This document shows, piece after piece, positions 1-64,000 of a stretch of 64,000 bases of DNA; within the stretch, counting starts at the first letter, position 1; each line of letters begins with the position of its first letter. Position numbers and translations under genes: made by a program. The notes under the pieces are model-generated. The model did not search any database and was not told where the DNA came from. It worked only from the letters and a program-made list of their open reading frames with translations. Source of the DNA: Acidobacteriaceae bacterium (lineage in GTDB: Bacteria > Acidobacteriota > Terriglobia > Terriglobales > Acidobacteriaceae); contig PKVW01000023.1 of NCBI GenBank assembly GCA_003131585.1, positions 28,555-92,554 on the forward strand. Reading direction: 5' to 3'.

Positions 1-132
1 GGCGGGGGAGGGGGTGGCGGCGGGCAAGGGCAAGGCACACAACCCGGAACCTATACCATCACCGTGACTGGCACCTCGGGCACACTCATTCATCAGGCGT
101 CTTCTGCAGTAACCCTGATCGTGAACCCCTAG
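1..132 (+). CDS. C-terminal end of an Ig-like secreted protein (5' end outside window)
   Basis: The frame is open from the first base to a TAG at 130-132 and gives 43 residues. They begin with a polyglycine stretch (GGGGGGGQGQG) and continue as a beta-strand pattern, GTYTITVTGTSG then AVTLIVNP. Such an ending is typical of the last Ig-like module of large secreted repeat proteins, in which the strand motif YTITVTG recurs. The start and most of the protein lie upstream of the window, so its overall function cannot be judged. It lies on the same strand as the oxidase gene that follows 60 bases later. It resembles the modules of the secreted proteins further right, but the fragment is too short to assign to one of those families. 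Confidence 0.7.
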   Translation, partial: GGGGGGGGQGQGTQPGTYTITVTGTSGTLIHQASSAVTLIVNP

Positions 133-160
133 TGAAGACGCGCAGCAAGAACAGAGCGTC

Positions 161-188
161 GCGGTATGATCATCGCGGTATGATCATC
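161..188. repeat. Perfect 14-bp tandem duplication
   Basis: The unit GCGGTATGATCATC occurs at 161-174 and again, immediately adjacent, at 175-188. It lies five bases before the ATG of the oxidase gene. Each copy holds an ATG, but the first runs into a stop after five codons and the second is out of frame with the oxidase, so neither is a usable start. Confidence 0.9.
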
Positions 189-192
189 GGCG

Positions 193-1407
193 ATGGTCGA
201 TTCACGCTATAACGTCATCATCATCGGCGGAGGCATTGTCGGCCTCGCCGTCGCGCTCGAGATCACACAACGTTTTCCGCGGCTGCGTCTGCTGCTAGTG
301 GAAAAAGAAGACGGCGTGGCGCGACACCAGAGCGGACACAACAGCGGAGTCATCCACTCCGGCGTTTATTACAAACCCGGGTCCTTGAAGGCGCGGCTGT
401 GCGTTGCCGGCGCGGCGGCGATGCTCGAGTTTTGCCGCGAGCACGGCATTCCGCATAGGATTTGCGGCAAGGTAATCGTGGCCACCGGCAAAGATGAATT
501 GCAGCCTTTGGAGGAATTGCGGCGGCGCGGCGAAGCCAACGGCGTCGCGAGTCTAAGGCTTGTTGGTCCGGCGGAGTTGCGCGATATCGAGCCCCATGCA
601 AGCGGTTTAAGCGCGCTGGTCGTGCCCTCGACCGGTGTCACCGACTATGCCGCAGTTTGCGAAAAGTACGCGGAGTTGATCGTCGCACAAGCCGGAACGA
701 TTCTGACTTCCGCGGAAGTCGTGGGGATCAAACGCCATGCGAACGAAACTGTGGTACTAACCCGACGCGGAGCGTTCTCCACGAGTTATCTTATCAACTG
801 CGCCGGATTGTTCGGCGACCGCATCAGCCGGATGGCGGGCGACGAGCCGGAGGTCATGATCGTTCCGTTTCGGGGCGAGTATTACGAACTTGTACGAGCA
901 CGCGAGCCCCTGGTGCGGGCACTGATTTATCCCGTCCCCGATCCGCGCTTTCCCTTCCTCGGAGCGCACTTCACGCGTGGCGTAAGCGGCAGAGTAGATG
1001 CCGGTCCGAATGCGGTGTTGGCTCTGCATCGAGAGGGGTACCGCAATGCCGACCTCAGCTGGAGCGATGTTTTTTCGACGGCCGCGTTCCCCGGGTTCTG
1101 GCGGATGGCAATGAAGCATTGGCGCAGCGGATGCGGCGAGCTTCACCGATCGCTCTCCAAGGCGGCTTTCGTGAAGTCCCTGCAGCGGCTGCTACCTGAA
1201 GTGGGCGCACAGGATCTCGCGCCCGGAGGTTCGGGCGTGCGGGCACAAGCGGTGAGGCGCGATGGCGTTCTGGTCGACGATTTTCAGTTTGTCACTTCGG
1301 AGAAAACGTTGCACGTCCTCAATGTTCCCTCTCCGGCGGCCACGGCCTCCCTGGTAATTGGGAAGTCAATTACCGAAACCGCCGTGAAAGATCTCGGGCT
1401 CGGGTGA
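193..1407 (+). CDS. lhgO: L-2-hydroxyglutarate oxidase (FAD-dependent, LhgO family)
   Basis: At 404 residues this matches the usual length of LhgO, which oxidises L-2-hydroxyglutarate to 2-oxoglutarate at the membrane and passes electrons to quinones. The N-terminus has the FAD dinucleotide-binding motif IIIGGGIVGLA (about residues 9-19), followed by the acidic end of the second strand (VEKE) and the family signature HQSGHNSGVIHSGVYY (about 45-60). The C-terminal GGSGVRAQAV segment, near residue 346, is also typical of DAO-type flavoproteins of this family. The ATG at 193 is the first in-frame start after stops. No good Shine-Dalgarno sequence is visible in front of it. The substrate is assigned from family resemblance. 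The downstream gene is convergent, so this gene is probably transcribed alone or with the truncated gene before it. Confidence 0.85.
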   Translation: MVDSRYNVIIIGGGIVGLAVALEITQRFPRLRLLLVEKEDGVARHQSGHNSGVIHSGVYYKPGSLKARLCVAGAAAMLEFCREHGIPHRICGKVIVATGKDELQPLEELRRRGEANGVASLRLVGPAELRDIEPHASGLSALVVPSTGVTDYAAVCEKYAELIVAQAGTILTSAEVVGIKRHANETVVLTRRGAFSTSYLINCAGLFGDRISRMAGDEPEVMIVPFRGEYYELVRAREPLVRALIYPVPDPRFPFLGAHFTRGVSGRVDAGPNAVLALHREGYRNADLSWSDVFSTAAFPGFWRMAMKHWRSGCGELHRSLSKAAFVKSLQRLLPEVGAQDLAPGGSGVRAQAVRRDGVLVDDFQFVTSEKTLHVLNVPSPAATASLVIGKSITETAVKDLGLG

Positions 1408-1564
1408 TCTGATTGTCAGAAGGAGCGTGCCCGCACCGTAGACAAAGAAGCCCGGTGCGCCGTAAGAAGCCCTGCACTCGCGCAGATCCAATCATTAAGG
1501 GAACAGAATCTCAATGAGATTGCCAGTCGAATCCGATTCGTAGTCAAAATACTAACCTGTAGTC

Positions 1565-3079
1565 TTATTGACAACTGGCTATCTTGAACTTGGAAATTCG
1601 CGTTTTCCAGGAAATGGAATTGCCGGTCTGGTTTGCGGACAGGTACTGATTCACGTACCAGAACGTGCAGTCATCCACAGGGTCGACGGTCATGCTCGTA
1701 TAATCGCCCCAATGGTAAGTGTTCTCTTGATCGCCCGCGCCATTCAGCACGTTAAATTCCACCGGAGCCGTCTTACTTACCAGGTTCCAGCGCGAAGCCC
1801 GAATGCCGGGGTGGGTTGTGCTGCTGGACATGCTATAGCCCACGGCCGCGTTTCCGCTATGGTCTTGCGCCATGCTGGGCATGAAACGATAGGCAGCCGT
1901 GCCGTGTGTGATCGTCCCACTCTGATAGAGAGCGGGCGTTCCGCTTCCCCGAAATTCGTACCATCGAATCCCGGTTTGCGTGTTGCTGCCCGTGCCCGTT
2001 TGAACCGATTGGCTCACCAGGAACGATTCATAGCCGCCAAAATTGCGGTAATCGAGCCGGGGCATCATGCGGTCGCCGACGGAGTCAATAGAGTTTCCGG
2101 TCGATTTTGTCGTGGATTCCGGAACACAGATCGTGTCCACTGGATTGGTTACGTCGTAGCAGCCGGGCGTGTAGGTGGGGACCGCAATTGCCGTTTTGCC
2201 GAACGTGGTACTGGCGGGGTTGCTCCAGCTCAGTTTGAAATCCCACAAGTTCACCGTGTTCGAGGTGGTGCTGATTCCGTCGTTGGGAGGGTTCTCGATG
2301 CTGATCAGAAATTCGTGCCGGCTCGAGGAAGGTGAAGTGGTGCCATCGACATCGGCCGGAATCAGACTGTGGGAATCATACAGGCTGCCATTCAGCGGAA
2401 TAGGGCTGGGATCGCTGAAGCACTGCGGAGTACGAGGATTGGGCGAGCCGGCCAACATGCCGGTCCGGTCCAAAGCACAAGCCACCACTCCGATCTCCTG
2501 GTACCCGTTGTCGATATCCTCAAGATCAAAGCTGACGTAATAAGCGTTCCACCAAGTGCCCAGCTTGGGCCAGTCGGGGAAGTAAACATCCCCGCGGGAA
2601 TTCGATCCCAGGATCGAATCCAGAGGAATTTGATACGCGTACCACTTCAGCGAAGAGGAAGTCAGATCGTCGGTATTGGAAATGGCGACGCAGTAGTAAT
2701 AAGAACCAGTTTGGACGCCACGCTTAGCGATGATCCATCGCGAGGCCAGATGGTCGAACATGACCAGCCCGTCACCGCCTCCGAAGCCATAACAATTCGG
2801 CATGTTGGCGTTGATCCAAGGCTGCCAACCCGTTTGCGGAGTGGACCAAACGGGAGCCAGCGTGGTTTTGTTCCAAGCCTGGTAGAAATCGTTGACCCAT
2901 TCCATGTACTGCTTGGTGCCCACCGCGCCGTTCGGATCAACGTCGAACTGTGCGCCGGTGACTTGGGAAGCGTCAATGCCCTCGAAGGTCGTCAGTTGCG
3001 CATGCGCATAGAGGGGAGTGAGCAATGAGGACATCGCCGCCAGGGACACCAGCAAAAGGCGCATTTTAGGCTTCGTCAT
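1565..3079 (-). CDS. Secreted protein of unknown function, paralogous to the N-terminal half of the 31750-34989 protein
   Basis: A signal peptide (MTKPKMRLLLVSLAAMSSLL...YAHA) precedes a mature domain of about 480 residues rich in Trp and Tyr. I do not recognise a named family. The same ordered motifs occur in the 1079-residue protein at 31750-34989: CVAISNT.D, YFPDWP/YYPDYP, a VACALD/LLCAVD segment, DTIC[VI]P, IDSVGDRM, and an HWGDY/RWGDWY block followed by DP.D.CT.W near the C-terminus. The two therefore share a domain, perhaps a propeller. Here there are no Ig modules after it. A longer reading from an ATG at 3130 adds 17 residues and spoils the signal peptide, so I prefer 3079, although no clear ribosome site supports either. 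It is divergent from galE. Confidence 0.7.
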   Translation of the reverse strand: MTKPKMRLLLVSLAAMSSLLTPLYAHAQLTTFEGIDASQVTGAQFDVDPNGAVGTKQYMEWVNDFYQAWNKTTLAPVWSTPQTGWQPWINANMPNCYGFGGGDGLVMFDHLASRWIIAKRGVQTGSYYYCVAISNTDDLTSSSLKWYAYQIPLDSILGSNSRGDVYFPDWPKLGTWWNAYYVSFDLEDIDNGYQEIGVVACALDRTGMLAGSPNPRTPQCFSDPSPIPLNGSLYDSHSLIPADVDGTTSPSSSRHEFLISIENPPNDGISTTSNTVNLWDFKLSWSNPASTTFGKTAIAVPTYTPGCYDVTNPVDTICVPESTTKSTGNSIDSVGDRMMPRLDYRNFGGYESFLVSQSVQTGTGSNTQTGIRWYEFRGSGTPALYQSGTITHGTAAYRFMPSMAQDHSGNAAVGYSMSSSTTHPGIRASRWNLVSKTAPVEFNVLNGAGDQENTYHWGDYTSMTVDPVDDCTFWYVNQYLSANQTGNSISWKTRISKFKIASCQ

Positions 3080-3345
3080 AAGGGACACTTTGCGTTGACT
3101 TTCGGGCGGGGGAGGACGGGAAATACTCATTCGAGGTTAGCATAGGGTCTAGCGGTTGGATAGAGACGAAAGTCACTTGGCCGCCCCGTCGTCCGACGCC
3201 CTTGTCGGAATGAACCGGTCGTTTTCCCGTCATCGCCCGCCCCATTAGCTGGGTCTTAGCCGACATTCGGGCGCTCTACAGGCCAAAATCGGCCTTCCGA
3301 TGTGCGGGCACCTGTCTGCTACACTACGAACTCTCAATCCCCGGC

Positions 3346-3352
3346 AGGAGGA
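3346..3352 (+). promoter_or_regulatory. Strong ribosome binding site fixing a TTG start for galE
   Basis: AGGAGGA at 3346-3352 stands six bases before TTG at 3359. An in-frame ATG at 3302 would place this site inside the coding region and add 19 residues with no Rossmann-fold counterpart, so the TTG is the better start. Confidence 0.75.
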
Positions 3353-3358
3353 ACGCGA

Positions 3359-4324
3359 TTGACGGTGCTGGTCGTGGGTGGCGCAGGCTACATCGGAAGC
3401 CACGCGGCACGGGTTTTACGCAGGCACGGTTTTGATGTGCTCTTGTATGACAACCTCAGCACCGGGCATGCCGCGCTGGCCAAGGGATTCGAGCTGGTGG
3501 TGGGTGATGTCACAGAAACCGGCAAACTGGCGGACGCGATGAAACGGTCGCAGGCGGTGATGCACTTCGCCGCTCACGCCTATGTGGGGGAATCGGTCAA
3601 AGACCCACGCAAGTATTTTCGCAACAATGTGGAGGGCGGGCTGGCGCTTTTGAACACCGCATTGGAGACCGGCCTGCGCCATGTCATCTTTTCCTCCACC
3701 TGTGCCGTGTATGGAATCCCGGCGCAAGTCCCGATCGGCGAAGACGCGCCGCGACAGCCGGTGAATCCCTACGGGGTTTCGAAGTTGTTCTTTGAGCGCG
3801 CGCTGGAGGCCTATGACGTTGCCTACGGACTTCGTTTCGCCAGCTTGCGGTATTTCAATGCTGCTGGGGCGGACGAAACCGGCGAGACTGGCGAGTGTCA
3901 CGATCCGGAAACTCATCTCATCCCGCTCGCGCTGGGCGCGGCAACGGAGCAAGGCGCCCCGTTGCAAGTGTTTGGCGGCGACTATCCAACCGCGGATGGA
4001 ACCTGCATTCGCGACTACATCCATGTCACCGACCTGGCGGAAGCCCACGTCAAGGCCCTTGAGCACTTGCTCGGCGGGGGAAGCTCGATTGCGCTTAATC
4101 TGGGTACAGGCCGCGGCCATTCCGTGAAAGAGGTGATCACGGCGGTCGAGGCAATCACGGGCAGACCTGTGCGAAAACAGTTGGGGCCACGCAGGGCGGG
4201 AGATCCGCCAGCTCTGGTCGCCGACCCCCGCCGCGCCGAAGGCGTGTTGGGATGGAAGGCCAAGCGATCTCTCGCGGAAATTGTTTCGACGGCCTGGCAG
4301 TGGCTGCAGCGGAATCATGGATAG
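3359..4324 (+). CDS. galE: UDP-glucose 4-epimerase
   Basis: This extended short-chain dehydrogenase interconverts UDP-glucose and UDP-galactose in the cytosol and would supply UDP-galactose for polysaccharide synthesis. The N-terminus has the NAD-binding motif GGAGYIGSH. It is followed by the acidic residue and loop YDNLSTGH, the FSSTCAVYG strand and the catalytic Tyr-Lys pair in NPYGVSK. The C-terminal part has the RYFNAAGAD and CIRDYIHVTDLA blocks typical of GalE. From the TTG start the protein has 321 residues, close to the family norm. proC begins about 80 bases downstream on the same strand, so the two may be co-transcribed. The EPS cluster lies more than 33 kb away. Activity on N-acetylated substrates cannot be excluded. 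Confidence 0.88.
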   Translation: MTVLVVGGAGYIGSHAARVLRRHGFDVLLYDNLSTGHAALAKGFELVVGDVTETGKLADAMKRSQAVMHFAAHAYVGESVKDPRKYFRNNVEGGLALLNTALETGLRHVIFSSTCAVYGIPAQVPIGEDAPRQPVNPYGVSKLFFERALEAYDVAYGLRFASLRYFNAAGADETGETGECHDPETHLIPLALGAATEQGAPLQVFGGDYPTADGTCIRDYIHVTDLAEAHVKALEHLLGGGSSIALNLGTGRGHSVKEVITAVEAITGRPVRKQLGPRRAGDPPALVADPRRAEGVLGWKAKRSLAEIVSTAWQWLQRNHG

Positions 4325-4406
4325 ATCCGGCCGTTCTTCCTGGCGAATTTAGCCAGCGGTGGGTGGCCAGATCACGACCGCTTCGAGATTGAGAGGTGGA
4401 AGGAAG

Positions 4407-5234
4407 ATGGGAACAGCCTTTTCAGAAAAGCGGTTGGCGGTGCTCGGCGCAGGCAAGATGGGCGGAATCCTGTTGCAGTCTCTTCTGAAGAATGGCTTGT
4501 TCTCGCCTGCCTTAACGCGCGCCACGGTGCAACACGGCGAGAGGGTTCGCGCGCTGGCGGATAAGCTGAACGTTGAAGTGGGAACGGACAATGCCTATGC
4601 GGCACGCGGCGCCGACATTGTCTTGATCTGCGTGAAGCCACAAGCGGTTGAGGAGGTGGCTAAAGAGATTAGTTCCCAGCTAGCTCCCCACCAGCTGATC
4701 ATATCCGTGGCCGCATCGGTTTCCACCAACTTGATCGAGAAGGCGCTTTCCCGCGATGTGCCGGTGGTGCGCGCCATGCCCAACACTCCGTGCGCGCTGG
4801 GATGCGGCATGACCGCATTGTGCCAGGGCAAATTCGCCAACGCAACTCATCTGGAGACCGCGGCCGCCCTGTTTAACGTCGTAGGAAGAACGGTGGTGGT
4901 GGATGAGAAGCACATGGACGCGGTCACCGGACTTTCGGCCAGTGGACCAGCCTATATCTACATCATTATCGAGTCGCTCGCCGAAGCCGGTGTAAAGGTG
5001 GGACTCCCGCGCGACATCGCTACCCTGCTGGCGGCGCAAACCACCATGGGCGCGGCCAAGGTAGTTCTCGAAACTGGCGATCATCCCGCATTGCTCAAGG
5101 ATGCCGTGACCACACCGGCTGGCTGCACCGTAGACGGAATTCTGGAACTGGAGGAGGGCAAGCTGCGCGTTACCCTGATCAAGGCCGTGGTCAAAGCGAC
5201 CCAGCGCGCCAAAGAATTGGCGTTCGTCAGTTGA
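4407..5234 (+). CDS. proC: Pyrroline-5-carboxylate reductase
   Basis: ProC catalyses the last step of proline synthesis, the NAD(P)H-dependent reduction of 1-pyrroline-5-carboxylate. From ATG 4407 the protein is 275 residues, normal for the family. The N-terminus carries the Rossmann motif LGAGKMG, the middle has VRAMPNTPCALGCGMTAL, and the C-terminal dimerisation domain has the signature TTPAGCTVDGILELEEG. A GTG at 4359 would add 16 residues without homologous content. The ATG is preceded by a purine-rich stretch (GAGAGGTGGAAGGAAG). The window also encodes a probable proline-activating enzyme far to the right (56045-57652), but nothing in the sequence links the two genes, and ProC is a housekeeping enzyme. 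Confidence 0.9.
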   Translation: MGTAFSEKRLAVLGAGKMGGILLQSLLKNGLFSPALTRATVQHGERVRALADKLNVEVGTDNAYAARGADIVLICVKPQAVEEVAKEISSQLAPHQLIISVAASVSTNLIEKALSRDVPVVRAMPNTPCALGCGMTALCQGKFANATHLETAAALFNVVGRTVVVDEKHMDAVTGLSASGPAYIYIIIESLAEAGVKVGLPRDIATLLAAQTTMGAAKVVLETGDHPALLKDAVTTPAGCTVDGILELEEGKLRVTLIKAVVKATQRAKELAFVS

Positions 5235-5282
5235 TGCGCCGCTACCCAGTTAGCCGAGAGTTGTAGGGATAACGCAAACCCC

Positions 5283-5315
5283 ATGGCTGGACGACCGGCC
5301 ATTCGTTTATTTCAA
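5283..5315 (+). terminator. Possible intrinsic terminator after proC
   Basis: ATGGCTGG (5283-5290) pairs with CCGGCCAT (5295-5302), with one G-T pair and a four-base loop, and is followed by a T-rich but interrupted stretch. It lies between the convergent proC and prolyl-isomerase genes. The weak T-run keeps the confidence low. Confidence 0.35.
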
Positions 5316-5326
5316 ATCAGTTTGTT

Positions 5327-6457
5327 TCAATCAGGCTTCGAAGGCGCGTGGCTGCCGGGACTGTGGCCGGGGTTCGCTGGTGCTGCAGGAGCAGATGCGG
5401 CGGCGCCAGGGCCAAAATAATCCTCATTCGTGTCCGTCGTGAACGACTCGCGGATCTTCTGCATCGCATCCTGCATTTTCTGACCTTGCAAGGTATTCTT
5501 GATTTCGTCCTTGACCTCAGCCAGTGGTTTCAGCTCCTTGCTGACGAGCTTGTAGATGTAGTTTCCGCTGGCGTCGGTGAAGACTGGAGAGACCTCGCCC
5601 GGCTTTAGATCGAAAACAACTGCGTGGCTGGGCGGCAGGTTTGTCCGCCGGACTTTCTCCAACCTAGTAGTTGAGACTGCGTTTCCAATGCCTGCCGCTT
5701 CGGAAGCCTCCTGTTGCAGCTTTGTAAAGTCTTCTCCGGCTGCGGCCCGCGAGCGCAGGTTTCTGGCCTCTTTGGCCATCTCGTCCTCGGCTTCTTTTTG
5801 CTGCGCCTTCACTTCAGAGTCGTTGGCCCGCCCCTCGGGCATGGGTTGCGCCCGCCTTCGGTTTGGGACCAACAGGCGGTCAAGGTCGGCCTGTTCGAAT
5901 GGCGCGGGGTGGTTGCGGTAGTAGTCTTCGATGACGCTCTCCGGAAGTCGAGACGATTCCTCCTGAATTTTGCGCACCATCTCCTGGGAAAGAATCTGCA
6001 GGTTTGAGAATTGCTGCAGCCGGGCGAAATGGGGAGTCTGGTCCAGCCCTCGCAGTTCGGCTTGGTGGGCCATCACTAACAGTCTGGGGTAAGCGCTGGC
6101 AAGTTGCCTTCTAACCTGAAGACTCATGGTTGGCGAAATTGCATTGGCCAATGCTTCGAATTCGGCACGCGTCACTACGGTTTCACAAGGCTGCTGGCGC
6201 GGGAGGGCAGGCGAAGCCGACTCTTTCGTCGCCGACGCGGTTGTTGTACTCGCGACTTGCGGGGGGCAAAAACCCTTGATGGTCAGGACTGGGGCATCTT
6301 CCGCCACCCTGGATGCCGAAGCCGGGAAAACCTGAGTGTCTTCATCGTCAGCGGCAACCGTAGGGCGAGCCTTCTTGTCGGGTACCGTAGGTACAGGGCG
6401 CGTTTGGGCGGGCGCCAAACCTGCCAGCAACAGGCCGGCGATCCAAAAGCTCCGCAT
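5327..6457 (-). CDS. Exported parvulin-type peptidyl-prolyl cis-trans isomerase (SurA/PpiC-like)
   Basis: The protein starts with a signal peptide (MRSFWIAGLLLAGLAPAQ) and a low-complexity Pro/Ala/Thr linker. An alpha-helical SurA-like segment follows (about 90-190; TRAEFEALANAISP, RKIQEE, VIEDYYRNHPAPFEQ). Next comes a PpiC-type domain of about 110 residues (FTKLQQEAS, NLPPSHAVVFDLKPGEVSPVF, then YIYKLVSKE), and the C-terminal tail is Pro/Ala-rich. Parvulins of this layout assist folding of exported and outer-membrane proteins in the periplasm, which fits the neighbouring island of huge secreted proteins, though that link is inference. I chose ATG 6457 because GGAGG lies about ten bases upstream; a TTG at 6466 sits too close to it. 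The domain has a long charged insertion (about 195-240) compared with a minimal parvulin. Confidence 0.78.
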   Translation of the reverse strand: MRSFWIAGLLLAGLAPAQTRPVPTVPDKKARPTVAADDEDTQVFPASASRVAEDAPVLTIKGFCPPQVASTTTASATKESASPALPRQQPCETVVTRAEFEALANAISPTMSLQVRRQLASAYPRLLVMAHQAELRGLDQTPHFARLQQFSNLQILSQEMVRKIQEESSRLPESVIEDYYRNHPAPFEQADLDRLLVPNRRRAQPMPEGRANDSEVKAQQKEAEDEMAKEARNLRSRAAAGEDFTKLQQEASEAAGIGNAVSTTRLEKVRRTNLPPSHAVVFDLKPGEVSPVFTDASGNYIYKLVSKELKPLAEVKDEIKNTLQGQKMQDAMQKIRESFTTDTNEDYFGPGAAASAPAAPANPGHSPGSHAPSKPD

Positions 6458-6619
6458 TGCGGACAATACCTCCGAAGAGAAAGTCGAGAGTTACCGGTCA
6501 TACTAGCATGGGGCGCCAATTTCAATTCGCGATGGGAGGACAACTTAGGGACTTGGGACAAGCCGACTACGAAGCCAAAAATGGTCGCCCAACCCCGGGC
6601 CGCCTGGAATCGGAAACTT

Positions 6620-9463
6620 TCATGGCAAGAGGCCGAATACGTCCAGTTCCGTCTGGGTACCGACGTACACCTTACCATTTGCCACCGTGGGAACAGAGAA
6701 CTTGACTGCGGGTCCGGCCGTGTCCCGCGAAGCGTTCTGCTTGCTATCGTAAAGTTCGTGGGCGATGTTTGCAGCATCAAACGCCCGGAGCACCGCGGCA
6801 CCGCTGTTGCTATATTGATCGACTTGCAGCAGCCACAGGATCCCGTTGATGTTGCCATTCGCCGAGATGACTGGCGCAGCGCCCGGGTATCCGAACGCGA
6901 TCGGTCCCTTGGCAACGGGCAGGGCAGAAATCATTCCGTTCAATAGGCCAAATTGTTTGGGAGTATCTCCGGCGCCCGAGTAATAGACCTGTCCTTGCCA
7001 ATAAGCCGGCCCTCCGCGGGAACCGCCGGTTTCGGTGACAGGACCCACCGCAGCGGGCAGCGTTAGTAGCACTTGATTGCCAGCCGGGTTGAACTGTCCT
7101 AGGCTGTCGCGGTTCAGCAGATAGATTGTGCTGCCCTTGCCGCCCGCCAGGGCCACATGCGGATAACTTCCAGGTTGATCGGGTAAGAGCACGGTCCCGC
7201 CGGCGCCCAAATCCCAGTTCAGAGTGGTGAGGAAAAGCTGATTGAAGGGCGTGAAGTAGTCGGCCACGGCCAGAGCCGAACCTGTATTCGTAAGCTTCAC
7301 GACGCTGCTGCCATAGTCCGCCCCGCCAGCGCTGGCATCGAAGGTGCCGTTGCCCATGGCCAGAAAGATATTTCCGCTCGAATCGGCCGCCAAGCCCCCG
7401 CCGCCCTGCCAGATCCCCCCTTCATTTCCGTTGGGCGTGCTGGCCCAAGCGGCGACCAACTGCAGAGTAGCCTCGTTGAAGCCCATAACCCAGCCGTGAA
7501 AGGGTTGCCGGTCCTCGAGTGAGCCCCACGTTAAATAGATGACGCCGTTGGCCAGCAACAGACCCGCCCGGGGATTTTCATACTGCAAATTGAAAGAAAG
7601 CTGGCCACCACTGCTGCCTTCCCCTTTGCCGCTAACCGAAGCCTGGATCTGCACCGGACTGCCCGGTTTTTGCGCTCCAGTGGTAATGTCGATCGCATAC
7701 AAGTTCTGGGAATAGGCGCTTCCAGCCACGCTTCGCGCGAGAACGAACATCGTATTCGTCGTGGGGTCAATCACCGGCGTGGCTGTGATTCCGACGAGCG
7801 GCGTCAAGTCGTTGCCTTTCTCCAGCAATGCCCGGGGGATAGCGGTATAGCCAGGATTCAGGAGACTGGCGTACCACAATGGTTGACTAAGCAGACCGTC
7901 CGCGTCGAAAGCGTAAACGCTATCGTTTTCGGTGGCGACGTACACCACGTTATGTGTACCCTGCCCGGGCAGGTTTAGGTTCTCGATGTATAGCGGCTGC
8001 GCGTAGATGTAGCCATCCACAGGGTACGAAAAGAGTTTACCGAACTGACTCTGGTTCACGTTGCTGGTAGAGAGAACGGTCTCTTGCAGGTTCTGCCCGG
8101 TGCGCATGGTGTCATTCTTTTGGGTAAACGCGCCCGGATAATCGGTCACCACTAACTGCACGGCGGCGGTCTGCGTGGAATCGGAAATGCTACCGGCCGA
8201 GACAGAATGCGCCCCTGCAATCGCGGGAGGGGTGTAAAGCCCCGCCGCCGATATGGTGCCGCTAGTCGAGTTCCCTCCCACGGTTGAGTCCACCGACCAA
8301 GTGACGTTGGACGAAACCTGGCCGCTGATCGAAGCCGTGAACTGCTGCGTCTGTGTCAGAGTGAGCGAGGCCACGCGAGGACTGATGCTGACCGTGGTGC
8401 TTGGGGTCGTACCCGTGCCCGTCAAGCTTACGCTTTGCAGCAACGACGGATCGGTGTCGAGCAAAGTCACACGGCCCAGCCGCCGCCCGGCGCTCACTGG
8501 AGTGAACGAAACCGTCACCGTGCATGTTGAAGCGGGGTTCAGCGAGCCAACGCAATTGTTCGATTGGGAGTAATCGCCGCTGGCAAAAACGCCATTTACA
8601 TTGAGGGAGGCAGTACCGTTGTTGGTCAGAGAGAAACTCTTCGTCGCGGTGGCACCCACACTCTGCGAACCGAACGGTATGGAACTAGTGGAAAGACTAG
8701 CTGTGGCCCCGGCATTGCCCATCCCAACCAACACGACGACCTGGGGACTTCCACTGACGTTGTCCGTGAAGGCCAAGTTACCACCCCGGCTCCAACCCAT
8801 AGAGGGGGAAAAAGTAACATTGACCGTGCAGACTCCGGCGGGATCGAGTGAGCTTCCGCAGTTGTTGGTTTGCGCGAAGTCGCCGGTGGCGGTGATGCCG
8901 GTAAAGAGCAGCGGAGCGGCGCCGGAATTAGTGATCGAAATGCTTTGCGGCAGGCTGGCGGTGCCCACGAGTTGGGTGCCAAAGTTAAGATCTCCGGCTG
9001 AGAGATCGGCCGCCGGCGCGGTACCGGATCCAGCCAGGCTTACTGCTTGCGGGCTATCGGCGACATTGAGGAATGCAGCGCGGCTTCCCGGCGCGGACGG
9101 CGTGAACGTAACGTTGATCGTGCAACTCGCCTGCGGTGCCAGGGGCGCTTGGCAGTTATTACTCTGAGAAAAGTCTGCGTGGTTGACGCCGTATACCTTG
9201 AGATTGATCGAGTTCAAGTTCGAGCCCCCCGTGTTGGTAAGCGTGACGGGCAGCGGTGAGCTGGAGGTTCCAACGGCTTGACTTCCAAAATTTAACGCGG
9301 TGGGCGAAAAAGTCGCGACCGGGCCCTGGCCCTGCGGCACCGCCAAAACTGGTCCTACGGAGAGCATTGGACGCCGCGGACTTGCGCCCAAAACCGATGG
9401 CGCGAGCCGCAGGGGCAACGCGAATAAACATAGAAAACAAGCCAGTTGCTGAGGACTAGACAT
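6620..9463 (-). CDS. Secreted protein: three choice-of-anchor D Ig modules, an Ig-like domain and a PQQ-like beta-propeller
   Basis: From ATG 9463 the protein has 947 residues and a hydrophobic signal segment (about 1-27). Three ASPM-SPD-2-Hydin modules follow, each with the pattern LNFG.Q.VGT, a cysteine near DFSQSNNC, and C[TV].[NT]V.F.P. Then comes an Ig-like domain (SPRVASLTLTQTQQFTA ... LYTPP) and a propeller of about 490 residues. The propeller begins with MRTGQNLQETVLS, FGKLFSYPVDGYIYAQPLY and HNVVYVATENDSVYAFDAD, and ends with AVKFSVPTVANGKVYVGTQTELDVFG. Three other proteins here share these motifs (9793, 19433 and 29482). In this copy the Ig modules precede the propeller. Binding or sensing outside the cell is a guess, and no catalytic residues can be named. 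GAGG precedes the ATG; a TTG at 9490 is the alternative. Confidence 0.8.
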   Translation of the reverse strand: MSSPQQLACFLCLFALPLRLAPSVLGASPRRPMLSVGPVLAVPQGQGPVATFSPTALNFGSQAVGTSSSPLPVTLTNTGGSNLNSINLKVYGVNHADFSQSNNCQAPLAPQASCTINVTFTPSAPGSRAAFLNVADSPQAVSLAGSGTAPAADLSAGDLNFGTQLVGTASLPQSISITNSGAAPLLFTGITATGDFAQTNNCGSSLDPAGVCTVNVTFSPSMGWSRGGNLAFTDNVSGSPQVVVLVGMGNAGATASLSTSSIPFGSQSVGATATKSFSLTNNGTASLNVNGVFASGDYSQSNNCVGSLNPASTCTVTVSFTPVSAGRRLGRVTLLDTDPSLLQSVSLTGTGTTPSTTVSISPRVASLTLTQTQQFTASISGQVSSNVTWSVDSTVGGNSTSGTISAAGLYTPPAIAGAHSVSAGSISDSTQTAAVQLVVTDYPGAFTQKNDTMRTGQNLQETVLSTSNVNQSQFGKLFSYPVDGYIYAQPLYIENLNLPGQGTHNVVYVATENDSVYAFDADGLLSQPLWYASLLNPGYTAIPRALLEKGNDLTPLVGITATPVIDPTTNTMFVLARSVAGSAYSQNLYAIDITTGAQKPGSPVQIQASVSGKGEGSSGGQLSFNLQYENPRAGLLLANGVIYLTWGSLEDRQPFHGWVMGFNEATLQLVAAWASTPNGNEGGIWQGGGGLAADSSGNIFLAMGNGTFDASAGGADYGSSVVKLTNTGSALAVADYFTPFNQLFLTTLNWDLGAGGTVLLPDQPGSYPHVALAGGKGSTIYLLNRDSLGQFNPAGNQVLLTLPAAVGPVTETGGSRGGPAYWQGQVYYSGAGDTPKQFGLLNGMISALPVAKGPIAFGYPGAAPVISANGNINGILWLLQVDQYSNSGAAVLRAFDAANIAHELYDSKQNASRDTAGPAVKFSVPTVANGKVYVGTQTELDVFGLLP

Positions 9464-9792
9464 ACCCGCACACCTCAACGATCTAGACAAGGCAGCCCGG
9501 GAACTCCTCTAAAGGGGGGATTGAGGAGCGACAAGTGAAGGGGAAAGAGAACTCGCACTCACCGTCCAATTATTGTCGTCAAAAGCGGCGATCCTGTCAA
9601 ATCAACATTCTGACGGCCGGTGTCTGGCGGCACGATGATTGCATTTGCCGCAATGCCTTCAGATAACTGCGGAACCCGAAAAACGCCTTGCTGGGCCTCC
9701 ACGGTGATCGAACGTCGCTTGCAGGAAACATCGTCTCAATAACGGCGGCCGCGCTTAAGAGTTTCGAGGCACGAATAGCCGCCTAATCTAAC
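9464..9792. other. Intergenic region between two minus-strand propeller genes
   Basis: This 329-base gap holds the probable minus-strand promoter described separately (9572-9600) and a short inverted pair, CTCCTC (9504-9509) with GAGGAG (9523-9528), in the 5' leader of the left gene. I see no open reading frame with coding character, no tRNA and no repeat. Confidence 0.5.
9572..9600 (-). promoter_or_regulatory. Sigma-70-like promoter for the 6620-9463 gene
   Basis: On the minus strand TTGACA (plus 9595-9600) is followed after exactly 17 bases by GACAAT (plus 9572-9577). The -35 box is perfect and the -10 box matches at four of six positions. It would leave a leader of about 100 bases before the ATG at 9463. 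Confidence 0.5.
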
Positions 9793-11487
9793 TCAGTTTG
9801 AACCGGTTTGCGGCACGTTCGTCGTTGGCGCACTCGTTATTGTCACCCCCGAGGACGCTTCGGGGGCTGGGTAAAGACCGAACACGCTCAATTGCGTCTG
9901 GGTGCCGACATACACTTTGCCGTTGGCCACGGTGGGAACCGCGAACTTCACGGCGGGCCCGGGGTTATCGCGCGCGGGATCCTGGTTGCTGCTATAGAGT
10001 TCTATAGCGAGATTGCCTGCATCGTAGGCGTGCAGCACGGCTCCGGTATTGTCCTTGAAGCTTGCATTGTCCAGCGTCCAGACAATGCCGTTGCGGTGGT
10101 TGTTACTCGAGATAGAGGGCGTCGTGCCCGGATAGCCGAATGTATTTGCCGTCTGCGAGGCCGGAGTCAAAGACAAAAGACCGGCGCTGGAATTGAAGGA
10201 AAAAGCCTTTAGGTAATCTCCGCTGCCTCCGAGATAAATAGTGTTATCGAACAATGCCGGCGAGTTCCACATACCGAGCTCGGCCTTTGGAATGCTTTGT
10301 ACGATCTGGTCGTTGTTATGCGGATTGTAGTGGCCCATCTGATCACGGTCGATCAGATAAACGGTTCCCTCCTTGTCGGCTTGAACCAGGAGATGAAGGT
10401 GAGGACCGCTGTCCTGATTGGGCAGCAGCGCAGCCCCGCCAGAGCCGATGTCCATGTCTTCAGGATCCAGGTTGAGGGCGTTATACGGAGTGAAGTAGTC
10501 CAGCACCGAGAACGCGCCATGGGCGGGGGGCGAAAGCTTCACAATGCTCTGCCCATAGTCGAGCCCTGAATTGTTGACATCGAACGTTCCATTCCCGATC
10601 GCAACAAACACGTTGCCGGACGCGTCCCCCGACGGACCATTTCCACTCTCCCAGATCGCGCCCCTATTCCCGTTCGGCGTGCTGACCCAGACAGCCGCCT
10701 GTTGCAGCGTAGCTGCGTCGTACGCCATCAGCCAGCCATGGTAAGCGCCGGCATCGCAATGGGAACCCCAGGCAATGTAAACGAGACCGCCTTGCAGCAA
10801 CAGAGCGCTGCGCTGGTTCTGAATCAGGGGCTGAAATTGAATTATTCCTCCCGAAGAACCACCGCCGGTGCCGGGTACGGAAGCTTGAATGACGACGGGC
10901 CCTCCGAACTTCTCGGCGCCACTGCCTACGTCGAGTGCGTGCAGGCGCTGCACGTATTGCCCCGATTCCTTAGTCCGGGCAAGCACGTAGAGCGTGCCTC
11001 GAACGGTATCGAGCACTGGAGTGCTCAAAACGCCGATTTCGGATGTGATGATATCGGAGCAACCCACGTCAGCCGTTGGGACCGGCGTAATTCCCCGGCT
11101 GGGATTAATGAAGCTGGCCTGCCACAGCGGCTGGGCATTGCTGCCCGTGTTACTGTCCGCATCGAAGGCATAGACACTGTCGTTCATGGTGGCGGCAAAT
11201 ACGACGTTATGCGCAGTTTTGTTGGCGAGAATGACGTCCTGCTGATAAAGCGGCTGAGCGTAGATATAGCCATCAACGGGCTGCGAAAACAGCTTGCCAA
11301 AGTGCTTTACGGTCACGTTGTGGAGTGTGAGCATGGTCTCTTCAATATTGTGGCCGCTACGCTGCCGGTCGTTGTGATACGAGGGGACCGAGACCTGGGC
11401 GATGCTGGCGGTCACCAATAATGGGACAGCCAGCAAGCCGGCAAGATCATGGCGAAAGGCTCGTTTACTGTAGCGTTCTCTGAGCAT
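9793..11487 (-). CDS. Secreted PQQ-like beta-propeller protein without Ig modules
   Basis: From ATG 11487 the protein has 564 residues. A signal peptide (MLRERYSKRAFRHDLAGLLA ... SIAQ) leads straight into the propeller. The propeller carries the family motifs HNDRQRSGHNIEETMLTLHN, FGKLFSQPVDGYIYAQPLY, HNVVFAATMNDSVYAFDAD, GNRGAIWESGNGPSGD and, near the end, AVKFAVPTVANGKVYVGTQTQ. This is the minimal form of the four paralogs in the window and so defines the propeller's limits. A short low-complexity tail (APEASSGVTITSAPTTNVPQ) follows. A longer reading to 11643 adds 52 residues with no signal-peptide character. No strong ribosome site is visible before 11487. It is divergent from the lipoprotein gene at 11752. 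No enzymatic residues can be identified. Confidence 0.78.
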   Translation of the reverse strand: MLRERYSKRAFRHDLAGLLAVPLLVTASIAQVSVPSYHNDRQRSGHNIEETMLTLHNVTVKHFGKLFSQPVDGYIYAQPLYQQDVILANKTAHNVVFAATMNDSVYAFDADSNTGSNAQPLWQASFINPSRGITPVPTADVGCSDIITSEIGVLSTPVLDTVRGTLYVLARTKESGQYVQRLHALDVGSGAEKFGGPVVIQASVPGTGGGSSGGIIQFQPLIQNQRSALLLQGGLVYIAWGSHCDAGAYHGWLMAYDAATLQQAAVWVSTPNGNRGAIWESGNGPSGDASGNVFVAIGNGTFDVNNSGLDYGQSIVKLSPPAHGAFSVLDYFTPYNALNLDPEDMDIGSGGAALLPNQDSGPHLHLLVQADKEGTVYLIDRDQMGHYNPHNNDQIVQSIPKAELGMWNSPALFDNTIYLGGSGDYLKAFSFNSSAGLLSLTPASQTANTFGYPGTTPSISSNNHRNGIVWTLDNASFKDNTGAVLHAYDAGNLAIELYSSNQDPARDNPGPAVKFAVPTVANGKVYVGTQTQLSVFGLYPAPEASSGVTITSAPTTNVPQTGSN

Positions 11488-11751
11488 GGAGGCTTCTGGT
11501 CTTGATGCTATCCAGTTAGTGGTACCGAAGACAACGCGAAGGGGACGATTCCGCAAAAAGTCATCCGCTTTTGGATCAATGGTGTCCCGATTTGGGCCCG
11601 GCCCTTTTGACAATGACAGCGACTGCGAAACCTGCGAGCGCACTGCGGGGCATGTCCTAGTGAGGCAAAACTTTTCCTCTCCTGCCGGGTTAGTATTGAC
11701 ATACAGGGGCGGGACGCCTGCTGCCCATTCATTTATTCGGAGAAGTCTTTA

Positions 11752-12873
11752 ATGAAGAAGGTTGCTTTCCTGCTTGTGTTCAGTCTCGGTCTGGCGGCTT
11801 GTAGTGGAGTGGGGGTGGGATCAAAGACTCAAATTACACCTCCGCCACACCCCTTTACGGCAACTTGCACCGCACCTGATGGCAGCACGGAGCTTATTCC
11901 TGACTACTTCCGGCCTGAGTTCCAGACAAATTACCAGGCATTTATGGCGGCCGTGGTGCGACATTATTCCGGAAATTCATCCATTGGCTACATCCGCATA
12001 GGCCTGGCGCGCGGCGGAGAGACCTACCCTGCTCTCGGCTTTGAAAACGACCCGACTGGCGTGTGCCAGGCTGCGTTCGGCGGTTGGGGTCTGAGCTCGG
12101 CTAGCACGAACGTGTGGACCAACTACCTTACGCAAATGCTCGACTACGAAAAAACCCTTAATTCGCCGATTCAACTGATGGTTGGACTCAACGCCATCTA
12201 CAACGACGGGGGCGTCCCCGATGCGGTAGCGGCACGCGCAGTACAGGATGGAATCGGCATTGGAAGCCAGGGCCTGCAATCGTCCGACCTGACGAACTAT
12301 CCCGATTGCACGGTCGATTGGTGCAATCTCTTCAACCAGTACGCCGGGCAAGTGCCCCTGGAATTGCAGACGCTCACCCAGAGTGATCCCAGCGGAGGGG
12401 GCCAGACCGGCTCTCTCGTCCCTCTTCTTCCCTTCGCCGTACTGCACCATGCCACGATAATGGAGCTGTATTGGGAGGACTGGCTGACGGGATTCGATTC
12501 GAACTTCACGGGTTACGATGCCGCTTATGCCACGGCGATTCAAACAGCCGCCGCCGCCCCCACTCCAGTCTCGATGGAAGTGTTATTTCCTCCGACTTCC
12601 GGCGCGCCCTACTATACCGATGTGCAAACGTACTTGATGACGAATCCGGCAGTAACCGGGGCCAACTTCTACGTGAAGTGGGCCGACGTAGACCTGGGAC
12701 CAGGAACCAGCCCTCAATATGTCTTCGATTCCATCGACAGCGAACTGCAGCCCTGGATTTCCAAAGGCAAGAAAGTCAATCTCGTCATCTGGCCGGTGTC
12801 AGACTCCAGCCCGAACACCGCGACTCCGCAGTATGTGATAGATCTGCTGAACAGTGCCACGGGCCAGAACTGA
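11752..12873 (+). CDS. Lipoprotein with a glycosidase-like fold, permuted relative to the 15997-17175 protein
   Basis: The N-terminus is a lipoprotein signal with lipobox LAAC (Cys17) after MKKVAFLLVFSLG. The mature part looks like a TIM-barrel glycoside hydrolase: IGYIRIGLARGGET (about 78-91), MLDYEKTL, GIGIGSQGLQ, PLELQTL (Glu204) and IMELYWEDW (about 236-244). Candidate catalytic acids are Glu90 and Glu204, by conservation with the paralog only. Residues 53-265 match residues 178-386 of the 15997 protein, while residues 276-366 match its residues 73-160, so the two halves are in opposite order. GGAGAAG lies about seven bases before the ATG. This is the first of three plus-strand genes inside a minus-strand region. 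A glycan substrate is likely, but none can be named. Confidence 0.7.
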   Translation: MKKVAFLLVFSLGLAACSGVGVGSKTQITPPPHPFTATCTAPDGSTELIPDYFRPEFQTNYQAFMAAVVRHYSGNSSIGYIRIGLARGGETYPALGFENDPTGVCQAAFGGWGLSSASTNVWTNYLTQMLDYEKTLNSPIQLMVGLNAIYNDGGVPDAVAARAVQDGIGIGSQGLQSSDLTNYPDCTVDWCNLFNQYAGQVPLELQTLTQSDPSGGGQTGSLVPLLPFAVLHHATIMELYWEDWLTGFDSNFTGYDAAYATAIQTAAAAPTPVSMEVLFPPTSGAPYYTDVQTYLMTNPAVTGANFYVKWADVDLGPGTSPQYVFDSIDSELQPWISKGKKVNLVIWPVSDSSPNTATPQYVIDLLNSATGQN

Positions 12874-13199
12874 ATTCGCAAATTCAAAACCGCCAGACAC
12901 GCGAGAAAACTTTTCCGGCGATCAGGTGACCCCTTCCAGAATTCAAGCACATGGGTTACACGGCCGTCGCGCGCTACTCAGGGACACTGTACCGAACAAG
13001 AGGCCGGGCATTGTCCTATCTCCTCATTCCCGAACTGGCCTTCGGTAAGGGGTATTAGAACCTTTCAGTGGTTGTTCCGCCTGCACTCTTGAGCTATAAA
13101 AACCGTAGAGCAACTTTCCCTGGAGAGCAAATTCGTTCCAGCGCTCTGCAGGACGATTAGCCACTCGCGTCAGTTAACCACAAAACGGAGGTTTCCCCC
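12874..13199. other. Intergenic region before the beta-helix gene
   Basis: This 326-base gap contains a probable promoter (13072-13100) and, just before the next ATG, a GGAGG ribosome site about nine bases upstream. I see no coding frame, RNA gene or convincing terminator for the lipoprotein gene. Confidence 0.5.
13072..13100 (+). promoter_or_regulatory. Sigma-70-like promoter for the beta-helix gene
   Basis: TTGTTC at 13072-13077 and TATAAA at 13095-13100 are separated by exactly 17 bases. Transcription would start about 95 bases before the ATG at 13200. Confidence 0.55.
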
Positions 13200-15797
13200 A
13201 TGAAACTGTCTACGCTCGTAGTGTGTCTTGTCCTAGTCTTACCGATCTATTGCTCAGCTCAGGCTAGCGTTAACGAAAATCTTGAGACTTATTTCGTCTA
13301 TGTGGATGGGACGAAAGGCTCCGACTCGAATTCTGGTACGCAGCAATCCCCTTTGAAGACCATTGGAGCGGCGACCACATTAGCCACCGCTAAGAATCGT
13401 GATGGAATCGGCACCCGCGTAATCATCAATCCCGGCACTTACCGGGAGGACGTCACTCTACTTTCCGAGCAGTCTGAAACTGCCGTGCCGCTAACGCTGC
13501 AAGCGGCCACCAATGGAACGGTCGTCATCAGCGGAGCCATCCCGTACACGAACTGGCAGACCGATGGCAGCAACCCCAGCATCTTTACCTCTGCGTGGCC
13601 CAATGCCTGGGGCTTGTGCCCGGTTGCGCAACAGGGCGGACGTTGGTCTGGTCAGCTACCTTATGAGCAGGATATTGTGCTACGCCGCGAGATGATCGTT
13701 GTCAACGGAACGCCACTCACTCAGGTTCTCTCCACGGGGCAAATGCTGCAGGGCACTTTCTACGTCAGCGAAACCGCCGGCACCGTCTATATGTGGCCGC
13801 CGGCGGGAACCAACATCAATAGCGCGGATGTGGAGGTGGCTACGCTTCCCGAACTCCTTCGCATCTACGGCAAGTCGAACGTCGTGCTGCGCGGCTTGAC
13901 CTTTCAGTATGCCAACAGTTGCCGCGACAATGCCGCCGCCAATGTGTTGGGCGGCTCCAACAACATCTTGTTCGACACCGATAATTTCTTGTGGAACAAC
14001 TCGGAGGCGCTGTATATCGAAAACCCGACCACCAACTTTACCGTCGAGAGCACGGTGGCGAATCACAACGGCGAGTCCGGATTTCAGACGGGGCAGACGA
14101 AGCTCGGGTTGTGGAAGTCAGTCACAACTTCCTACAACAATTGGCGCGGCGGGCAGGGGGCTTACTACAACTGGAACTCTGGCGGGGCGCACTTTTATTC
14201 GTCGCATAACGACACCGTCTCCGGCCTGACCACCGCTTACAACCAGACCTACGGAATTCACTGGGATACCGACGTTGCCAACGTTCAGGCCAGCGGCATC
14301 ACTTCCGTCGAAAACCTGCTCGATGGCATATTCTTCGAGGTGGTCGAGGGACCCGTTTCGGTTGCCAGCAGTTATGTCTGCAACAACAACCTTGCCGTGC
14401 ACGATCAGTATCTCTATGAGGGTGGGCTCGAGCTGCGGAACTCCGAACAGATCAGTTTCACCGCAGGAACTCTTTACAACAATCAGACGAGCCAAATCAA
14501 CATCCAAGGTCAAAAGGGCGGCATCAGCATCTATAACTGGGAAACCGGACAAACCTATAACCTGCTGACGGAGCACTTCACCGATACCGACAATACCGTT
14601 GCGTCCTCTGGAACCAACCAGGTGTTCCTGGATAGCTACCTGAGCGGTTCCGACTGGACCAGTTTCCAAAACACGCTGACGTCTAACGGCAACGGATGGT
14701 GGAACAGCTCGAACGCCAATGCATTCACGGTCGCAACGCCACACCCCGGAACGAACACGACCGTCAGTGGCTGGAAATCGACAACCGGGCAGGACGCGAG
14801 TTCAACCTGGGCTGCGCCCTCCAGCAAGGCCACTGCGGGATGCTCCGTCACTGCCGACGGCCCCGATTACTGGATGATCGTGGACAGCGCCACGCATACG
14901 CTTTCCGCTAACGGCAGCGCCGTACTCAACGTGGGTCTCGTGCCTGTGGGCGGCTTTTCCGGCACCGTTGCGCTGAGTTTCGACGGAGTAAAAGAGGTTC
15001 CCGGCCTGTCGGCCACGCTTAGTTCTTCCTCGAGTACGGTCCCCGGATCGGCTTTCCTGACCGTGAAAGCAGCGATCAGCACCGCGCCCGGAACTTATCC
15101 CATCACGATTCTGGCTAACAACGGAAGCACCACACGAACGGTCACCTCGTCGCTCGTAGTGTCCAAAACCGGCGTGCGCGTATCCATCCCCAGCATCGGT
15201 TTTCCTTCGCAACAAATCAATACGAGCGGCACTCCACAGTCGTTTACGCTGAGCAACTCGGGAAGCGGCCCGCTGCCAATCTCCAATATTGCCGCCAGCC
15301 CGTCGGATTACAACCAGACAAACAATTGCGGGTCCAGCCTGGCTGCAGGCGCGGACTGCACAATCACGGTGAACTTCACGCCCAAGGCTGTCGGTACGCG
15401 CTCAGGAAGTATTGCCCTTACTGACGGCGACGCCACCAGCCCACAAATCGTCGGCCTCAGCGGGACCGGTACTCCGGCTCCCTTGGTGAAACTCTCGGCC
15501 TATTGGCTGGGATTTGGCAGCCAGAGCTTGAATACGCAGAGCGCGCCGCTGAACGCGACCCTGACCAATGCCGGCGCCGGGACTCTCAATGTCAAGAGCG
15601 TCGATGTGAGCGGCTCGGACGCGGGTGATTTCATCGAGAGCAATACTTGCGGTAGTACCGTCGCTCCCGGAGGCAGCTGCACGATCAGCGTGAAGTTCGG
15701 CCCGACTCGCAGCGGCGCCCGCAGCGCGCAAGTCTCCATCACCGACAACACCGTCACTGGCCAGGCTGGTATAACCCTCGGCGGATACGGAAAGTAG
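13200..15797 (+). CDS. Secreted parallel beta-helix protein with Ig-like and choice-of-anchor D modules
   Basis: The 865-residue protein begins with a signal peptide (MKLSTLVVCLVLVLPIYCSAQA). A DUF1565/pectate-lyase-like start follows (FVYVDGTKGSDSNSGTQQSP, about 32-51), with the motif VIINPGTYREDV. The right-handed beta-helix region runs to about residue 530, marked by repeated short strands around NNILFDTDNFLWNN and HYNNQTS-like turns. Next is one Ig-like domain (about 560-655), then two ASPM-SPD-2-Hydin modules (about 663-765 and 768-865), each with the NNCGSSL or NTCGSTV cysteine. Such helices often bind or cleave polysaccharide, but no catalytic residues are evident. Strong GGAGG is upstream, with its own promoter and terminator, so it is probably a monocistronic unit. 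The flanking genes on the same strand are the two permuted paralogs. Confidence 0.78.
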   Translation: MKLSTLVVCLVLVLPIYCSAQASVNENLETYFVYVDGTKGSDSNSGTQQSPLKTIGAATTLATAKNRDGIGTRVIINPGTYREDVTLLSEQSETAVPLTLQAATNGTVVISGAIPYTNWQTDGSNPSIFTSAWPNAWGLCPVAQQGGRWSGQLPYEQDIVLRREMIVVNGTPLTQVLSTGQMLQGTFYVSETAGTVYMWPPAGTNINSADVEVATLPELLRIYGKSNVVLRGLTFQYANSCRDNAAANVLGGSNNILFDTDNFLWNNSEALYIENPTTNFTVESTVANHNGESGFQTGQTKLGLWKSVTTSYNNWRGGQGAYYNWNSGGAHFYSSHNDTVSGLTTAYNQTYGIHWDTDVANVQASGITSVENLLDGIFFEVVEGPVSVASSYVCNNNLAVHDQYLYEGGLELRNSEQISFTAGTLYNNQTSQINIQGQKGGISIYNWETGQTYNLLTEHFTDTDNTVASSGTNQVFLDSYLSGSDWTSFQNTLTSNGNGWWNSSNANAFTVATPHPGTNTTVSGWKSTTGQDASSTWAAPSSKATAGCSVTADGPDYWMIVDSATHTLSANGSAVLNVGLVPVGGFSGTVALSFDGVKEVPGLSATLSSSSSTVPGSAFLTVKAAISTAPGTYPITILANNGSTTRTVTSSLVVSKTGVRVSIPSIGFPSQQINTSGTPQSFTLSNSGSGPLPISNIAASPSDYNQTNNCGSSLAAGADCTITVNFTPKAVGTRSGSIALTDGDATSPQIVGLSGTGTPAPLVKLSAYWLGFGSQSLNTQSAPLNATLTNAGAGTLNVKSVDVSGSDAGDFIESNTCGSTVAPGGSCTISVKFGPTRSGARSAQVSITDNTVTGQAGITLGGYGK

Positions 15798-15850
15798 ACC
15801 CGCGCCGGCGCGCTGCCCTTCTAGCTGGAACGGCAGCGCGTCCGGGTTTC
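15798..15850 (+). terminator. Intrinsic terminator of the beta-helix gene
   Basis: A perfect nine-base stem, CGCGCTGCC (15809-15817) with GGCAGCGCG (15832-15840), is enclosed by outer pairs ACCCG (15798-15802) and CGGGT (15843-15847). A short T-run follows. It starts directly after the stop codon. Confidence 0.6.
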
Positions 15851-15996
15851 TCCTGTCGCTTGCCATCGCGGTTATGGCAGCACGAGGCGAGCCTGGCTAC
15901 TCTTGATTCCGTCGCGGGCCCGTGTCTGAAGGCATACTGACTGGCTACCCGATTTCCTGCTTGTTATTCCTCCGCCAGCGCTAGAATGGGGCTGTC

Positions 15997-17175
15997 ATGA
16001 AAAAATCAGCGGCGACTTTGCTAACGCTCGTACTGACGATTGCTATGACCACGACTGTTGGAAACGCCCAGGCGGCAGACGGTGCTGGGGAGGGAACGGG
16101 CAGTTCAAGTCAGCCTAGTTCAAGTCAGCCTCGATCAAGTCAGCCTGGCGGCAAATCTCTTCCTAGCTGCGCGCAGCCCCTTCCAGGTCTCGATGTGCCG
16201 AATGCACCGCATGGTCTGTTCGTGCCTCTGTTTCCCAACTCACCAAGGAACGCGGAGGCGAATAAGTATTTGCTGCACAATCCGGTGGTTTGCGGCGCCA
16301 ACTTTTACGTGGTCTGGAGCCAATCGGATAAAGGACCCGGCGCCAACCCGCGTTACGACTTTGATTACGTCGACGATCAAATGGCCCCTTGGATCGCTGC
16401 CGGGAAGCAGGTGAACTTGATCGTTTGGGCAACCTCCTACGCCGCGAGTCAAAGAGATACGCCGGATTACGTCCTGTCTAAGGCCCCAACCGTAGAATGT
16501 CCGAAGTTCGGCAAAGTACCAATTTTCTGGAACAAGGCTTTCGTCGACAATTACCAGGCTTTTATGTCGGCGGTTATCCAGCGATACCGAACGAATGCCG
16601 CGATCGGCTACATCCGTTTCGGCCTCGGAGCGGGTGGCGAGACTTTCCCCGCTTGCATGTTTGAACTTCGGCGCCACGGCATGTCCGATCGTGTTTGGCG
16701 CGAATACATACTGTCGATGTTGGACTATGAAAGATCATTGGAGTCGCCAAAGCTGCTGATGGTCGGCGTCAATGCCTATGGAAACCCTCCCGACATGAGT
16801 CTGCCGGGGGCGATGGCGGCGCGGGCGGCGGAGGATGGAATCGCGATCGGCAGTCAGGGCCTGCAAGCGGCCGACATTCAGGCAGACGCATCAGGCTCGC
16901 CATGCACCGTGAATTGGTGCGGCATCTTCCGGCAATACCGGGGTAAGGTCCCGCTAGAATTGCAATCCGTAGCACCCAGCCACCCGGATGGTTCCGGCCC
17001 TGGATCTCTGGTCGACCTTTTGCCGTTTGGTTTGCGAAACCACGCGCAGATCTTCGAAATACTGCTTCCCGATTGGCTGATCGCCTATGACCCGAGCTTC
17101 CCCGGTTTCGACGAACACCATGTTGCCTACCAACACGCCTTCGAGGCAGCGGCCAATGTCTTGGGCGGCCACTAG
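15997..17175 (+). CDS. Secreted glycosidase-like protein, permuted paralog of the 11752-12873 lipoprotein
   Basis: The 392-residue protein has a plain signal peptide (MKKSAATLLTLVLTIAM ... NAQA) rather than a lipobox, then a Ser/Gln/Pro repeat linker. The fold begins at about residue 73 (GLFVPLFPNSP). Shared blocks with the lipoprotein are CGANFYVVWS, PWIAAGKQVNLIVWA, DNYQAFMSAVIQRY, IGYIRFGLGAGGETFP, GIAIGSQGLQAAD, CTVNWC and PLELQSV (Glu321). The order is ANFY block first, GGET block second, the reverse of the lipoprotein. Conserved acids Glu215 and Glu321 are candidate catalytic residues of a TIM barrel; that is inference. A TAGAAT at 15982-15987 lies so close to the ATG that a very short leader is possible. 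The gene on the right is convergent. Confidence 0.7.
   Translation: MKKSAATLLTLVLTIAMTTTVGNAQAADGAGEGTGSSSQPSSSQPRSSQPGGKSLPSCAQPLPGLDVPNAPHGLFVPLFPNSPRNAEANKYLLHNPVVCGANFYVVWSQSDKGPGANPRYDFDYVDDQMAPWIAAGKQVNLIVWATSYAASQRDTPDYVLSKAPTVECPKFGKVPIFWNKAFVDNYQAFMSAVIQRYRTNAAIGYIRFGLGAGGETFPACMFELRRHGMSDRVWREYILSMLDYERSLESPKLLMVGVNAYGNPPDMSLPGAMAARAAEDGIAIGSQGLQAADIQADASGSPCTVNWCGIFRQYRGKVPLELQSVAPSHPDGSGPGSLVDLLPFGLRNHAQIFEILLPDWLIAYDPSFPGFDEHHVAYQHAFEAAANVLGGH
16102..16146 (+). repeat. Three 15-bp repeats encoding an SSSQP linker
   Basis: Units at 16102-16116, 16117-16131 and 16132-16146 share TCAAGTCAGCCT and encode SSSQP, SSSQP and RSSQP. They form the flexible linker after the signal peptide of the 15997 protein and could change length by slippage. 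Confidence 0.85.
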
Positions 17176-17286
17176 CGGCAAAGCCTAAAACCCGGAGTGG
17201 GACCGCAGCTTTTCAGGACGCGCGAATTGCACTGGGTTCGCCCATTTTCACTTTCTCACGCCCTGTTCGGAAAGAATGCCTTGACC

Positions 17287-19284
17287 TCACTGCAACTGCA
17301 AAAACGGCATGACCGACGGGATCCCATTCGAATTGACGATCACCAGCATATAAAATCCCGGCGGTGCAAGGTTCGACGATGAAGGCGTGGTCACGGTGAG
17401 TTGGCCTTGGCCGCCCTGCCAGGTTAAATCCACATAGCGCTGGTCAAAGTTCGTGGAGTGAGTCACCGCGCCCGGCCGGATCAGAGCGACTCGTGTGACG
17501 TTGCCGGCATCTGGCGTAGTTAACGTAAAGTTTGCGCCGTAGGTGATGTTCGCCGGCGCCGAACTGATAACCGGCCGCGCCCCCTGGAATAAATAGGGCG
17601 GGCTGTAGATTTCCAGGGTCTGTTGCCACGGCGTCGAACTATCGGAGCCGGCTGAAAGCACGCGCCCATCCGGAAGTAGGAGCGCAGTCGAATGATACCC
17701 TCGCTGGCCGGCCTGCGAAGCCATTTGCGTCCAGATGCCAGTCGTGGGGTTGTAGAGTTCCGGGACAAACACCGGGCTGCCATAGTGTCCGTTCTGCGCG
17801 CCGCCCACTGCGAGTACGGTTCCATCGCCCAACAACACGAGCATATGGTGATAGCGGCCTATGTTCATGTTGCCGGTATAGACCCAGGCTGGCGTGGAAC
17901 TGCTGAAGTCAATCACTTCCGCGGTATTTGTGTACGTCGTTCCTTGCGAATTGGGCGTTGGGCTGCCGCCGGAGATCAGCACTTTTTCCAGGCCGGGGAG
18001 CAGCACAGAGGATTCGTGATCCCTGTATCCGTAGTTCATGTTCCCGACGGTGGACCAGGTCTTGGTGGCGGGACTGAAGGCACGTGTGGTTTGGTTCGGC
18101 CCCGCGTCCACCACGGTACCGTTCGGCAGCAAGAACAACGACGGATAGAGCTCAGGTTCCGGCTTATCCTGCATGTTTGCCGATGCGGGCAATGCCGTCC
18201 AACTTCCGGTTGCGGGGCTGTAAATCTCCAACGAGCGTTGCCGCCCGTTACCCGCCTGATTCGAACCCGCCATGGTCAATGTGGTTCCATCCGGAAGCTC
18301 GACGTTGCTGGGATACCAGCGGGCGTAGTTCATCAGCCCCGTGTCGGACCAAGTCTCCGTTTCGGGATCGAAGATAGTCGTATCGAAAATTCCAGCGTCC
18401 TCGTGCAGAGGATCGTATGTGCCGCCAGTGATGACGACCTGCCCGTTTGCCTGTATGTTGAGACCGGAACAGAAAATGTCGCGCGTAAAGGGCAAGGTTA
18501 CGTCTGTAATGGTGTAGGAGTTCGGATCAAACACCTTAGCCAGAGAACAACAGGAGCGGTTGCCATTTCCATAAGGCGTACCGTACTGATACAGCAGTAC
18601 CTGACCCGTACGGAGCAACGCTGCGTGAATCCCAATTGCGCCTAACCCAAAGGGTGCGCTCCACTGGCCCAGGTTCGGCGGCGGAGTGGAGCTTACGTTC
18701 AGCACGGCGGAGCCAGAATAGGTCCGCAGCGCAGCCTTGATGGTTGCCGATCCCGCAGCCACGCCCGTGGCCACGCCGGTAACGGAGACGGTGGCCGTCG
18801 ACGCCGGCGAAGCGCTCCAGGTCACCTGCGAAGTCAGGTCCTGGGTGTGGGTTTGCTGCCCTACCAGGATGGCGGTGGCGTTGAATTGTTGTGTCGTTCC
18901 CTTCAGAATGACAGGGTTTGCCGGCGTCACCGCCAGCAATAGCAACCCGCTCACAGTCAAAGCGGTAGATCCCGCAATGCCGCTAGCGGTGGCTGTGATC
19001 ATGGCTGTGCCCAGCTTGTGCCCGGTCGCCACGCCCGCGGCAGTCATGCTGGCGACGCTCGACGCTGACGAACTCCATGTTACAGAGTTGGTCAGGTTTT
19101 TCTGGCTGCCGTCGCTGTATGTGCCCGTGGCGGCAAATGGTTGAGTGGTCTGGTTGGCGATCGATGGATTCGCTGGTGTTACCGCAACGGCGACGAGAGT
19201 CTGAGCAGCGCAGGGTAGGGTTGATGCGAGCAATACTACGCCAAGGATCCGCCGGACGACTGAAACTCGCGCTTCATAATGCAT
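17287..19284 (-). CDS. Secreted galactose-oxidase-like copper radical oxidase with two N-terminal Big2-type Ig domains
   Basis: From ATG 19284 the protein has 665 residues: signal peptide (1-27), two bacterial Ig-like group 2 domains (about 30-113 and 115-197), a kelch propeller (about 205-560) and a galactose-oxidase 'early set' domain (about 565-665). All residues that build the copper/Cys-Tyr radical site can be placed by motif: Cys272 (DIFCSGLNIQANGQVVITGG), Tyr324 (ARWYPS), Tyr530-His531 (GYHSTALLLPDGRV) and His609 (AVTHSTNFDQRYV). In fungal galactose oxidase a Trp stacks on the cross-linked Tyr 18 residues downstream. Here that position is Asn342, so substrate range or redox potential probably differs. 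Such enzymes oxidise primary alcohols or aldehydes with release of hydrogen peroxide. GGAGG with six-base spacing fixes the start. Confidence 0.85.
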   Translation of the reverse strand: MHYEARVSVVRRILGVVLLASTLPCAAQTLVAVAVTPANPSIANQTTQPFAATGTYSDGSQKNLTNSVTWSSSASSVASMTAAGVATGHKLGTAMITATASGIAGSTALTVSGLLLLAVTPANPVILKGTTQQFNATAILVGQQTHTQDLTSQVTWSASPASTATVSVTGVATGVAAGSATIKAALRTYSGSAVLNVSSTPPPNLGQWSAPFGLGAIGIHAALLRTGQVLLYQYGTPYGNGNRSCCSLAKVFDPNSYTITDVTLPFTRDIFCSGLNIQANGQVVITGGTYDPLHEDAGIFDTTIFDPETETWSDTGLMNYARWYPSNVELPDGTTLTMAGSNQAGNGRQRSLEIYSPATGSWTALPASANMQDKPEPELYPSLFLLPNGTVVDAGPNQTTRAFSPATKTWSTVGNMNYGYRDHESSVLLPGLEKVLISGGSPTPNSQGTTYTNTAEVIDFSSSTPAWVYTGNMNIGRYHHMLVLLGDGTVLAVGGAQNGHYGSPVFVPELYNPTTGIWTQMASQAGQRGYHSTALLLPDGRVLSAGSDSSTPWQQTLEIYSPPYLFQGARPVISSAPANITYGANFTLTTPDAGNVTRVALIRPGAVTHSTNFDQRYVDLTWQGGQGQLTVTTPSSSNLAPPGFYMLVIVNSNGIPSVMPFLQLQ

Positions 19285-19290
19285 AACTAT

Positions 19291-19295
19291 CCTCC
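19291..19295 (-). promoter_or_regulatory. Ribosome binding site fixing the start of the copper radical oxidase
   Basis: GGAGG (plus strand CCTCC) lies six bases before ATG 19284. The frame stays open to 19653, but the upstream 123 codons lack a signal peptide and are unlikely to be translated. Confidence 0.75.
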
Positions 19296-19432
19296 AGGGA
19301 TTGGCGAGGCGATGTGGCTTTCTATCGTCCTCTAACCAGGAATCATGGATTTCCCGCAGCCCTTTTGCGCCACAGAACGCAGATTCACGGAGAAAAACGA
19401 ATCGGCGAGCAGCTATCGATCGGTCCAGGGAG

Positions 19433-22400
19433 CTAATCACCGACCCCCGAGAGCACGGCCTTTTGCTCGCCCGTGCCGGCGTTGTCGACGACGACGACGG
19501 CCGAATTGCGAGCGCCTTTTTTGGCGGGCGTGAATGTGACGCTGATGGTGCAGCTAGCCTTGGCCGCGACCGAACTACCGCATGTATTGGTTTGCGCGAA
19601 ATCGCCGGGATTGCCCCCACTGACTGCAATGCTTGAAATCGCGAGCGTGGCACTGCCGGAATTAGTCAGGGTAATGGTTCTTGGTGCGCTGGTGGTTCCC
19701 ACCGTCTGGTTACCAAATGCCACGGAGGACGGTGAGAGCTTGACCGCGGGCGAGGCCCCGGTTCCCGAAAGTGCGGCCATGAGCGGAGTGCTCGATCCCG
19801 CCTCCGCAATCGCCAGCGATGCCGAGCGTGCTCCGGCAGCGGAGGGAGTAAACGTGACTGAGACCGCGCAACTTTTGTTTCCGGCCAACGAAGCTGGACA
19901 GTTGTTGGTCTGAGCGAAGTCGGTCGGGTCGGCGCCAGCGATGCTAACAGTAATGACCGCAGCGGCAGCGCTCGTATTGCTTACTGTGAGAACTTGCGGA
20001 GGAGTGGTGACATGCAGCGTTTCAGATCGAAAGGCAAGCGCCAGGGGGAACACGCTGATCGTCGCAACCGTCCCCGTCCCGGTCAAGGAGACGACCTGGC
20101 TGCTGCCTGCGGCATTGTCGGTGATGGTGAGGTTGCCGGTACGGGTTCCCGTTGCCGATGGCGTGAACGTAACATCCAGCGTGCAGCTTGCTCCCACGTT
20201 CAATAAGCCCGCACCGTAAGGACATGCGGTCGTGGTGCTCAGCATACTGTAGTCGCCGCTGGCCACAACACTCGTGAACGTCAAAGGTGCGCTGCCCGTG
20301 TTCGTCAGCAACAGCGACCCCGTGCCGCTGGCGCCGACAACCACATTCCCCAGATTGAGCACGGAGGATGACAGGCCTACAGCTGGCTGCGTGCCCGTGC
20401 CCGTTAGCGCAACCGTCTGCGAACCGCTGCCCGCAGTGTCGGTGATCAGCAACGACGCATTGCGCGTCCCGGTTGCGGTGGGTTTAAAGTTGACTCCGAA
20501 CCGGCATTCGCCCGCCGCCAGCAACTTTACCGGCAAGGGAGTGCAACTGCTGGTGAAGGCAAAATCCGCGGAATTGGCGCCGCTGAGGCCCACGCTATTG
20601 ATCGTGAGCGCCGCATCGCCTGAATTGCTCAGCACCACTTCTTGAGAGGCACCGGCGGTGCCGACGATTTGTTCGCCGAGTGCCAGGCTGTTGCTGGAAA
20701 TTGTGGCCTGCGCCGACTGCAGCAGAATGGAAACCGTATTGTCGCTGGAGTTCGCGACCACCAGGTCTGGCCAGCCATCGTTGTTGAAGTCTCTAGCCGC
20801 CAAACCGTAGGGCGCTGATCCCGTAGTGTAGGCAGTTGAGCTTTGGAAGCTTCCGTTCGCGCTTCCCAGGAAGATATCGACGGTGTTGGTCGACGAATTG
20901 GTGACGGCCAGATCGGGATTTCCGTCGCCGTTAAAATCAGCAGTCGCAATTCCTTTCGGCGCGGCCAGGCCCGTGTAGTTCACCGCCGGCTGAAAAGTGC
21001 CGTCGCCATTGCCAAACAGGGTTGACATCGTGCCCGCGGTCAGGTTCGCGACCGCAAGATCCACCTTCTTATCTCCATTCCAGTCCCCCACAACAATTGC
21101 GACTGGCGAACCATTCACTGCGGAGGAAGACTTTAGTACGAAACCGCCAGCCCCATTGCCCAGGAAGATAGACAATACCGAGTTGGCGGAATCGGCCACT
21201 ATCAAATCTTGATTTCCGTCGCCGTTGAAATCCGCAGCGGCAATCGCGGATGGAACGCTTGATGGCAGCGTAAGCGGCGAACCTGCCGTAAACGTGCCAT
21301 TGCCATTATTCAGCAAGACGGAAACCGTACCATTGGAAGCGTTGGCCACCGCCAGGTCGAATCGGCCGTCGTTATTGAAGTCCGCTGCCACCAAAGATCC
21401 AGGGCCGCTAAAGCCGGTGAGCGGAGCACCCGTGGTGAAGGTCCCGTCGCCATTGCCTAGAAGGATGGAAACGGTGTTGCCCACTTGATTCGCCACTGCG
21501 AGATCGGGTTTCCCGTTGCCATCGAAGTCGGCAGCCACCAGCGCAGCCGGACCGCTACCGGTGGCGATCGTCGATTTCAGGGTGAACGTTCCATTGCCAT
21601 TGTTCAACAGAACCGACACGGTGCCCGCGGCAGCGTTTGCGACGACAACATCCGCATATCCATCGCCGTTGAAATCGGCGACCGCTACGGATTGCGGACC
21701 GCTGCCAACTTGCGAACTGGAGGGCTGCAGGAACACCGACACGGTTGGATTCGCTCCCATTCCTGACAAGCCAACGCTATTTGGACTGCCGGCATTGTTA
21801 CTAGTGACGGTGATCGAGCCTGCCCGCGATCCCAACTGCGAGGGTGTGAAGGCCGCATCCAAGGTACAAGTCGTTCCAGCATTCACGAAGCCACCGCTAT
21901 AGGGACAGGAGGTTGCAGTGTTGTTCAAAACGAAATCCCCGCTAACCCCCACGCTGGAAATTTGGAGCGATGCGGTTCCGCTGTTGGTCAGCGTAACCGA
22001 CTGCTGGAGGCTGGTACTGCCTGTGAGTTGGCTGCCGAAACTTAGGCTCGCCTGCGAAAGCGTAATCGCCGGTGCCGGCAGGCTTTGAGCGAGCAGCCCG
22101 TAAACGTCCAACTCGGTTTGCGTGCCAACGTAAACTTTGCCGTTGGCGACGGTGGGGGTTACGAACTTGACGGCTGGACCCGCCTGGTCGCGTGTTTTCG
22201 CCAAGGTGCTGTTGTATAGCATGTTGCTGACATTGTTCGCGTCGTATGCGTACAGTACCGCAGGTTTCGTTCCCGGCTTTGCCGCAAGAATATCCTGGCG
22301 TTCAACGGCCCAGACAATACCATTGCTGGAGCCATTGGCCGACACGGAGGGCGTGCTGCCGATAGGAAACATGTTCGTGCTCATGGCAGCCGGAGTCGTC

Positions 22401-23746
22401 GAAAGAACTCCACCGGTTAAACTAAAAGCCTTCAGATAATCGCCCAGCCCGTTCTCGCCAGACAAGCCCGATAGATAGATGAACTGGCCACTCGGACTCT
22501 GCCAGTAGGCGGCGTTACCCCAATAGCCGCCGTCGACATTCTGCTGCAGAATCGGGACTCCGAGCACAGTTTGGAGCGACGCGTCCATCTGGGCGTTGTA
22601 TCCGCCCATATTGTCGCGGTTCACCAGATAGACTGGGACGCCCCAACCGGAACCAAAGGGATCGCACGGAAACCCCCCCTTGCCCGCCTGGATGATTTCG
22701 TTGGGATAGTTTCCCGATTGAGGAGGAAGAAGAAGAGGCCCTCCCGATGCCAGATCGTAGTCGTTGGTCACGCGACAAACCTGATCGGAGGGAGAAAAGT
22801 AGTCGACAACCTGCAGGGCCGGACTCGCTTTCACCAGAGTCTCGCCAAAGTCTTCCCCTCCCTGATTAATGTCGAAACCGGCCTCGGCGATCGCGAAATA
22901 GACGTTGCCGTCATTGTCGGCGGCCATTCCTCCACCGGCCATCCAAATGCCGCCATGCTGCTGGCTGTTCGGCGTGCTGGTAAACGCGTTCAACAAAGCC
23001 AGCGTTTGTGCGTCGAAGGCCATTACCCACCCGTGCACCCCCGTCCATCCAACGTAGATCGTATTGTTAGATAACAATAGGGCTGGGCGTTGGTTGGCAA
23101 GCCGGGCATTGAACGGCAGCTTCCCGCCCACACTTCCGTTTCCGGTGCCATTCACGCTCGCTTGGATGATCACCGGCCCACCGAACTTTTCCACCCCCGA
23201 AGATAAGTCAAGCGCATGCAGCCGCTGCACCCATGTGCCGCTTTCCTTAGTCCGCGCCAGCGCGTATAACGTGCCGGTGGACACATCGATCACCGGAGTT
23301 GAGGTGATGCCGTAGACCGGGTATACGTTGCAGTCCGAGCTTTCGTCCGCGCACGGAACGGTCGTGACTCCATTCGGCAAGTCGAGAAACGTCACATGCC
23401 AGAGCGGGCTTGTCTGTAGCCCATCGGCGTCGAACGCGTATATGCTGTCGTTTTCCGTCGCGACGTAAACCACGTTATGAGTTCCCAGATTCGGTACGGT
23501 AACATTGGGCACATAGAGAGGTTGCGCATACACCATGCCATCCACCGGGTAGGAGAAAACCTTCCCAAAGGTAGTGACATTGACGTTTTGCGGACTGAGG
23601 GTGATCTCGCTGAGATTTTGGCCGGTCCGCGAGTTGTCGTTGTGCCAGGTGAGCACTCCGCTGAACCCTTGGCCAAAAGCCGCTGAAGATACGGCTAGCA
23701 GCAGCGCGATGCGTAGAATGCGAAGAAGTGACAAGGCGGTTTTCAC
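19433..23746 (-). CDS. Very large secreted protein: PQQ-like propeller, Ig module, seven-repeat FG-GAP propeller and four further Ig modules
   Basis: This 1437-residue protein starts at a GTG preceded by GGGAG, with signal peptide MKTALSLLRILRIALLLAVSSAAFGQ. Domains in order are: the PQQ-like propeller shared with three neighbours (about 30-552; FGKVFSYPVDGMVYAQPLY and PTVANGKVYVGTQTELDVYG), one ASPM-SPD-2-Hydin module (about 560-660), seven FG-GAP repeats (about 665-1008; DFNGDG..D[LV].VAN and LLNNGNGTF patterns with calcium-binding D.N.DG..D loops), and four more SPD-2 modules to the C-terminus. Each SPD-2 module has its conserved cysteines (NNCPASL, NTCGSSV). No C-terminal sorting signal or membrane anchor is visible. 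Two propellers on one chain suggest a structural or adhesive role outside the cell, which is inference. Confidence 0.8.
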   Translation of the reverse strand: MKTALSLLRILRIALLLAVSSAAFGQGFSGVLTWHNDNSRTGQNLSEITLSPQNVNVTTFGKVFSYPVDGMVYAQPLYVPNVTVPNLGTHNVVYVATENDSIYAFDADGLQTSPLWHVTFLDLPNGVTTVPCADESSDCNVYPVYGITSTPVIDVSTGTLYALARTKESGTWVQRLHALDLSSGVEKFGGPVIIQASVNGTGNGSVGGKLPFNARLANQRPALLLSNNTIYVGWTGVHGWVMAFDAQTLALLNAFTSTPNSQQHGGIWMAGGGMAADNDGNVYFAIAEAGFDINQGGEDFGETLVKASPALQVVDYFSPSDQVCRVTNDYDLASGGPLLLPPQSGNYPNEIIQAGKGGFPCDPFGSGWGVPVYLVNRDNMGGYNAQMDASLQTVLGVPILQQNVDGGYWGNAAYWQSPSGQFIYLSGLSGENGLGDYLKAFSLTGGVLSTTPAAMSTNMFPIGSTPSVSANGSSNGIVWAVERQDILAAKPGTKPAVLYAYDANNVSNMLYNSTLAKTRDQAGPAVKFVTPTVANGKVYVGTQTELDVYGLLAQSLPAPAITLSQASLSFGSQLTGSTSLQQSVTLTNSGTASLQISSVGVSGDFVLNNTATSCPYSGGFVNAGTTCTLDAAFTPSQLGSRAGSITVTSNNAGSPNSVGLSGMGANPTVSVFLQPSSSQVGSGPQSVAVADFNGDGYADVVVANAAAGTVSVLLNNGNGTFTLKSTIATGSGPAALVAADFDGNGKPDLAVANQVGNTVSILLGNGDGTFTTGAPLTGFSGPGSLVAADFNNDGRFDLAVANASNGTVSVLLNNGNGTFTAGSPLTLPSSVPSAIAAADFNGDGNQDLIVADSANSVLSIFLGNGAGGFVLKSSSAVNGSPVAIVVGDWNGDKKVDLAVANLTAGTMSTLFGNGDGTFQPAVNYTGLAAPKGIATADFNGDGNPDLAVTNSSTNTVDIFLGSANGSFQSSTAYTTGSAPYGLAARDFNNDGWPDLVVANSSDNTVSILLQSAQATISSNSLALGEQIVGTAGASQEVVLSNSGDAALTINSVGLSGANSADFAFTSSCTPLPVKLLAAGECRFGVNFKPTATGTRNASLLITDTAGSGSQTVALTGTGTQPAVGLSSSVLNLGNVVVGASGTGSLLLTNTGSAPLTFTSVVASGDYSMLSTTTACPYGAGLLNVGASCTLDVTFTPSATGTRTGNLTITDNAAGSSQVVSLTGTGTVATISVFPLALAFRSETLHVTTPPQVLTVSNTSAAAAVITVSIAGADPTDFAQTNNCPASLAGNKSCAVSVTFTPSAAGARSASLAIAEAGSSTPLMAALSGTGASPAVKLSPSSVAFGNQTVGTTSAPRTITLTNSGSATLAISSIAVSGGNPGDFAQTNTCGSSVAAKASCTISVTFTPAKKGARNSAVVVVDNAGTGEQKAVLSGVGD

Positions 23747-23900
23747 TAGAGCTCCCTTTTATGAAGGCGGCTGGGGACAACGGCAGGATTCGTTGCGAAC
23801 GAGTCTTCCTGCTCGGACTTGGTCGGAGGAACTGTTGAGCGCCACAACACGCGCGAATGAGATGCCAGCTTCGCCGGCGCCATGGACTCGCATCCGCGCG

Positions 23901-24827
23901 TCATATCGAAGATGTCGTGGAGGTCGGCCGCAAGATTGGCCCCCGGGTGGCCGGCCAATATTTATAGCGTAGCTGCAGTGGCAAAGTTGTGAGATTGACC
24001 GCCCAGCTTCGCGAACCAGCCGCCCCGCCGTTGCCATCACTGATCCTGATCTTTCCGGAATCGAGTTTGTCGGGATTTCCCGCCAGGACATGCTGCATCC
24101 GAACCGTCGCCTCGCTACCGACTAGAAAGTCCGCCGACGGGGCGAGGTCGACCACCGCGGCCGCGGCTCGTTGCAAACATGCTGCCGGATCGCGCACGAA
24201 ATCCTCATAGCGCAATAGCTGATAGCTTTGAGCCTTAAGCCTTAAGAGTTCGGAGAGAAGATTATAGGACCACCACCAGGCAACTACTTTCTTCGCCGGG
24301 TGCGTGGCTAAATAGCCTTTCTTCCTGGCCCAACTGGCCACAACATTGTGCGGATTTCGCACCACGTGCAGCACATGCAAGTCGATTCCGGAGGCAAGGC
24401 TTAGCAACAACGCATTCGCGGGATTTTTCGACGAATCCACAATGACCTTACAACCGGTTTCCGCCGCGACTTTGCGATAGACGGCGGTAACTGCCTCCAA
24501 AATGGGCCTGTACTGCTTCGGCGCATTGGTTCCACCGGAAGCCATGAGCAAGGACGCGAATTTCCGCATACGGACGACCGCAGCCCCTCGCTCGGCAAGC
24601 TCGGGAGCGATGGCTTGCACCTTCTCTTTCCAGAATGCGCACTGAGATACCGCCCGTCCGCATCCGCAGGGCACTTGCCTGGCCTGCATGGGAGCATCGA
24701 AGAGGTATCGCGCCGCTTCGCCGACGTTGACGAAGCCGTCCAATTCGCCGAGGAGACGGGCCAGCATCGTGGTTCCGCTTCGTCCTGAACCGGCGATGTA
24801 CAGCAACTTGATTTTTGGATTTTCCAT
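23901..24827 (-). CDS. PAPS-dependent sulfotransferase family protein
   Basis: From ATG 24827 the protein has 308 residues. The 5'-phosphosulfate-binding loop is IAGSGRSGTTML near the N-terminus, and the 3'-phosphate-binding segment is VVRNPHNVVASW about two fifths of the way in. YEDFVRDP in the second half is also typical. The family transfers sulfate from PAPS to sugars, lipids or proteins in the cytoplasm or at the membrane. It sits between secreted-protein genes and follows the FG-GAP gene by about 46 bases, so it may be in their operon and act on a glycan or protein exported with them. A longer start at 24866 adds 13 residues before the strand. A second sulfotransferase lies in the EPS cluster (41809-42957). 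The acceptor is unknown. Confidence 0.78.
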   Translation of the reverse strand: MENPKIKLLYIAGSGRSGTTMLARLLGELDGFVNVGEAARYLFDAPMQARQVPCGCGRAVSQCAFWKEKVQAIAPELAERGAAVVRMRKFASLLMASGGTNAPKQYRPILEAVTAVYRKVAAETGCKVIVDSSKNPANALLLSLASGIDLHVLHVVRNPHNVVASWARKKGYLATHPAKKVVAWWWSYNLLSELLRLKAQSYQLLRYEDFVRDPAACLQRAAAAVVDLAPSADFLVGSEATVRMQHVLAGNPDKLDSGKIRISDGNGGAAGSRSWAVNLTTLPLQLRYKYWPATRGPILRPTSTTSSI

Positions 24828-24873
24828 TTTTGGTTCCCAGCAAGACACGACCTTCTTGCCCCACATTCACGGC

Positions 24874-26943
24874 TTAGTTCACGCCGGTACCGAGAATGGC
24901 AGCGGTTTGGGGACTGTCTGCGGCCGAGTCGCTCACCGAGAGGCTGCCCGTCACCTTGCCTGTGACAGTAGGTGCAAACGTCACACTCACGCTGCACTTG
25001 CCTTTGGCCGGCAAACCGGTTCCGCAGGTGTTCGTCTGACTGAGTTCCGACGGAGCGCTGGTTGCGGTAATCGCCGAAATCGTGATGGCGGTGCTGAGAT
25101 TGTTTACTACTGTGAAGTTTCTGGTTGCGGTGTGGCCCACCGTCACATTTCCGAAGTTAAAGGTGGCGGGTTGTATTGAGACTTGGGATACACCCGTTCC
25201 CGTCAAGCTGACCGTTAGGGGGGCGCTATTGTCGGCCTCGGTGATAGCAAGGGAGCCGGTCCGCACACCGACGGCAGTGGGCGCGAACACGAGCTGGATG
25301 GCGCAACTGTTGAGCGGACCCACGCTCTTACAAGTACCGTGCTCGACGAAATCTCCGGTGGTTACGATACTGGTGACGGCGACCGAAGCGGCGCTATTGT
25401 TGGTGATCGTCACTTTCTGTTCGCTGCTGGTGGTGCCGACCGCCCAGTCGCCGAAAGTCAGACTCGTGGGCGAGACCTGAACCGCGGGCACCTGCAGCAT
25501 GATAGAAACCGTGTTTTCCTCGCTGTCCGCGGCCGCGACATCCAGCATGCCATCGTTGTTGAAATCGCCAACGGTTACTCCCAGCGGACCCGTACCCGTA
25601 GGATAGTTGACGTGGAATTGGAACGATTTCGCGCTTCGGCCGCCAGTACCGATCAGATAAGAGTACTTGCTCAGCACGCTGAGGTTATCTGTGATCAGGT
25701 CGAGGATTCCGTCGCCGTTCAGATCGGCCGCAAGTTCCATGGTGGGCGAGTTGCCAGTCGAATACGCATAGAACGGAGGAGGAAATGTCCCATCACCCTT
25801 TCCATAGGCGACCAACGTGGATCCCCCCGGCACACTAGAGCCAGTGTTGCAGATCGCCAGGTCGAGATTGCCATCACCATCGAAGTCTCCAACCGCCAAC
25901 GAATGTGGTACGGACTTGAGGTTGTTGATGATTGCGCCCGTCCGGAAGGTACCGTCTCCATTGCCCAGCAGAAGGGAGACGGTATTGGCACTGGAATTGG
26001 CGACTGCCAAATCGAGTTTCCCGTCGCGATTAAAGTCACCAATGGCCGCCGATGCCGGTCCGGTCCCGACCGCAATGTCGGTGTGCGTGGGAAATGTTCC
26101 ATCGCCTCTCCCCAACAGGATGGATACGGTATTGTCGGCGAAATTGGGCACAGCCAAATCGAGATTTCCATCCCCGTTGAAGTCTCCAACGGCAACCCAT
26201 TGCGGACTGTTGCCGACACTGAAGGCTTGAGCCGGTTGCTGGAAGGTTCCGTCGCCATTTCCCAGCAAAATGGATACCGTATTGGCGCCCGAGTTAACGA
26301 CCGCAATATCTAGATGCCCGTCGCCATTGAAGTCGCCGGCCACCAGCGCGAGAGGGGCGGTACCGACGTTATAGTCAACATGGGATTGGAACGTAGCATC
26401 CCCATTGCCCACCAAAATAGAGACCGTGTTGGAAGCCTGGTTGGCGACGGCCAAGTCCAGCTTGCCATTTCCGTTGAAATCCCCCGCAATGATTGCCGTT
26501 GGCTTCGATCCCGCCGGCAAGTCTGTCCGGCTGAAGCCAATCCAGGTTTGCGGACCGACCGAGGTGGAAGTAAGCGCAACCACGGGAATGGTAATGTCAA
26601 ACAACGCCACGTTGGAAGTACCGCCGCCCGGGCTTGGACTCGACACTGTCACAGAGACTGTTCTGGCGGCCGCTAAACTGGAGGCCGGAACCGGAGCTGT
26701 CAGCTGCGAGTGGCTGACAAAAGTGGTGGCCAGCGCGCTGCCATCCCAGGCCACAACCGAGCCGTTCACGAAGTTCGTGCCGCTCACAGAGAGCGTAAAG
26801 CCGGGGCTTCCGGGCGTCGCCGCGGCTGGCTGCAAGGGGAGATTCACGAAAGGAACAGCGTTGCCCTGTCCCAACGAGCGTGCCGCCGAGCCCAACAATA
26901 ACAAGCCGGCAACCACCAGCACAAATGAATACCACTTACTCAT
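24874..26943 (-). CDS. Secreted TIG-FG-GAP propeller protein with two choice-of-anchor D modules
   Basis: The 689-residue protein has a signal peptide (MSKWYSFVLVVAGLLLLG ... SLGQ). A TIG/IPT Ig-like domain follows (about 30-125; GFTLSVSGTNFVNGSVVAWDG). Then come seven FG-GAP repeats (about 145-485), each with a DFNG[DN]G..DLA loop and most with LLGNGDGTF. Two ASPM-SPD-2-Hydin modules end the protein (about 490-590 and 592-689). It is a full-length paralog of the 35125-37539 protein in domain order and in the first 120 residues. GGGAGAG lies about ten bases before the ATG. A seven-repeat FG-GAP array should close as a seven-bladed, calcium-binding propeller. A role in adhesion or matrix binding is the usual guess for such proteins, without direct evidence here. 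Confidence 0.8.
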   Translation of the reverse strand: MSKWYSFVLVVAGLLLLGSAARSLGQGNAVPFVNLPLQPAAATPGSPGFTLSVSGTNFVNGSVVAWDGSALATTFVSHSQLTAPVPASSLAAARTVSVTVSSPSPGGGTSNVALFDITIPVVALTSTSVGPQTWIGFSRTDLPAGSKPTAIIAGDFNGNGKLDLAVANQASNTVSILVGNGDATFQSHVDYNVGTAPLALVAGDFNGDGHLDIAVVNSGANTVSILLGNGDGTFQQPAQAFSVGNSPQWVAVGDFNGDGNLDLAVPNFADNTVSILLGRGDGTFPTHTDIAVGTGPASAAIGDFNRDGKLDLAVANSSANTVSLLLGNGDGTFRTGAIINNLKSVPHSLAVGDFDGDGNLDLAICNTGSSVPGGSTLVAYGKGDGTFPPPFYAYSTGNSPTMELAADLNGDGILDLITDNLSVLSKYSYLIGTGGRSAKSFQFHVNYPTGTGPLGVTVGDFNNDGMLDVAAADSEENTVSIMLQVPAVQVSPTSLTFGDWAVGTTSSEQKVTITNNSAASVAVTSIVTTGDFVEHGTCKSVGPLNSCAIQLVFAPTAVGVRTGSLAITEADNSAPLTVSLTGTGVSQVSIQPATFNFGNVTVGHTATRNFTVVNNLSTAITISAITATSAPSELSQTNTCGTGLPAKGKCSVSVTFAPTVTGKVTGSLSVSDSAADSPQTAAILGTGVN

Positions 26944-27047
26944 CGGTGTTTCTCTCCCAGAATCTTTACAACTAAGCTAGCTTGTCCTGTAAACGTCACT
27001 GCGCGTTCGTCGGGAAGGATGGAACGGTTAGCTGCCCGCATTTAAGT

Positions 27048-29432
27048 CTATTGCGGAAGCTTGCAATACTGCACCATGTCGCCTGCCAGTTGTTGCGCAC
27101 CTGCCAGGGTGTCGGCTATTCCATGCTGCGTTCCCGCAACGCAGCCGTAGCCGTTGGGCGTGGTAATGAGAGTTCGCCAGTCTTCTCCCAGCGCCGGGGC
27201 GGAACTCAAGTCATCCGTACCGTACAGGAACCGAACGTAGGTATTGGGATAAGCCAACGTAGCGTCCGGTGACTGAATGCTGTCCGACAAAAACTCCGCC
27301 TGATGGAGCGTATCGTGGTCGTTAACCGCGGTTGAGCACCAGGCGCCGGGATACGCCGGATCCACATAATTCTTTGCCGGCGTAAAGCCCACACATTGAG
27401 TCACCTTGTGGGCGCTGTTGCAGATTAAGGGGACGTTCGGAGCGCTGCACTGGCACGCGTCCACCATGTTGGAGAACGAGGGACCACTGGAAGGCTCAAC
27501 CATGGCAAACAGAGAACTCCCGTTGTAATGAGCCAGGGATTCGCCAATCGCCTGCGCGCCGCCGCTATTGCCCGTCGCGCACAGCGGTGCGCCCGTGCTG
27601 CCCTGGTGGATATTGTCGTAAACCCATTGCGACAACGTAATGTAGCGGCAGGCCAGCCGCCGCACACCACCAGGTCCAGTCAGCCAGCCATCCGGATCGG
27701 CTTTCGTGAATGGGGATCCGAAAGCGGTCTGCACCACGGTGAATCCATCGCTTACGGTATCGGTGACTGCGGTCCCGCCATAAGTAAAGTTCAGTTCATA
27801 CAAGCCGGCGCCGCCAGCACCCACGGTGTAAATCACGGTTCCGAGGGGCGTGCCGGTGGGGCTGGTTACCTTCAAATATGCGGTGAAATCGGCGACTCCT
27901 GGACAGGAAATATCGACCGCATAACAACTGCCGGGTACGCTGCTATTCGGGCAAGCCGTCGTGATTCCCGTGGCAGTACCCACCGGGTCGGTTTGCGTTA
28001 GAGTCACCGCGGACGTTCCGGATGCCGCAGAGTCGGCTTGAGAGACTGCGGTGATAGTGACGGGAGTGTTGGGATTCGTAACTGGAGCGATGTAGAGTCC
28101 TGTCGTATCGATGGTACCCACGGTGGCGTTCCCGCCCGTAGTTCCATTCACTTCCCAAGTCACGGCATTGTTCGAGCTGCCGGACACGGTCGCAGTAAAC
28201 AGCAGGTTGGAACCGATCCCCATAGTGAACGATGACGGGGAAACTGTTACCGTTGGCGTGCCCACGGTGAGTCCGGTACTGCCGATGATCGAGCCAACGG
28301 TAGCGCTGATCGTAGCTCCTCCATTGGCGACCGCAGTCGCGAGGCCTTGCTTGCCGGACGCATTACTGACCGTAGCCGCCGCTGTGTTGTTGGAACTCCA
28401 GACCGCGGTAGTGGTCAGGTTCTGCTGGCTTCCGTCGCTGTAGCTGCCGGTGGCCGTGAACTGAACGGTTCCATCCGGCTGCAGGACGACATTGGCCGGT
28501 GTCACTTGAATCGACGCGAGCACGGCGGCCGTGACGGTCAAGCTGGCGGTGCCAGTGATAGACCCCGAACTAGCGGAAATCGTCGTACTGCCTTGAGCGA
28601 GGGTGTGCGCCAAACCAGCGTTCACCGTAGCCACGCTGGGCTTGCTGGATTTCCACGCCGCGGTGCTGGTTAAGTTTTGGTGGCTCCCATCGGAATAGTT
28701 GCCGGTTGCTGTGAACTGCTGCGTCTGGCCCGCCGGCACAGAGGGACTGGCTGGCGCGACGGTGATGGATGTGAGCGAAGCCGAGGTCACCGTCATGGTG
28801 GTCGAACTGGCAAAACTGTTGATCACGGCTTTGATCGTGGTGGCGCCTGCCGCGAGCGCTGTCGCTAAACCCTGGCTGCCCGCAGTGTTGCTAATGGATG
28901 CGATACTGCTTGCCGAGCTGCTCCAAGTAACGGAATTCGTCAGAGGATAAGTTGTTCCACCTTTGAACGTGCCAGTCGCCACGAATTGCTGGGTGCCCCC
29001 AAGTGTCACGATCGGAGTCAGGGGCCTGATCGTCAACTGCGTCATGCCGTTGACATTTCCAGTTCCCGACAAACTTGTGACCTGAGGGCTATTCGTTCCT
29101 GTATCGGTTACTGTCAGCGCACCCGATCTTGTTCCCACTTGCATAGGAGTGAAGATGACGCTAATCACGCAGTTTGCCTTTGCCGCCAGAGTGGAGGGGC
29201 AGGTGTTGGTTTGCGAGAAATCTCCCGTGACGCTTATGTTGCTGATGGTGATCGCGGAGCTCTCCGTGTTGTCCAAGGTGACGCCATAAGGTGTACTGGC
29301 GGTGCCCACGGTGCGGCTCGGAAACGAAACAGTACTGGGCGTAAGGGTCACTTGGGCGAGCGCGTGGGCGCTGACGAGTACCAAGCAGCTCAACCAGGCC
29401 GCAAGCCGAAGGTTAGGGAAGGCGCTGCGCAT
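27048..29432 (-). CDS. Secreted alpha/beta-hydrolase-like protein behind an N-terminal stack of Ig domains
   Basis: From ATG 29432 there are 794 residues: signal peptide (MRSAFPNLRLAAWLSCLVLVSAHALAQ), one ASPM-SPD-2-Hydin module (about 30-125), three Big2-type Ig domains (about 130-370; repeated QQFTATG.YSDGS.QNLT), a further Ig-like domain (about 375-470), then a C-terminal domain of about 320 residues. The latter has a nucleophile elbow GNSGG (Ser623), a plausible acid in LYGTDD (Asp740) and a plausible histidine in GTQHG (His770). Together with paired cysteines this fits an extracellular esterase or depolymerase of the alpha/beta-hydrolase fold. The exact family is not recognised. The Ig stack may hold the enzyme to cell wall or substrate. 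Confidence 0.72.
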   Translation of the reverse strand: MRSAFPNLRLAAWLSCLVLVSAHALAQVTLTPSTVSFPSRTVGTASTPYGVTLDNTESSAITISNISVTGDFSQTNTCPSTLAAKANCVISVIFTPMQVGTRSGALTVTDTGTNSPQVTSLSGTGNVNGMTQLTIRPLTPIVTLGGTQQFVATGTFKGGTTYPLTNSVTWSSSASSIASISNTAGSQGLATALAAGATTIKAVINSFASSTTMTVTSASLTSITVAPASPSVPAGQTQQFTATGNYSDGSHQNLTSTAAWKSSKPSVATVNAGLAHTLAQGSTTISASSGSITGTASLTVTAAVLASIQVTPANVVLQPDGTVQFTATGSYSDGSQQNLTTTAVWSSNNTAAATVSNASGKQGLATAVANGGATISATVGSIIGSTGLTVGTPTVTVSPSSFTMGIGSNLLFTATVSGSSNNAVTWEVNGTTGGNATVGTIDTTGLYIAPVTNPNTPVTITAVSQADSAASGTSAVTLTQTDPVGTATGITTACPNSSVPGSCYAVDISCPGVADFTAYLKVTSPTGTPLGTVIYTVGAGGAGLYELNFTYGGTAVTDTVSDGFTVVQTAFGSPFTKADPDGWLTGPGGVRRLACRYITLSQWVYDNIHQGSTGAPLCATGNSGGAQAIGESLAHYNGSSLFAMVEPSSGPSFSNMVDACQCSAPNVPLICNSAHKVTQCVGFTPAKNYVDPAYPGAWCSTAVNDHDTLHQAEFLSDSIQSPDATLAYPNTYVRFLYGTDDLSSAPALGEDWRTLITTPNGYGCVAGTQHGIADTLAGAQQLAGDMVQYCKLPQ

Positions 29433-29438
29433 ATTCAT

Positions 29439-29444
29439 CTCCTT
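29439..29444 (-). promoter_or_regulatory. Ribosome binding site selecting the third of three closely spaced starts
   Basis: AAGGAG ends six bases before ATG 29432. A GTG (29465) and an ATG (29438) lie upstream in frame, but the first encodes a duplicated MNMRS stretch and the second touches the site directly, so 29432 is the best start. Confidence 0.65.
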
Positions 29445-29481
29445 ATGTTCGCTGCGCATGTTCACACATGCTTCACTACGT

Positions 29482-31707
29482 TTAATGCGAGAACTCGGTA
29501 ACGTTCACTTTGAGCGTGGAATAGCTTGCGGTAATTGTGACCTTTTCCGCCACCGGCGGCAGAGTGTAGAAGACGGAAGCCTGACCATTGGTTCCTGTCG
29601 TTACCGGATTCGCGGAGAAACTGCCTCCCGCGCCATTGTCGCTGAACGATACAGGCAGGCCCGGCACGTTATTGTTGTTAGCATCCCGCAGTCGCACCAC
29701 GATGGGATTGAGTAGTTGAGTGCCGGCTGTTCCCGACTGATTCTGGCCCGAAACCGGCCCTATTCCTGTAGGCGGCCCAGCCACGGCGGTGGCGGTCAAT
29801 GACGTTTGCAGATAGCCAGAAGCCGACGCAGTAATGGTCAGTGACTGCGGCTTGGCAGGCAGGGTGTAGGCAGTCGTCGCCGTGCCCGTATTGTCGGTGA
29901 CTGCATTTTGGGGATTGAACGTACCTCCCTTGCTGCCATCGCTGAAGGACACATCCACCCCAGCTACTCCGGCTCCGGAACTATTAAAGGCTTGCACGGA
30001 GAGCAAAACCGGCAGGGGAGTGCCGACAGTTCCGCTCTGTCGATTTCCTCCCGCCGCAGACAGGAAGGGGAATAGGCCGTAGGCAACGAGCTGGGTCTTG
30101 GTTCCAACGTAGACTTTTCCGTTGGCTGGCAGCGGGATCACAAAGTGCGCAACGCTTCCCAGAGTGTCGCGGCCGGAGACCTGCGAGGAGTTGTAAAGCT
30201 GGAGCAGAGTGGTGGCATCGTAGGCTGCGAGGTACGGACTTGACGGACTCAGCGGAACCCACAAGATGCCATTGGATAGACCGTTGGAGGAGATCGCAGG
30301 CACGCCGGCGACCGCAACTTTACTAGCGGAAGTAATCGCGGGAGTTGTGGAAAGAGCAGACCAACCCAGGTTGTTCAAGCTCAAACCGAATCCCTTGATC
30401 AGATCATTGTTGGCGGCATAATAAACTGTGTTATTCCAGTACACCGGACTGGAGTAAATCGGGCCCACAGCGCCAGTCAGCGTTTGCACGTTTTGGTTGC
30501 TGCCGGAATTGTACTGTCCCAGATTATCGCGATCGACAAGATAGATGGTACCCGTTTTCCCGCCGGCGACGAGAAGGTTGGGATAGCTTCCTGGCTGTGT
30601 GGGGAGAAGCAGAACACCTCCCGATCCCAAATCGAGATCCTTTGCGGCCATCACGGACTGGTTGTCAGGAGTGAAATAGTCCCCCACGCTCAGGATTCCA
30701 CTGGAGTAATTTATCTTGAGAACGCTATCCCCAAGATCGGGGCCGCCAGTGCTGAAATCGAAGGCGCCGTTCGCGGTGGCGAAGAACACGTTCCCAGCGC
30801 TGTCCGCTGCCGGCCCGTTGCCGCTCTGCCAGATGGAGGCGCCAAAGGATGTGTTGGGCGAAGCGTTGAAAATCGCAAGTTGTTGCAGTATGCCCGAAGT
30901 CGCGCCCGAATCGTAGGCAAATAACCAACCCTGCGCATTGAGGTCGCAGCCGTTGGATCCGAAAGCTATCTCAAGCACTCCATTGCTCAACAACAAAGCC
31001 GGCCGCTGGAACTGCGGAAGAGGCGTGAAGGTGACTGTGCTCCCGCTGGAGGAAAGTACGGAGCCGCTGATGATCGCCGGACCGCCAAACTTCTCCTGTC
31101 CCGTGGTGATATCGAGCGCATGCAGCCGGAAAAAGTGGCTGACCACGCTTCCCGAAACCTCCCGGGTCTTGGCGGTTACGTATAACGTACCGGTAGCCGG
31201 ATCGATTACGGGTGTACTCATTACACCTATTTCCGTGAATCCCGTGTTCTTGCAACCCTGTTCGGAAATGGGGACGGTCGTCACTCCGCCGGCGGGATTG
31301 AGGAAGCTCGTCTGCCACAGAGGAGCGCCGGAACCGGGATTATCGGCATCGAAGGCAAAAACGCTGTCATGCGCGGTGGCCACATACACCACGTTGTGAA
31401 CACCAGAACCGGGGATCTGCACATTGGACACGTAAAGAGGCTGGCCCACGACAAATCCGTCTACGCTGTAGGAAAAGAGCTTTCCAAATTCCTTGGAGTT
31501 GACATTAGCGGGGGTCAAAAGCGTTTCGCTGGAGATTGCACCACCGCGCGCGGTATCGGCGTGGTAGGTCGAAACGGCAGTCTGTGCCGCCGAGAACAAA
31601 GGCACAATCGCAAGCACGACCGCAAGTAGCGCCGGGGGCAGCGATGTTTTGATCCCCGAGCCAAGAAAAACACTGCCGGCAGTTCCAACGGAATTTTCAG
31701 AATGCAT
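29482..31707 (-). CDS. Secreted PQQ-like beta-propeller protein with two C-terminal Big1/invasin-type Ig domains
   Basis: From ATG 31707 the protein has 741 residues. The signal peptide is long (to about residue 43, ending VPLFSAAQ). The propeller (about 45-550) has the family motifs FGKLFSYSVDGFVVGQPLY, HNVVYVATAHDSVFAFDAD, SIWQSGNGPAADSAGN and PANGKVYVGTKTQLVAYG. It is the most divergent of the four paralogs. Two Big1-type domains follow (about 560-650 and 650-741), each with GV.V.FSD...GG.F and a turn of G.A...YTLP. This module type occurs nowhere else in the window. AGAGG lies about ten bases upstream of 31707, while ATG 31740 has no such site. The gene lies tight behind the 31750-34989 gene and is probably co-transcribed with it. 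Confidence 0.78.
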   Translation of the reverse strand: MHSENSVGTAGSVFLGSGIKTSLPPALLAVVLAIVPLFSAAQTAVSTYHADTARGGAISSETLLTPANVNSKEFGKLFSYSVDGFVVGQPLYVSNVQIPGSGVHNVVYVATAHDSVFAFDADNPGSGAPLWQTSFLNPAGGVTTVPISEQGCKNTGFTEIGVMSTPVIDPATGTLYVTAKTREVSGSVVSHFFRLHALDITTGQEKFGGPAIISGSVLSSSGSTVTFTPLPQFQRPALLLSNGVLEIAFGSNGCDLNAQGWLFAYDSGATSGILQQLAIFNASPNTSFGASIWQSGNGPAADSAGNVFFATANGAFDFSTGGPDLGDSVLKINYSSGILSVGDYFTPDNQSVMAAKDLDLGSGGVLLLPTQPGSYPNLLVAGGKTGTIYLVDRDNLGQYNSGSNQNVQTLTGAVGPIYSSPVYWNNTVYYAANNDLIKGFGLSLNNLGWSALSTTPAITSASKVAVAGVPAISSNGLSNGILWVPLSPSSPYLAAYDATTLLQLYNSSQVSGRDTLGSVAHFVIPLPANGKVYVGTKTQLVAYGLFPFLSAAGGNRQSGTVGTPLPVLLSVQAFNSSGAGVAGVDVSFSDGSKGGTFNPQNAVTDNTGTATTAYTLPAKPQSLTITASASGYLQTSLTATAVAGPPTGIGPVSGQNQSGTAGTQLLNPIVVRLRDANNNNVPGLPVSFSDNGAGGSFSANPVTTGTNGQASVFYTLPPVAEKVTITASYSTLKVNVTEFSH

Positions 31708-31749
31708 GTTGCAAAACCTCTTTAAGTTATCGGAATCCATTGCTCGGGC

Positions 31750-34700
31750 TCACTGCCCGGTCCCTGTCAGACTCGCCTCTTGGGGGGTATACGGCGCATT
31801 GCTTGTAACCGTTAACGTACCGCTGATTGTTCCTGTCACTGTGGGACTGAACTCGACGCCAATGGTGCATTGCCCCAAAGCCGGAACCGTAGCTCCGCAA
31901 GGCTTCGCCCCCGCCGTAGTAACAATGTAGTCGCCGCTCGCGGCGATGCCGTTGATGGTTAGCGCCGCGCTCTGATTGTTGGTCAGCGTTATGGTCTGGG
32001 CGGGGCTGGTCGTGCCCACCGCTTGAGTGCCAAATGAAACCGACGCCGGCGCCAAGATCACCGGCAACACGGCCGTTCCGGAAAGGTTCATGACGCTCGA
32101 GCTGCCCGTAAATGTAAGGGAACCAAAAGTTGTTCCCGAGGCGGTGGGACTAAACGTAACGCCCACGGTACAGGTAGCCCCAGGTCCCAGCGTAGCGCCG
32201 CAAGGACTCGCTCCCATCTTCGTGGTTGCATAGTCAGGGCTGGGAACGATGCTCGGGATGTTTATCGTGGAACTGGAGGTGTTCGTCACTTTTATGGTTT
32301 TTGCCGCAGTAGTCGTTCCCATCACGACGTTGCTAAACCCCAGCAAGGTGGGCGTAAAAACCAGCGGGGCATTGCTGCCTTGGACACCGTTTCCCGAGAC
32401 GCTAACGACAAGCGGACTGAAGGCGCCTCCAAAAGCGAGCGCAACGCCTCCTTTCACCTGCCCATTCCACGCCGGGTTGAAGCTGACGTTCAATGTGCAC
32501 TGGCTATTCGGGGCGAGGGTGCTTCCACAAGGCGCTGTCCCTCCACTCACAGCGGAGAAGTCCGCACTCGCGGTGACCGCCAAGTTCAGCGTCGAAGCGC
32601 TGTTGCTCGTCACCGTCAATTTGTGAGGTAGACAACTTGCGCCGCATCCCACCTGCGTGTTGCCGAAGCCAATCGACGCGGGCGAAACCGAGACCGGCGC
32701 TGCGCCGGTTCCAGAAAGGTTGACCAATTGCGGCGCCATCAAGGCGCTGTCATTGATCGTGATCTCGCCTGGGATGCTGCCGATGGCGGGCGGGCTGAAA
32801 GTCACAACAATATTGCAGCTCTGGTTGGGCGGCACAGTGCCCAGGCAATTGTTACTTTGCGCGTACCCTCCGCTGACGACGATGGAGTTCACGGTAAGAG
32901 GAGCGCCGCCAACGTTCGTCAGAGTAACGGTCTGCGGAGCGCTGTTTGTGCCGGCTACGAGCGTCGAGAAGGCCAGGCTTGCCGGAGACACAACCACGGC
33001 GGAGGCGGAGCCTGTCCCCGTCAAGCTGGCGGCTTGCGGACTGCCGCTGACTCCGTCATAGACCCAGAGCGTTCCTCGCCGGGAACCGGTTGCCGTTGGC
33101 GTGAAAGTTACGTTGATTGAGCAGTTGGCTCCCGCGTTCAAAGTAGACCCGCAGGTGTTCGTTTGGGCAAAATCTCCGTTGGTCGCGATACTGCTGATGG
33201 TGAGCGGGACCGATTGATTGTTTGTGAGCGTGACCGCTTGCGAGGGGCTCGTGACTCCCACCTGCTGCGTTCCGAAGTTCACGGCCACGGTGGAGAGGAT
33301 GACCTCCGACCCGCAATTGTTCAGCGGAGGAATTTGCGCGATCTCCGTGTACCAGTAGTTCTGAGTAAAGCGGTTATTTTGCAAATACTCCCCCACGACC
33401 CACACCGTGCAAGAGTCGCTGGGATCGAGCACGGCTCCATACCAGTCTCCCCAGCGATAGTCTGCGGAGTCCGTGTCCTCAGCATCGCCATCCGTGTTGG
33501 GATTGGCGATGTACCCATACGTCCCAATCGTGGATGTGGCGGGAATCAAGTAGACGCTGTCGAGACCGGGATGCTCACCGGCGCCGGGCCCCGATATGCC
33601 GATGATGCCCTGCAGATTTCCCGCCTGGTCGCGCGCCACGCTGGGCAGAAATACATAGGCGTTGGGGTCGGCGGGATCGGTGAGCGGATAATCCGCCGAC
33701 AGAACGATCGCGGGAGAACTGCCGCTGCTCCACTCGAGAATACGCAGGTCCGCTTCGGTTTGGCTGCGAGTATTCTTGCTGGGATTAATTTGCAGGGCCC
33801 GGGCAGCGGTCCAGATCCCTCCTTTGCCTCCATTGGAGGTGTAGTGGAAAGGCTGTTGCATCCGGTCGCCCACCGAATCGATGTAGATTCCGCTGCCGGC
33901 CGTCGAGGGCTGCGGAATGCAAATCGTGTCGTAGTAATTGCCGGGGTTGAAGCACCCCATCTGATCGCCGCCGGCTTGCGTGGACGGAAGCTCCCAGCTA
34001 TTCACAAATGTGGGGCTGGGGGACGGAAGGCTCCAATTGATGGTCCACTGCTCCACCCCTTGCGTGTCGTTCGGATCCGTTAAGTACGTGTGGCCGTCAT
34101 GCGGGGGCTCGACAATGTAAGTGAACATCTCTCCGTCGGAGGAAATGGGTGGCGTGGAGTCAGAGTTGTTGGCTGGCACCCAGTTATCCCGCTGGGTGTA
34201 AGGGCTAAGCCCATGGGCAACCAGGCAGGCCGGAGTCTTGGAATTGTTGACCCAGGGATTGCCGGTGCTGGCCCGAAGACCGGCCAGGTCAACGGCGCAG
34301 AGCAGTACTCCGATCGTATTATCGTTGTTGTTGGTGTCCTGCAAGTCGTATGTGATCCACATCGCCTGGTCTTGAGCGGGCGTGTAAGGCGGGACGGCGC
34401 TGGTGGACGTCTGCCACAAACCCGCTTGTGGATAGTCTGGATAGTAATAATTTCCCTGCCCGTTTTGCGGAATCACCGTGTCCAGATCGAACTCGTAGCC
34501 GAACCAGTTGAAGGACACGGGCGAGGTTTGGCTCACGTCCTCGGTGTTGCTGATGGCCACGCACATGTAATTGTGATGAGGGTAAATCGCGCTGGTAATG
34601 CGCTTCTGCAGTATCCACAGGCCATACACATTGTCATGCAAAATCGAAGCGTTCGGAGAGAATGCCGTACCGCAATTGGGCGTGTTGCCACCGTTCTTGT

Positions 34701-34989
34701 TGTTCTGGCTCCAAATTGTCGAGTCTGCTTTCGGACTCGTGCCTCCAAAAAAATTCACCGGTTGAAGGGCGTTGGGGCCGTTCTTGTACCAGCACTGATA
34801 CGAACTATTCGTATGCTCGCAAAACTCCAGAGTTCCAACGGCGATAGTGGGATCGGGAGTAGCCGTCTGGCCGATGTTTCCGTACTGGACGGTGTTAAGT
34901 CCAGCCACGGTGGTCAGGCTTCCAGACTGAGATAGTCCCAAGCTAGTCGCCGCCCCTAGAAACGCAATGTGTAAGAACTTAGCCCGCAT
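31750..34989 (-). CDS. Secreted protein: unknown N-terminal domain shared with the 1565-3079 protein, plus five choice-of-anchor D modules
   Basis: The 1079-residue protein has a signal peptide (MRAKFLHIAFLGAATSLGLSQ). The N-terminal domain of about 540 residues is the same as the secreted protein at 1565-3079, judged by matching ordered motifs (CVAISNTEDV, YYYPDYPQAGLW, LLCAVDLAGL, DTICIPQPS, IDSVGDRM, RWGDWYGAVLDPSDSCTVW). Five ASPM-SPD-2-Hydin modules follow (about 565-1079), each about 100 residues, with the NTCGSTL or PCGATL cysteine and a TV.FSP.A.G strand. The function of the N-terminal domain is unknown. AAGGGCGGGGA lies just before the ATG. A strong terminator upstream (35078-35119) separates it from the 35125 gene, so it probably begins a new transcript together with the following propeller gene. 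Confidence 0.75.
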   Translation of the reverse strand: MRAKFLHIAFLGAATSLGLSQSGSLTTVAGLNTVQYGNIGQTATPDPTIAVGTLEFCEHTNSSYQCWYKNGPNALQPVNFFGGTSPKADSTIWSQNNKNGGNTPNCGTAFSPNASILHDNVYGLWILQKRITSAIYPHHNYMCVAISNTEDVSQTSPVSFNWFGYEFDLDTVIPQNGQGNYYYPDYPQAGLWQTSTSAVPPYTPAQDQAMWITYDLQDTNNNDNTIGVLLCAVDLAGLRASTGNPWVNNSKTPACLVAHGLSPYTQRDNWVPANNSDSTPPISSDGEMFTYIVEPPHDGHTYLTDPNDTQGVEQWTINWSLPSPSPTFVNSWELPSTQAGGDQMGCFNPGNYYDTICIPQPSTAGSGIYIDSVGDRMQQPFHYTSNGGKGGIWTAARALQINPSKNTRSQTEADLRILEWSSGSSPAIVLSADYPLTDPADPNAYVFLPSVARDQAGNLQGIIGISGPGAGEHPGLDSVYLIPATSTIGTYGYIANPNTDGDAEDTDSADYRWGDWYGAVLDPSDSCTVWVVGEYLQNNRFTQNYWYTEIAQIPPLNNCGSEVILSTVAVNFGTQQVGVTSPSQAVTLTNNQSVPLTISSIATNGDFAQTNTCGSTLNAGANCSINVTFTPTATGSRRGTLWVYDGVSGSPQAASLTGTGSASAVVVSPASLAFSTLVAGTNSAPQTVTLTNVGGAPLTVNSIVVSGGYAQSNNCLGTVPPNQSCNIVVTFSPPAIGSIPGEITINDSALMAPQLVNLSGTGAAPVSVSPASIGFGNTQVGCGASCLPHKLTVTSNSASTLNLAVTASADFSAVSGGTAPCGSTLAPNSQCTLNVSFNPAWNGQVKGGVALAFGGAFSPLVVSVSGNGVQGSNAPLVFTPTLLGFSNVVMGTTTAAKTIKVTNTSSSTINIPSIVPSPDYATTKMGASPCGATLGPGATCTVGVTFSPTASGTTFGSLTFTGSSSVMNLSGTAVLPVILAPASVSFGTQAVGTTSPAQTITLTNNQSAALTINGIAASGDYIVTTAGAKPCGATVPALGQCTIGVEFSPTVTGTISGTLTVTSNAPYTPQEASLTGTGQ

Positions 34990-35077
34990 TCCCCGCCCTT
35001 TCGAGTTAAAGCAAGAGTTTTCGTTTCAATCGGAGGCTTATCGCGAACCCGCCAGAAATGCAAATGGAGCGCGATGG

Positions 35078-35119
35078 TAAAAACTTCGCCACGCCCTGAG
35101 GGGGGCAAGGCGTGGTGAA
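35078..35119 (-). terminator. Strong rho-independent terminator after the 35125-37539 gene
   Basis: Read on the minus strand, an 11-base stem, TTCACCACGCC (35119-35109) with GGCGTGGCGAA (35095-35085) and one G-T pair, closes a 13-base loop. It is followed by GTTTTTA. It starts six bases after the stop codon at 35125. Confidence 0.8.
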
Positions 35120-35124
35120 GTAGT

Positions 35125-37539
35125 TTATTGCCCCGTGCCGGTCAAGTTAACCATTTGCGGTCCGGTCGGGTCATTATCGCCAATGTTTACCAGCGCCGTT
35201 CGGGTTCCCGTCGCTTGGGGGGTAAACGTAACGCCGATGGTGCAAGTCGCATTTGCCGGCACTGACACGCTGGTGCTGCAGGTGGTGGCCGAGGGCGAGA
35301 CGGCAAAATCCTTGAAGTTCGTGCCCTGGATACTGATGCTAGTGATGGACATGGGCGTACTGCCCGCGTTTAGGAACGTAACGCTCTTGGCGGGGCTGGT
35401 TGTCCCCACCGTTTGCGCCGCAAACGTCAGAGACGTTGGCGTCACTTGGACTGCGGTGGTGTGACCCGAAAGCAGAACCGCCTGCTGTCCCTGGCCTGGG
35501 GTGAAGTTTCCGAAGATGTTCATGGCCGCGGTCTCACCCCCATCCCCGGGGGGCACGCTGGTGGGCGCATAGGCCACGCTGATGAAGCAACTGGCTCCCG
35601 CGTTCACGGTGCCTCCGTTATAGGGGCATTCACCCGTAACGGTCTGCAAGGGGAAGTCTCCCGCATTGGTGCCGTTCACTATAACGTCAGTGATCGCGAT
35701 GTTGAGTCCACTCTCGTTGGTGAAGGTGAACTTCATCGCTTTGCTCTTGGTACCGACCAACGTGAGTGGGAAGGGGTAATTCCGGGTTGGTCCCAGCTTC
35801 ACGCTAATGAGGCCGGCGCCGATCAGGCCAGCGCCGGTGGAGCTTCCGGTGCTCTCCGTGACGATTACCTCGCCCGTCCTCGGTCCCAGGTCCCCGGGCG
35901 TGAAGGTCACAGACACGGTGCAGCTTGCGCCCGACAACAGCGAACCTACGCATGCGTTCGTCTGTGAGAAGTCCGTCGCATTCGCTCCCGTGAAGGTGAC
36001 CGTCGAAATGGTAATCGCCGTCGTGCCCGTGTTCTTCAGCGTAATCTTCTGCGCGGTACTGGGCTTCCCGGCTTCCTGATTGCCATATTGCAGCAGCGTC
36101 GGGGTAACGACCAGAGATGTTTCAGTCAGGAGAGTCAACATATTTGCGGAAGAATCGACGACAGCCATGTCCAGCTTGCCATCGCCGTTCAAGTCTCCGA
36201 TAGCGAGCCACCCCGGCCCTGCATTCGTCGGAAATACTTGCTGCCCCTTGAAAGTCCCGTCACCATTTCCGGGCAAAACCGATACCGAATTGTCGCTGAA
36301 ATTCGCCACCGCCAAATCCAATTTGCCGTCGGCGTTCAGGTCCGCGGTCGCAATCATTTGAGAATTTGCGCCAGTGGTATAGTTCACGTTTGTCTTAAAC
36401 GTTCCATCGCCGTTCCCGAGCAGCACGGACAGGCTATGGGACGCTGCGCTTACCGCCAGGTCCAAGTTGCCGTCATTGTTGAAGTCGGCGACCACCACAC
36501 CGGTCGGAACCGGGGCTGTAGCAAAGTCGGTATGCATGTGGAACGTGCGAGAGCCCGTATTCAGCAGGATGGAAACCGTGTTGTCGTTATTGTTGGGAAC
36601 GGCCAGATCGAGCTGGCCATCCTTGTTGAAATCGCCTACCGCGACCGATTCAGGATTCACGCCCGTGTCGTAGGCGGTTTGAGTCGGGAAAGTTCCATCT
36701 CCGTTGCCCCAGAACACGGTAACGGTATTGTCGGTGAAATTGGCCACCGCCAAGTCGAGCTTGCCGTCCCCATCAAGGTCGGCCGCCGCGAATCCCACCG
36801 GATTGTGGCCGGTGGAAAATTCCTTGTGGGTTGGTCCAAAGGTGCCATCCCCGTTTCCAAGCAGGATGGAAACCTGATCGCTCCGCTGCAACAGTACGGC
36901 CAGGTCTAACTTCCCATCGCCGTTGAAATCCGCCGCGAGAATCGCGTCGGGATAGCCGGGGGCGGTCTGGTAATTCACCGGGGCTTGGAAGGTTCCATCG
37001 CCATTGCCGAGAAAAATGGAGACGCTGTTGCCATTCGCGTTGGCGACCGCGAGATCGATCTTTCCATTTCCGTCAAAGTCAGCCGCAACTGCCGCAGTCG
37101 GACCCGACCCGGCAGTGATGTCGTTGCGTAGCATGGAGACGGCAGCCACCGACTTGCTAATGGAAAAGAATGCGGAGTTCGAGGCGCCCCCGACGGGATT
37201 GCTCACCGCCACAGTGGCAATGGCGGGCTTCGCGATATCGGCTTTCAGAATCGCCGCCGTCAGTTTGGAGCTGCTGACGAACGTCGTGGCGCGGGCGCTG
37301 CCATTCCAATTGACCACAGCGTTGGAGGCAAATCCCGTGCCGGTGACGGTCAGCGTAAATGCGTTTCCGCCGGGTACCGCCGAGACCGGGTTCAGCGGTT
37401 GATTCAGCAGCGGGACAGCCTGGGCCATGGCGTGCGTCGGAACCAGAGCAATGACAGCACACAAAGAGAACGCGACCACAGAGGCGCGCCCGCCTGCCCG
37501 AACACCAGAGAGAATAGAAGCGATTGAACCTGCCTTCAT
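35125..37539 (-). CDS. Secreted TIG-FG-GAP propeller protein with three choice-of-anchor D modules
   Basis: From ATG 37539 the protein has 804 residues. A long signal peptide (ending HAMAQA) is followed by a TIG/IPT domain (AFTLTVTGTGFASNAVVNWNG). Seven FG-GAP repeats follow (about 135-480; DFNGDGKLDLAV and LLGNGDGTF patterns), then three ASPM-SPD-2-Hydin modules. The middle module is unusual, with ECPYNGGTVNAGASCFISV. It is a paralog of the 24874-26943 protein with one extra C-terminal module. GGAG lies about ten bases upstream of 37539; a GTG at 37554 would overlap this site. A strong terminator follows the stop. This is the rightmost gene of the secreted-protein island and the EPS cluster ends about 200 bases upstream, so it needs its own promoter, which I could not pinpoint. 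Confidence 0.8.
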   Translation of the reverse strand: MKAGSIASILSGVRAGGRASVVAFSLCAVIALVPTHAMAQAVPLLNQPLNPVSAVPGGNAFTLTVTGTGFASNAVVNWNGSARATTFVSSSKLTAAILKADIAKPAIATVAVSNPVGGASNSAFFSISKSVAAVSMLRNDITAGSGPTAAVAADFDGNGKIDLAVANANGNSVSIFLGNGDGTFQAPVNYQTAPGYPDAILAADFNGDGKLDLAVLLQRSDQVSILLGNGDGTFGPTHKEFSTGHNPVGFAAADLDGDGKLDLAVANFTDNTVTVFWGNGDGTFPTQTAYDTGVNPESVAVGDFNKDGQLDLAVPNNNDNTVSILLNTGSRTFHMHTDFATAPVPTGVVVADFNNDGNLDLAVSAASHSLSVLLGNGDGTFKTNVNYTTGANSQMIATADLNADGKLDLAVANFSDNSVSVLPGNGDGTFKGQQVFPTNAGPGWLAIGDLNGDGKLDMAVVDSSANMLTLLTETSLVVTPTLLQYGNQEAGKPSTAQKITLKNTGTTAITISTVTFTGANATDFSQTNACVGSLLSGASCTVSVTFTPGDLGPRTGEVIVTESTGSSTGAGLIGAGLISVKLGPTRNYPFPLTLVGTKSKAMKFTFTNESGLNIAITDVIVNGTNAGDFPLQTVTGECPYNGGTVNAGASCFISVAYAPTSVPPGDGGETAAMNIFGNFTPGQGQQAVLLSGHTTAVQVTPTSLTFAAQTVGTTSPAKSVTFLNAGSTPMSITSISIQGTNFKDFAVSPSATTCSTSVSVPANATCTIGVTFTPQATGTRTALVNIGDNDPTGPQMVNLTGTGQ

Positions 37540-37743
37540 CTTTTTAATCTCCACAATCGGATTCCAACTTCATCGAATCGACTGCAATTTGGTCGAACGT
37601 AAGATTGAACGATGCTAGTTGCGGGATGCTGCCTTGCTCTAACACCGACTCGGGGGAAGCGTAGGTGCGTCGCCGCCATTGAGGCGGAGAACCGCAGTCA
37701 CGTGCGAAACCTGGTTGCTTACAGCAGAGGGAGGTTTACAGGC

Positions 37744-38562
37744 TCAATCGAACTGCCTTAGTTTAAACAATTCCAGGCCAACATTCCACACAAAAATGGG
37801 CCCCGAGACTAAGTATCGACGCCACAAGCGTTTAGGCTCCATAACCAGGCGGAACAGCCACTCCAGCCCATTTTCTCGCATCCACCGGGGCGCCTGTTGC
37901 AGCCTGCCGGTGTTGAGATCAAAAGCGGCGCCAACTCCGAACATGACGGGCGCAACCAGCTTGTCCCGATGCTGGTACATCCAGGTCTCCTGCTTGGGAG
38001 TGCTTAACCCAACCCAGACTACGTCCGCTTTTGAAGAGTTGATGATGTGGACTACTTCCCGGTCCTCCGCTTCCGTCAGCGGACGGAACGGCGGGCAGTA
38101 GGTGCCCGCGACCGACACGCCGTATCGCTCCTGCATGGCACGCGCCAGGCTGTCGGCCACGCCGGGTGCGCCTCCGTAGAAGAAATGCCGGTACTTGCCG
38201 CCCGTTTCGCGGCAGAAAGCGTCCGTCAGCTCGGGACCATACACGCGGCGGCGCATGTCATAACCGTGCCACCTGCCCAGCCACACCAGCGGCATGCCGT
38301 CGGCGACCACCAGGGAAGCCTGGTTCAAAACCGCCCGGAAGTTGAAATTACGGCAGGATTCGCTGATCCCGTGCATGCCCGTCACCGCAATGTAGTGCCC
38401 AGAATCGCGCGCGGCGATCCAGTTCTCGACTTGCGCGACAACGTCGGGAATCTGGACCGCGTCCACCCTGACCCCCAGGACCTTGAACGCAAGGCTTTGC
38501 CCGGAAGCAGATCGGCGGCCGATGCCGCGCTCAGAAACTGGTGAAGTCAATTCAGTAGGCAT
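37744..38562 (-). CDS. WecG/TagA/CpsF-family glycosyltransferase (GT26)
   Basis: The 272-residue protein fits the GT26 family, which transfers a sugar such as N-acetylmannosamine or its uronate onto an undecaprenyl-diphosphate-linked acceptor at the inner face of the membrane. Family blocks in order are VLGVRVDAVQIPDVV, HYIAVTGMHGISES, LVVADGMPLVWLGR, a YGPEL segment, FYGGAPGVA, ADVVWVGLSTPKQE and the C-terminal GVGAAFDLNTGRLQQAPRW. The TPKQE and GAAFD blocks are the family's most conserved parts. It is the last gene of the minus-strand EPS operon and follows the epimerase by 61 bases. A hydrophobic C-terminal segment (SGPIFVWNVGLELF) may sit on the membrane. The sugar donor is not certain. 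Confidence 0.82.
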   Translation of the reverse strand: MPTELTSPVSERGIGRRSASGQSLAFKVLGVRVDAVQIPDVVAQVENWIAARDSGHYIAVTGMHGISESCRNFNFRAVLNQASLVVADGMPLVWLGRWHGYDMRRRVYGPELTDAFCRETGGKYRHFFYGGAPGVADSLARAMQERYGVSVAGTYCPPFRPLTEAEDREVVHIINSSKADVVWVGLSTPKQETWMYQHRDKLVAPVMFGVGAAFDLNTGRLQQAPRWMRENGLEWLFRLVMEPKRLWRRYLVSGPIFVWNVGLELFKLRQFD

Positions 38563-38623
38563 AGAGACAATCCGTTGCCATCCGATCTGGAACGAACTAC
38601 TAGGGGGAGCTTTGCAGGCCCTC

Positions 38624-39631
38624 TCAAACCGTCGCCAGCCCCCTCAATTGGGCCGCATATTTCGGGGATTTACGGACCTCGGACTCAATCCATTTGTAGG
38701 TAATGGCCAGCCCTTGCTCCAGGCGAATGGAGGGTTCCCATCCCACCACGCTTCGCAACAAAGAATTATCGCTGTTACGGCCCCGCACGCCTTGCGGACC
38801 GGTCAGGTTGTGGGTCTTCTTCAAACGCTTGCCCGCGGCAGCCGAAACCATATCGACCAGGCCGTTGATGGTCACCAGCTCGTCGGTGCCCAGGTTGAGC
38901 GCGTCACGGCAGTCACTGGCCATGATGCGAATCAGGCCCTCGACGCAGTCGTCCACGTACATGAAGGATCGAGTCTGCTCGCCATCCCCCCAGATTTCGA
39001 TTTCGCCGCCGTTCTCGGCCAGCGCCACCTTGCGGGAAATGGCAGCGGGCGCTTTTTCCTTGCCGCCGTCATAGGTTCCGAGCGGGCCGTACACATTGTG
39101 GAAGCGCACGATGCGGGTTTCGAAACGGTAGTCTTTGTAGTAGTAGCGGCAAAGTTCTTCGGCAAAGAGCTTCTCCCAACCGTAGCCTGGCTCCGGATCG
39201 GCGGGGTAGGCGTCGGCTTCGGTGAGCGGCTTCACGTCTGGATCTTTCTGCTTGGCTTGGTTGTAAACACACGCCGAGGAAGAAAACAGGAAGCGCTTCG
39301 CGCCGTTCTGGCGGCCCGCTTCGAGCATATGGGCGTTGATGAGAATGTTGTTGCGGCTGATGTCGGCATGATTGGCGGTGATGTAACCGATCCCGCCCAT
39401 GTCGGCGGCAAGATTGAAAACTTGATCCATGCCGCCCCGTGTAGCCAGCAGGCAACAATCGGCCTTGCGCAAATCCTGGATCTCGAATTCGTCGGCCGCA
39501 CTGGCTTCATACTCCGGGTACTTGATGTCGACCCCGCGCACCCAATGGCCATCGGCCTTCAGACGCCGCACCAGATGGTGGCCAATAAACCCGCCCGCCC
39601 CCGTTACCAGGACTCGTTTTTGTATGCTCAT
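38624..39631 (-). CDS. GDP-mannose 3,5-epimerase family NAD-dependent epimerase
   Basis: The 335-residue protein is an extended short-chain dehydrogenase with GAGGFIGHH at the N-terminus. It closely follows plant GDP-mannose 3,5-epimerase motif by motif: NLAADMGGIGYI, SSSACVYNQ.KQ, YGWEKLFAEELC (catalytic Tyr and Lys), RFHNVYGPLGT, GGKEKAPAAISRK, IWGDGEQTRSFMYVDDCVEG and GPQGVRGRNSDN. That enzyme converts GDP-D-mannose to GDP-L-galactose and GDP-L-gulose. A role in making an unusual GDP-sugar for the exopolysaccharide is the natural inference. AAGGAG lies about ten bases before the ATG. Close family members epimerise other nucleotide sugars, so the exact substrate is probable rather than certain. 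No GDP-mannose-making gene is in the window. Confidence 0.8.
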   Translation of the reverse strand: MSIQKRVLVTGAGGFIGHHLVRRLKADGHWVRGVDIKYPEYEASAADEFEIQDLRKADCCLLATRGGMDQVFNLAADMGGIGYITANHADISRNNILINAHMLEAGRQNGAKRFLFSSSACVYNQAKQKDPDVKPLTEADAYPADPEPGYGWEKLFAEELCRYYYKDYRFETRIVRFHNVYGPLGTYDGGKEKAPAAISRKVALAENGGEIEIWGDGEQTRSFMYVDDCVEGLIRIMASDCRDALNLGTDELVTINGLVDMVSAAAGKRLKKTHNLTGPQGVRGRNSDNSLLRSVVGWEPSIRLEQGLAITYKWIESEVRKSPKYAAQLRGLATV

Positions 39632-39715
39632 TTCGACTCTTCTCCTTTAAATTCTTGTTTGAAACTTGGGTATTCGGGGGACCGCACGGCTGGAGAGCCG
39701 TAACCTGTTCGCTCG

Positions 39716-41461
39716 TCAGGAAGCGCGCGCGCCGGCATGTTCTCCCGCGAGGACATGCGCCGCCGTGGCTTTTGACAGCAGAAAGTTTTCCATCACTAAA
39801 GCGTCGATGCCTGAGCAAAAGTAGCTCCGCACCGCATCGTGCGGACGAGCCACCAAAGGCTCGCCCGCAAGATTGAACGAAGTGTTCAACAGCATGGATG
39901 CCGGGGCAGCCTGGCCGAAGCGTTTGAGCAGATCCCAAAACAACGGATTGCTCCGCCGCGAGACCACGTGCAGCCGTACCCGTCCACCCGGTAGACAGAA
40001 ATCCGGCGGTATCACATCCACTCCCGCTCGCAGCGTGGCCAAAGAATTCATGGAGCGGCAAAGGTCCGACCATTCGAAATAAAGCGATGCGTCTTCTTCG
40101 GTCACCGAGATGGCGAAGGGCCGGAACCATTCGCGATGCTTGACGAAATCGTTGAGGTTTTCCCTGACATACGGAGCCCAGGGCGAAGCCAGCAAGCTGC
40201 GATTACCCAGCGCCCGCGGACCGAATTCCGTACGGCCCTGGAACCAGCCCACGATCTTGCCCGCTTGCAGCAGCCGCACCGTGGAATCGAACTTGCGCTC
40301 CGACGTGCTCTGCACGGCGTAGCGGGCCTTGGAGTTGTCCAGAATATCTTTGACGGCGTGGCGGCCGAAGCCCGGCCCCCAGTAGCTTCCGGGCATGACG
40401 TCGCAACGCTCCCGGTGTTTCTTTTGGTGCCAGGCCAGCATCGCCGCTCCTATGGCCGAACCCGAGTTGCCGGGTGCGGGCGGAACGAAAATCTGACTGC
40501 CGGCGAGCCTTTTTTCCAAGTCTGCGACCAACAGCACATTCTGAAAAAGCCCTCCACCCAGGCAAACCGCGGAGACGCCCCGGCGTTTACACTCGGATTC
40601 CAGCAGATCCCCTACGATCTCGGTACACGCCTGCTGTATGCTGCTGGCTAAGGCGCGGCGATGGTCATCGGCCAGCGGACCACCCTCTTCCGGGATACCT
40701 GCCTGACGATATAGCTTAGAGGAAAGCCGCAACCTCCCCGTGACTCCATGATCGAGATAGCTTGAGTCCACCCGGGGGAGGCGGGTGCGGGGGCCCCGCA
40801 GCATATTCATCAACACCGGTTTAAACAGCGGCTCGCCTTCCAGGCTGAGCCATTGCGTCTTGTGCTCTTCTTTCTGCGGCACAAAACCGAGCAGTTCGGT
40901 GATTCGCGAATAGACCCACGCCAGGGAATGGGGAAACGAGACCGTCTCCAGTACCCGGATGCCGGTCCCTTCGCCCAGAGCCAGCATGCCCGTGCGTCCG
41001 TCGCCGCTTTCATCGAGGGTCAGGATCAATGCCCGGTCGAAAGGAGACAGATAAAAAGCGCTGGCAGCGTGACACCGGTGATGATCGAGGCTGAGAAACC
41101 GGCACGGCGACGTGCCGTTCTTATGCCGCAGCACGCGGAAATGGCTGAGGTCGCGAGCCAGCCCTCCCAGTTCATTCGCCTGATAAAATCCGCCCGCCAC
41201 CGGGGCCAAGGGAAATGTGCTGCTTGCACCCCAGGAGCGGCGCGCCCAACCCATCACCGGACGAGTAGCCACGGCAATCGCATCCAAATCGTGCCATCCC
41301 AACCCAGCTTCCTCGAGGCAAAACTTAATGGCAGCTTCGGGCAGTCCCCGGCTTTGCGAGCGCGTCAGCTTGACATCCTCGACGGCGGCAACTACCTGGC
41401 CGTCGGCCAGGATTGCGGCTGAAGTATCGTGCCGGAATGATGAGAGTCCGAGGATTCGCAT
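39716..41461 (-). CDS. NodU/CmcH-type O-carbamoyltransferase
   Basis: The 581-residue protein has the family's N-terminal ASKHA-type half (ILGLSSFRHDTSAAILADG; SLDHHRCHAASAF with metal-ligand histidines; LTLDESGDG) and a YrdC-like C-terminal half (VGWFQGRTEFGPRALGNRSLLA; FRPFAISV; LLNTSFNLAGEPLV). The family transfers a carbamoyl group from carbamoyl phosphate, via carbamoyl-AMP, to a hydroxyl of a sugar, nodulation factor or antibiotic. In this locus it probably decorates the polysaccharide repeat unit or the NRPS product; the sequence cannot decide. It sits between the zinc-ribbon protein and the GDP-mannose epimerase, with short gaps and the same direction. Confidence 0.85.
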   Translation of the reverse strand: MRILGLSSFRHDTSAAILADGQVVAAVEDVKLTRSQSRGLPEAAIKFCLEEAGLGWHDLDAIAVATRPVMGWARRSWGASSTFPLAPVAGGFYQANELGGLARDLSHFRVLRHKNGTSPCRFLSLDHHRCHAASAFYLSPFDRALILTLDESGDGRTGMLALGEGTGIRVLETVSFPHSLAWVYSRITELLGFVPQKEEHKTQWLSLEGEPLFKPVLMNMLRGPRTRLPRVDSSYLDHGVTGRLRLSSKLYRQAGIPEEGGPLADDHRRALASSIQQACTEIVGDLLESECKRRGVSAVCLGGGLFQNVLLVADLEKRLAGSQIFVPPAPGNSGSAIGAAMLAWHQKKHRERCDVMPGSYWGPGFGRHAVKDILDNSKARYAVQSTSERKFDSTVRLLQAGKIVGWFQGRTEFGPRALGNRSLLASPWAPYVRENLNDFVKHREWFRPFAISVTEEDASLYFEWSDLCRSMNSLATLRAGVDVIPPDFCLPGGRVRLHVVSRRSNPLFWDLLKRFGQAAPASMLLNTSFNLAGEPLVARPHDAVRSYFCSGIDALVMENFLLSKATAAHVLAGEHAGARAS

Positions 41462-41515
41462 AGTCTTTGTGTCAGTGTGGCTGGTCAGGATTCGAGGCGG
41501 AAGCGCCGTCTTCGT

Positions 41516-41716
41516 TCAGTCACCATCTCCCACAAACGTGGGGATGGGTTGCAGCTCGGACAGGAGCGGGCTTTTGCCGGACAGAAACTCGACGTGCCCG
41601 CAACGCGCGCACTCCAGCATGACATAGCCATGGCCCACTCCGTCGGGCACGAACTCCAATCGCGTGAACCGGTATTCTTCCAATTTCTGGTCACATCGCA
41701 AGCAAGATACGCTCAT
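41516..41716 (-). CDS. Small zinc-ribbon protein of unknown function
   Basis: This 66-residue protein has two CxxC pairs, CLRC and CARC, spaced about 30 residues apart, the usual geometry of a zinc ribbon. The spacer is Phe/Tyr/Val-rich (YRFTRLEFVPDG) and the tail is acidic (VGDGD). I do not recognise the family. GGAG lies eight bases before ATG 41716. The longer frame from 41797 lacks such a site. It lies between sulfotransferase and carbamoyltransferase genes with gaps of 92 and 54 bases in one direction, so it is probably part of the EPS operon. A role as a small regulator or accessory subunit is possible but unsupported. Confidence 0.6.
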   Translation of the reverse strand: MSVSCLRCDQKLEEYRFTRLEFVPDGVGHGYVMLECARCGHVEFLSGKSPLLSELQPIPTFVGDGD

Positions 41717-41808
41717 AGAGGTGTCTCCAACGGCTGGTTCGGCAAACGGAGGACTTCCGGACAATAGCACCGGCCTTAAAGCGTGCCGGAGTGCCAATCC
41801 CCCGCTGT

Positions 41809-42957
41809 TTAATCTGCGGAGGCCGAATGAAAAGCTTTCTCCGGCTTGGGCAGATCCAATCTTGACCGCTTTAGGTTGCGATAGAGGCGCAACACGCCGA
41901 GCGGCGCGAAACAGTACAAGGACGCCACTGCGCGATCGAAAGCCCTGAGGCTGCGATAGATCAAGCGATCGCCGGTTCTCTCTATCCAGCCGGCCTGCCG
42001 GCTATCGGCGGAATCGGCATCCCGGCCGGGATATGCCGGCCACCGTCCGGCGAATTCTTCCCGCCAATAGTTGACGTAGCGCGCGATCTTTTTTTCGAGC
42101 GGCGGAGGCAGAATTTCTTCCCGCCGGCCTCCGGCCACGATCTGCTTTCCCTTGACCAGGGCGTGATGCTCCGCATCGTAAATCGCGGAGCGGTCGGCGC
42201 CTTCGAGAGAAACCATTCGAGGGTCGAAGGGAATCTCCAAAAAACGGCAGATGCCGGTCAAGACGCCGGCCGGATCGCGCACCATGTCCTCGTACTGCAA
42301 CTCGTAAACTTGCGCGCCCATCGCCGCCAGCCGCCCGGCTTCCCGCTTCATTTCCCGATACCCGAGCAGGGCCCGCAAGGACATGCCGCCCTTCGCAAAC
42401 CACGAAGACTTCTGCCCGGCGCGAATCACGCTGCTACAAATATCGGCGGGATTGCGATAGATGACAATGAAGCGTCCTGCGGGAAACTCCTTCGCCAGCC
42501 TGGTCATGCAGTCAAAATAGTTCGGCGATTTGCAACCCCAGATCGCCAGTCCCGCATGCTGGCGGTAGACCGACTCCATGGCCGCGCGCAGGCTCGGCAC
42601 TTCCGCCGGCAGAGCTCGCGTATCAATTTCGTGGCGGCTGAGCGCGCTATTCCAAAACTCCCATCGCTCCAGCCAATCGCGCTTGGCCTTGCCATTTCGA
42701 AAAAGGCGCCAGAGTAGCGGCAGATCGCCCTCATACATGAGCGCAATTTGAGGGTGCTGGTTCAGCAGGGCATACAACAAAGAAGTCCCCGAGCGCCACA
42801 TGCCCACCACAAATACGGGAGCGGCGGCGGTTGGAGCGGATTGAGTTTTGCGATTCTCTTTCACGGCCAAATCCCTTCGAATTGACATCGGGCGCGGCAG
42901 ACGATCTTCGCTCTTTTGCTCTTCGCGACTCGCCAAGTTCCCGCCGGTGAGGTTCAT
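41809..42957 (-). CDS. Sulfotransferase family protein of the EPS operon
   Basis: The 382-residue protein has a charged N-terminal extension (about 1-45), then the PAPS 5'-phosphosulfate loop VVGMWRSGTSLLYALL (about 50-65). The 3'-phosphate segment is RFIVIYRNPADICSSVIRAG, and YEDMVRDPAGVL is typical of the family. It probably sulfates a sugar hydroxyl of the lipid-linked repeat unit; this is inferred from its place in the operon. Its ATG overlaps the stop of the glycosyltransferase gene as ATGA, which suggests translational coupling. It is not obviously a recent copy of the sulfotransferase at 23901-24827: outside the cofactor loops the two differ widely. Confidence 0.78.
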   Translation of the reverse strand: MNLTGGNLASREEQKSEDRLPRPMSIRRDLAVKENRKTQSAPTAAAPVFVVGMWRSGTSLLYALLNQHPQIALMYEGDLPLLWRLFRNGKAKRDWLERWEFWNSALSRHEIDTRALPAEVPSLRAAMESVYRQHAGLAIWGCKSPNYFDCMTRLAKEFPAGRFIVIYRNPADICSSVIRAGQKSSWFAKGGMSLRALLGYREMKREAGRLAAMGAQVYELQYEDMVRDPAGVLTGICRFLEIPFDPRMVSLEGADRSAIYDAEHHALVKGKQIVAGGRREEILPPPLEKKIARYVNYWREEFAGRWPAYPGRDADSADSRQAGWIERTGDRLIYRSLRAFDRAVASLYCFAPLGVLRLYRNLKRSRLDLPKPEKAFHSASAD

Positions 42958-44213
42958 GCTCCACCCGGCTGGTTGCGAGAGCCGATAGCGGCCCGATAAA
43001 TGTCGATCAACTGTTCGTAGTTGCGGTCAGCCGTGTAGCGCGCTTCGAACTCGGCTCGCGCGGCGCGGGACATGGTTTCGATCTCTCCGCCATTACTCCA
43101 GGCCCATTCGACTTTTTGCGCGAGATCGTCCGCGTTCCCCGCTTCAAAGTGCAAGCCCGTGCTGCCGTCGGCCACAATGTCAGGCATGGAACCAAGCCGT
43201 GAAGCTATGACCGGAGTACCGCAGGCGAAGGATTCGGCGATCGTGACCGGAAAGCCTTCGTACCATTCACTGGGAAAGATCAGGAACTTCGCTCCCTGGA
43301 TCGCCGCCAGAGTTTCGGGCCGCGATAAGCGCCCGCGATATTGGACAGCGCTCAAGCCCTTGCCCGCCAACTCCGCCTCGAGTTGCGGCCGATAAGGGCC
43401 GTCGCCTGCAATCACCAGAGGAATGGGTTTGCTCAGTCGCTTCCAGGCGGCGAGCATGGTCGGCACTCCCTTCAGGTCGACGAGACGGCCCACGAAAATT
43501 GCATAGTCGCGGCTGCCCGTGCCTGGCCCCGGATCCGGAAGCACAAAGTTTGGTTTGACCACAATGCGATCCGCGGGCAGTCCGCCCTCGATAAATTTCC
43601 GGCGGGAAAACTCAGTTAGCGCGATGTAGCGGTTCACCGCTTCCGTCCAAGTATTCCGCTGACGATGAACTTTGAGCATCACAGCTGCAGTGGCCGTTCC
43701 CAGCCGCGAATCGCGATAACAGCCATGAATCACGCTGCGCTCCAAACCGTGGACCAGGCAGTCCTCGCAAACGTGGCCGTCGCGGTAAAAGGTCGCTCCC
43801 GGGCAGAGCAGCCGGTAGTTGTGCAGGGTTTGCACCACCGGAACCCCGGCATCGCGGCAGGCGTAGTAGATCGCCGGGGAGATAAGCGGGAAAAAATTGT
43901 GTACGTGCACCACATCCGGACGGATTTCGCTCAGGGTCGAACTGAAATCGTCGTGCCACGGTTTCGACCAGACGGCATTCACCGCGACTCGGACCTTACC
44001 GGCCACTCCGCGGGGGTAAGTCATTTCCTGGCTGATCGCCTGCACCCTGCAGCCGCGATCCTGCAGCAAGCGAGCCTCGGATTCGAAGACCTCATCCTCG
44101 CCGCCTCTCATCAAATAACGGTTGTGCACGGTGATGACGCTCAAGGGCTTGACGGAGGAGCGCGTGGGGGTGCGCTCCTCGGGACCACTCGTAAGTAGGG
44201 TTGAGACTGACAT
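42954..44213 (-). CDS. GT4-family glycosyltransferase (GT-B fold)
   Basis: The 419-residue protein shows the retaining GT4 pattern. The N-terminal acceptor domain starts near SVITVHNRYLMRGGEDEVF and includes PDVVHVHNFFPLISPAIY. The C-terminal donor domain has FVGRLVDLKGV, VIAGDGPYRP and the EX7E-like region FPSEWYEGFPVTIAESFACGTPVIASRLGSMPDIV. A cysteine cluster (CPGATFYRDGHVCEDCLVHG) is also characteristic of one GT4 branch. Such enzymes add sugars from nucleotide donors to the growing lipid-linked oligosaccharide on the cytoplasmic side. The start overlaps the O-antigen ligase stop by one base (TAATG). It is the only GT4 gene in the window, so more transferases are expected beyond its right edge. 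Confidence 0.85.
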   Translation of the reverse strand: MSVSTLLTSGPEERTPTRSSVKPLSVITVHNRYLMRGGEDEVFESEARLLQDRGCRVQAISQEMTYPRGVAGKVRVAVNAVWSKPWHDDFSSTLSEIRPDVVHVHNFFPLISPAIYYACRDAGVPVVQTLHNYRLLCPGATFYRDGHVCEDCLVHGLERSVIHGCYRDSRLGTATAAVMLKVHRQRNTWTEAVNRYIALTEFSRRKFIEGGLPADRIVVKPNFVLPDPGPGTGSRDYAIFVGRLVDLKGVPTMLAAWKRLSKPIPLVIAGDGPYRPQLEAELAGKGLSAVQYRGRLSRPETLAAIQGAKFLIFPSEWYEGFPVTIAESFACGTPVIASRLGSMPDIVADGSTGLHFEAGNADDLAQKVEWAWSNGGEIETMSRAARAEFEARYTADRNYEQLIDIYRAAIGSRNQPGGA

Positions 44214-45748
44214 TAGCGCGAAAAAGATCGGGAGTGAGCGAAAGACCGCGGCTGCGAGAAAGATGCGGATGGAGAGGCAGCACCGCCGAACGCCTGCTGC
44301 TTTCTTTTGCGGCGCAGGAACTCGGCGTATCCGACCACCGCGAAGTAAAGGAAAGGAGCGTGCCAGCTGAGTTCCACGTTGAAGAACGAACGTAGCGTGA
44401 TCACGCCCAGCACGCCCAGGACTTCGGTCAGCAACTGGCGCTCGTCAGCCGACAGAGAGCGGTCCCACGTACTCCGCACCAGCACTACCCAGCAACCTAC
44501 CAGAGCCGCAAGAAAGGGGATGAGCCCCCAGAGACTGGTGCCCGCCAATACCTCCATCCAATCGCTGTGCATCTGCGAGGCGGTGCCGACTCCCAGCTTG
44601 CCCAATACGGCAAACTTGCCCGCGGCGTAAGCTCCCAGTCCGGTAAACGGATGATGCATGAATTGCTGCCAGGCAAAAGTCCACCAGTCCATGCGGCTGC
44701 TAAGACCCTCGATCTGACTCTCGGTCTGGTCGCGCGCCAGAAACTGCGCTATGCGAGGACCAAGACTGGTGAACAACACCGCTGGAATCAGGGCGGCAAG
44801 TCCCGCTATCCCGATCCAGATGCGCCTTTGACAAATCAAAACCAGAAAAATTCCGAGCGCAAGACCTGCCATCGAATTCCGGGTTTGCGAAGCCAATAAC
44901 GAGACGAAAGCGAAGCCGAACAGCAGCGCGTACCAGGCTCGTTCTTCCCTCTGCGCCTCGCGGTTCAAAAACCGCGCCAAGGCTACCGTGCATATGACCG
45001 CAGCGGATACACCAATGCTGTTTGAAGCAACTACCGGCCAGATGCCCGCCAGCCGGCCTAGATCGTCGAGCGCCAGGGAAGGCCAGAGCGCGGCGCCGAT
45101 CCACGTCCAGACCAATTCCAGACCGTATAATGCCCATGTCCAATTTATGATCTGGCGCAATTGCTTGACGTCGCGCACGCTGGCCAGAATGGCGGCCATC
45201 ACCGACAGATCGAGTAGGAACTCGAGCGATTTGTAAAGCGTCCATGTGTGGTACACCGACCAGACCGAGGACACTGCGCACACCAGCCCGTAGGTGGCAA
45301 GCGCGCCAATTATTCCCTGGAACAGGCTCCTCAACCAGTCCGTGCGGCGGTTCATCAAGCGCACCACCAAAATCCCGGCCACAATGGCTTCCGGCACCAC
45401 GCGTAACAGGGCCCAGGCGTCCAGCGGTTCACCCTTGGCGGCCGCCACATCACGCACGCGGAACACCAACGTACTGATGAAGAGCAGGAAGATCAGAGTA
45501 TGGCCAAAGCTCCAGTTCGCCCGGAATTCGGAAAAGTAACGGGCACCCTGACGCAGCCCAACCACGGCCAGCACTGCTAGAGGCGGAAGGATCACGAGCA
45601 GACCCAAGGTTCCAGAAACTCCCAGGCTGTCGAAATGTGCCGCGACGTAGACTGTACTCAGACTCAGCGCGATGCCGAGCGCCACAAACGCGAACAGCAT
45701 CCGCAGTCCGCGCGATCCCAGGCCGGGTTGTGTGATTTCCATGCTCAT
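44213..45748 (-). CDS. O-antigen ligase/polymerase (Wzy/WaaL-like) membrane protein
   Basis: From ATG 45748 the protein has 511 residues and about eleven or twelve hydrophobic segments, starting with MLFAFVALGIALSLSTVYVA. A large loop follows the middle of the chain. The conserved region FLASQTRNSMAGLALGIFLVLI and the later segment HHPFTGLGAYAAGKF...HSDWMEVLAGTSLWGLIPF are typical of the Wzy_C/O-antigen ligase family, with the H.D motif seen in these proteins. It would polymerise undecaprenyl-linked repeat units in the periplasm or ligate glycan to an acceptor. The frame continues to a TTG at 45787, but the two clustered ATGs at 45748 and 45742 are likelier starts. Next to a Wzx-type flippase it indicates a Wzx/Wzy-dependent pathway. 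Confidence 0.8.
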   Translation of the reverse strand: MSMEITQPGLGSRGLRMLFAFVALGIALSLSTVYVAAHFDSLGVSGTLGLLVILPPLAVLAVVGLRQGARYFSEFRANWSFGHTLIFLLFISTLVFRVRDVAAAKGEPLDAWALLRVVPEAIVAGILVVRLMNRRTDWLRSLFQGIIGALATYGLVCAVSSVWSVYHTWTLYKSLEFLLDLSVMAAILASVRDVKQLRQIINWTWALYGLELVWTWIGAALWPSLALDDLGRLAGIWPVVASNSIGVSAAVICTVALARFLNREAQREERAWYALLFGFAFVSLLASQTRNSMAGLALGIFLVLICQRRIWIGIAGLAALIPAVLFTSLGPRIAQFLARDQTESQIEGLSSRMDWWTFAWQQFMHHPFTGLGAYAAGKFAVLGKLGVGTASQMHSDWMEVLAGTSLWGLIPFLAALVGCWVVLVRSTWDRSLSADERQLLTEVLGVLGVITLRSFFNVELSWHAPFLYFAVVGYAEFLRRKRKQQAFGGAASPSASFSQPRSFAHSRSFSR

Positions 45749-45820
45749 GTTTGTTTTACTTTGAGTTTCCCTGGGCCGCAGGCGCAACTGAATACGGAGC
45801 GAGGACGGCCCCCGGAAACT

Positions 45821-46888
45821 TTACCGGCCTTCCTTGAGCGCTTGCAGAACTCCGTAGTAAGCCGGTTTCTTCCGGTACTGGCCGTCAAACAACACTGGGT
45901 TGGCATCCAGCAGATCTTTGTGAGTGCGCAGCCAGGTCAAATCGTCCTGAATGCCCCACACCGTAAAAGAAGTGCAGTTGGAATCTTTCAGGCAGGCATG
46001 AACGATGTTGTAGAAAACTTCCTTTTGCTTCGCGTAAGGATCCGAGATAGCCCCCTCCGGCCCCTGGTAAACGTCCATCTCCGTAACCTGCACTTGAACG
46101 TTATTCTTGCGCGCCTGTTCAAGGAAGTACTTGAACTCATCAACGTATCCGGGATGCAGCTGCCGCATCTCCAAATGCATCTGGCAGCCCGCCACATCGA
46201 TTTGCGCGCCCAGTTTCCGCACCCGCCGGATCAGCTCGAAAAAAATATCCGTCTTTTCCCGGTCGACGCCGGCTTGGCCGAAGGTATCGTTCAAAGCGAG
46301 CAGGACATGCGGGTTGGCCTCGCGCGCATATTGCGATGTCTTGGCAATCATTTCGTCCTGGCCCAGGACGCGCGCCCAACATCCGTTGTGTCCCGGGGCC
46401 AGGGGTTCATTCACCACTTCCCAGGCGTAAAAGTCGTCCCCGCCGCGACGGACGAGAGCCTGCACGTGTTCTTTGAGGATCTGGTCCAGTTCCCGGCCCG
46501 ACCAGCCACCACAGTCGCCGCGCTCGAAGTGAAGCCAGTCCGGCGAACTATCGTTGCGGTAGACCAAGGCCGCGCCAAACAGCTTCAGGTTGTGTTCGCG
46601 GGCAAACTCCTTGTCGCTGTCGATCGAGTCGAAGTCGAAGCGGCCGCGTTCCGGCTGGGTTAACCTCATCACCACGATGGAAACCGCGTGATTGAATTCG
46701 CGGGCCAGCGTGGGTTTGAACAGCGGCTGCCGATCCCAGAAGCGCGGCTGGATGACCGTCCCTACTCCGAAGCCGATCTTGTCGGCGTATTGCCGTAGTG
46801 TCCCGGCATCTTCGGACTCGCGAGCTGAAGCGAGCGCCATCATTGCCGAGATGGCGATCACGATTGCGAAAGTTTGGCTCCAGCGCAT
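45821..46888 (-). CDS. Exported GH10 endo-beta-xylanase-like glycosidase
   Basis: The 355-residue protein has a signal peptide (MRWSQTFAIVIAISAMMALASA) and a single GH10 TIM barrel. The acid/base glutamate is Glu161 in AWEVVNEPL, and the nucleophile is Glu270 in VQVTEMDVYQ. Other family landmarks are FDFDSID.DKEFAREHNLKLFG near residue 85, LALNDTF, and the WGIQDDLTWL region near the C-terminus. GGAGG lies eight bases upstream. The gene is 15 bases behind the flippase and followed by the polymerase. A GH10 enzyme inside an EPS operon is more likely to trim or release its own beta-linked glycan than to digest plant xylan, as proposed for glycosidases in other EPS loci; this is inference. Confidence 0.85.
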   Translation of the reverse strand: MRWSQTFAIVIAISAMMALASARESEDAGTLRQYADKIGFGVGTVIQPRFWDRQPLFKPTLAREFNHAVSIVVMRLTQPERGRFDFDSIDSDKEFAREHNLKLFGAALVYRNDSSPDWLHFERGDCGGWSGRELDQILKEHVQALVRRGGDDFYAWEVVNEPLAPGHNGCWARVLGQDEMIAKTSQYAREANPHVLLALNDTFGQAGVDREKTDIFFELIRRVRKLGAQIDVAGCQMHLEMRQLHPGYVDEFKYFLEQARKNNVQVQVTEMDVYQGPEGAISDPYAKQKEVFYNIVHACLKDSNCTSFTVWGIQDDLTWLRTHKDLLDANPVLFDGQYRKKPAYYGVLQALKEGR

Positions 46889-46903
46889 ATGGATTGCCTC
46901 CGG

Positions 46904-48292
46904 CTAGGAAGCCTCGGCTTCCGCCGCTCCGCCCAGAATCCGCGTTCCAACGCTGACTTTCCGGCGGAGTAAATAGAGGGTGACGATGAAGGCTGCGGCG
47001 TTCGAGAAGATGATGCCCACGATGCAGCCCCAAAGACCGTACTTCAACGTTAACGGTATCCCTAGAACCAGGGACAAAACGCTGGCGGCGCAGCGGGCAT
47101 AGAACACCGTCTGCGGCGATTCCATGGCCCGCAACACAATAGCTGGTCCGAACGCCGCGCTCCATAGCGCCGTTTCGACGGCGACATAAGGAAGCAGGTA
47201 GGCCACTTCCAGATACTTGCCGCCGTAAAGCAGATGGAAGACTTGCCCCTTCAGCGGAATGATGGCGAGCCAATAGAGACCGGCCCCGGCCACGAACAGC
47301 AGCGTGAGCCGGCGCGTCAGGAAGCCCACGCTCGCGATCCCTTGTTCTTGCTTCACGCGCGCCGCGTACGGGAGAAACAAGCACGACAGAGCGGTGAAGG
47401 TCTGCTCCAGCGGCAACGCGAGATTCATCAGGGCGCGTAGCTGCCCGGCATACGCGATCCCCAGGAACGTGCTCAGCAAGGGATAGTACATGTAGTACGG
47501 AATCCACGTGGCCACGGCGCTGGCCAGCGCCCAGCGGCCATAATCCCAGTGGCGATCCCACGCTTGGCGGGCGCTTGGACCTGGGACTTCCGAACTGAGC
47601 ACCTTGCGTAGATGCGCCAGCAAATACGCCGCCGTAAGAAGCGCTCCCACCGCCATGAGCACATAGGCCGACAGGGGGGACAGCATCCCGCGACGGAAAA
47701 GCAGGAACAGCCCGGAGACCAGCAGCACGCAATAGACGAGTGCTCCGGAGGCGGCGCGGGCCGGAGTCAACTTCATGTAGTAGGCGCGCCGGGCCAGCCA
47801 GAACAGCAAAATGCAAGGGGACGCAATGGTCACACCAAGCAGCGCTCCCGGCAGCCCGTTTCCTTCCCCTCTCAGAAACGCAACCCCGGCCGCGCTGCCC
47901 AGTACCACAATCGTCAGCGCGGTAATGGCGAGGTGGATCCAGACCAAAGCTCCCAAATACCCGCGCAACGACCGGTGATAAGTAGAGCCGCTGAACACCG
48001 CCATCGGCTCGAGCAGTAACGAATGGTAAAGAAAAGAAAGCAGCAGAAATGCGGAGAATGCCAGCGCATAAGCTCCGTACTGTTCCGGCATGAGCCAGCG
48101 CGCCAGCAGAATTCCCAGCAGGAAGTTCGATCCAGAAATCAATCCCTGGTCAACGATGGCGAGCCCGCCTTTGGTCGCCCAGGGCAGCGCGCCCCGCAAC
48201 TTGCCCAGCGCGCTGGTGGGAGGCTTGGGCGTAAGGCCGGACTCTGACTCCAGAACTGCGGTACTTGAGTCGTATGGACGCCGCTCGCTCAT
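46904..48292 (-). CDS. Wzx-type oligosaccharide flippase
   Basis: The 462-residue protein has about twelve hydrophobic segments and fits the MOP/polysaccharide-transport superfamily. The N-terminus has GGLAIVDQGLISGSNFLLGILLARWL and then QYGAYALAFSAFLLL, the pattern seen in Wzx proteins. Further segments include PLSAYVLMAVGALLTAAYLL and the C-terminal YGLWGCIVGIIFSNAAAFIVTLYLL. Wzx moves undecaprenyl-diphosphate-linked repeat units to the periplasmic face. It lies between the P450-NRPS gene (gap 49 bases) and the GH10 gene (gap 15 bases) in one direction. Alternatively it could export the NRPS product, but the neighbouring polymerase favours the glycan role. Confidence 0.82.
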   Translation of the reverse strand: MSERRPYDSSTAVLESESGLTPKPPTSALGKLRGALPWATKGGLAIVDQGLISGSNFLLGILLARWLMPEQYGAYALAFSAFLLLSFLYHSLLLEPMAVFSGSTYHRSLRGYLGALVWIHLAITALTIVVLGSAAGVAFLRGEGNGLPGALLGVTIASPCILLFWLARRAYYMKLTPARAASGALVYCVLLVSGLFLLFRRGMLSPLSAYVLMAVGALLTAAYLLAHLRKVLSSEVPGPSARQAWDRHWDYGRWALASAVATWIPYYMYYPLLSTFLGIAYAGQLRALMNLALPLEQTFTALSCLFLPYAARVKQEQGIASVGFLTRRLTLLFVAGAGLYWLAIIPLKGQVFHLLYGGKYLEVAYLLPYVAVETALWSAAFGPAIVLRAMESPQTVFYARCAASVLSLVLGIPLTLKYGLWGCIVGIIFSNAAAFIVTLYLLRRKVSVGTRILGGAAEAEAS

Positions 48293-48341
48293 GAATGTCT
48301 TCTCAAAACCTTTCTGAATTCTAGATCCGGGTGGGTCTTCG

Positions 48342-51300
48342 TCAGCCAGCGCAAAGCTGTTCTTCGGAGCGCAGGGACGGGCTTCGTTCCAGGCAAGCTT
48401 TCAGATGCTGCGCCAGAGTGCCGACTTGCGGGCCTGCCACGATGCCGACATGGTCCCCGGCAATTTCGTAAATTTCAAGTCCTCCAAGCGCCAATTCCTT
48501 CCATCCGGCGTAAGGATCGTGAACCCCCCGCAGCGACTTCTGGCTGGCGCGAAATAAAACCATGGGGCCCTCGAAGGGCTGGGTTGCATACTGAGAACCG
48601 GCTTGCTGAATTCCGCGGCGCACTCGCTTGAGCGCCTCCGGCAGCAAGCCTTGCGTGACGCGACGATTCAAGGTGCGGCCGTACTGAACGGCCTTGCGCC
48701 CTAGATAGGCCGTCTTTTCGGAAAGCGGAAGATGCCACAACTTCTTCAGCAGCGTGCCCGTGGATTCGTATTTCCCCGGAAAGGTATCAAACAATGCCAG
48801 CAGTCCAACATCCTCGCCTGCGGCGCGCAAGCGTTGCGCCATCTCGTAGGCCACGGTCCCGCCAAAGGATAATCCGCCCAAACGATACGGCCCCGTGGGC
48901 TGGATTGTGCGGATCTCCCTCAGATAATGCTCGGCCATGTCCTCGACGCGGTTGAGGCAGTGTTGTCTGCCATCGAGCCCCTGCGCTTGCAATCCGTAAA
49001 TCGGTTGATCCGGCCCCAGGGCCTGGGCCAGATTGTGATAGATGATCACCGTGCCCCCTGCGCCGTGAACGCAGAAGAAAGGAGGCTTGGACCCATTCGG
49101 CTGGATCGGTACCAGCGAAGACCACGACGGGGACCAGCCATCCCGCAGCAAGTCCGCGAGCTGCTCGATCGTTGGGGCTTGAAATAAGGTTGCGATCGGC
49201 ATGCGCTTGCCGAACGCCTGCTCCACGCGGTGCATCAGCCTCACCGCCAACAGGGAGTGTCCGCCCAATTCAAAGAAATTCTGCCGCACCGTGATGGGCT
49301 GCCTGCCTAGAATCGATTCCCAGATTTTTACCAAGCGCGATTCCAGCTCATCTTTGGGTGCCACCGTGTCCGGCGACACCGGAGAATCGTCCGGCTTCGG
49401 AACGGGCAAGGCTCGACGATCCACCTTGCCATTGGGGGTCAGCGGCATCGCCGGCAGCGCGACGAAGACGGAAGGGACCATATATTCCGGCAGTTTTTCC
49501 TTCAAGAAGTTCCGCAACGCGAGAGCCGTCGGCGCCGGCTGCTGCGCCGCCACAAAATAGGCGACCAGAAACTTTCCTGCGCCGGAGGTATCTTCGCACG
49601 CGGTCACAACCGGCTGGCGGACGCCGTCGTGCCGGCCCAGAACGGCTTCGACTTCACCCAGCTCCACGCGAAAGCCGTGGATCTTGACTTGATCGTCCGT
49701 GCGGCCCAGGAACTCGATTTCTCCGCTCGGCAGGTATTTCGCCATGTCGCCGGTCTTGTAAAGACGCGCTCCAGCTTCCGGGCGGAAGGGATCGTGAATG
49801 AACTTCTGCTGCGTCTGCGCGGGAAGATTCAGGTAGCCGCGGGCCACGCCCGGTCCACCGATGTGCAGTTCTCCGCTGACGCCGATCGGTACGGGCTGCA
49901 ATTGGGTGTCGAGAATATGCACTTGCGTATTCGCGATCGGCCGCCCAATCGGTAACACCGCGGGAATCTCATCGCCAGGCTCATACGCGGTTGCGATGAC
50001 GCTGGCCTCGGTAGGTCCGTAAGTGTTGATCCAGCGCGTCCCCCCGCCGGCGGTAAGCTTGCGCCAGATCCGAAGCGTGCTGGCGGATGCCTTTTCGCCT
50101 CCCACAATCACCAGCCTCAGCCCGGCGGGCACCTGCTCGTGAGATTCGGCGATCTGATGCGCCAACTCGTGCCAGTAAGCCGTGGGCAAATCCAGAACCG
50201 TGATCTTGCGCCGCCGGATCCATGCCAGAAAACCCCGGGCCGAAAGCGGCATATCCGCCGTCTTCAACACCAGCGTCGCACCGCACATCCAGGTGGGCAA
50301 GATCTCTTCCAGGGCAATGTCAAAGCTGATGGAAGAAAACTGCAGCACGCGATCGGCAGAGGTAAGTCCATAAAGGCGAATGGCTGCGGTGCCGTGATTC
50401 AGCAGTCCGCGATGAGTCAATAGAACTCCACGCGGCTTGCCCGTGGACCCCGAGGTGTAGATGACATAAGCTAAATTCTCGGCTGTGGCATGATTGGCCG
50501 GATTCTCTGCACTCTCTTGGACGATGATCGCCAACTCGCTTGCCGGATCGATCACTTTCGCCATCCCCGGCCTCAAGCCGGGAAGCCCATTCTCACGCGC
50601 GATCACCACGGAGGCTTGCGCGTCTTCAAGCATGTAAGCCAAGCGCTCCGCCGGATAATTTGGATCGAGTGGCACGCATGCTCCGCCAGCTTTGAGCACG
50701 CCCAGGATGGCGATGGTCATTTCGGGAGAGCTTTCCAGGCAGATACCCACCCGGATCTCCGGACCTACGCCCTGCTTGCGCAGGTAGTGCGCGAGCTGAT
50801 TGGCCCGCGTGTTCAATTCGCGGTAGGTCAACGACCGTTTCTCTTGGCGCACGGCGACAGCTTCTGGCGTGCGCTCCACCTGTGCTTCCAGCAGCTGGTG
50901 GATGCAGCGGTCGCCGGGATATTCCGTCTCGGTGCGGTTCCACTCCGCAATCTGCCGCGTCTCGGCTTCGGTCATTAGCGGCAAGGCCGAAATCCGTTGA
51001 TCGGGATTGGCTACCAAGCCTACGAGCAGCGTTTCCCAGTGTCCCACCATGCGCGCGACGGTCGCGGCATCGAACAGATCGGTGTTGTAGACGAAGCGGC
51101 CGCGAAGACCACTGGGGCGGTCATCCAGTTCGAGATCGAGATCGAACTTGGCCGCGCCCACATCGATCTCCATCTGCGTCACATCCCAACCCGGCTCCGC
51201 GATATGCACCGGCGGAGCCAGCGAAATCAGCACCTGCAGCAGCGGATTCCGGCTGAAATCGCGGTCTGGGTGCAGTTCCTTGACCAGCGCGCCGAAAGGC

Positions 51301-53735
51301 ACGTCGTCGTGCGCCAGCGCACCCAGGGTAACGTCCTTGGCGCGGCGAATGAGTTCGCGGAACGGCGGGTCCCCGGCGAGATCCATGCGCAGAGCCAGCG
51401 GATTTTGGAAACAGCCCAGCAATCCTTCCAGCGCCGCTTGTTTTCTTCCCGCACTCACCGTACCCACGACGAAATCGTTCTGTCCGCTGTAGCGGTGAAG
51501 CAGGCTCGCGAACGCGGCCAGCAAAGTCATGAACAGCGTCGCGCCGTCCCGGCCGCCGAGCATGTGCAGCGCGCGCGTCAACTCCCGGGACAGGCGGAAC
51601 GGGTGCATGCCGCCCTGGAAGCGTTGCACGCCCGGGCGACTGCGGTCGGTGGGCAACTGCAAGACCGGAATCGCACCCTCCAGCTGTTTGCGCCAGTACG
51701 GCACTTGCCCGCCATACGCATTGTCCTGCCCCGCCTTCCGGCACCAGGCAGCATAGTCGCCGTATTGCAGGGATAATTCAGGCGGAGAAGGCGCGTCGCC
51801 GGTTGAGTAGGCGCGATAGCAACTCAAAAGCTCCGGCAGAAACACCCGGTAAATGGAGAGGCCATCAAAAATGATGTGATGCAGGGTAAGGCAAATCTCG
51901 TACCTGGCTTCCCCCAATCGCACCACCGTGGCGCGAAGCAACGAATCCTTCTTGAGGTCGAAAGGAGGCTTGGACTGCGCCGTCGCTAGCCGCTTCGCTT
52001 CCTCTTTCCGTTCGGATTCTGGCAGGCCGCGCAGATCCACAAGCGGCAGATGGATCTGCTTTGCCGGACCTATCGTTTGTACCGGCTGTCCGTTGATAAC
52101 ATCGAAGTTGGTGCGCCACGCCTCGTGGCGGCGAACCACTTCTGTAAAGCTGCGTTCCAGCGCAGCCAAATCGAGCGGCCCGTCGCGGTAAACGATGACC
52201 GGCTCGTTATACAGCGGCGAATCCGGCGCAATCTGAGAGTGCAGCCAGATCTGCTCCTGCGCAAACGATAGCGGGACCGGCTCCGAGGGTGAACGCCGCG
52301 GAATTCGATTTTCGGGAATACTCCCCGAAAGATATCGTTCCAGAAGATTCGTTTTGGCCGTTTCGAGGTCAGAAGAGTGCGGCGAGCCGGGCTTCCTGAC
52401 ATCTTGCGCTTCGGACGCTGCCCCGGCATATCCGGCGCGGCTCCGGCCATCGCCTTGCCCCGTCGAACCACCCCGATCTCCAAAGGAAACGTGCAGCGAC
52501 GTTAAGCCGCGCAGACCCAGATTGGTGCGCCAGACCAATGGCTGCGGTTCCAGTTGAATGCGCGGGAAACGCCGCAGCAGGCTCTCGAAAACGATTTGGC
52601 CTTCCATCCGCGCCAGAGGCGCGCCGAAACAAAAATGGGCCGCATATCCAAAGGCCAGGTGCCGGTTATCGCCGCGCGCAATGTCGAACCGGTCGGGATC
52701 GGGAAATCGCTCCGGGTCGCGATTTGCCGCCGCCATCACGGCGATGACTGCCTGCCGCTTTTGAATTTTCTTGCCCCCCAGTTCCCGGTCGCAGGGCGCC
52801 AGTCGCGCGGTATGCTGGCTGGGGCTCTCATAGCGCAGCATCTCCTCGACCGCCGCCGGAACCTGGCCATGATCTCGACGCAGCTTCTCCAGTTGCTCCG
52901 GATTCCTCAGCAATGTCAGCAGCCCGTTGCCGATCAGATTGGTGGTGGTTTCCTGTCCGCCGACCACAGTAACGATCGCGTTCGCCACAACTTCTTCTTC
53001 CGTAAGCCGGTCGCCATCCGCTTCCGCGGTCAGTAGTGAATGGATCAGGCCGGCGCGCGGGTGCAGTTTGATTTCACGCACCTGCCCGCCAAAATAGGAA
53101 GTCATCTCTTCGACCGTCTTCAGCATCCGCGGAACATGATCCGGGTTATGCTGAAAGTTTCCCAGCATCTCGGCGAAATTGGCCGACCAGCTCTTGATGG
53201 TCTTCCAGTCGCTGACCGGCAGACCCATCATTTCCGCGGTTACGATGGCGGGCAGCGGCTCGGCCAATTCGGCGACCACGTCCATCCCGCCGTTGCGCGC
53301 GATGCCATCGAGCAGCCGGTCCACAATCTCTTGAATGTGCCCGCGCAATTCTTCGATCCGGGCGGGAGTGAAGGCCTTCGATGCCAGACCGCGCAGGCGG
53401 GTGTGCGCCGGCGCGTCCATAAAAAGCATCTGCTTCCCGAGCAGTTGGGCGATCGGATTGAGTTGCTCCAGGCCCATTGCGGTGAGCTGCTCGGGCGTTG
53501 GCGTGCGATCCGCCGAGAAGGTGTGCAGCACCTCCAGCACATCGGCGTAGCGGGTGACCACCCAGGCATGCAGAAATGGATCCCAGTGGACGGGATCTTC
53601 CCGGCGCAATCGGTGAAACAACGGATACGGGTTCGCGAGCACCTGCTGATCGAGCAGGTGGTACAAGCTCAAAGCCGAGCCTGGATCTTCCGCTCGCGAG
53701 CGTGGCGGCGGAAACGTTGGCGTCCCCTGAGCCAC
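48342..53735 (-). CDS. Cytochrome P450 fused to an NRPS module: P450-C-A-T-TE
   Basis: One 1797-residue chain. P450 (1-420): I-helix VVGGQETTTN (258-267), ExxR Glu298-Arg301, heme loop FGYAAHFCFG with ligand Cys369. A 60-residue Gly/Ser/Arg linker follows. Condensation domain (about 485-915): active HHIIFDG (619-625). Adenylation domain (about 945-1445): A3 YTSGSTGKPRG, pocket residues by eye D1139, I, E, D, I, G, T, V, I plus Lys (DIEDIGTVIK). Two acidic pocket residues suggest a basic or polar substrate; I cannot name it. Carrier domain: LGGHSL (Ser1494). Thioesterase: GLSFGG (Ser1623), Asp1650, His1762. All catalytic residues are present. The GTG start overlaps the preceding A-T gene's stop by one base (TAGTG). 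The P450 probably modifies an aminoacyl group held on a carrier, as other NRPS-associated P450s do. Confidence 0.88.
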   Translation of the reverse strand: MAQGTPTFPPPRSRAEDPGSALSLYHLLDQQVLANPYPLFHRLRREDPVHWDPFLHAWVVTRYADVLEVLHTFSADRTPTPEQLTAMGLEQLNPIAQLLGKQMLFMDAPAHTRLRGLASKAFTPARIEELRGHIQEIVDRLLDGIARNGGMDVVAELAEPLPAIVTAEMMGLPVSDWKTIKSWSANFAEMLGNFQHNPDHVPRMLKTVEEMTSYFGGQVREIKLHPRAGLIHSLLTAEADGDRLTEEEVVANAIVTVVGGQETTTNLIGNGLLTLLRNPEQLEKLRRDHGQVPAAVEEMLRYESPSQHTARLAPCDRELGGKKIQKRQAVIAVMAAANRDPERFPDPDRFDIARGDNRHLAFGYAAHFCFGAPLARMEGQIVFESLLRRFPRIQLEPQPLVWRTNLGLRGLTSLHVSFGDRGGSTGQGDGRSRAGYAGAASEAQDVRKPGSPHSSDLETAKTNLLERYLSGSIPENRIPRRSPSEPVPLSFAQEQIWLHSQIAPDSPLYNEPVIVYRDGPLDLAALERSFTEVVRRHEAWRTNFDVINGQPVQTIGPAKQIHLPLVDLRGLPESERKEEAKRLATAQSKPPFDLKKDSLLRATVVRLGEARYEICLTLHHIIFDGLSIYRVFLPELLSCYRAYSTGDAPSPPELSLQYGDYAAWCRKAGQDNAYGGQVPYWRKQLEGAIPVLQLPTDRSRPGVQRFQGGMHPFRLSRELTRALHMLGGRDGATLFMTLLAAFASLLHRYSGQNDFVVGTVSAGRKQAALEGLLGCFQNPLALRMDLAGDPPFRELIRRAKDVTLGALAHDDVPFGALVKELHPDRDFSRNPLLQVLISLAPPVHIAEPGWDVTQMEIDVGAAKFDLDLELDDRPSGLRGRFVYNTDLFDAATVARMVGHWETLLVGLVANPDQRISALPLMTEAETRQIAEWNRTETEYPGDRCIHQLLEAQVERTPEAVAVRQEKRSLTYRELNTRANQLAHYLRKQGVGPEIRVGICLESSPEMTIAILGVLKAGGACVPLDPNYPAERLAYMLEDAQASVVIARENGLPGLRPGMAKVIDPASELAIIVQESAENPANHATAENLAYVIYTSGSTGKPRGVLLTHRGLLNHGTAAIRLYGLTSADRVLQFSSISFDIALEEILPTWMCGATLVLKTADMPLSARGFLAWIRRRKITVLDLPTAYWHELAHQIAESHEQVPAGLRLVIVGGEKASASTLRIWRKLTAGGGTRWINTYGPTEASVIATAYEPGDEIPAVLPIGRPIANTQVHILDTQLQPVPIGVSGELHIGGPGVARGYLNLPAQTQQKFIHDPFRPEAGARLYKTGDMAKYLPSGEIEFLGRTDDQVKIHGFRVELGEVEAVLGRHDGVRQPVVTACEDTSGAGKFLVAYFVAAQQPAPTALALRNFLKEKLPEYMVPSVFVALPAMPLTPNGKVDRRALPVPKPDDSPVSPDTVAPKDELESRLVKIWESILGRQPITVRQNFFELGGHSLLAVRLMHRVEQAFGKRMPIATLFQAPTIEQLADLLRDGWSPSWSSLVPIQPNGSKPPFFCVHGAGGTVIIYHNLAQALGPDQPIYGLQAQGLDGRQHCLNRVEDMAEHYLREIRTIQPTGPYRLGGLSFGGTVAYEMAQRLRAAGEDVGLLALFDTFPGKYESTGTLLKKLWHLPLSEKTAYLGRKAVQYGRTLNRRVTQGLLPEALKRVRRGIQQAGSQYATQPFEGPMVLFRASQKSLRGVHDPYAGWKELALGGLEIYEIAGDHVGIVAGPQVGTLAQHLKACLERSPSLRSEEQLCAG

Positions 53736-55603
53736 TAAGCGCTCCGTCCCATCGCAGGCTGCGACAGCGCCTGATAAATTTCTTCCGCGCTCATGGAATC
53801 GACCTTGTCGCGTACCAATCGTTCGATTTCCCCCGCCATTCCGGCCACCGTCGGGTGGTCAAACAATGTCAGCAGCGAAAGTTCCACTCCAAAGGATCGG
53901 CTGATGTTCGTGATCAACTGGGTGCCCAGCAAGGAGTGGCCACCCAGCAAAAAGAAATTGTCGTTGATCCCTACGCTTTCGATCCCAAGCAAAGTCGCGA
54001 GAATTGCCGCCAGGCGCTCTTCCACCAGGGTCCGCGGGGCCACATAGGCTTCGTCTGCGAGCGTATTGGCACCATCGGGCGCAGGCAAAGCGTTGCGGTC
54101 AACCTTGCCGTGCGATGTAACCGGCAGGGCCGGAACGTCTACAAATACGGAAGGAATCATGTAGTCGGGAAGACGTTCCAGCAAGAAGCCGCGCAACCCG
54201 CCGGCGGTCACGGTGGCCTCGCCGCCCAGCACAACATACGCCAGCAAGCGTTTGCCACCTTCTCCGTCCTCGCCCGCGACCACCGCGCTGGCCGCGATTG
54301 CCGGATGCCGGTTCAGAACCTCGGTCACTTCGCCCGGCTCGACCCGGTAACCGCGAATCTTGACCTGCTCGTCGGTGCGGCCCCTGAATTCGATTTGCCC
54401 GTCGGGGAGAAAGCGAGCCAGGTCTCCGGTCCGGTACAGACGCTCCCCAGGTTTCCCGCCAGGATTGGCGACAAATTTTTCCGCCGTCAGGTCTGGCCGG
54501 CTGCGATAGCCCCGCGCTAGCCCCGCGCCTCCGATGTAAAGTTCGCCCACCGTTCCCCCAGCTACCGGTTTCATTTGGTCGTCCAAAATGTAGGCCACAG
54601 TATTGTCGATGGGCGCGCCAATGCTTGGAATCTGCTGGGTAGTCTCTGCGGGAGCCACCAGGCCGGAAGTGGCTACCACGGTATATTCCGTGGGTCCGTA
54701 GTTGTTGACCAGTTTGAAAGGCAAACTCGCGGACGGCCGCCGATGTAAAGTATCCGCACCCGTCAGCAGAATTCGCAATGCCGTTGCGGGCGGCCAATCG
54801 GCCACTAACATGCGCTCCGCCAAGGCAGTCGCAAGGAACGTAATCGTTATCTTATGAACCACCAGCCAGTCCCGAAGAAGTTCGGGATGGCTGCGTACCG
54901 GCTCAGGGGTGATATGGACGCTGGCGCCCGCCGCCAGGTATGGCCATACTTCCCAGACGGCCGCGTCGAAGCCCAAGGCCGCCAAATGCGCGGCGCGGTC
55001 GGCAGCTACGACTTCGAAATTCCTCACATGCCATGCGACCAAATTGGCCAATCCTCCATGCGTGATCTCCACTCCTTTGGGCAGGCCGGTCGAGCCGGAG
55101 GTGTAGATCACATACGCCAAATCCTCGGCCGCAATGGACACCGACAGGGGTCCCGAGGGGGCGCCGGCAATCACGCTTCGATATTTCTCCACATCCAGCA
55201 CTCGCCAGTTTCCTTCCGGCAGTTGGGTGGCGAAGCCCGGCTGGCTCACAAGCATGTACAAATCCGCGTCCTTGAGGATGAACTTAAGGCGCTCGGCCGG
55301 CGCCGCTGGATCCAGCGGAAGATACGCCCCACCCGCCTTCAGAACTCCCAAAGCAACGGCAATCATCTCCGGCGAACGTTGCAGTGCCAGGCCGACTAGC
55401 GTGTCACGGCCAACGCCTAACGCTCTTAGATGGTGCGCAACCTGATTGGAGCGGCGGTCTAGTTCCGCATAGGTCAAGCTCTCCAGCCCGGCGGACAGGG
55501 CAAGAGCATTCGGCGCCGCTTGCGCCCGCTCGGCTATCATTTGCGGAACCAGCGGGCTCGTGTTCGCTTTTAGGGTTGCGCTTGGCGTAGGCATATTGAA
55601 TCT
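53735..55603 (-). CDS. NRPS adenylation-thiolation didomain, predicted leucine-activating
   Basis: From ATG 55603 the protein has 622 residues: an adenylation domain (about 10-510) and a carrier domain (about 530-605). Core motifs are YVIYTSGSTGLPKG, FDAAVWEV, NNYGPTEYTVVA, YRTGDLARFLPDGQIEFRGR, and the Lys motif SHGKVDR. The carrier serine lies in LLGGHSLLG. The specificity pocket read by alignment to gramicidin synthetase is DAWFLGNVVK, which I recall as the leucine code of bacitracin synthetase BacA. There is no condensation or epimerisation domain. The short C-terminal helix (VDSMSAEEIYQALSQPAM) could be a docking element for the next protein, which starts one base inside this gene's stop. 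An in-frame TTG at 55636 and an ATG at 55594 are other possible starts. Confidence 0.85.
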   Translation of the reverse strand, partial: RFNMPTPSATLKANTSPLVPQMIAERAQAAPNALALSAGLESLTYAELDRRSNQVAHHLRALGVGRDTLVGLALQRSPEMIAVALGVLKAGGAYLPLDPAAPAERLKFILKDADLYMLVSQPGFATQLPEGNWRVLDVEKYRSVIAGAPSGPLSVSIAAEDLAYVIYTSGSTGLPKGVEITHGGLANLVAWHVRNFEVVAADRAAHLAALGFDAAVWEVWPYLAAGASVHITPEPVRSHPELLRDWLVVHKITITFLATALAERMLVADWPPATALRILLTGADTLHRRPSASLPFKLVNNYGPTEYTVVATSGLVAPAETTQQIPSIGAPIDNTVAYILDDQMKPVAGGTVGELYIGGAGLARGYRSRPDLTAEKFVANPGGKPGERLYRTGDLARFLPDGQIEFRGRTDEQVKIRGYRVEPGEVTEVLNRHPAIAASAVVAGEDGEGGKRLLAYVVLGGEATVTAGGLRGFLLERLPDYMIPSVFVDVPALPVTSHGKVDRNALPAPDGANTLADEAYVAPRTLVEERLAAILATLLGIESVGINDNFFLLGGHSLLGTQLITNISRSFGVELSLLTLFDHPTVAGMAGEIERLVRDKVDSMSAEEIYQALSQPAMGRSA

Positions 55604-55642
55604 CATCGCCTGCCGCAGTGGGGGGAGGCACTGCAAGACATC

Positions 55643-55684
55643 TTGTGGATTTTTAACGGTTTATTGTGGATCTCTAACGGTTTA
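55643..55684. repeat. Tandem 21-bp duplication over the 3' end of the carrier-protein gene
   Basis: The units at 55643-55663 and 55664-55684 differ at two of 21 positions. The right copy contains the stop codon and last codons of the carrier protein gene (minus strand AACCGTTAG), and the left copy repeats them as AACCGTTAA in the spacer to the next gene. Confidence 0.85.
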
Positions 55685-55940
55685 GCTTATTCAGCACAAA
55701 TCGTTCGATGCCGGCAATGCTTTCGAAGTTCTCGCCGACGATCTCTTCGTCTCCGATCCGCACGCGGAAGCTTTCTTCGAGGAAAGCTACCAGCCGGAAG
55801 ATCCCCAAAGAATCGATCACACCGCTCTCGACCAGCGATTGATCGTCGGTCACTTCGCTGACGCCCTTGCGCTGCGCCGCTTCCCGAACAAACTCGCGGA
55901 TCTGGTCCTTCACATTCACATTCTCGACTTGCTCGGTCAT
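55674..55940 (-). CDS. Stand-alone peptidyl carrier protein of the proline-to-pyrrole trio
   Basis: The 88-residue acidic protein has a single carrier fold with the phosphopantetheine site GVIDSLGIF (Ser44). The DSL form rather than GGHSL is typical of free acyl or aminoacyl carrier proteins such as PltL, RedO and PigG. Helix 1 (QIREFVREAA) and the later FESIAGIERFVLNKL are as expected. GGGAG lies about eight bases before the ATG. Upstream in the transcript are the adenylation enzyme that would load it and the flavoprotein that would oxidise the bound prolyl group. The next gene downstream is the leucine A-T didomain. It needs a phosphopantetheinyl transferase, which is not in the window. Confidence 0.85.
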   Translation of the reverse strand: MTEQVENVNVKDQIREFVREAAQRKGVSEVTDDQSLVESGVIDSLGIFRLVAFLEESFRVRIGDEEIVGENFESIAGIERFVLNKLNR

Positions 55941-56044
55941 TATTTACTCCCTATTTACGCCCTGGACTCGGTAGGTCCGGAAAACAACGAATGAAAGTCT
56001 CGCTACAATAAGAAAGTCTGGCGGACTATGCCGGCCAAAAAAAC

Positions 56045-57652
56045 TTATACCGGCTGCGGCTGGGTTCGCGACAGTTGAATCCGGTCGACCTTGCCGGTCG
56101 AGGTCTTGGGCAGGGTGTCGCGCAACTCGATCTGCTCGGGGATCATGTATTTCGGAATCCGCGTGGCGCAATGTTGCTGCAGCTCTTTCGCGCTCAAGGT
56201 TCCCGCGCTGTGCGGCGCCACAATTGCCTTAAGACGAGACCCCACTTCTTCGTCGGGAATGGCCAGGGCGGCCGCCTCGCGCACGCCCGGATGGCTGAGA
56301 AGCGCGGCTTCGATTTCTCCCAGTTCAATCCGGTAGCCGCGGCTTTTTACCATACTGTCGCGGCGGCCCACATAATAATAGTCTCCGTCCGCAGACAGGG
56401 TGACGATGTCACCGGTGCGGTACATCTTCTCTTCAAAATGCGGCTGAAAGCGGTTAGGCAGGCAAGCCTTGTTTGTTTTCTCCGCGTCCGCCCAGTATCC
56501 CGGCGTCACTGCCGGACCGCGGACGTGAAGCTCGCCTTCCTTGCCGCTCCCCGCAGCGACGATCTGATCGTTCTCATCTACGGCAAACACTTCGGTATTG
56601 GCGCATGCTTGTCCAATCGGCAGGCTAGTCATGCCATGCAACCGGTCGCGATCCACCCGGTGGTAAGTGCAAACGTTCGTCTCAGTCGGGCCGTACAGGT
56701 TGTAGAGTTCAACCTGCGGCAGCAGTTCCGCCAGTTGCCGCAGGTACTTCATGGCGAACACCTCGCCTGCGAACAGGACAATCCGGAGGCGAGGAAGATT
56801 CTCCGCCCGCAAGTTCCCGTGCAACAGCAACAGCACCAGAGCCGACGGAACCGAGTACCAGATGCTGATCTGACGGTCGCGGATGAAATTCGCCAGGCTG
56901 GCGGGAAACAGCGCCAAATCGTCGGTCACCATGTGCAGCGTGGCCCCGGCCTCGACGCTGTTGTAGACATCGAAGACCGAGAGATCGAAGTGCAGGGGCG
57001 CGTGGTTCGATAGATTGTCTTCCGCCGTCACCCGAAAAGTGTCCGCGCACCACTGCACAAACGTCAGCGCGTTCTGGTGCGTAAGCATCACACCCTTGGG
57101 CCGCCCGGTGGAACCCGAAGTATAGAGAATATAGGCCAGATCGGTCGTAACGTTCTGCACTGCCAGCTCGGTCGAGGGATACTCCGACAGCGCAGCCCAT
57201 GGCAGGTCGCGTTCAAAACTGCCATTCCCCGCCGCGCCCAGCAGGATGCTGAACTCGAGCGAGCGGAGCGCCGCTGAATCGAGCGCGTGCAAACGATCGC
57301 CGGTCGTGATCAGAACCTTAATCTGGCAGTTGCCGATGATGTACCCAATCCGCTCCGCCGGCGCTTGCGGGTCGAGGGGGACATACACGCCGCCCGCCTT
57401 GAGCACGCCAAACATTGCCGCCAGCGATTCCACCGACTTGGGGAAATACAAACCCACGCGATCGCCTTTTTTCAGGCCCCGCGCCAGCAGCAATTGCGCT
57501 AGTTGATTGGAGTGCTCGTCGAGTTCCCTGTAGGTCAGGGCTTTGCCGCGCGCGCAAACCACGGGCTTCTCCGGATAGCGCTTCGCGCTCGCACTCAGCA
57601 GTTGTTGTAGGACGTAAGCCAAGGTTCCCCCACTCCTGGACAAACTCGACAC
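56045..57652 (-). CDS. Stand-alone adenylation enzyme, predicted L-prolyl-carrier protein ligase (PltF/RedM/PigI-like)
   Basis: The 535-residue protein is one adenylation domain with no carrier. It has A3 YILYTSGSTGRPKG, FDLSVFDVYN, LYNLYGPTETNVCTYH, YRTGDIVTLSADGDYYYVGR and the Lys motif TSTGKVDR. The pocket read by eye is DLFYLALVCK. The code I recall for the proline ligases PltF and RedM is DLLYLALVCK, one residue different. The product would be prolyl-AMP, then prolyl-S-carrier protein. It lies between the flavoprotein (six bases) and the carrier protein (about 100 bases). The first codon is GTG 57652. A TTG at 57622 preceded by AGGAGTGGGGG is an attractive alternative that removes ten residues. 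Confidence 0.85.
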   Translation of the reverse strand: MSSLSRSGGTLAYVLQQLLSASAKRYPEKPVVCARGKALTYRELDEHSNQLAQLLLARGLKKGDRVGLYFPKSVESLAAMFGVLKAGGVYVPLDPQAPAERIGYIIGNCQIKVLITTGDRLHALDSAALRSLEFSILLGAAGNGSFERDLPWAALSEYPSTELAVQNVTTDLAYILYTSGSTGRPKGVMLTHQNALTFVQWCADTFRVTAEDNLSNHAPLHFDLSVFDVYNSVEAGATLHMVTDDLALFPASLANFIRDRQISIWYSVPSALVLLLLHGNLRAENLPRLRIVLFAGEVFAMKYLRQLAELLPQVELYNLYGPTETNVCTYHRVDRDRLHGMTSLPIGQACANTEVFAVDENDQIVAAGSGKEGELHVRGPAVTPGYWADAEKTNKACLPNRFQPHFEEKMYRTGDIVTLSADGDYYYVGRRDSMVKSRGYRIELGEIEAALLSHPGVREAAALAIPDEEVGSRLKAIVAPHSAGTLSAKELQQHCATRIPKYMIPEQIELRDTLPKTSTGKVDRIQLSRTQPQPV

Positions 57653-57658
57653 GATCGA

Positions 57659-58804
57659 TCAGAGCCCGTGCAGGCCGGCGATAATCATTTTCTGCACTTC
57701 CGTCGTACCGGAATAAATCGTTCCCGAAATCGCATCGCGCAGCTCGCGCTCGATCTGGAACTCGGTCATGTAGCCATAACCGCCGTGGATTTGAATGGCG
57801 TCCTGCGCGGTCTTGATGCAAGCTTCACTGACGAACACTTTGGCGATCGCAGCCTCCCGCAGAGGGTGCTTGCCCTGAGACTTCAGCCAGGCCGCCTTGT
57901 ACAGAAGCAAGCGGCTGGCCTCCAGACGTATGTCCATCTCCGCGATCTTGCCGGCCACGGCCGGAAACTTTCCAATCGGCTGGCCAAACTGCTTGCGGTC
58001 GGTGGCGTAGCTGGTGGAGGTTTCCAGCATGCGCTGCATCGCGCCCAAATGGCTGGCCAGAATGCAGATTCGCTCCCACTCCATCGAAGCGGTGAAAATG
58101 GCCGTGCCGCTGCCTTCCTTGCCGAGCAGGTTCTGGGCGGGCACTTCGCAGTCGGTGAATGCCAGTTCCGCCATGGGCGAAGTGCGCAGGCCCATCTTAT
58201 GAAGCTTCTTGCTGATGGAAAAACCTGGCGTGCCCTTCTCCACGATAAACGCGCTGATGCCGGCCGGGCCCTTCGCCGGATCCAGGTTGGCGAACACGAT
58301 GACCATATCCGCCAGTTGCGCGTTGGTGATGAAAGTCTTGCTGCCGTTGAGGATATAGCGATCACCCTTGCGTTCGGCTCGGGTCTTCAGACTGTACGCA
58401 TCCGAACCTGAGCCGGGTTCGGTCATGGCGTGGATTCCCACCCATTCCCCGCTTACCAGCCGGGGCAGGTATTGTTTCTTCTGCTCCTCGGTACCGAAGG
58501 AAAGCAGCGGAATCTCAGCGCTCCACATGTGCGCATTGATGGAGAAGATCAGCCCATTATCCCTGCAGCCATACCCGAGAGCCTCGAGGGCGCACACCGT
58601 GGTCAGAATGTCCGCCCCGCCGCCTCCGTATTCTTCCGGAATCGGCAGGCCCTGAATTCCGAATTTGGCGCACTTCTTCCAGCCTTCGCAGAAAAATTGC
58701 TCATTGCGATCGCGCTCAATCAGGTCGTCGTTGAGTTCCCCCTGCGCGAACTTGATCACTTCGCGCCTGAAAGCGTGCTGCTCGTCGGTCCAAGAAAAGT
58801 TCAA
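57659..58804 (-). CDS. Acyl-CoA dehydrogenase-like flavoprotein, predicted prolyl-carrier protein dehydrogenase (PltE/RedW/PigA-like)
   Basis: The 381-residue protein is a complete acyl-CoA dehydrogenase fold: N-terminal helices from NFSWTDEQHAFRREV, FAD-contact segment AMTEPGSGSDA (about 126-136), the KTFITNA strand, and a C-terminal DAIQIHGGYGYMTEF. At the catalytic Glu position of medium-chain enzymes (YEGT) it has YSGT, so that base is absent. Instead Glu244 in MEWERICILASHLG aligns with the base of isovaleryl-CoA dehydrogenase, the position also used by prolyl-carrier dehydrogenases. Next to a proline-type ligase and a free carrier it should carry out the oxidation of prolyl to pyrrolyl-2-carboxyl. 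The start is TTG with AGGAG 12 bases upstream. Alone it could be mistaken for a fatty-acid enzyme. Confidence 0.8.
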   Translation of the reverse strand: MNFSWTDEQHAFRREVIKFAQGELNDDLIERDRNEQFFCEGWKKCAKFGIQGLPIPEEYGGGGADILTTVCALEALGYGCRDNGLIFSINAHMWSAEIPLLSFGTEEQKKQYLPRLVSGEWVGIHAMTEPGSGSDAYSLKTRAERKGDRYILNGSKTFITNAQLADMVIVFANLDPAKGPAGISAFIVEKGTPGFSISKKLHKMGLRTSPMAELAFTDCEVPAQNLLGKEGSGTAIFTASMEWERICILASHLGAMQRMLETSTSYATDRKQFGQPIGKFPAVAGKIAEMDIRLEASRLLLYKAAWLKSQGKHPLREAAIAKVFVSEACIKTAQDAIQIHGGYGYMTEFQIERELRDAISGTIYSGTTEVQKMIIAGLHGL

Positions 58805-58828
58805 GGCGTGCGCTCTCTCCTGAAGGTT

Positions 58829-59461
58829 CTAAGAATTCCGCTGCGGCGCGGGCGCCGGCTTCTTGAAGCGCTGGGGGCGTCCCCCGCGCAAGCGGATGCG
58901 CGCGGGCACTCCGACAATCGTAGTGTTGTCGGGAACGTCGTTAAGCACCAGGCTGTTGGCCACGACCACCACGTTGTTGCCGATGGCGGCATCGCCGATC
59001 AACTTTGCTCCCGCCCCGAAATACACGTTATTCCCCACACCCCGGGAGCCGGCGGCAATCAGCACTCCGCTCTGCACCGTGCAGTTGTCGCCAATCTTCG
59101 TGCCGCCGACATTGATGCCGTATGTCGTGTGTACCACTAAGCCCGGCCCGATCTGAGCCTCTGCGCTGACGTAGGATCCTGTAAGCAAGCCTATGGCGCG
59201 CTGAAACGCCGCTCCCCCGGCTCGCAACAACTGACCGGCTACCGGCACGCGTACTCCCAGCGCCCAGTGATGAAAGCGGTAGGCTACGACCACTTGCGTG
59301 TTCAGGCGAAAGAAGGCGGAAATCTTTTCCGTCCGGTTCGGTTCGTGGCGTTCCAGATTCTTATCCAGCGCCGCCCGGCGCACATCGGCGCGCAGGTTCT
59401 CAAACCAGCCCCCGTTCCGGGCCGGCACAGCGGCAACATTGGTCTGCCCGGCTGCGCTCAT
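58829..59461 (-). CDS. Left-handed beta-helix (hexapeptide) acyltransferase, serine O-acetyltransferase-like
   Basis: From ATG 59461 the protein has 210 residues. An alpha-helical N-terminal part (NLRADVRRAALDKN ... SAFFRLNTQVVVAYRFHHWA) precedes imperfect hexapeptide turns: VSAEAQIGPGLVVHTTYGINVG, KIGDNCTVQSGVLIAAG, and GNNVYFGAGAKLIGDAAIGNNVVV. The HTTYGINVG segment holds the likely catalytic His. The C-terminus is basic and Pro-rich. The family transfers acetyl or other acyl groups from CoA or a carrier protein. In EPS loci such genes usually acetylate sugars, although a serine acetyltransferase cannot be excluded. Its ATG overlaps the glycosylphosphotransferase stop by four bases (ATGA). 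Confidence 0.78.
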   Translation of the reverse strand: MSAAGQTNVAAVPARNGGWFENLRADVRRAALDKNLERHEPNRTEKISAFFRLNTQVVVAYRFHHWALGVRVPVAGQLLRAGGAAFQRAIGLLTGSYVSAEAQIGPGLVVHTTYGINVGGTKIGDNCTVQSGVLIAAGSRGVGNNVYFGAGAKLIGDAAIGNNVVVVANSLVLNDVPDNTTIVGVPARIRLRGGRPQRFKKPAPAPQRNS

Positions 59462-60894
59462 GCCGCTCCCGAACCTCGCAGCACGGCCGGAATCGTGCGC
59501 AACAAAATCTTGAAGTCCAGCCACAGCGACCACCGGTCGATGTATTGCAAATCCAGCTCCATCCACTGCTCGAAAGCAATCGAACTTCGTCCTGCCACCT
59601 GCCACAGGCAGGTGATTCCCGGCTTCACGCTGAAGCGCCGCCGCTGCCAGTCCTCGCTGAAACCCTCGTAATCGCGCACCGGGAGCGGACGCGGCCCGAC
59701 CAGGCTCATGTCCCCTTTGAGCACGTTGAACAGTTGCGGCAACTCATCGATGCTGGTCTTTCTCAGAAATCTTCCCACTGGAGTAATGCGGGGATCATTC
59801 TTGATCTTGAATACCGGGCCGCTCACCTCGTTGAGGTGCTCGATCTCGCCCATCCTTTTTTCGGCGTCCGCCACCATGGTGCGGAACTTATAAATGTTGA
59901 AGCGCCGCTTGTTCCGCCCCAGCCGGTTTTGCTTGAACAGCACCGGTCCGTGTGAGGTCAGTTTGATCAGAATCGCGGTTACCAGCAGCGCGGGAGAGAT
60001 CAGCACAAGGAAAGCCGCTGAACCCACCAGGTCAACCGCCCGCTTCACCAACACCGGCCAGCCGTTGATTTGGCCGGTACGATGCGTGATCAGCGAGTCT
60101 CCCTCCCAATCTTCCGCGGACGAGCGCGCCAGCTTGAGATTGAAAATGTTGCTCAGTTGCCGGACGGTGATGCCCTGCTCCTCGCAGTAGGCCGCAATTT
60201 GCGAGGCCTCGAAGTACCGCGAGCGCATGGGCAGCGCCATCACCACTTCGTCCACAACACTGCTCCGGAGGAACTGGGAGACGCCCCCGAAATCGCACGC
60301 CAAGGCGAAACCGCTGTTGTGAAAAATGTCCATTCCCTGCCAGTTTTCGTCCACGAATCCGATGACCCGGTATCCGATCTCAGGATGGTTCACCAGTTTC
60401 CGCGCGAACTGGACCGCGCGTTGATTGGTGCCCACGATCAGGACATCGCGCAGGTTGCGCCCTTGCTTGCGGATCCAGGCCAGCACCATGCGCAAGCTCA
60501 AGCGGCTGGCGACCGTGGCGGCGGTGCTAATCGCCCAGAACGCTATGAGGAACCGAGGGGTTCCCATCTGAATCTGGAACAACGCGGACCCCGCCAGAAT
60601 GATCAGCGTTGCAAGAGAGGTAGCTTTCACCACGTCGAACACTTCGGCGTTGCGCCGGGAAAGCCGGCGCGAAGCGTATAGCCCAAACGCGCTCAGAACA
60701 AAATGCCAGGCCAGAAGGAACAGAAAGAAGATGGCAAGATTCTGGACCTTCACCCGCATGGAAAAAAACTCGGCCAGCGTGACTTTATGCCGGTCGAAGG
60801 CAATGGCCCCGGCCAGCAGGAACGCCAATACCATCAGCCCCAGATCGAACAACTTGAAGACATTGAGCAGGATCTTGCGGCGAACGTTACTCAT
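59458..60894 (-). CDS. Polyprenyl glycosylphosphotransferase initiating EPS synthesis
   Basis: The 478-residue protein has four N-terminal membrane segments (about 12-135), a CoA-binding-like cytosolic domain (DVLIVGTNQRAVQFARKL, about 150-165; IGYRVIGFVDE) and a fifth hydrophobic segment (LVGSAAFLVLISPALLVTAILI). The C-terminal catalytic domain has FKQNRLGRNKRRFNIYKFRTM, KIKNDPRITPVGRFLRKTSIDELPQLFNVLKGDMSLVGPRP and PGITCLWQVAGRS. This is the layout of WbaP/WcaJ-type enzymes, which transfer a sugar-1-phosphate (often glucose or galactose) to undecaprenyl phosphate as the first step of repeat-unit assembly. The DEL..L.NVLKGDMS motif holds the catalytic Asp-Glu pair. The sugar is not predictable from sequence. 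Confidence 0.88.
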   Translation of the reverse strand: MSNVRRKILLNVFKLFDLGLMVLAFLLAGAIAFDRHKVTLAEFFSMRVKVQNLAIFFLFLLAWHFVLSAFGLYASRRLSRRNAEVFDVVKATSLATLIILAGSALFQIQMGTPRFLIAFWAISTAATVASRLSLRMVLAWIRKQGRNLRDVLIVGTNQRAVQFARKLVNHPEIGYRVIGFVDENWQGMDIFHNSGFALACDFGGVSQFLRSSVVDEVVMALPMRSRYFEASQIAAYCEEQGITVRQLSNIFNLKLARSSAEDWEGDSLITHRTGQINGWPVLVKRAVDLVGSAAFLVLISPALLVTAILIKLTSHGPVLFKQNRLGRNKRRFNIYKFRTMVADAEKRMGEIEHLNEVSGPVFKIKNDPRITPVGRFLRKTSIDELPQLFNVLKGDMSLVGPRPLPVRDYEGFSEDWQRRRFSVKPGITCLWQVAGRSSIAFEQWMELDLQYIDRWSLWLDFKILLRTIPAVLRGSGAA

Positions 60895-60938
60895 GGCAGG
60901 GACTCACCCAGTCTTTCGGTTGCTATGAAGGATTTCAT

Positions 60939-60995
60939 CGCGGTTTCCGCGCCACCACAGCCTTCCTTCGCACGAGGAAGAAGTTGCGCGGAAAC
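60939..60995 (-). promoter_or_regulatory. Nested inverted repeats with alternative hairpins before the glycosylphosphotransferase gene
   Basis: On the transcript strand a perfect ten-base pair of arms, GTTTCCGCGC (60995-60986) and GCGCGGAAAC (60952-60943), encloses a second stem, CTTCCT with AGGAAG (60980-60975 and 60967-60962). The downstream arm can also form a local hairpin, CGCGG-AAA-CCGCG (60951-60939), which excludes the long stem. No T-run follows. The site could be a control point in the operon or a protein-binding palindrome. Confidence 0.45.
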
Positions 60996-61035
60996 GTAGA
61001 GTCGAGAATGGAAGGATGCGGAGATTCGGTTCGGG

Positions 61036-61797
61036 TTACAGACGGTCGTAAATACCTTGCGGAATAGGAAACGTACGCTGATTCAGCACGGCCCCCAGCA
61101 CTCTGATCTTGGCCCGTTCCAATTCGTGCATGGCCTTGCGGGCTGTCTCCCGGCGTGAAGAGTTGGCTTTGAGCACGAGTAGCAGACCGTCCGCAGCGCA
61201 TCCCAGCATCACGCCATCGTTGGAAGTGTTCAGGGCGGGAGCGTCGACCAGGACGTAGTCGAACTCCTGACGCAGTTCGACAATTCGCCTCTGCATGCGG
61301 TCGGAGCCGACCAGCGTTTGCCCTTCACTGCTTTCGGCGCCGCAACTCAACAACCATAGATTCTGCCGCACCCGCCGGACGAACCGGCGCACCGGACCGG
61401 AATCGCGGAGAGCGTCGGAAAGCCCATGATGGTTTTCCACCTGAAATTGCTGATGCAGGCCCGGAGCTGCCAGGTTGGCATCCACTACGCACACCGAAGC
61501 CGCAATCTGCGAGGCCAGGATCTCCGCCATGCGCGCGCTAATCCAACTGCTGCCGCTGCCTGCCTCAATGCTTGCGACCACCACGATGCGCGAAGTATCC
61601 GCTCCCGTGGCCAGGAATAGACGCTGCACCAGCTTGGTCAGTTCGTCTTTCTGCGCGGGTTGCGTTTCCAACTCGGGCGGACTGACCTCCATGGGTCGAA
61701 ATTCAACCGGTTCGGGCAACGCGATAGGCTCGGTGTCGGTCGAGAAGATGTCTTGTTCCTTCCCGAGTTTCTGAAGCAGTTCGAAATTTCGGCTCAT
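61036..61797 (-). CDS. CpsD/BY-kinase-like P-loop protein with a degenerate nucleotide site
   Basis: The 253-residue protein has the length and order of the cytoplasmic half of bacterial tyrosine kinases that pair with chain-length determinants. The Walker A region reads SIEAGSGSSW (76-85), where active kinases have the pattern PGEGKST. The catalytic Lys is replaced by Ser83 and the following Thr by Trp85. The A' motif VVDANLAAP has Asn108 where the second Asp is expected. A Walker B-like VLVDAPALN is kept. No tyrosine cluster is present at the C-terminus (IYDRL). ATP-dependent kinase activity is therefore doubtful, and a scaffold role for the EPS machine is more likely. It lies 57 bases behind the ExeA-like gene. 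Confidence 0.75.
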   Translation of the reverse strand: MSRNFELLQKLGKEQDIFSTDTEPIALPEPVEFRPMEVSPPELETQPAQKDELTKLVQRLFLATGADTSRIVVVASIEAGSGSSWISARMAEILASQIAASVCVVDANLAAPGLHQQFQVENHHGLSDALRDSGPVRRFVRRVRQNLWLLSCGAESSEGQTLVGSDRMQRRIVELRQEFDYVLVDAPALNTSNDGVMLGCAADGLLLVLKANSSRRETARKAMHELERAKIRVLGAVLNQRTFPIPQGIYDRL

Positions 61798-61854
61798 TCT
61801 AGTCCCTGGTTCCTTCTAATTCTGGGTTCGAAACGACCTGCCCGGCGGCTTGTT

Positions 61855-62976
61855 CTATTGCACGATTTCTTCCGGTCGTGACGGCGGCTTGCCGGCATTG
61901 GCATTTTGCTCCTGATCTTTCAAGGTCCGAACCACTTTCTGCATGTAGTCGCGGGCTTCGCGCGGGCTTATCGGCGCGAGCGTGTCGTTGCCTGGGTGCG
62001 GAGCGTTCCCCGCTCGCGATTTATAGCTTTGATCTGGCGACGGGGCTGGCACTGGCGCGGAGCGTGCCGCGGGAAATACAACCGGGGTTGAACGGTAGTT
62101 GTCACCCCCCCCGGAATCGAATGGTGAGTTCGATCCGTCGGATGCAGGCACATAATCTTGTTCTGCCAGCAGATGACGGATGTCAAGATCCTGCGCAACT
62201 TCTTCGACCGTCTCCAAATCGACGGTTCGTTTGCGGAGGGCAAAGGCCAGCGATAAAGAGTGAAAGCAGAGGTTGTTGATTCGGCGGGGGATCCCGGCGC
62301 TGAGCATTGCGATTCGGCTGACGGCCCGGGGATCAAACAGACGCCCGCCGGCATAGCCCGCCACTCGCAAGCGATGATCGATGAAGCGGGCCGTCGCCTC
62401 CGGCCCGAACGGTTTCAGGCTGCTGAAGCTGGCGATGCGCTGATGCAACTGGTTCAATCCCGGCTGGGCCAGCTTCTCCCCCAGTTCGGGCTGACCGGCC
62501 AGGATGATCTGCAACAGTTTGGCCTGTGGGGTTTCGAAATCCGAAAGCAGCCGCACCGTCTCCAGTACTGACGGGTCGAGGTTCTGCGCTTCGTCGATGA
62601 CGATGATGAAACGATTGCCGGCCCGCGCCTCTTGCTCCAGGCAGCGGTTGAACTGCTCGTGCATGTGGACGAAATCGCCGTCGCTCTCCAAACCCACCTC
62701 TGCCAGGAGGAAACGCATGAATTCGCGCGAGCTGCACTGGGTCTGAAACAAAAAGGCAGTCCGAGCGCGATTGCGGAATTTTTCCAGCAGGTGAAACAAC
62801 AGGGTAGTCTTGCCCATCCCCGGCTTGGCGATGAGGGCGAGGAATCCGCGGTTGGCTTCAATGCCGTAGAACAGCGACGCCAAAGCTTCGCGGTGCCCGT
62901 CCCCCAGATACAAGTATCGGGGATCGGGAGTAACGCCGAAAGGCTGCTCGCGCAGTCCAAAAAATTGCTTAAACAT
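61855..62976 (-). CDS. ExeA-like AAA ATPase of the EPS locus
   Basis: The 373-residue protein begins with the family block FFGLREQPFGVTPDPRYLYLG, followed by Walker A AKPGMGKTTLL (Lys56) and Walker B FIIVIDEAQNL. A sensor-like LLSDFETPQAKLLQIILAGQPEL follows, then a winged-helix-like region (ISRIAMLSAGIPRRINNLC). The C-terminal 100 residues are low-complexity and Pro/Ser-rich. Proteins of this type are found in EPS loci, including PEP-CTERM/exosortase-associated ones, next to chain-length determinants, where their precise task is unclear. Unlike the neighbouring P-loop protein, all nucleotide-binding residues are intact. No exosortase gene or PEP-CTERM signal was found in this window, so a link to that system is not claimed. 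Confidence 0.8.
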   Translation of the reverse strand: MFKQFFGLREQPFGVTPDPRYLYLGDGHREALASLFYGIEANRGFLALIAKPGMGKTTLLFHLLEKFRNRARTAFLFQTQCSSREFMRFLLAEVGLESDGDFVHMHEQFNRCLEQEARAGNRFIIVIDEAQNLDPSVLETVRLLSDFETPQAKLLQIILAGQPELGEKLAQPGLNQLHQRIASFSSLKPFGPEATARFIDHRLRVAGYAGGRLFDPRAVSRIAMLSAGIPRRINNLCFHSLSLAFALRKRTVDLETVEEVAQDLDIRHLLAEQDYVPASDGSNSPFDSGGGDNYRSTPVVFPAARSAPVPAPSPDQSYKSRAGNAPHPGNDTLAPISPREARDYMQKVVRTLKDQEQNANAGKPPSRPEEIVQ

Positions 62977-62984
62977 AGGGTGGC

Positions 62985-64000
62985 CTAGCGAATCTGTACT
63001 GGGTGAGCAACATGGTCGTCGCTGAAGGGCTGTTCGCTCGAATGGGAACCGTTTCCGTTTCCGTTTCCGTTGCCGCTATGGGCGTGCCGTGGCACGGCGG
63101 CCAAGACCGGGATTCCCAACTCTGCGATGACTTCTCCAGGCGTGCGGAAAGATTGATCCATGTATTCCAAGGTGAAGGCCGCGGTCACGCTAGTCACCGA
63201 GGCCAAAACCATCCCAATCAACCCGAAAAGCCATGCTGAGCGGGAGGGCAGAACCGGCACCACCGGCGCTTGGGCGACGACGATGTTGAGGATGTTGGAT
63301 TGATCGAGAGCGTCGGCGATGCGCGCCTCCTCCTGCTTCTTCCGGTAAAGCAGGTAGGTTTCTTCGTTGGCTTTCTGGGTGCGCAACAAGTCCTGCTGCG
63401 CCAGGCCCTTTTCATCCAGCGCCTTCGCATTTGAGGCATAGAGGTTCACGATAGCCTGGGTCGCCGTCTCACGGGCTTGCAAACCGCTCAGGTCCGCTCT
63501 GGCCTTGGACAGTTCCGAGTTAATCCAGGCATAGGTGGGATTCTGATCGGTGGTTTCCTCGTTGAGCGGCAACCCTTCCTCTTTCGCCAAAGTCGCGCGC
63601 GTATCCGCGATCTGCTTGTCCACTTCAACCACCAAAGGATACGTGGTCTGATATTTGGTCAGCAGTTCCGTGCGCTTCAGCTCCAGAGTCATCAGCGTAC
63701 CCTTGAGTTGTTCCAGCACCTGCGCGCTGTCGCCCTTCTTAACTTGCGTCGTCATGCGCGTCGGAGTCAGCTTCTCTTGCGCGCCCAAGTCCTGGATCCG
63801 CTTCTCGGCCTCTTTAATCTGGGCCCGGGTCGATTGCAGACCGCTGTTGAATTCCGCCAGTTTCTGCAGGGTTAAGTCGCGCATCACCGAGGGCGCAACG
63901 CCTCCCAGCTCGCTATCAAATTGCTTGAGGCGCTCCTCGGCGTCTCCCAGCGCCTTGCGGTATTGCTCGGTTTCTTGTTCAAAGAACTGCACCTGCCCCG
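62985..64000 (-). CDS. Polysaccharide chain-length determinant (Wzz/GNVR type), 5' end outside window
   Basis: The reading frame stays open through the right edge (…GQVQFFEQETEQY), so the GTG at 63992 is probably internal. The visible part is a long coiled coil (FFEQETEQYRKALGDAEERLKQFD; LKRTELLTKYQTTYPLVVEVDKQI), then a membrane-proximal region and one transmembrane segment (SAWLFGLIGMVLASVTSVTAAF). After it comes the short cytoplasmic part EYMDQSFRTPGEVIAELGIPVLAAVPR, the usual hinge to a BY-kinase. The C-terminus carries a (GN)4 linker and ends HPVQIR. Such proteins set polymer length together with Wzy and form part of the export complex. The kinase domain is a separate gene here, and it is degenerate. 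The ExeA-like gene follows after eight bases. Confidence 0.82.
   Translation of the reverse strand, partial: GQVQFFEQETEQYRKALGDAEERLKQFDSELGGVAPSVMRDLTLQKLAEFNSGLQSTRAQIKEAEKRIQDLGAQEKLTPTRMTTQVKKGDSAQVLEQLKGTLMTLELKRTELLTKYQTTYPLVVEVDKQIADTRATLAKEEGLPLNEETTDQNPTYAWINSELSKARADLSGLQARETATQAIVNLYASNAKALDEKGLAQQDLLRTQKANEETYLLYRKKQEEARIADALDQSNILNIVVAQAPVVPVLPSRSAWLFGLIGMVLASVTSVTAAFTLEYMDQSFRTPGEVIAELGIPVLAAVPRHAHSGNGNGNGNGSHSSEQPFSDDHVAHPVQIR
63051..63074. repeat. Four hexanucleotide repeats in the chain-length gene
   Basis: GTTTCC occurs three times and GTTGCC once in tandem. On the minus strand they encode the Gly-Asn repeat of the cytoplasmic tail. The array is prone to slippage in whole-codon steps, so length changes would not shift the frame. 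Confidence 0.8.

Follow-up and report, generated by a model that had tools for sequence, protein, structure and literature searches.

NRPS and prolyl-oxidation genes inside an Acidobacteriaceae exopolysaccharide locus suggest peptide or pyrrole-like decorations on its sugar units

Where bacterial polysaccharides carry amino acids or peptides, these are usually ascribed to amide ligases or Dlt-type systems. Related chemistry is described for small molecules. In the aminocoumarins, CloN4, CloN5 and CloN3 make a pyrrole-2-carboxyl unit that is transferred to a sugar with CloN7 (PMC11218499), while the pyrroline-5-carboxyl unit of anatoxin AnaB/AnaC/AnaD is assumed to start the polyketide, and AnaB stops at pyrroline (PMC3252866). 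P450 hydroxylation of a PCP-bound amino acid is ascribed to NikQ for histidine and has been proposed for PlyR and leucine (PMC3943440). Full-text searching, in which coverage of subscription journals is largely missing, listed no locus combining such chemistry with exopolysaccharide (EPS) genes as reported here, and none is mentioned in the accessible portions of PMC8692599 and PMC12935467.

The window, a 64,000-nucleotide stretch of Acidobacteriaceae DNA, carries 18 genes at 37744-64000 in a single run, all on the minus strand by ORF and family calls (Table 1). The first-pass annotation had described one minus-strand run of about 19 genes; the single strand holds, and the number is corrected to 18, including an 88-aa carrier protein. 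Nor does the run stop at 64000 as then described, since same-strand genes for Wzz, Wza, a NusG-like protein, a methyltransferase, a second carbamoyltransferase and a GDSL protein continue to about window-equivalent 70926. The layout is operon-like, with intergenic gaps of -4 to 141 bp and a single larger one, 347 bp, that separates the sulfotransferase gene from the carbamoyltransferase gene. On both strands of 45000-64000, neither promoter-like sites (3 vs 4.7 expected from shuffles) nor terminator-like sites (13 vs 20.1) occurred in excess.

Table 1. Genes of the run within the window, with the evidence for each call
Feature	Coordinates	Strand	Evidence
WecG/TagA/CpsF glycosyltransferase (GT26)	37744..38562	-	PF03808 202 bits
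GDP-mannose 3,5-epimerase	38624..39631	-	PDB 2c59 GME 358 bits, best match
NodU-type O-carbamoyltransferase	39716..41461	-	PF16861/PF02543
Sulfotransferase	41809..42957	-	PF13469 126 bits
GT4 glycosyltransferase	42954..44213	-	PF00534 110 bits
Wzy_C / O-antigen-ligase-like polymerase	44213..45787	-	PF04932 45.8 vs 31.7; 12 hydrophobic segments
GH10 glycosidase	45821..46888	-	PF00331 189 bits; 1xyz alignment; both catalytic Glu motifs
Wzx-like flippase candidate	46904..48292	-	10 hydrophobic segments; position; weak homology
P450-C-A-PCP-TE NRPS	48342..53735	-	Pfam domains; A code DIEDIGTVI
A-PCP, A code DAWFLGNVV	53735..55636	-	Pfam; alternative starts, exact start uncertain
Stand-alone peptidyl carrier protein, 88 aa	55674..55940	-	Found in gap; DSL motif; homologues in relatives' prolyl cassettes
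Stand-alone adenylation enzyme, proline-type code DLFYLALVC	56045..57652	-	6o6e L-prolyl-carrier ligase 383 bits
Prolyl-PCP dehydrogenase	57659..58804	-	NCBIfam RedW/PigA 427 bits; PDB 4irn 471 bits, next 324
Hexapeptide acyltransferase	58829..59461	-	PF00132; 210 aa
Polyprenyl-phosphate sugar-1-phosphate transferase (initiating)	59458..60894	-	PF02397 242 bits; TIGR03025 435 bits, cut-off 295.6
BY-kinase-like ATPase	61036..61797	-	TIGR01007 87 bits, under cut-off 108
AAA ATPase, XrtA-associated-ATPase-like	61855..62976	-	TIGR03015 227 bits, under cut-off 324.5
Wzz chain-length protein, cut at window end (full = 526 aa)	62985..64000	-	TIGR03007 107 bits, window part

The EPS genes resemble Wzx/Wzy-dependent loci of the colanic-acid / EpsZ type, with an initiating transferase, Wzy_C, Wzz, Wza, BY-kinase-like, GT4 and GT26 proteins, and also sulfo- and carbamoyltransferases; unlike such loci, the window has NRPS modules and a prolyl cassette that separate its initiating sugar transferase from the Wzx-like gene, and its flippase candidate is missed by family models. 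ORF and family searches bore out the glycan-pathway families that had been named at first pass (GT26, GT4, polymerase, Wzx-like, initiating transferase, Wzz), as well as those of the GDP-mannose 3,5-epimerase (five PDB matches at 1e-40, every one GME), sulfotransferase, carbamoyltransferase, NRPS block and acyltransferase. The initiating transferase scores above the TIGR03025 cut-off, and Pfam recognises the Wzy polymerase, the full-length Wzz (L010:1540-3120; PF02706 26.3 vs 25.5) and Wza beyond the window (PF02563 56.9 vs 28). By sequence, the case for Wzx is weak; hydrophobic segments, position and weak homology point to it: the window's protein has no Pfam match even at E = 1, and PF13440 was matched at 3e-4 in one of ten Wzx-like rows scanned, which include one wrong ORF (L083:519-1853), most likely the origin of the Beta_helix and NosD matches among these rows. 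Assignment to the XrtA/PEP-CTERM EPS class was rejected, as its models all score under their cut-offs (TIGR03015 227 vs 324.5; TIGR03018 84 vs 231; TIGR03007 107 vs 279, scored on the window part of Wzz). The run also has a GH10 xylanase-family enzyme as a member, absent from the first list of its genes.

In the P450-C-A-PCP-TE protein, the A, C, PCP and TE domains all have intact motifs, among them HHIIFDG in C, GGHS in PCP and GLSFG with GDH in TE, and the P450 carries FGYAAHFCFG. DAWFLGNVV, which we take to be a leucine code, is carried by 21 of the 23 readable A-PCP domains in P450 loci, and the codes of further C-A modules vary from locus to locus; the other substrate assignments (basic, Gly, Ser, beta-Ala) likewise follow codes whose meaning we presume. 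The closest solved P450s in the PDB comparison are BioI and PksS, which act on carrier-bound substrates. Together, the Leu-type A-PCP and the P450-C-A-PCP-TE protein are predicted to yield a hydroxylated Leu-X dipeptide. As with PlyR and NikQ, a P450 goes with a carrier-bound amino acid, here through the adjoining A-PCP of Leu-type code; unlike in those systems, the P450 is fused to the next NRPS module.

The prolyl cassette comprises a Pro-type A domain, a PCP, a prolyl-PCP dehydrogenase and the hexapeptide acyltransferase. By similarity and code alone, it has the ligase, carrier and dehydrogenase of prolyl-PCP oxidation: 6o6e is the best single-domain PDB match of the stand-alone adenylation enzyme, whose code is presumably that for proline, and the dehydrogenase remains under both RedW/PigA equivalog cut-offs (650/500). 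The cassette resembles aminocoumarin pyrrole transfer (CloN4/N5/N3, CloN1/N2, CloN7) in having a proline-type ligase, a stand-alone carrier, a dehydrogenase and a putative acyltransferase; it differs in its hexapeptide-family acyltransferase and its EPS setting. With anatoxin it shares the A domain, carrier and dehydrogenase, AnaB (4irn) being the closest solved dehydrogenase, but the run's Pfam matches include no PKS domain. The cassette product may be pyrrole or pyrroline. Pyrrole is plausible and unproven because this closest relative stops at pyrroline, and it is favoured over pyrroline by a halogenase-like gene adjoining the cassette in two relatives (G105, G049), in which WVWQIP fits the halogenase motif WxWxIP.

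For the acyltransferase, the family given at first pass stood, and the length of 258 aa gave way to a most likely 210 aa, because the likeliest start, the ATG at 59461, overlaps the stop of the transferase gene (ATGA). Its best PDB match reaches 46 bits, and its weak resemblance to serine acetyltransferases leaves room for a conventional enzyme that uses acetyl-CoA. It lies within 262 bp of the dehydrogenase in 22/23 genus genomes that have it, and in the family sample it occurs in 9/200 genomes, all within the 10 having the dehydrogenase at 71% or more; G069 has the dehydrogenase without the acyltransferase, with C-A-PCP-TE adjoining. A Pro-type A domain was present in 12/13 family loci with the dehydrogenase, none being seen in G092. 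The C domain was rejected as user of the prolyl unit, since its presence and that of the cassette do not co-vary.

The coupling of NRPS and EPS genes, which the first-pass annotation had proposed, is well supported, as the linkage recurs in genus, family and control comparisons. Within the genus, the co-localisation is conserved: an A-PCP-TE module lies on the same strand within 2 kb of the Wzx-like gene in 27/32 Wzx genomes, a count whose TE rows were limited to those on Wzx contigs plus some best rows, and a same-strand Wzx gene lies within 6 kb in 19 of the 27 P450 genomes. Two of the 32 (G496, G473) have no A-PCP-TE module on the Wzx contig, and in G161 the nearest NRPS module, the second one, lies about 36 kb from Wzx. 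The initiating transferase stands between prolyl cassette and NRPS in G143, G006, G010 and G123. NRPS-free but otherwise identical EPS loci were largely not found in the genus; they were found in distant G054b, G135b and G154b (Wzx 42-44%), where the stretch read holds no NRPS gene.

Among the matches listed in the family NRPS search, from which P450 loci and controls were picked by hand, at least two EPS markers, scored with HMMs built from the very loci compared, lay within 20 kb in 16/25 P450-NRPS loci vs 1/40 other NRPS loci, several stretches being shorter than 20 kb in both arms (from 7.9 kb in the P450 arm and from 10.7 kb in the control arm). Removal of G014a and G045, which had not been entered as P450 rows, gave 14/23 vs 1/40 (p = 3e-7), and on a tree of loci, whose rows are related by descent, the EPS label required 3 changes vs an average of 7.6 in shuffles. 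Again among the matches listed, at least two EPS markers lay near the P450 in nine of 13 family genera examined, and 5/25 P450-NRPS loci had no EPS marker (G082, G051, G154a, G094 and Spartobacteria L006). Further genus stretches gave 5/20 P450-NRPS without an EPS marker (L164, L168, L169 and two fragments under 4 kb). A contig scan returned four relatives, only one of which, Spartobacteria L006 (47%, no second A domain recognised), covers most of the query; its stretch holds no EPS marker, and none of 10 flanking proteins scanned belongs to an EPS family.

The locus had been read as one hybrid pathway. The linkage stands; the prolyl cassette and the P450-NRPS each occur alone in the relatives' stretches read, and the hybrid looks like two separable modules rather than a single pathway. 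In G105 and G049, the cassette and acyltransferase adjoin EPS genes, and the 40 kb covered there contain no P450-NRPS.

Based on these observations, we propose a Wzx/Wzy-type EPS locus whose repeat unit is decorated in the cytosol by NRPS-type chemistry and then flipped, a reading that we regard as narrowly probable; its substrates and each enzymatic step are those that the protein families would imply, and the glycan as acceptor, covalent attachment and the place of each step are presumed. First, the initiating transferase, GT4 and GT26 would build an undecaprenyl-linked oligosaccharide. The prolyl cassette could load its carrier with proline and oxidise it, giving the thioester of either a pyrroline- or a pyrrole-2-carboxyl unit, which the hexapeptide acyltransferase could transfer to a hydroxyl or amino group of a sugar. 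The Leu-type A-PCP and the P450-C-A-PCP-TE protein would make a probably hydroxylated Leu-X dipeptide, X perhaps being a basic residue, which the thioesterase may discharge onto the glycan. Flipping by the Wzx-like protein, polymerisation and export would follow once the unit is decorated, sulfated and carbamoylated. We counted in favour the interleaving of the transferase with cassette and NRPS, the ATGA overlap of the acyltransferase, the genus and control counts, the pairing of acyltransferase and dehydrogenase, the recurring Leu- and Pro-type codes, the lack of an exporter family among the run's matches, the aminocoumarin precedent and the presence of two phosphopantetheinyl-transferase-family genes outside the run. 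The more specific claim of a widespread EPS class, in which the TE places Leu-X and the acyltransferase a sometimes halogenated pyrrole-2-carboxyl group on the lipid-linked oligosaccharide before Wzx, is tentative and falls a little short of probable. Counted against decoration were the weak acetyltransferase likeness of the acyltransferase, a TE that could merely hydrolyse a free peptide, the NRPS-free EPS loci, the EPS-free P450-NRPS loci, the arrangement in G069 and the weak Wzx identity.

The same loci bear on the strongest alternative, in which the NRPS and prolyl genes make a freely diffusing product (a dipeptide-type inhibitor, a signal or a pyrrole compound) that is expressed together with EPS and either stays in the matrix or leaves with it, with no covalent bond. 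Its TE, with GxSxG and GDH motifs, would be able to release a free peptide, the P450-NRPS is also found where the stretch read has no EPS marker (L164, L168 and the five loci named above), and further C-A modules carry different codes at different loci; we nevertheless consider it unlikely, though the most serious competitor, as the same-strand interleaving with initiating transferase and Wzx-like gene extends over many genomes, no ABC, MFS or RND family, and thus no dedicated exporter, appears among the Pfam matches of the scanned run proteins, and the prolyl cassette is found in EPS loci whose stretch read has no P450-NRPS. A lipid-linked, glycopeptide-like small molecule as product, with the Wzx-like protein exporting a peptidyl-oligosaccharide and no polymer being substituted, is improbable: the closeness of A-PCP-TE to the Wzx-like gene in the genus and the failure of Pfam to recognise the window's Wzx-like protein would agree with it, but the polymer-export parts (Wzy_C, Wzz, Wza, BY-kinase-like) are present in the run and in many relatives' loci. 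Chance neighbourhood or recent insertion of an ordinary NRPS cluster beside an EPS locus was rejected as very improbable, for although many genomes of the family have NRPS genes (at least 83/200 at 1e-100) and the block is slightly GC-richer (0.59-0.62) than the window's first 36 kb (0.56-0.60), the flanking EPS genes share its GC content and the arrangement recurs in other genomes and genera, with the contrast to the 40 controls and the genus count given above.

If decoration of the glycan is true, natural-product assembly lines and capsule/EPS building, treated apart so far, would be joined. What would join them is a conserved EPS locus with complete NRPS modules, which adjoin the flippase-like gene in most Wzx-bearing genus genomes and extend to further genera. 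Testable gene pairs are the TE with the Wzx-like gene and the acyltransferase with the dehydrogenase. One rule for searches would be that an NRPS cluster close to Wza/Wzz/PHPT genes may yield no free small molecule, which bears on the counting of biosynthetic gene clusters.

No polysaccharide deacetylase was found in the window's own run. NodB/HfsH-like genes adjoin NRPS genes in G123, G176 and G077 (PF01522) and in G045, G022 and G161 (NCBIfam); they were rejected as an NRPS-specific clue and look like a feature of EPS loci, because homologues also lie in EPS loci without a neighbouring P450-NRPS (G105, G049, G054b, G135b).

The locus, in a genome of 3.93 Mb, is of the Wzx/Wzy exopolysaccharide (EPS) kind, and the minus-strand run of NRPS and EPS genes reported by the first-pass annotation was confirmed. 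In transcription order from the right edge of the window, the run encodes Wzz, an AAA ATPase, a BY-kinase-like ATPase and the initiating sugar transferase; a hexapeptide acyltransferase, a prolyl-PCP dehydrogenase, a stand-alone A enzyme and a stand-alone PCP (the prolyl cassette); A-PCP and P450-C-A-PCP-TE (the P450-NRPS); a Wzx-like protein, GH10, Wzy_C and GT4; and, at its end, a sulfotransferase, a carbamoyltransferase, a GDP-mannose 3,5-epimerase and GT26. Genes for Wza, the NusG-like protein, a methyltransferase, a second carbamoyltransferase and a GDSL protein lie upstream on the same strand, outside the window. The motifs of the C, PCP, TE, P450 and GH10 proteins of the window are intact. 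Most gaps between genes are short and four gene pairs overlap; between 45000 and 64000, promoter-like and terminator-like sites are no more frequent than in shuffled sequences.

Coordinates of the features discussed (G, genome, G000 being that of the window; C, contig; L, fetched stretch; bare numbers, window positions)
Feature	Location	Strand	Remark
Window	G000:C17:28555-92554		
Acyltransferase ATG	59461	-	overlaps stop of initiating transferase
NusG-like gene	L010:4379-4942 (window-equivalent 65824-66387)	-	upstream of Wza/Wzz
First repeat protein	31750-34989		directly downstream of locus
Second repeat protein	35125-37554		directly downstream of locus
Halogenase-like gene, G105	L071:4828-6192		adjoins EPS-locus cassette
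Halogenase-like gene, G049	G049:C33:227810-229195		adjoins EPS-locus cassette
P450 relative, L169	G176:C94:11647-12888		62%

The coupling of the NRPS genes to the EPS genes is strongly supported. When ten EPS marker HMMs (score >40) were applied to stretches of up to 20 kb among the matches listed, at least two markers were found in 16 of 25 P450-NRPS loci versus 1 of 40 NRPS loci without this P450, and at least one in 20/25 versus 5/40; the difference held after removal of two loci entered for other reasons (14/23 vs 1/40, Fisher p = 3e-7) and after collapsing the P450 arm to genera (7/11 vs the 40 control loci, p = 2e-5). The P450 occurs in 10 of 297 phylum-sample genomes, seven of them outside the family.

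Among 45 genomes of the genus, P450 was found in 27, Wzx in 32, the dehydrogenase in 25 (at only 52-56% in G488 and G492) and the acyltransferase in 23. An A-PCP-TE module lies within 2 kb of Wzx on the same strand in 27 of the 32 Wzx genomes; the five exceptions include G161, G474 (module at 12 kb) and G506 (on another contig), and no A-PCP-TE was found on the Wzx contig of G496 or G473. Eight Wzx genomes have no P450 match, five of them nonetheless with a TE module within 2 kb of Wzx. Conversely, Wzx lies within 6 kb of P450 in 19 of the 27 P450 genomes, the others having it at 48 kb (G161), on another contig (four) or not among their matches (three). Of 20 further genus stretches, 13 carry at least two EPS core markers, two carry one (L151, L167) and five none, two of these five being shorter than 4 kb. 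Around the P450 relative of stretch L169, the HMMs recognised no other gene in the 20 kb read.

The family sample comprised 200 genomes from 79 genera, and tblastn maps of 22 relatives, extended to 42 maps with the window included, placed NRPS genes on the same strand amid EPS genes in G143, G006, G010, G126, G077, G161, G123, G176, G022 and G045. A Wzx homologue (1e-40) was found in 22 family genomes, whose stretches around Wzx were all inspected: an NRPS gene is part of the locus in 15, with Wzx-NRPS distances of ~36 kb in G161, ~17 kb in G069 and ~8 kb in G073; one (G105) has only the prolyl cassette; three (G054b, G135b, G154b; suffixes mark separate loci of a genome) have no NRPS gene in that stretch; and three (G057, G178, G127) have Wzx contigs of 4-8 kb, too short to score. 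In G029, G054a and G135a (L049-L052, L059-L060), the P450-NRPS unit lies near sugar genes of a different type, with initiating-transferase pieces nearby in 3/3; its neighbours in G029 are a GHMP kinase, a SIS isomerase, Wzy_C and asparagine synthase, and in G135a the neighbours include Wza/Wzz-like and NusG-like genes as well.

The NRPS content appears to be made up of two separable modules, the prolyl cassette and the P450-NRPS. In G105 and G049 the cassette adjoins Wza/Wzz/BY-kinase genes and the 40 kb read contains no P450-NRPS, and in the converse case the P450-NRPS lies in the EPS locus without a dehydrogenase (G126, G022, G045, G077).

The best single-domain solved relative of the stand-alone A enzyme is 6o6e, an L-proline--[L-prolyl-carrier protein] ligase (383 bits). 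The A code DLFYLALVC occurs in 11 of 13 family dehydrogenase loci and DLLYLALVC in the twelfth (G075), no Pro-type A domain being seen in the thirteenth (G092); the A domains of G022, G077 and G112 (second), placed in this group by the HMM, have other codes. The RedW/PigA models, whose members are pyrrole-forming enzymes, match the dehydrogenase with 427 bits, below cut-off. Its best solved relative is 4irn, the prolyl-ACP dehydrogenase AnaB (471 bits). The product of AnaB is pyrroline-5-carboxyl-carrier (PMC3252866). In G105 and G049, the flavin-dependent-halogenase-like gene beside the cassette (WVWQIP motif in both; PF04820, CmlS-like in G105) favours pyrrole there. In 22 of the 23 genus genomes with an acyltransferase, no more than 262 bp separate it from the dehydrogenase, and its nine occurrences in the 200 family genomes all fall within the ten with a dehydrogenase of at least 71%; in the tenth (G069), C-A-PCP-TE adjoins the dehydrogenase in its place.

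As for the P450-NRPS, A-PCP was readable in 23 of 25 P450 loci, with DAWFLGNVV, a leucine-type code, in 21, EAWFLGNVV in G010 and a truncated code in G077. The A domain adjoining PCP-TE reads DIE[DNS][IV]GT in 12 genomes, window included, and its acidic pocket residues point, tentatively, to a basic substrate; the Wzx-adjoining module of G190 has DILQLGMIW instead. The window P450-NRPS would make Leu-X, which the TE would release. The pairing of a P450 with a Leu-loading A-PCP is similar to the PlyR/NikQ scheme (PMC3943440). In G022, G045, G077 and G190, the A-PCP-TE near Wzx lacks a C domain, and since hydrolysis of one activated amino acid would be idle, it seems likelier that the residue passes to a second molecule or is modified while carrier-bound and then released. 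A further NRPS (C-A-PCP-TE) with the A code DSAL[IV]AEVW was observed in the EPS loci of G123, G176, G161, G022, G045 and G077.

Covalent decoration of the glycan by the NRPS products is, in our view, more likely than not. NRPS intermediates are cytosolic and carrier-bound, and in a Wzx/Wzy pathway the glycan present in the cytosol is the lipid-linked unit prior to flipping; acyl and aminoacyl groups would be added to this unit in the cytosol. The gene order, from initiation through acyl/aminoacyl modules to flippase and polymerase, fits such pre-flip decoration, of which the peptide-glycan bond would be a part. However, some EPS loci of the family have no NRPS genes, some P450-NRPS units have no EPS markers, and both the acyltransferase and the flippase match their families weakly; these points count against decoration. 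In a literature collection with few subscription journals, none of the papers listed describes, by title and opening of the abstract, a Wzx/Wzy EPS locus that contains NRPS modules.

Long operons under RfaH/LoaP-type antitermination carry NusG-like genes, and the NusG-like protein of this locus, with homologues in 17 of the 42 locus maps (window counted in), is possibly an operon-specific antiterminator. The two proteins encoded downstream of the locus contain Choice-of-anchor-D / FG-GAP / HYDIN-Ig repeats, and homologues of the first (41-57%) adjoin the EPS locus in G143, G006 and G010 as well.
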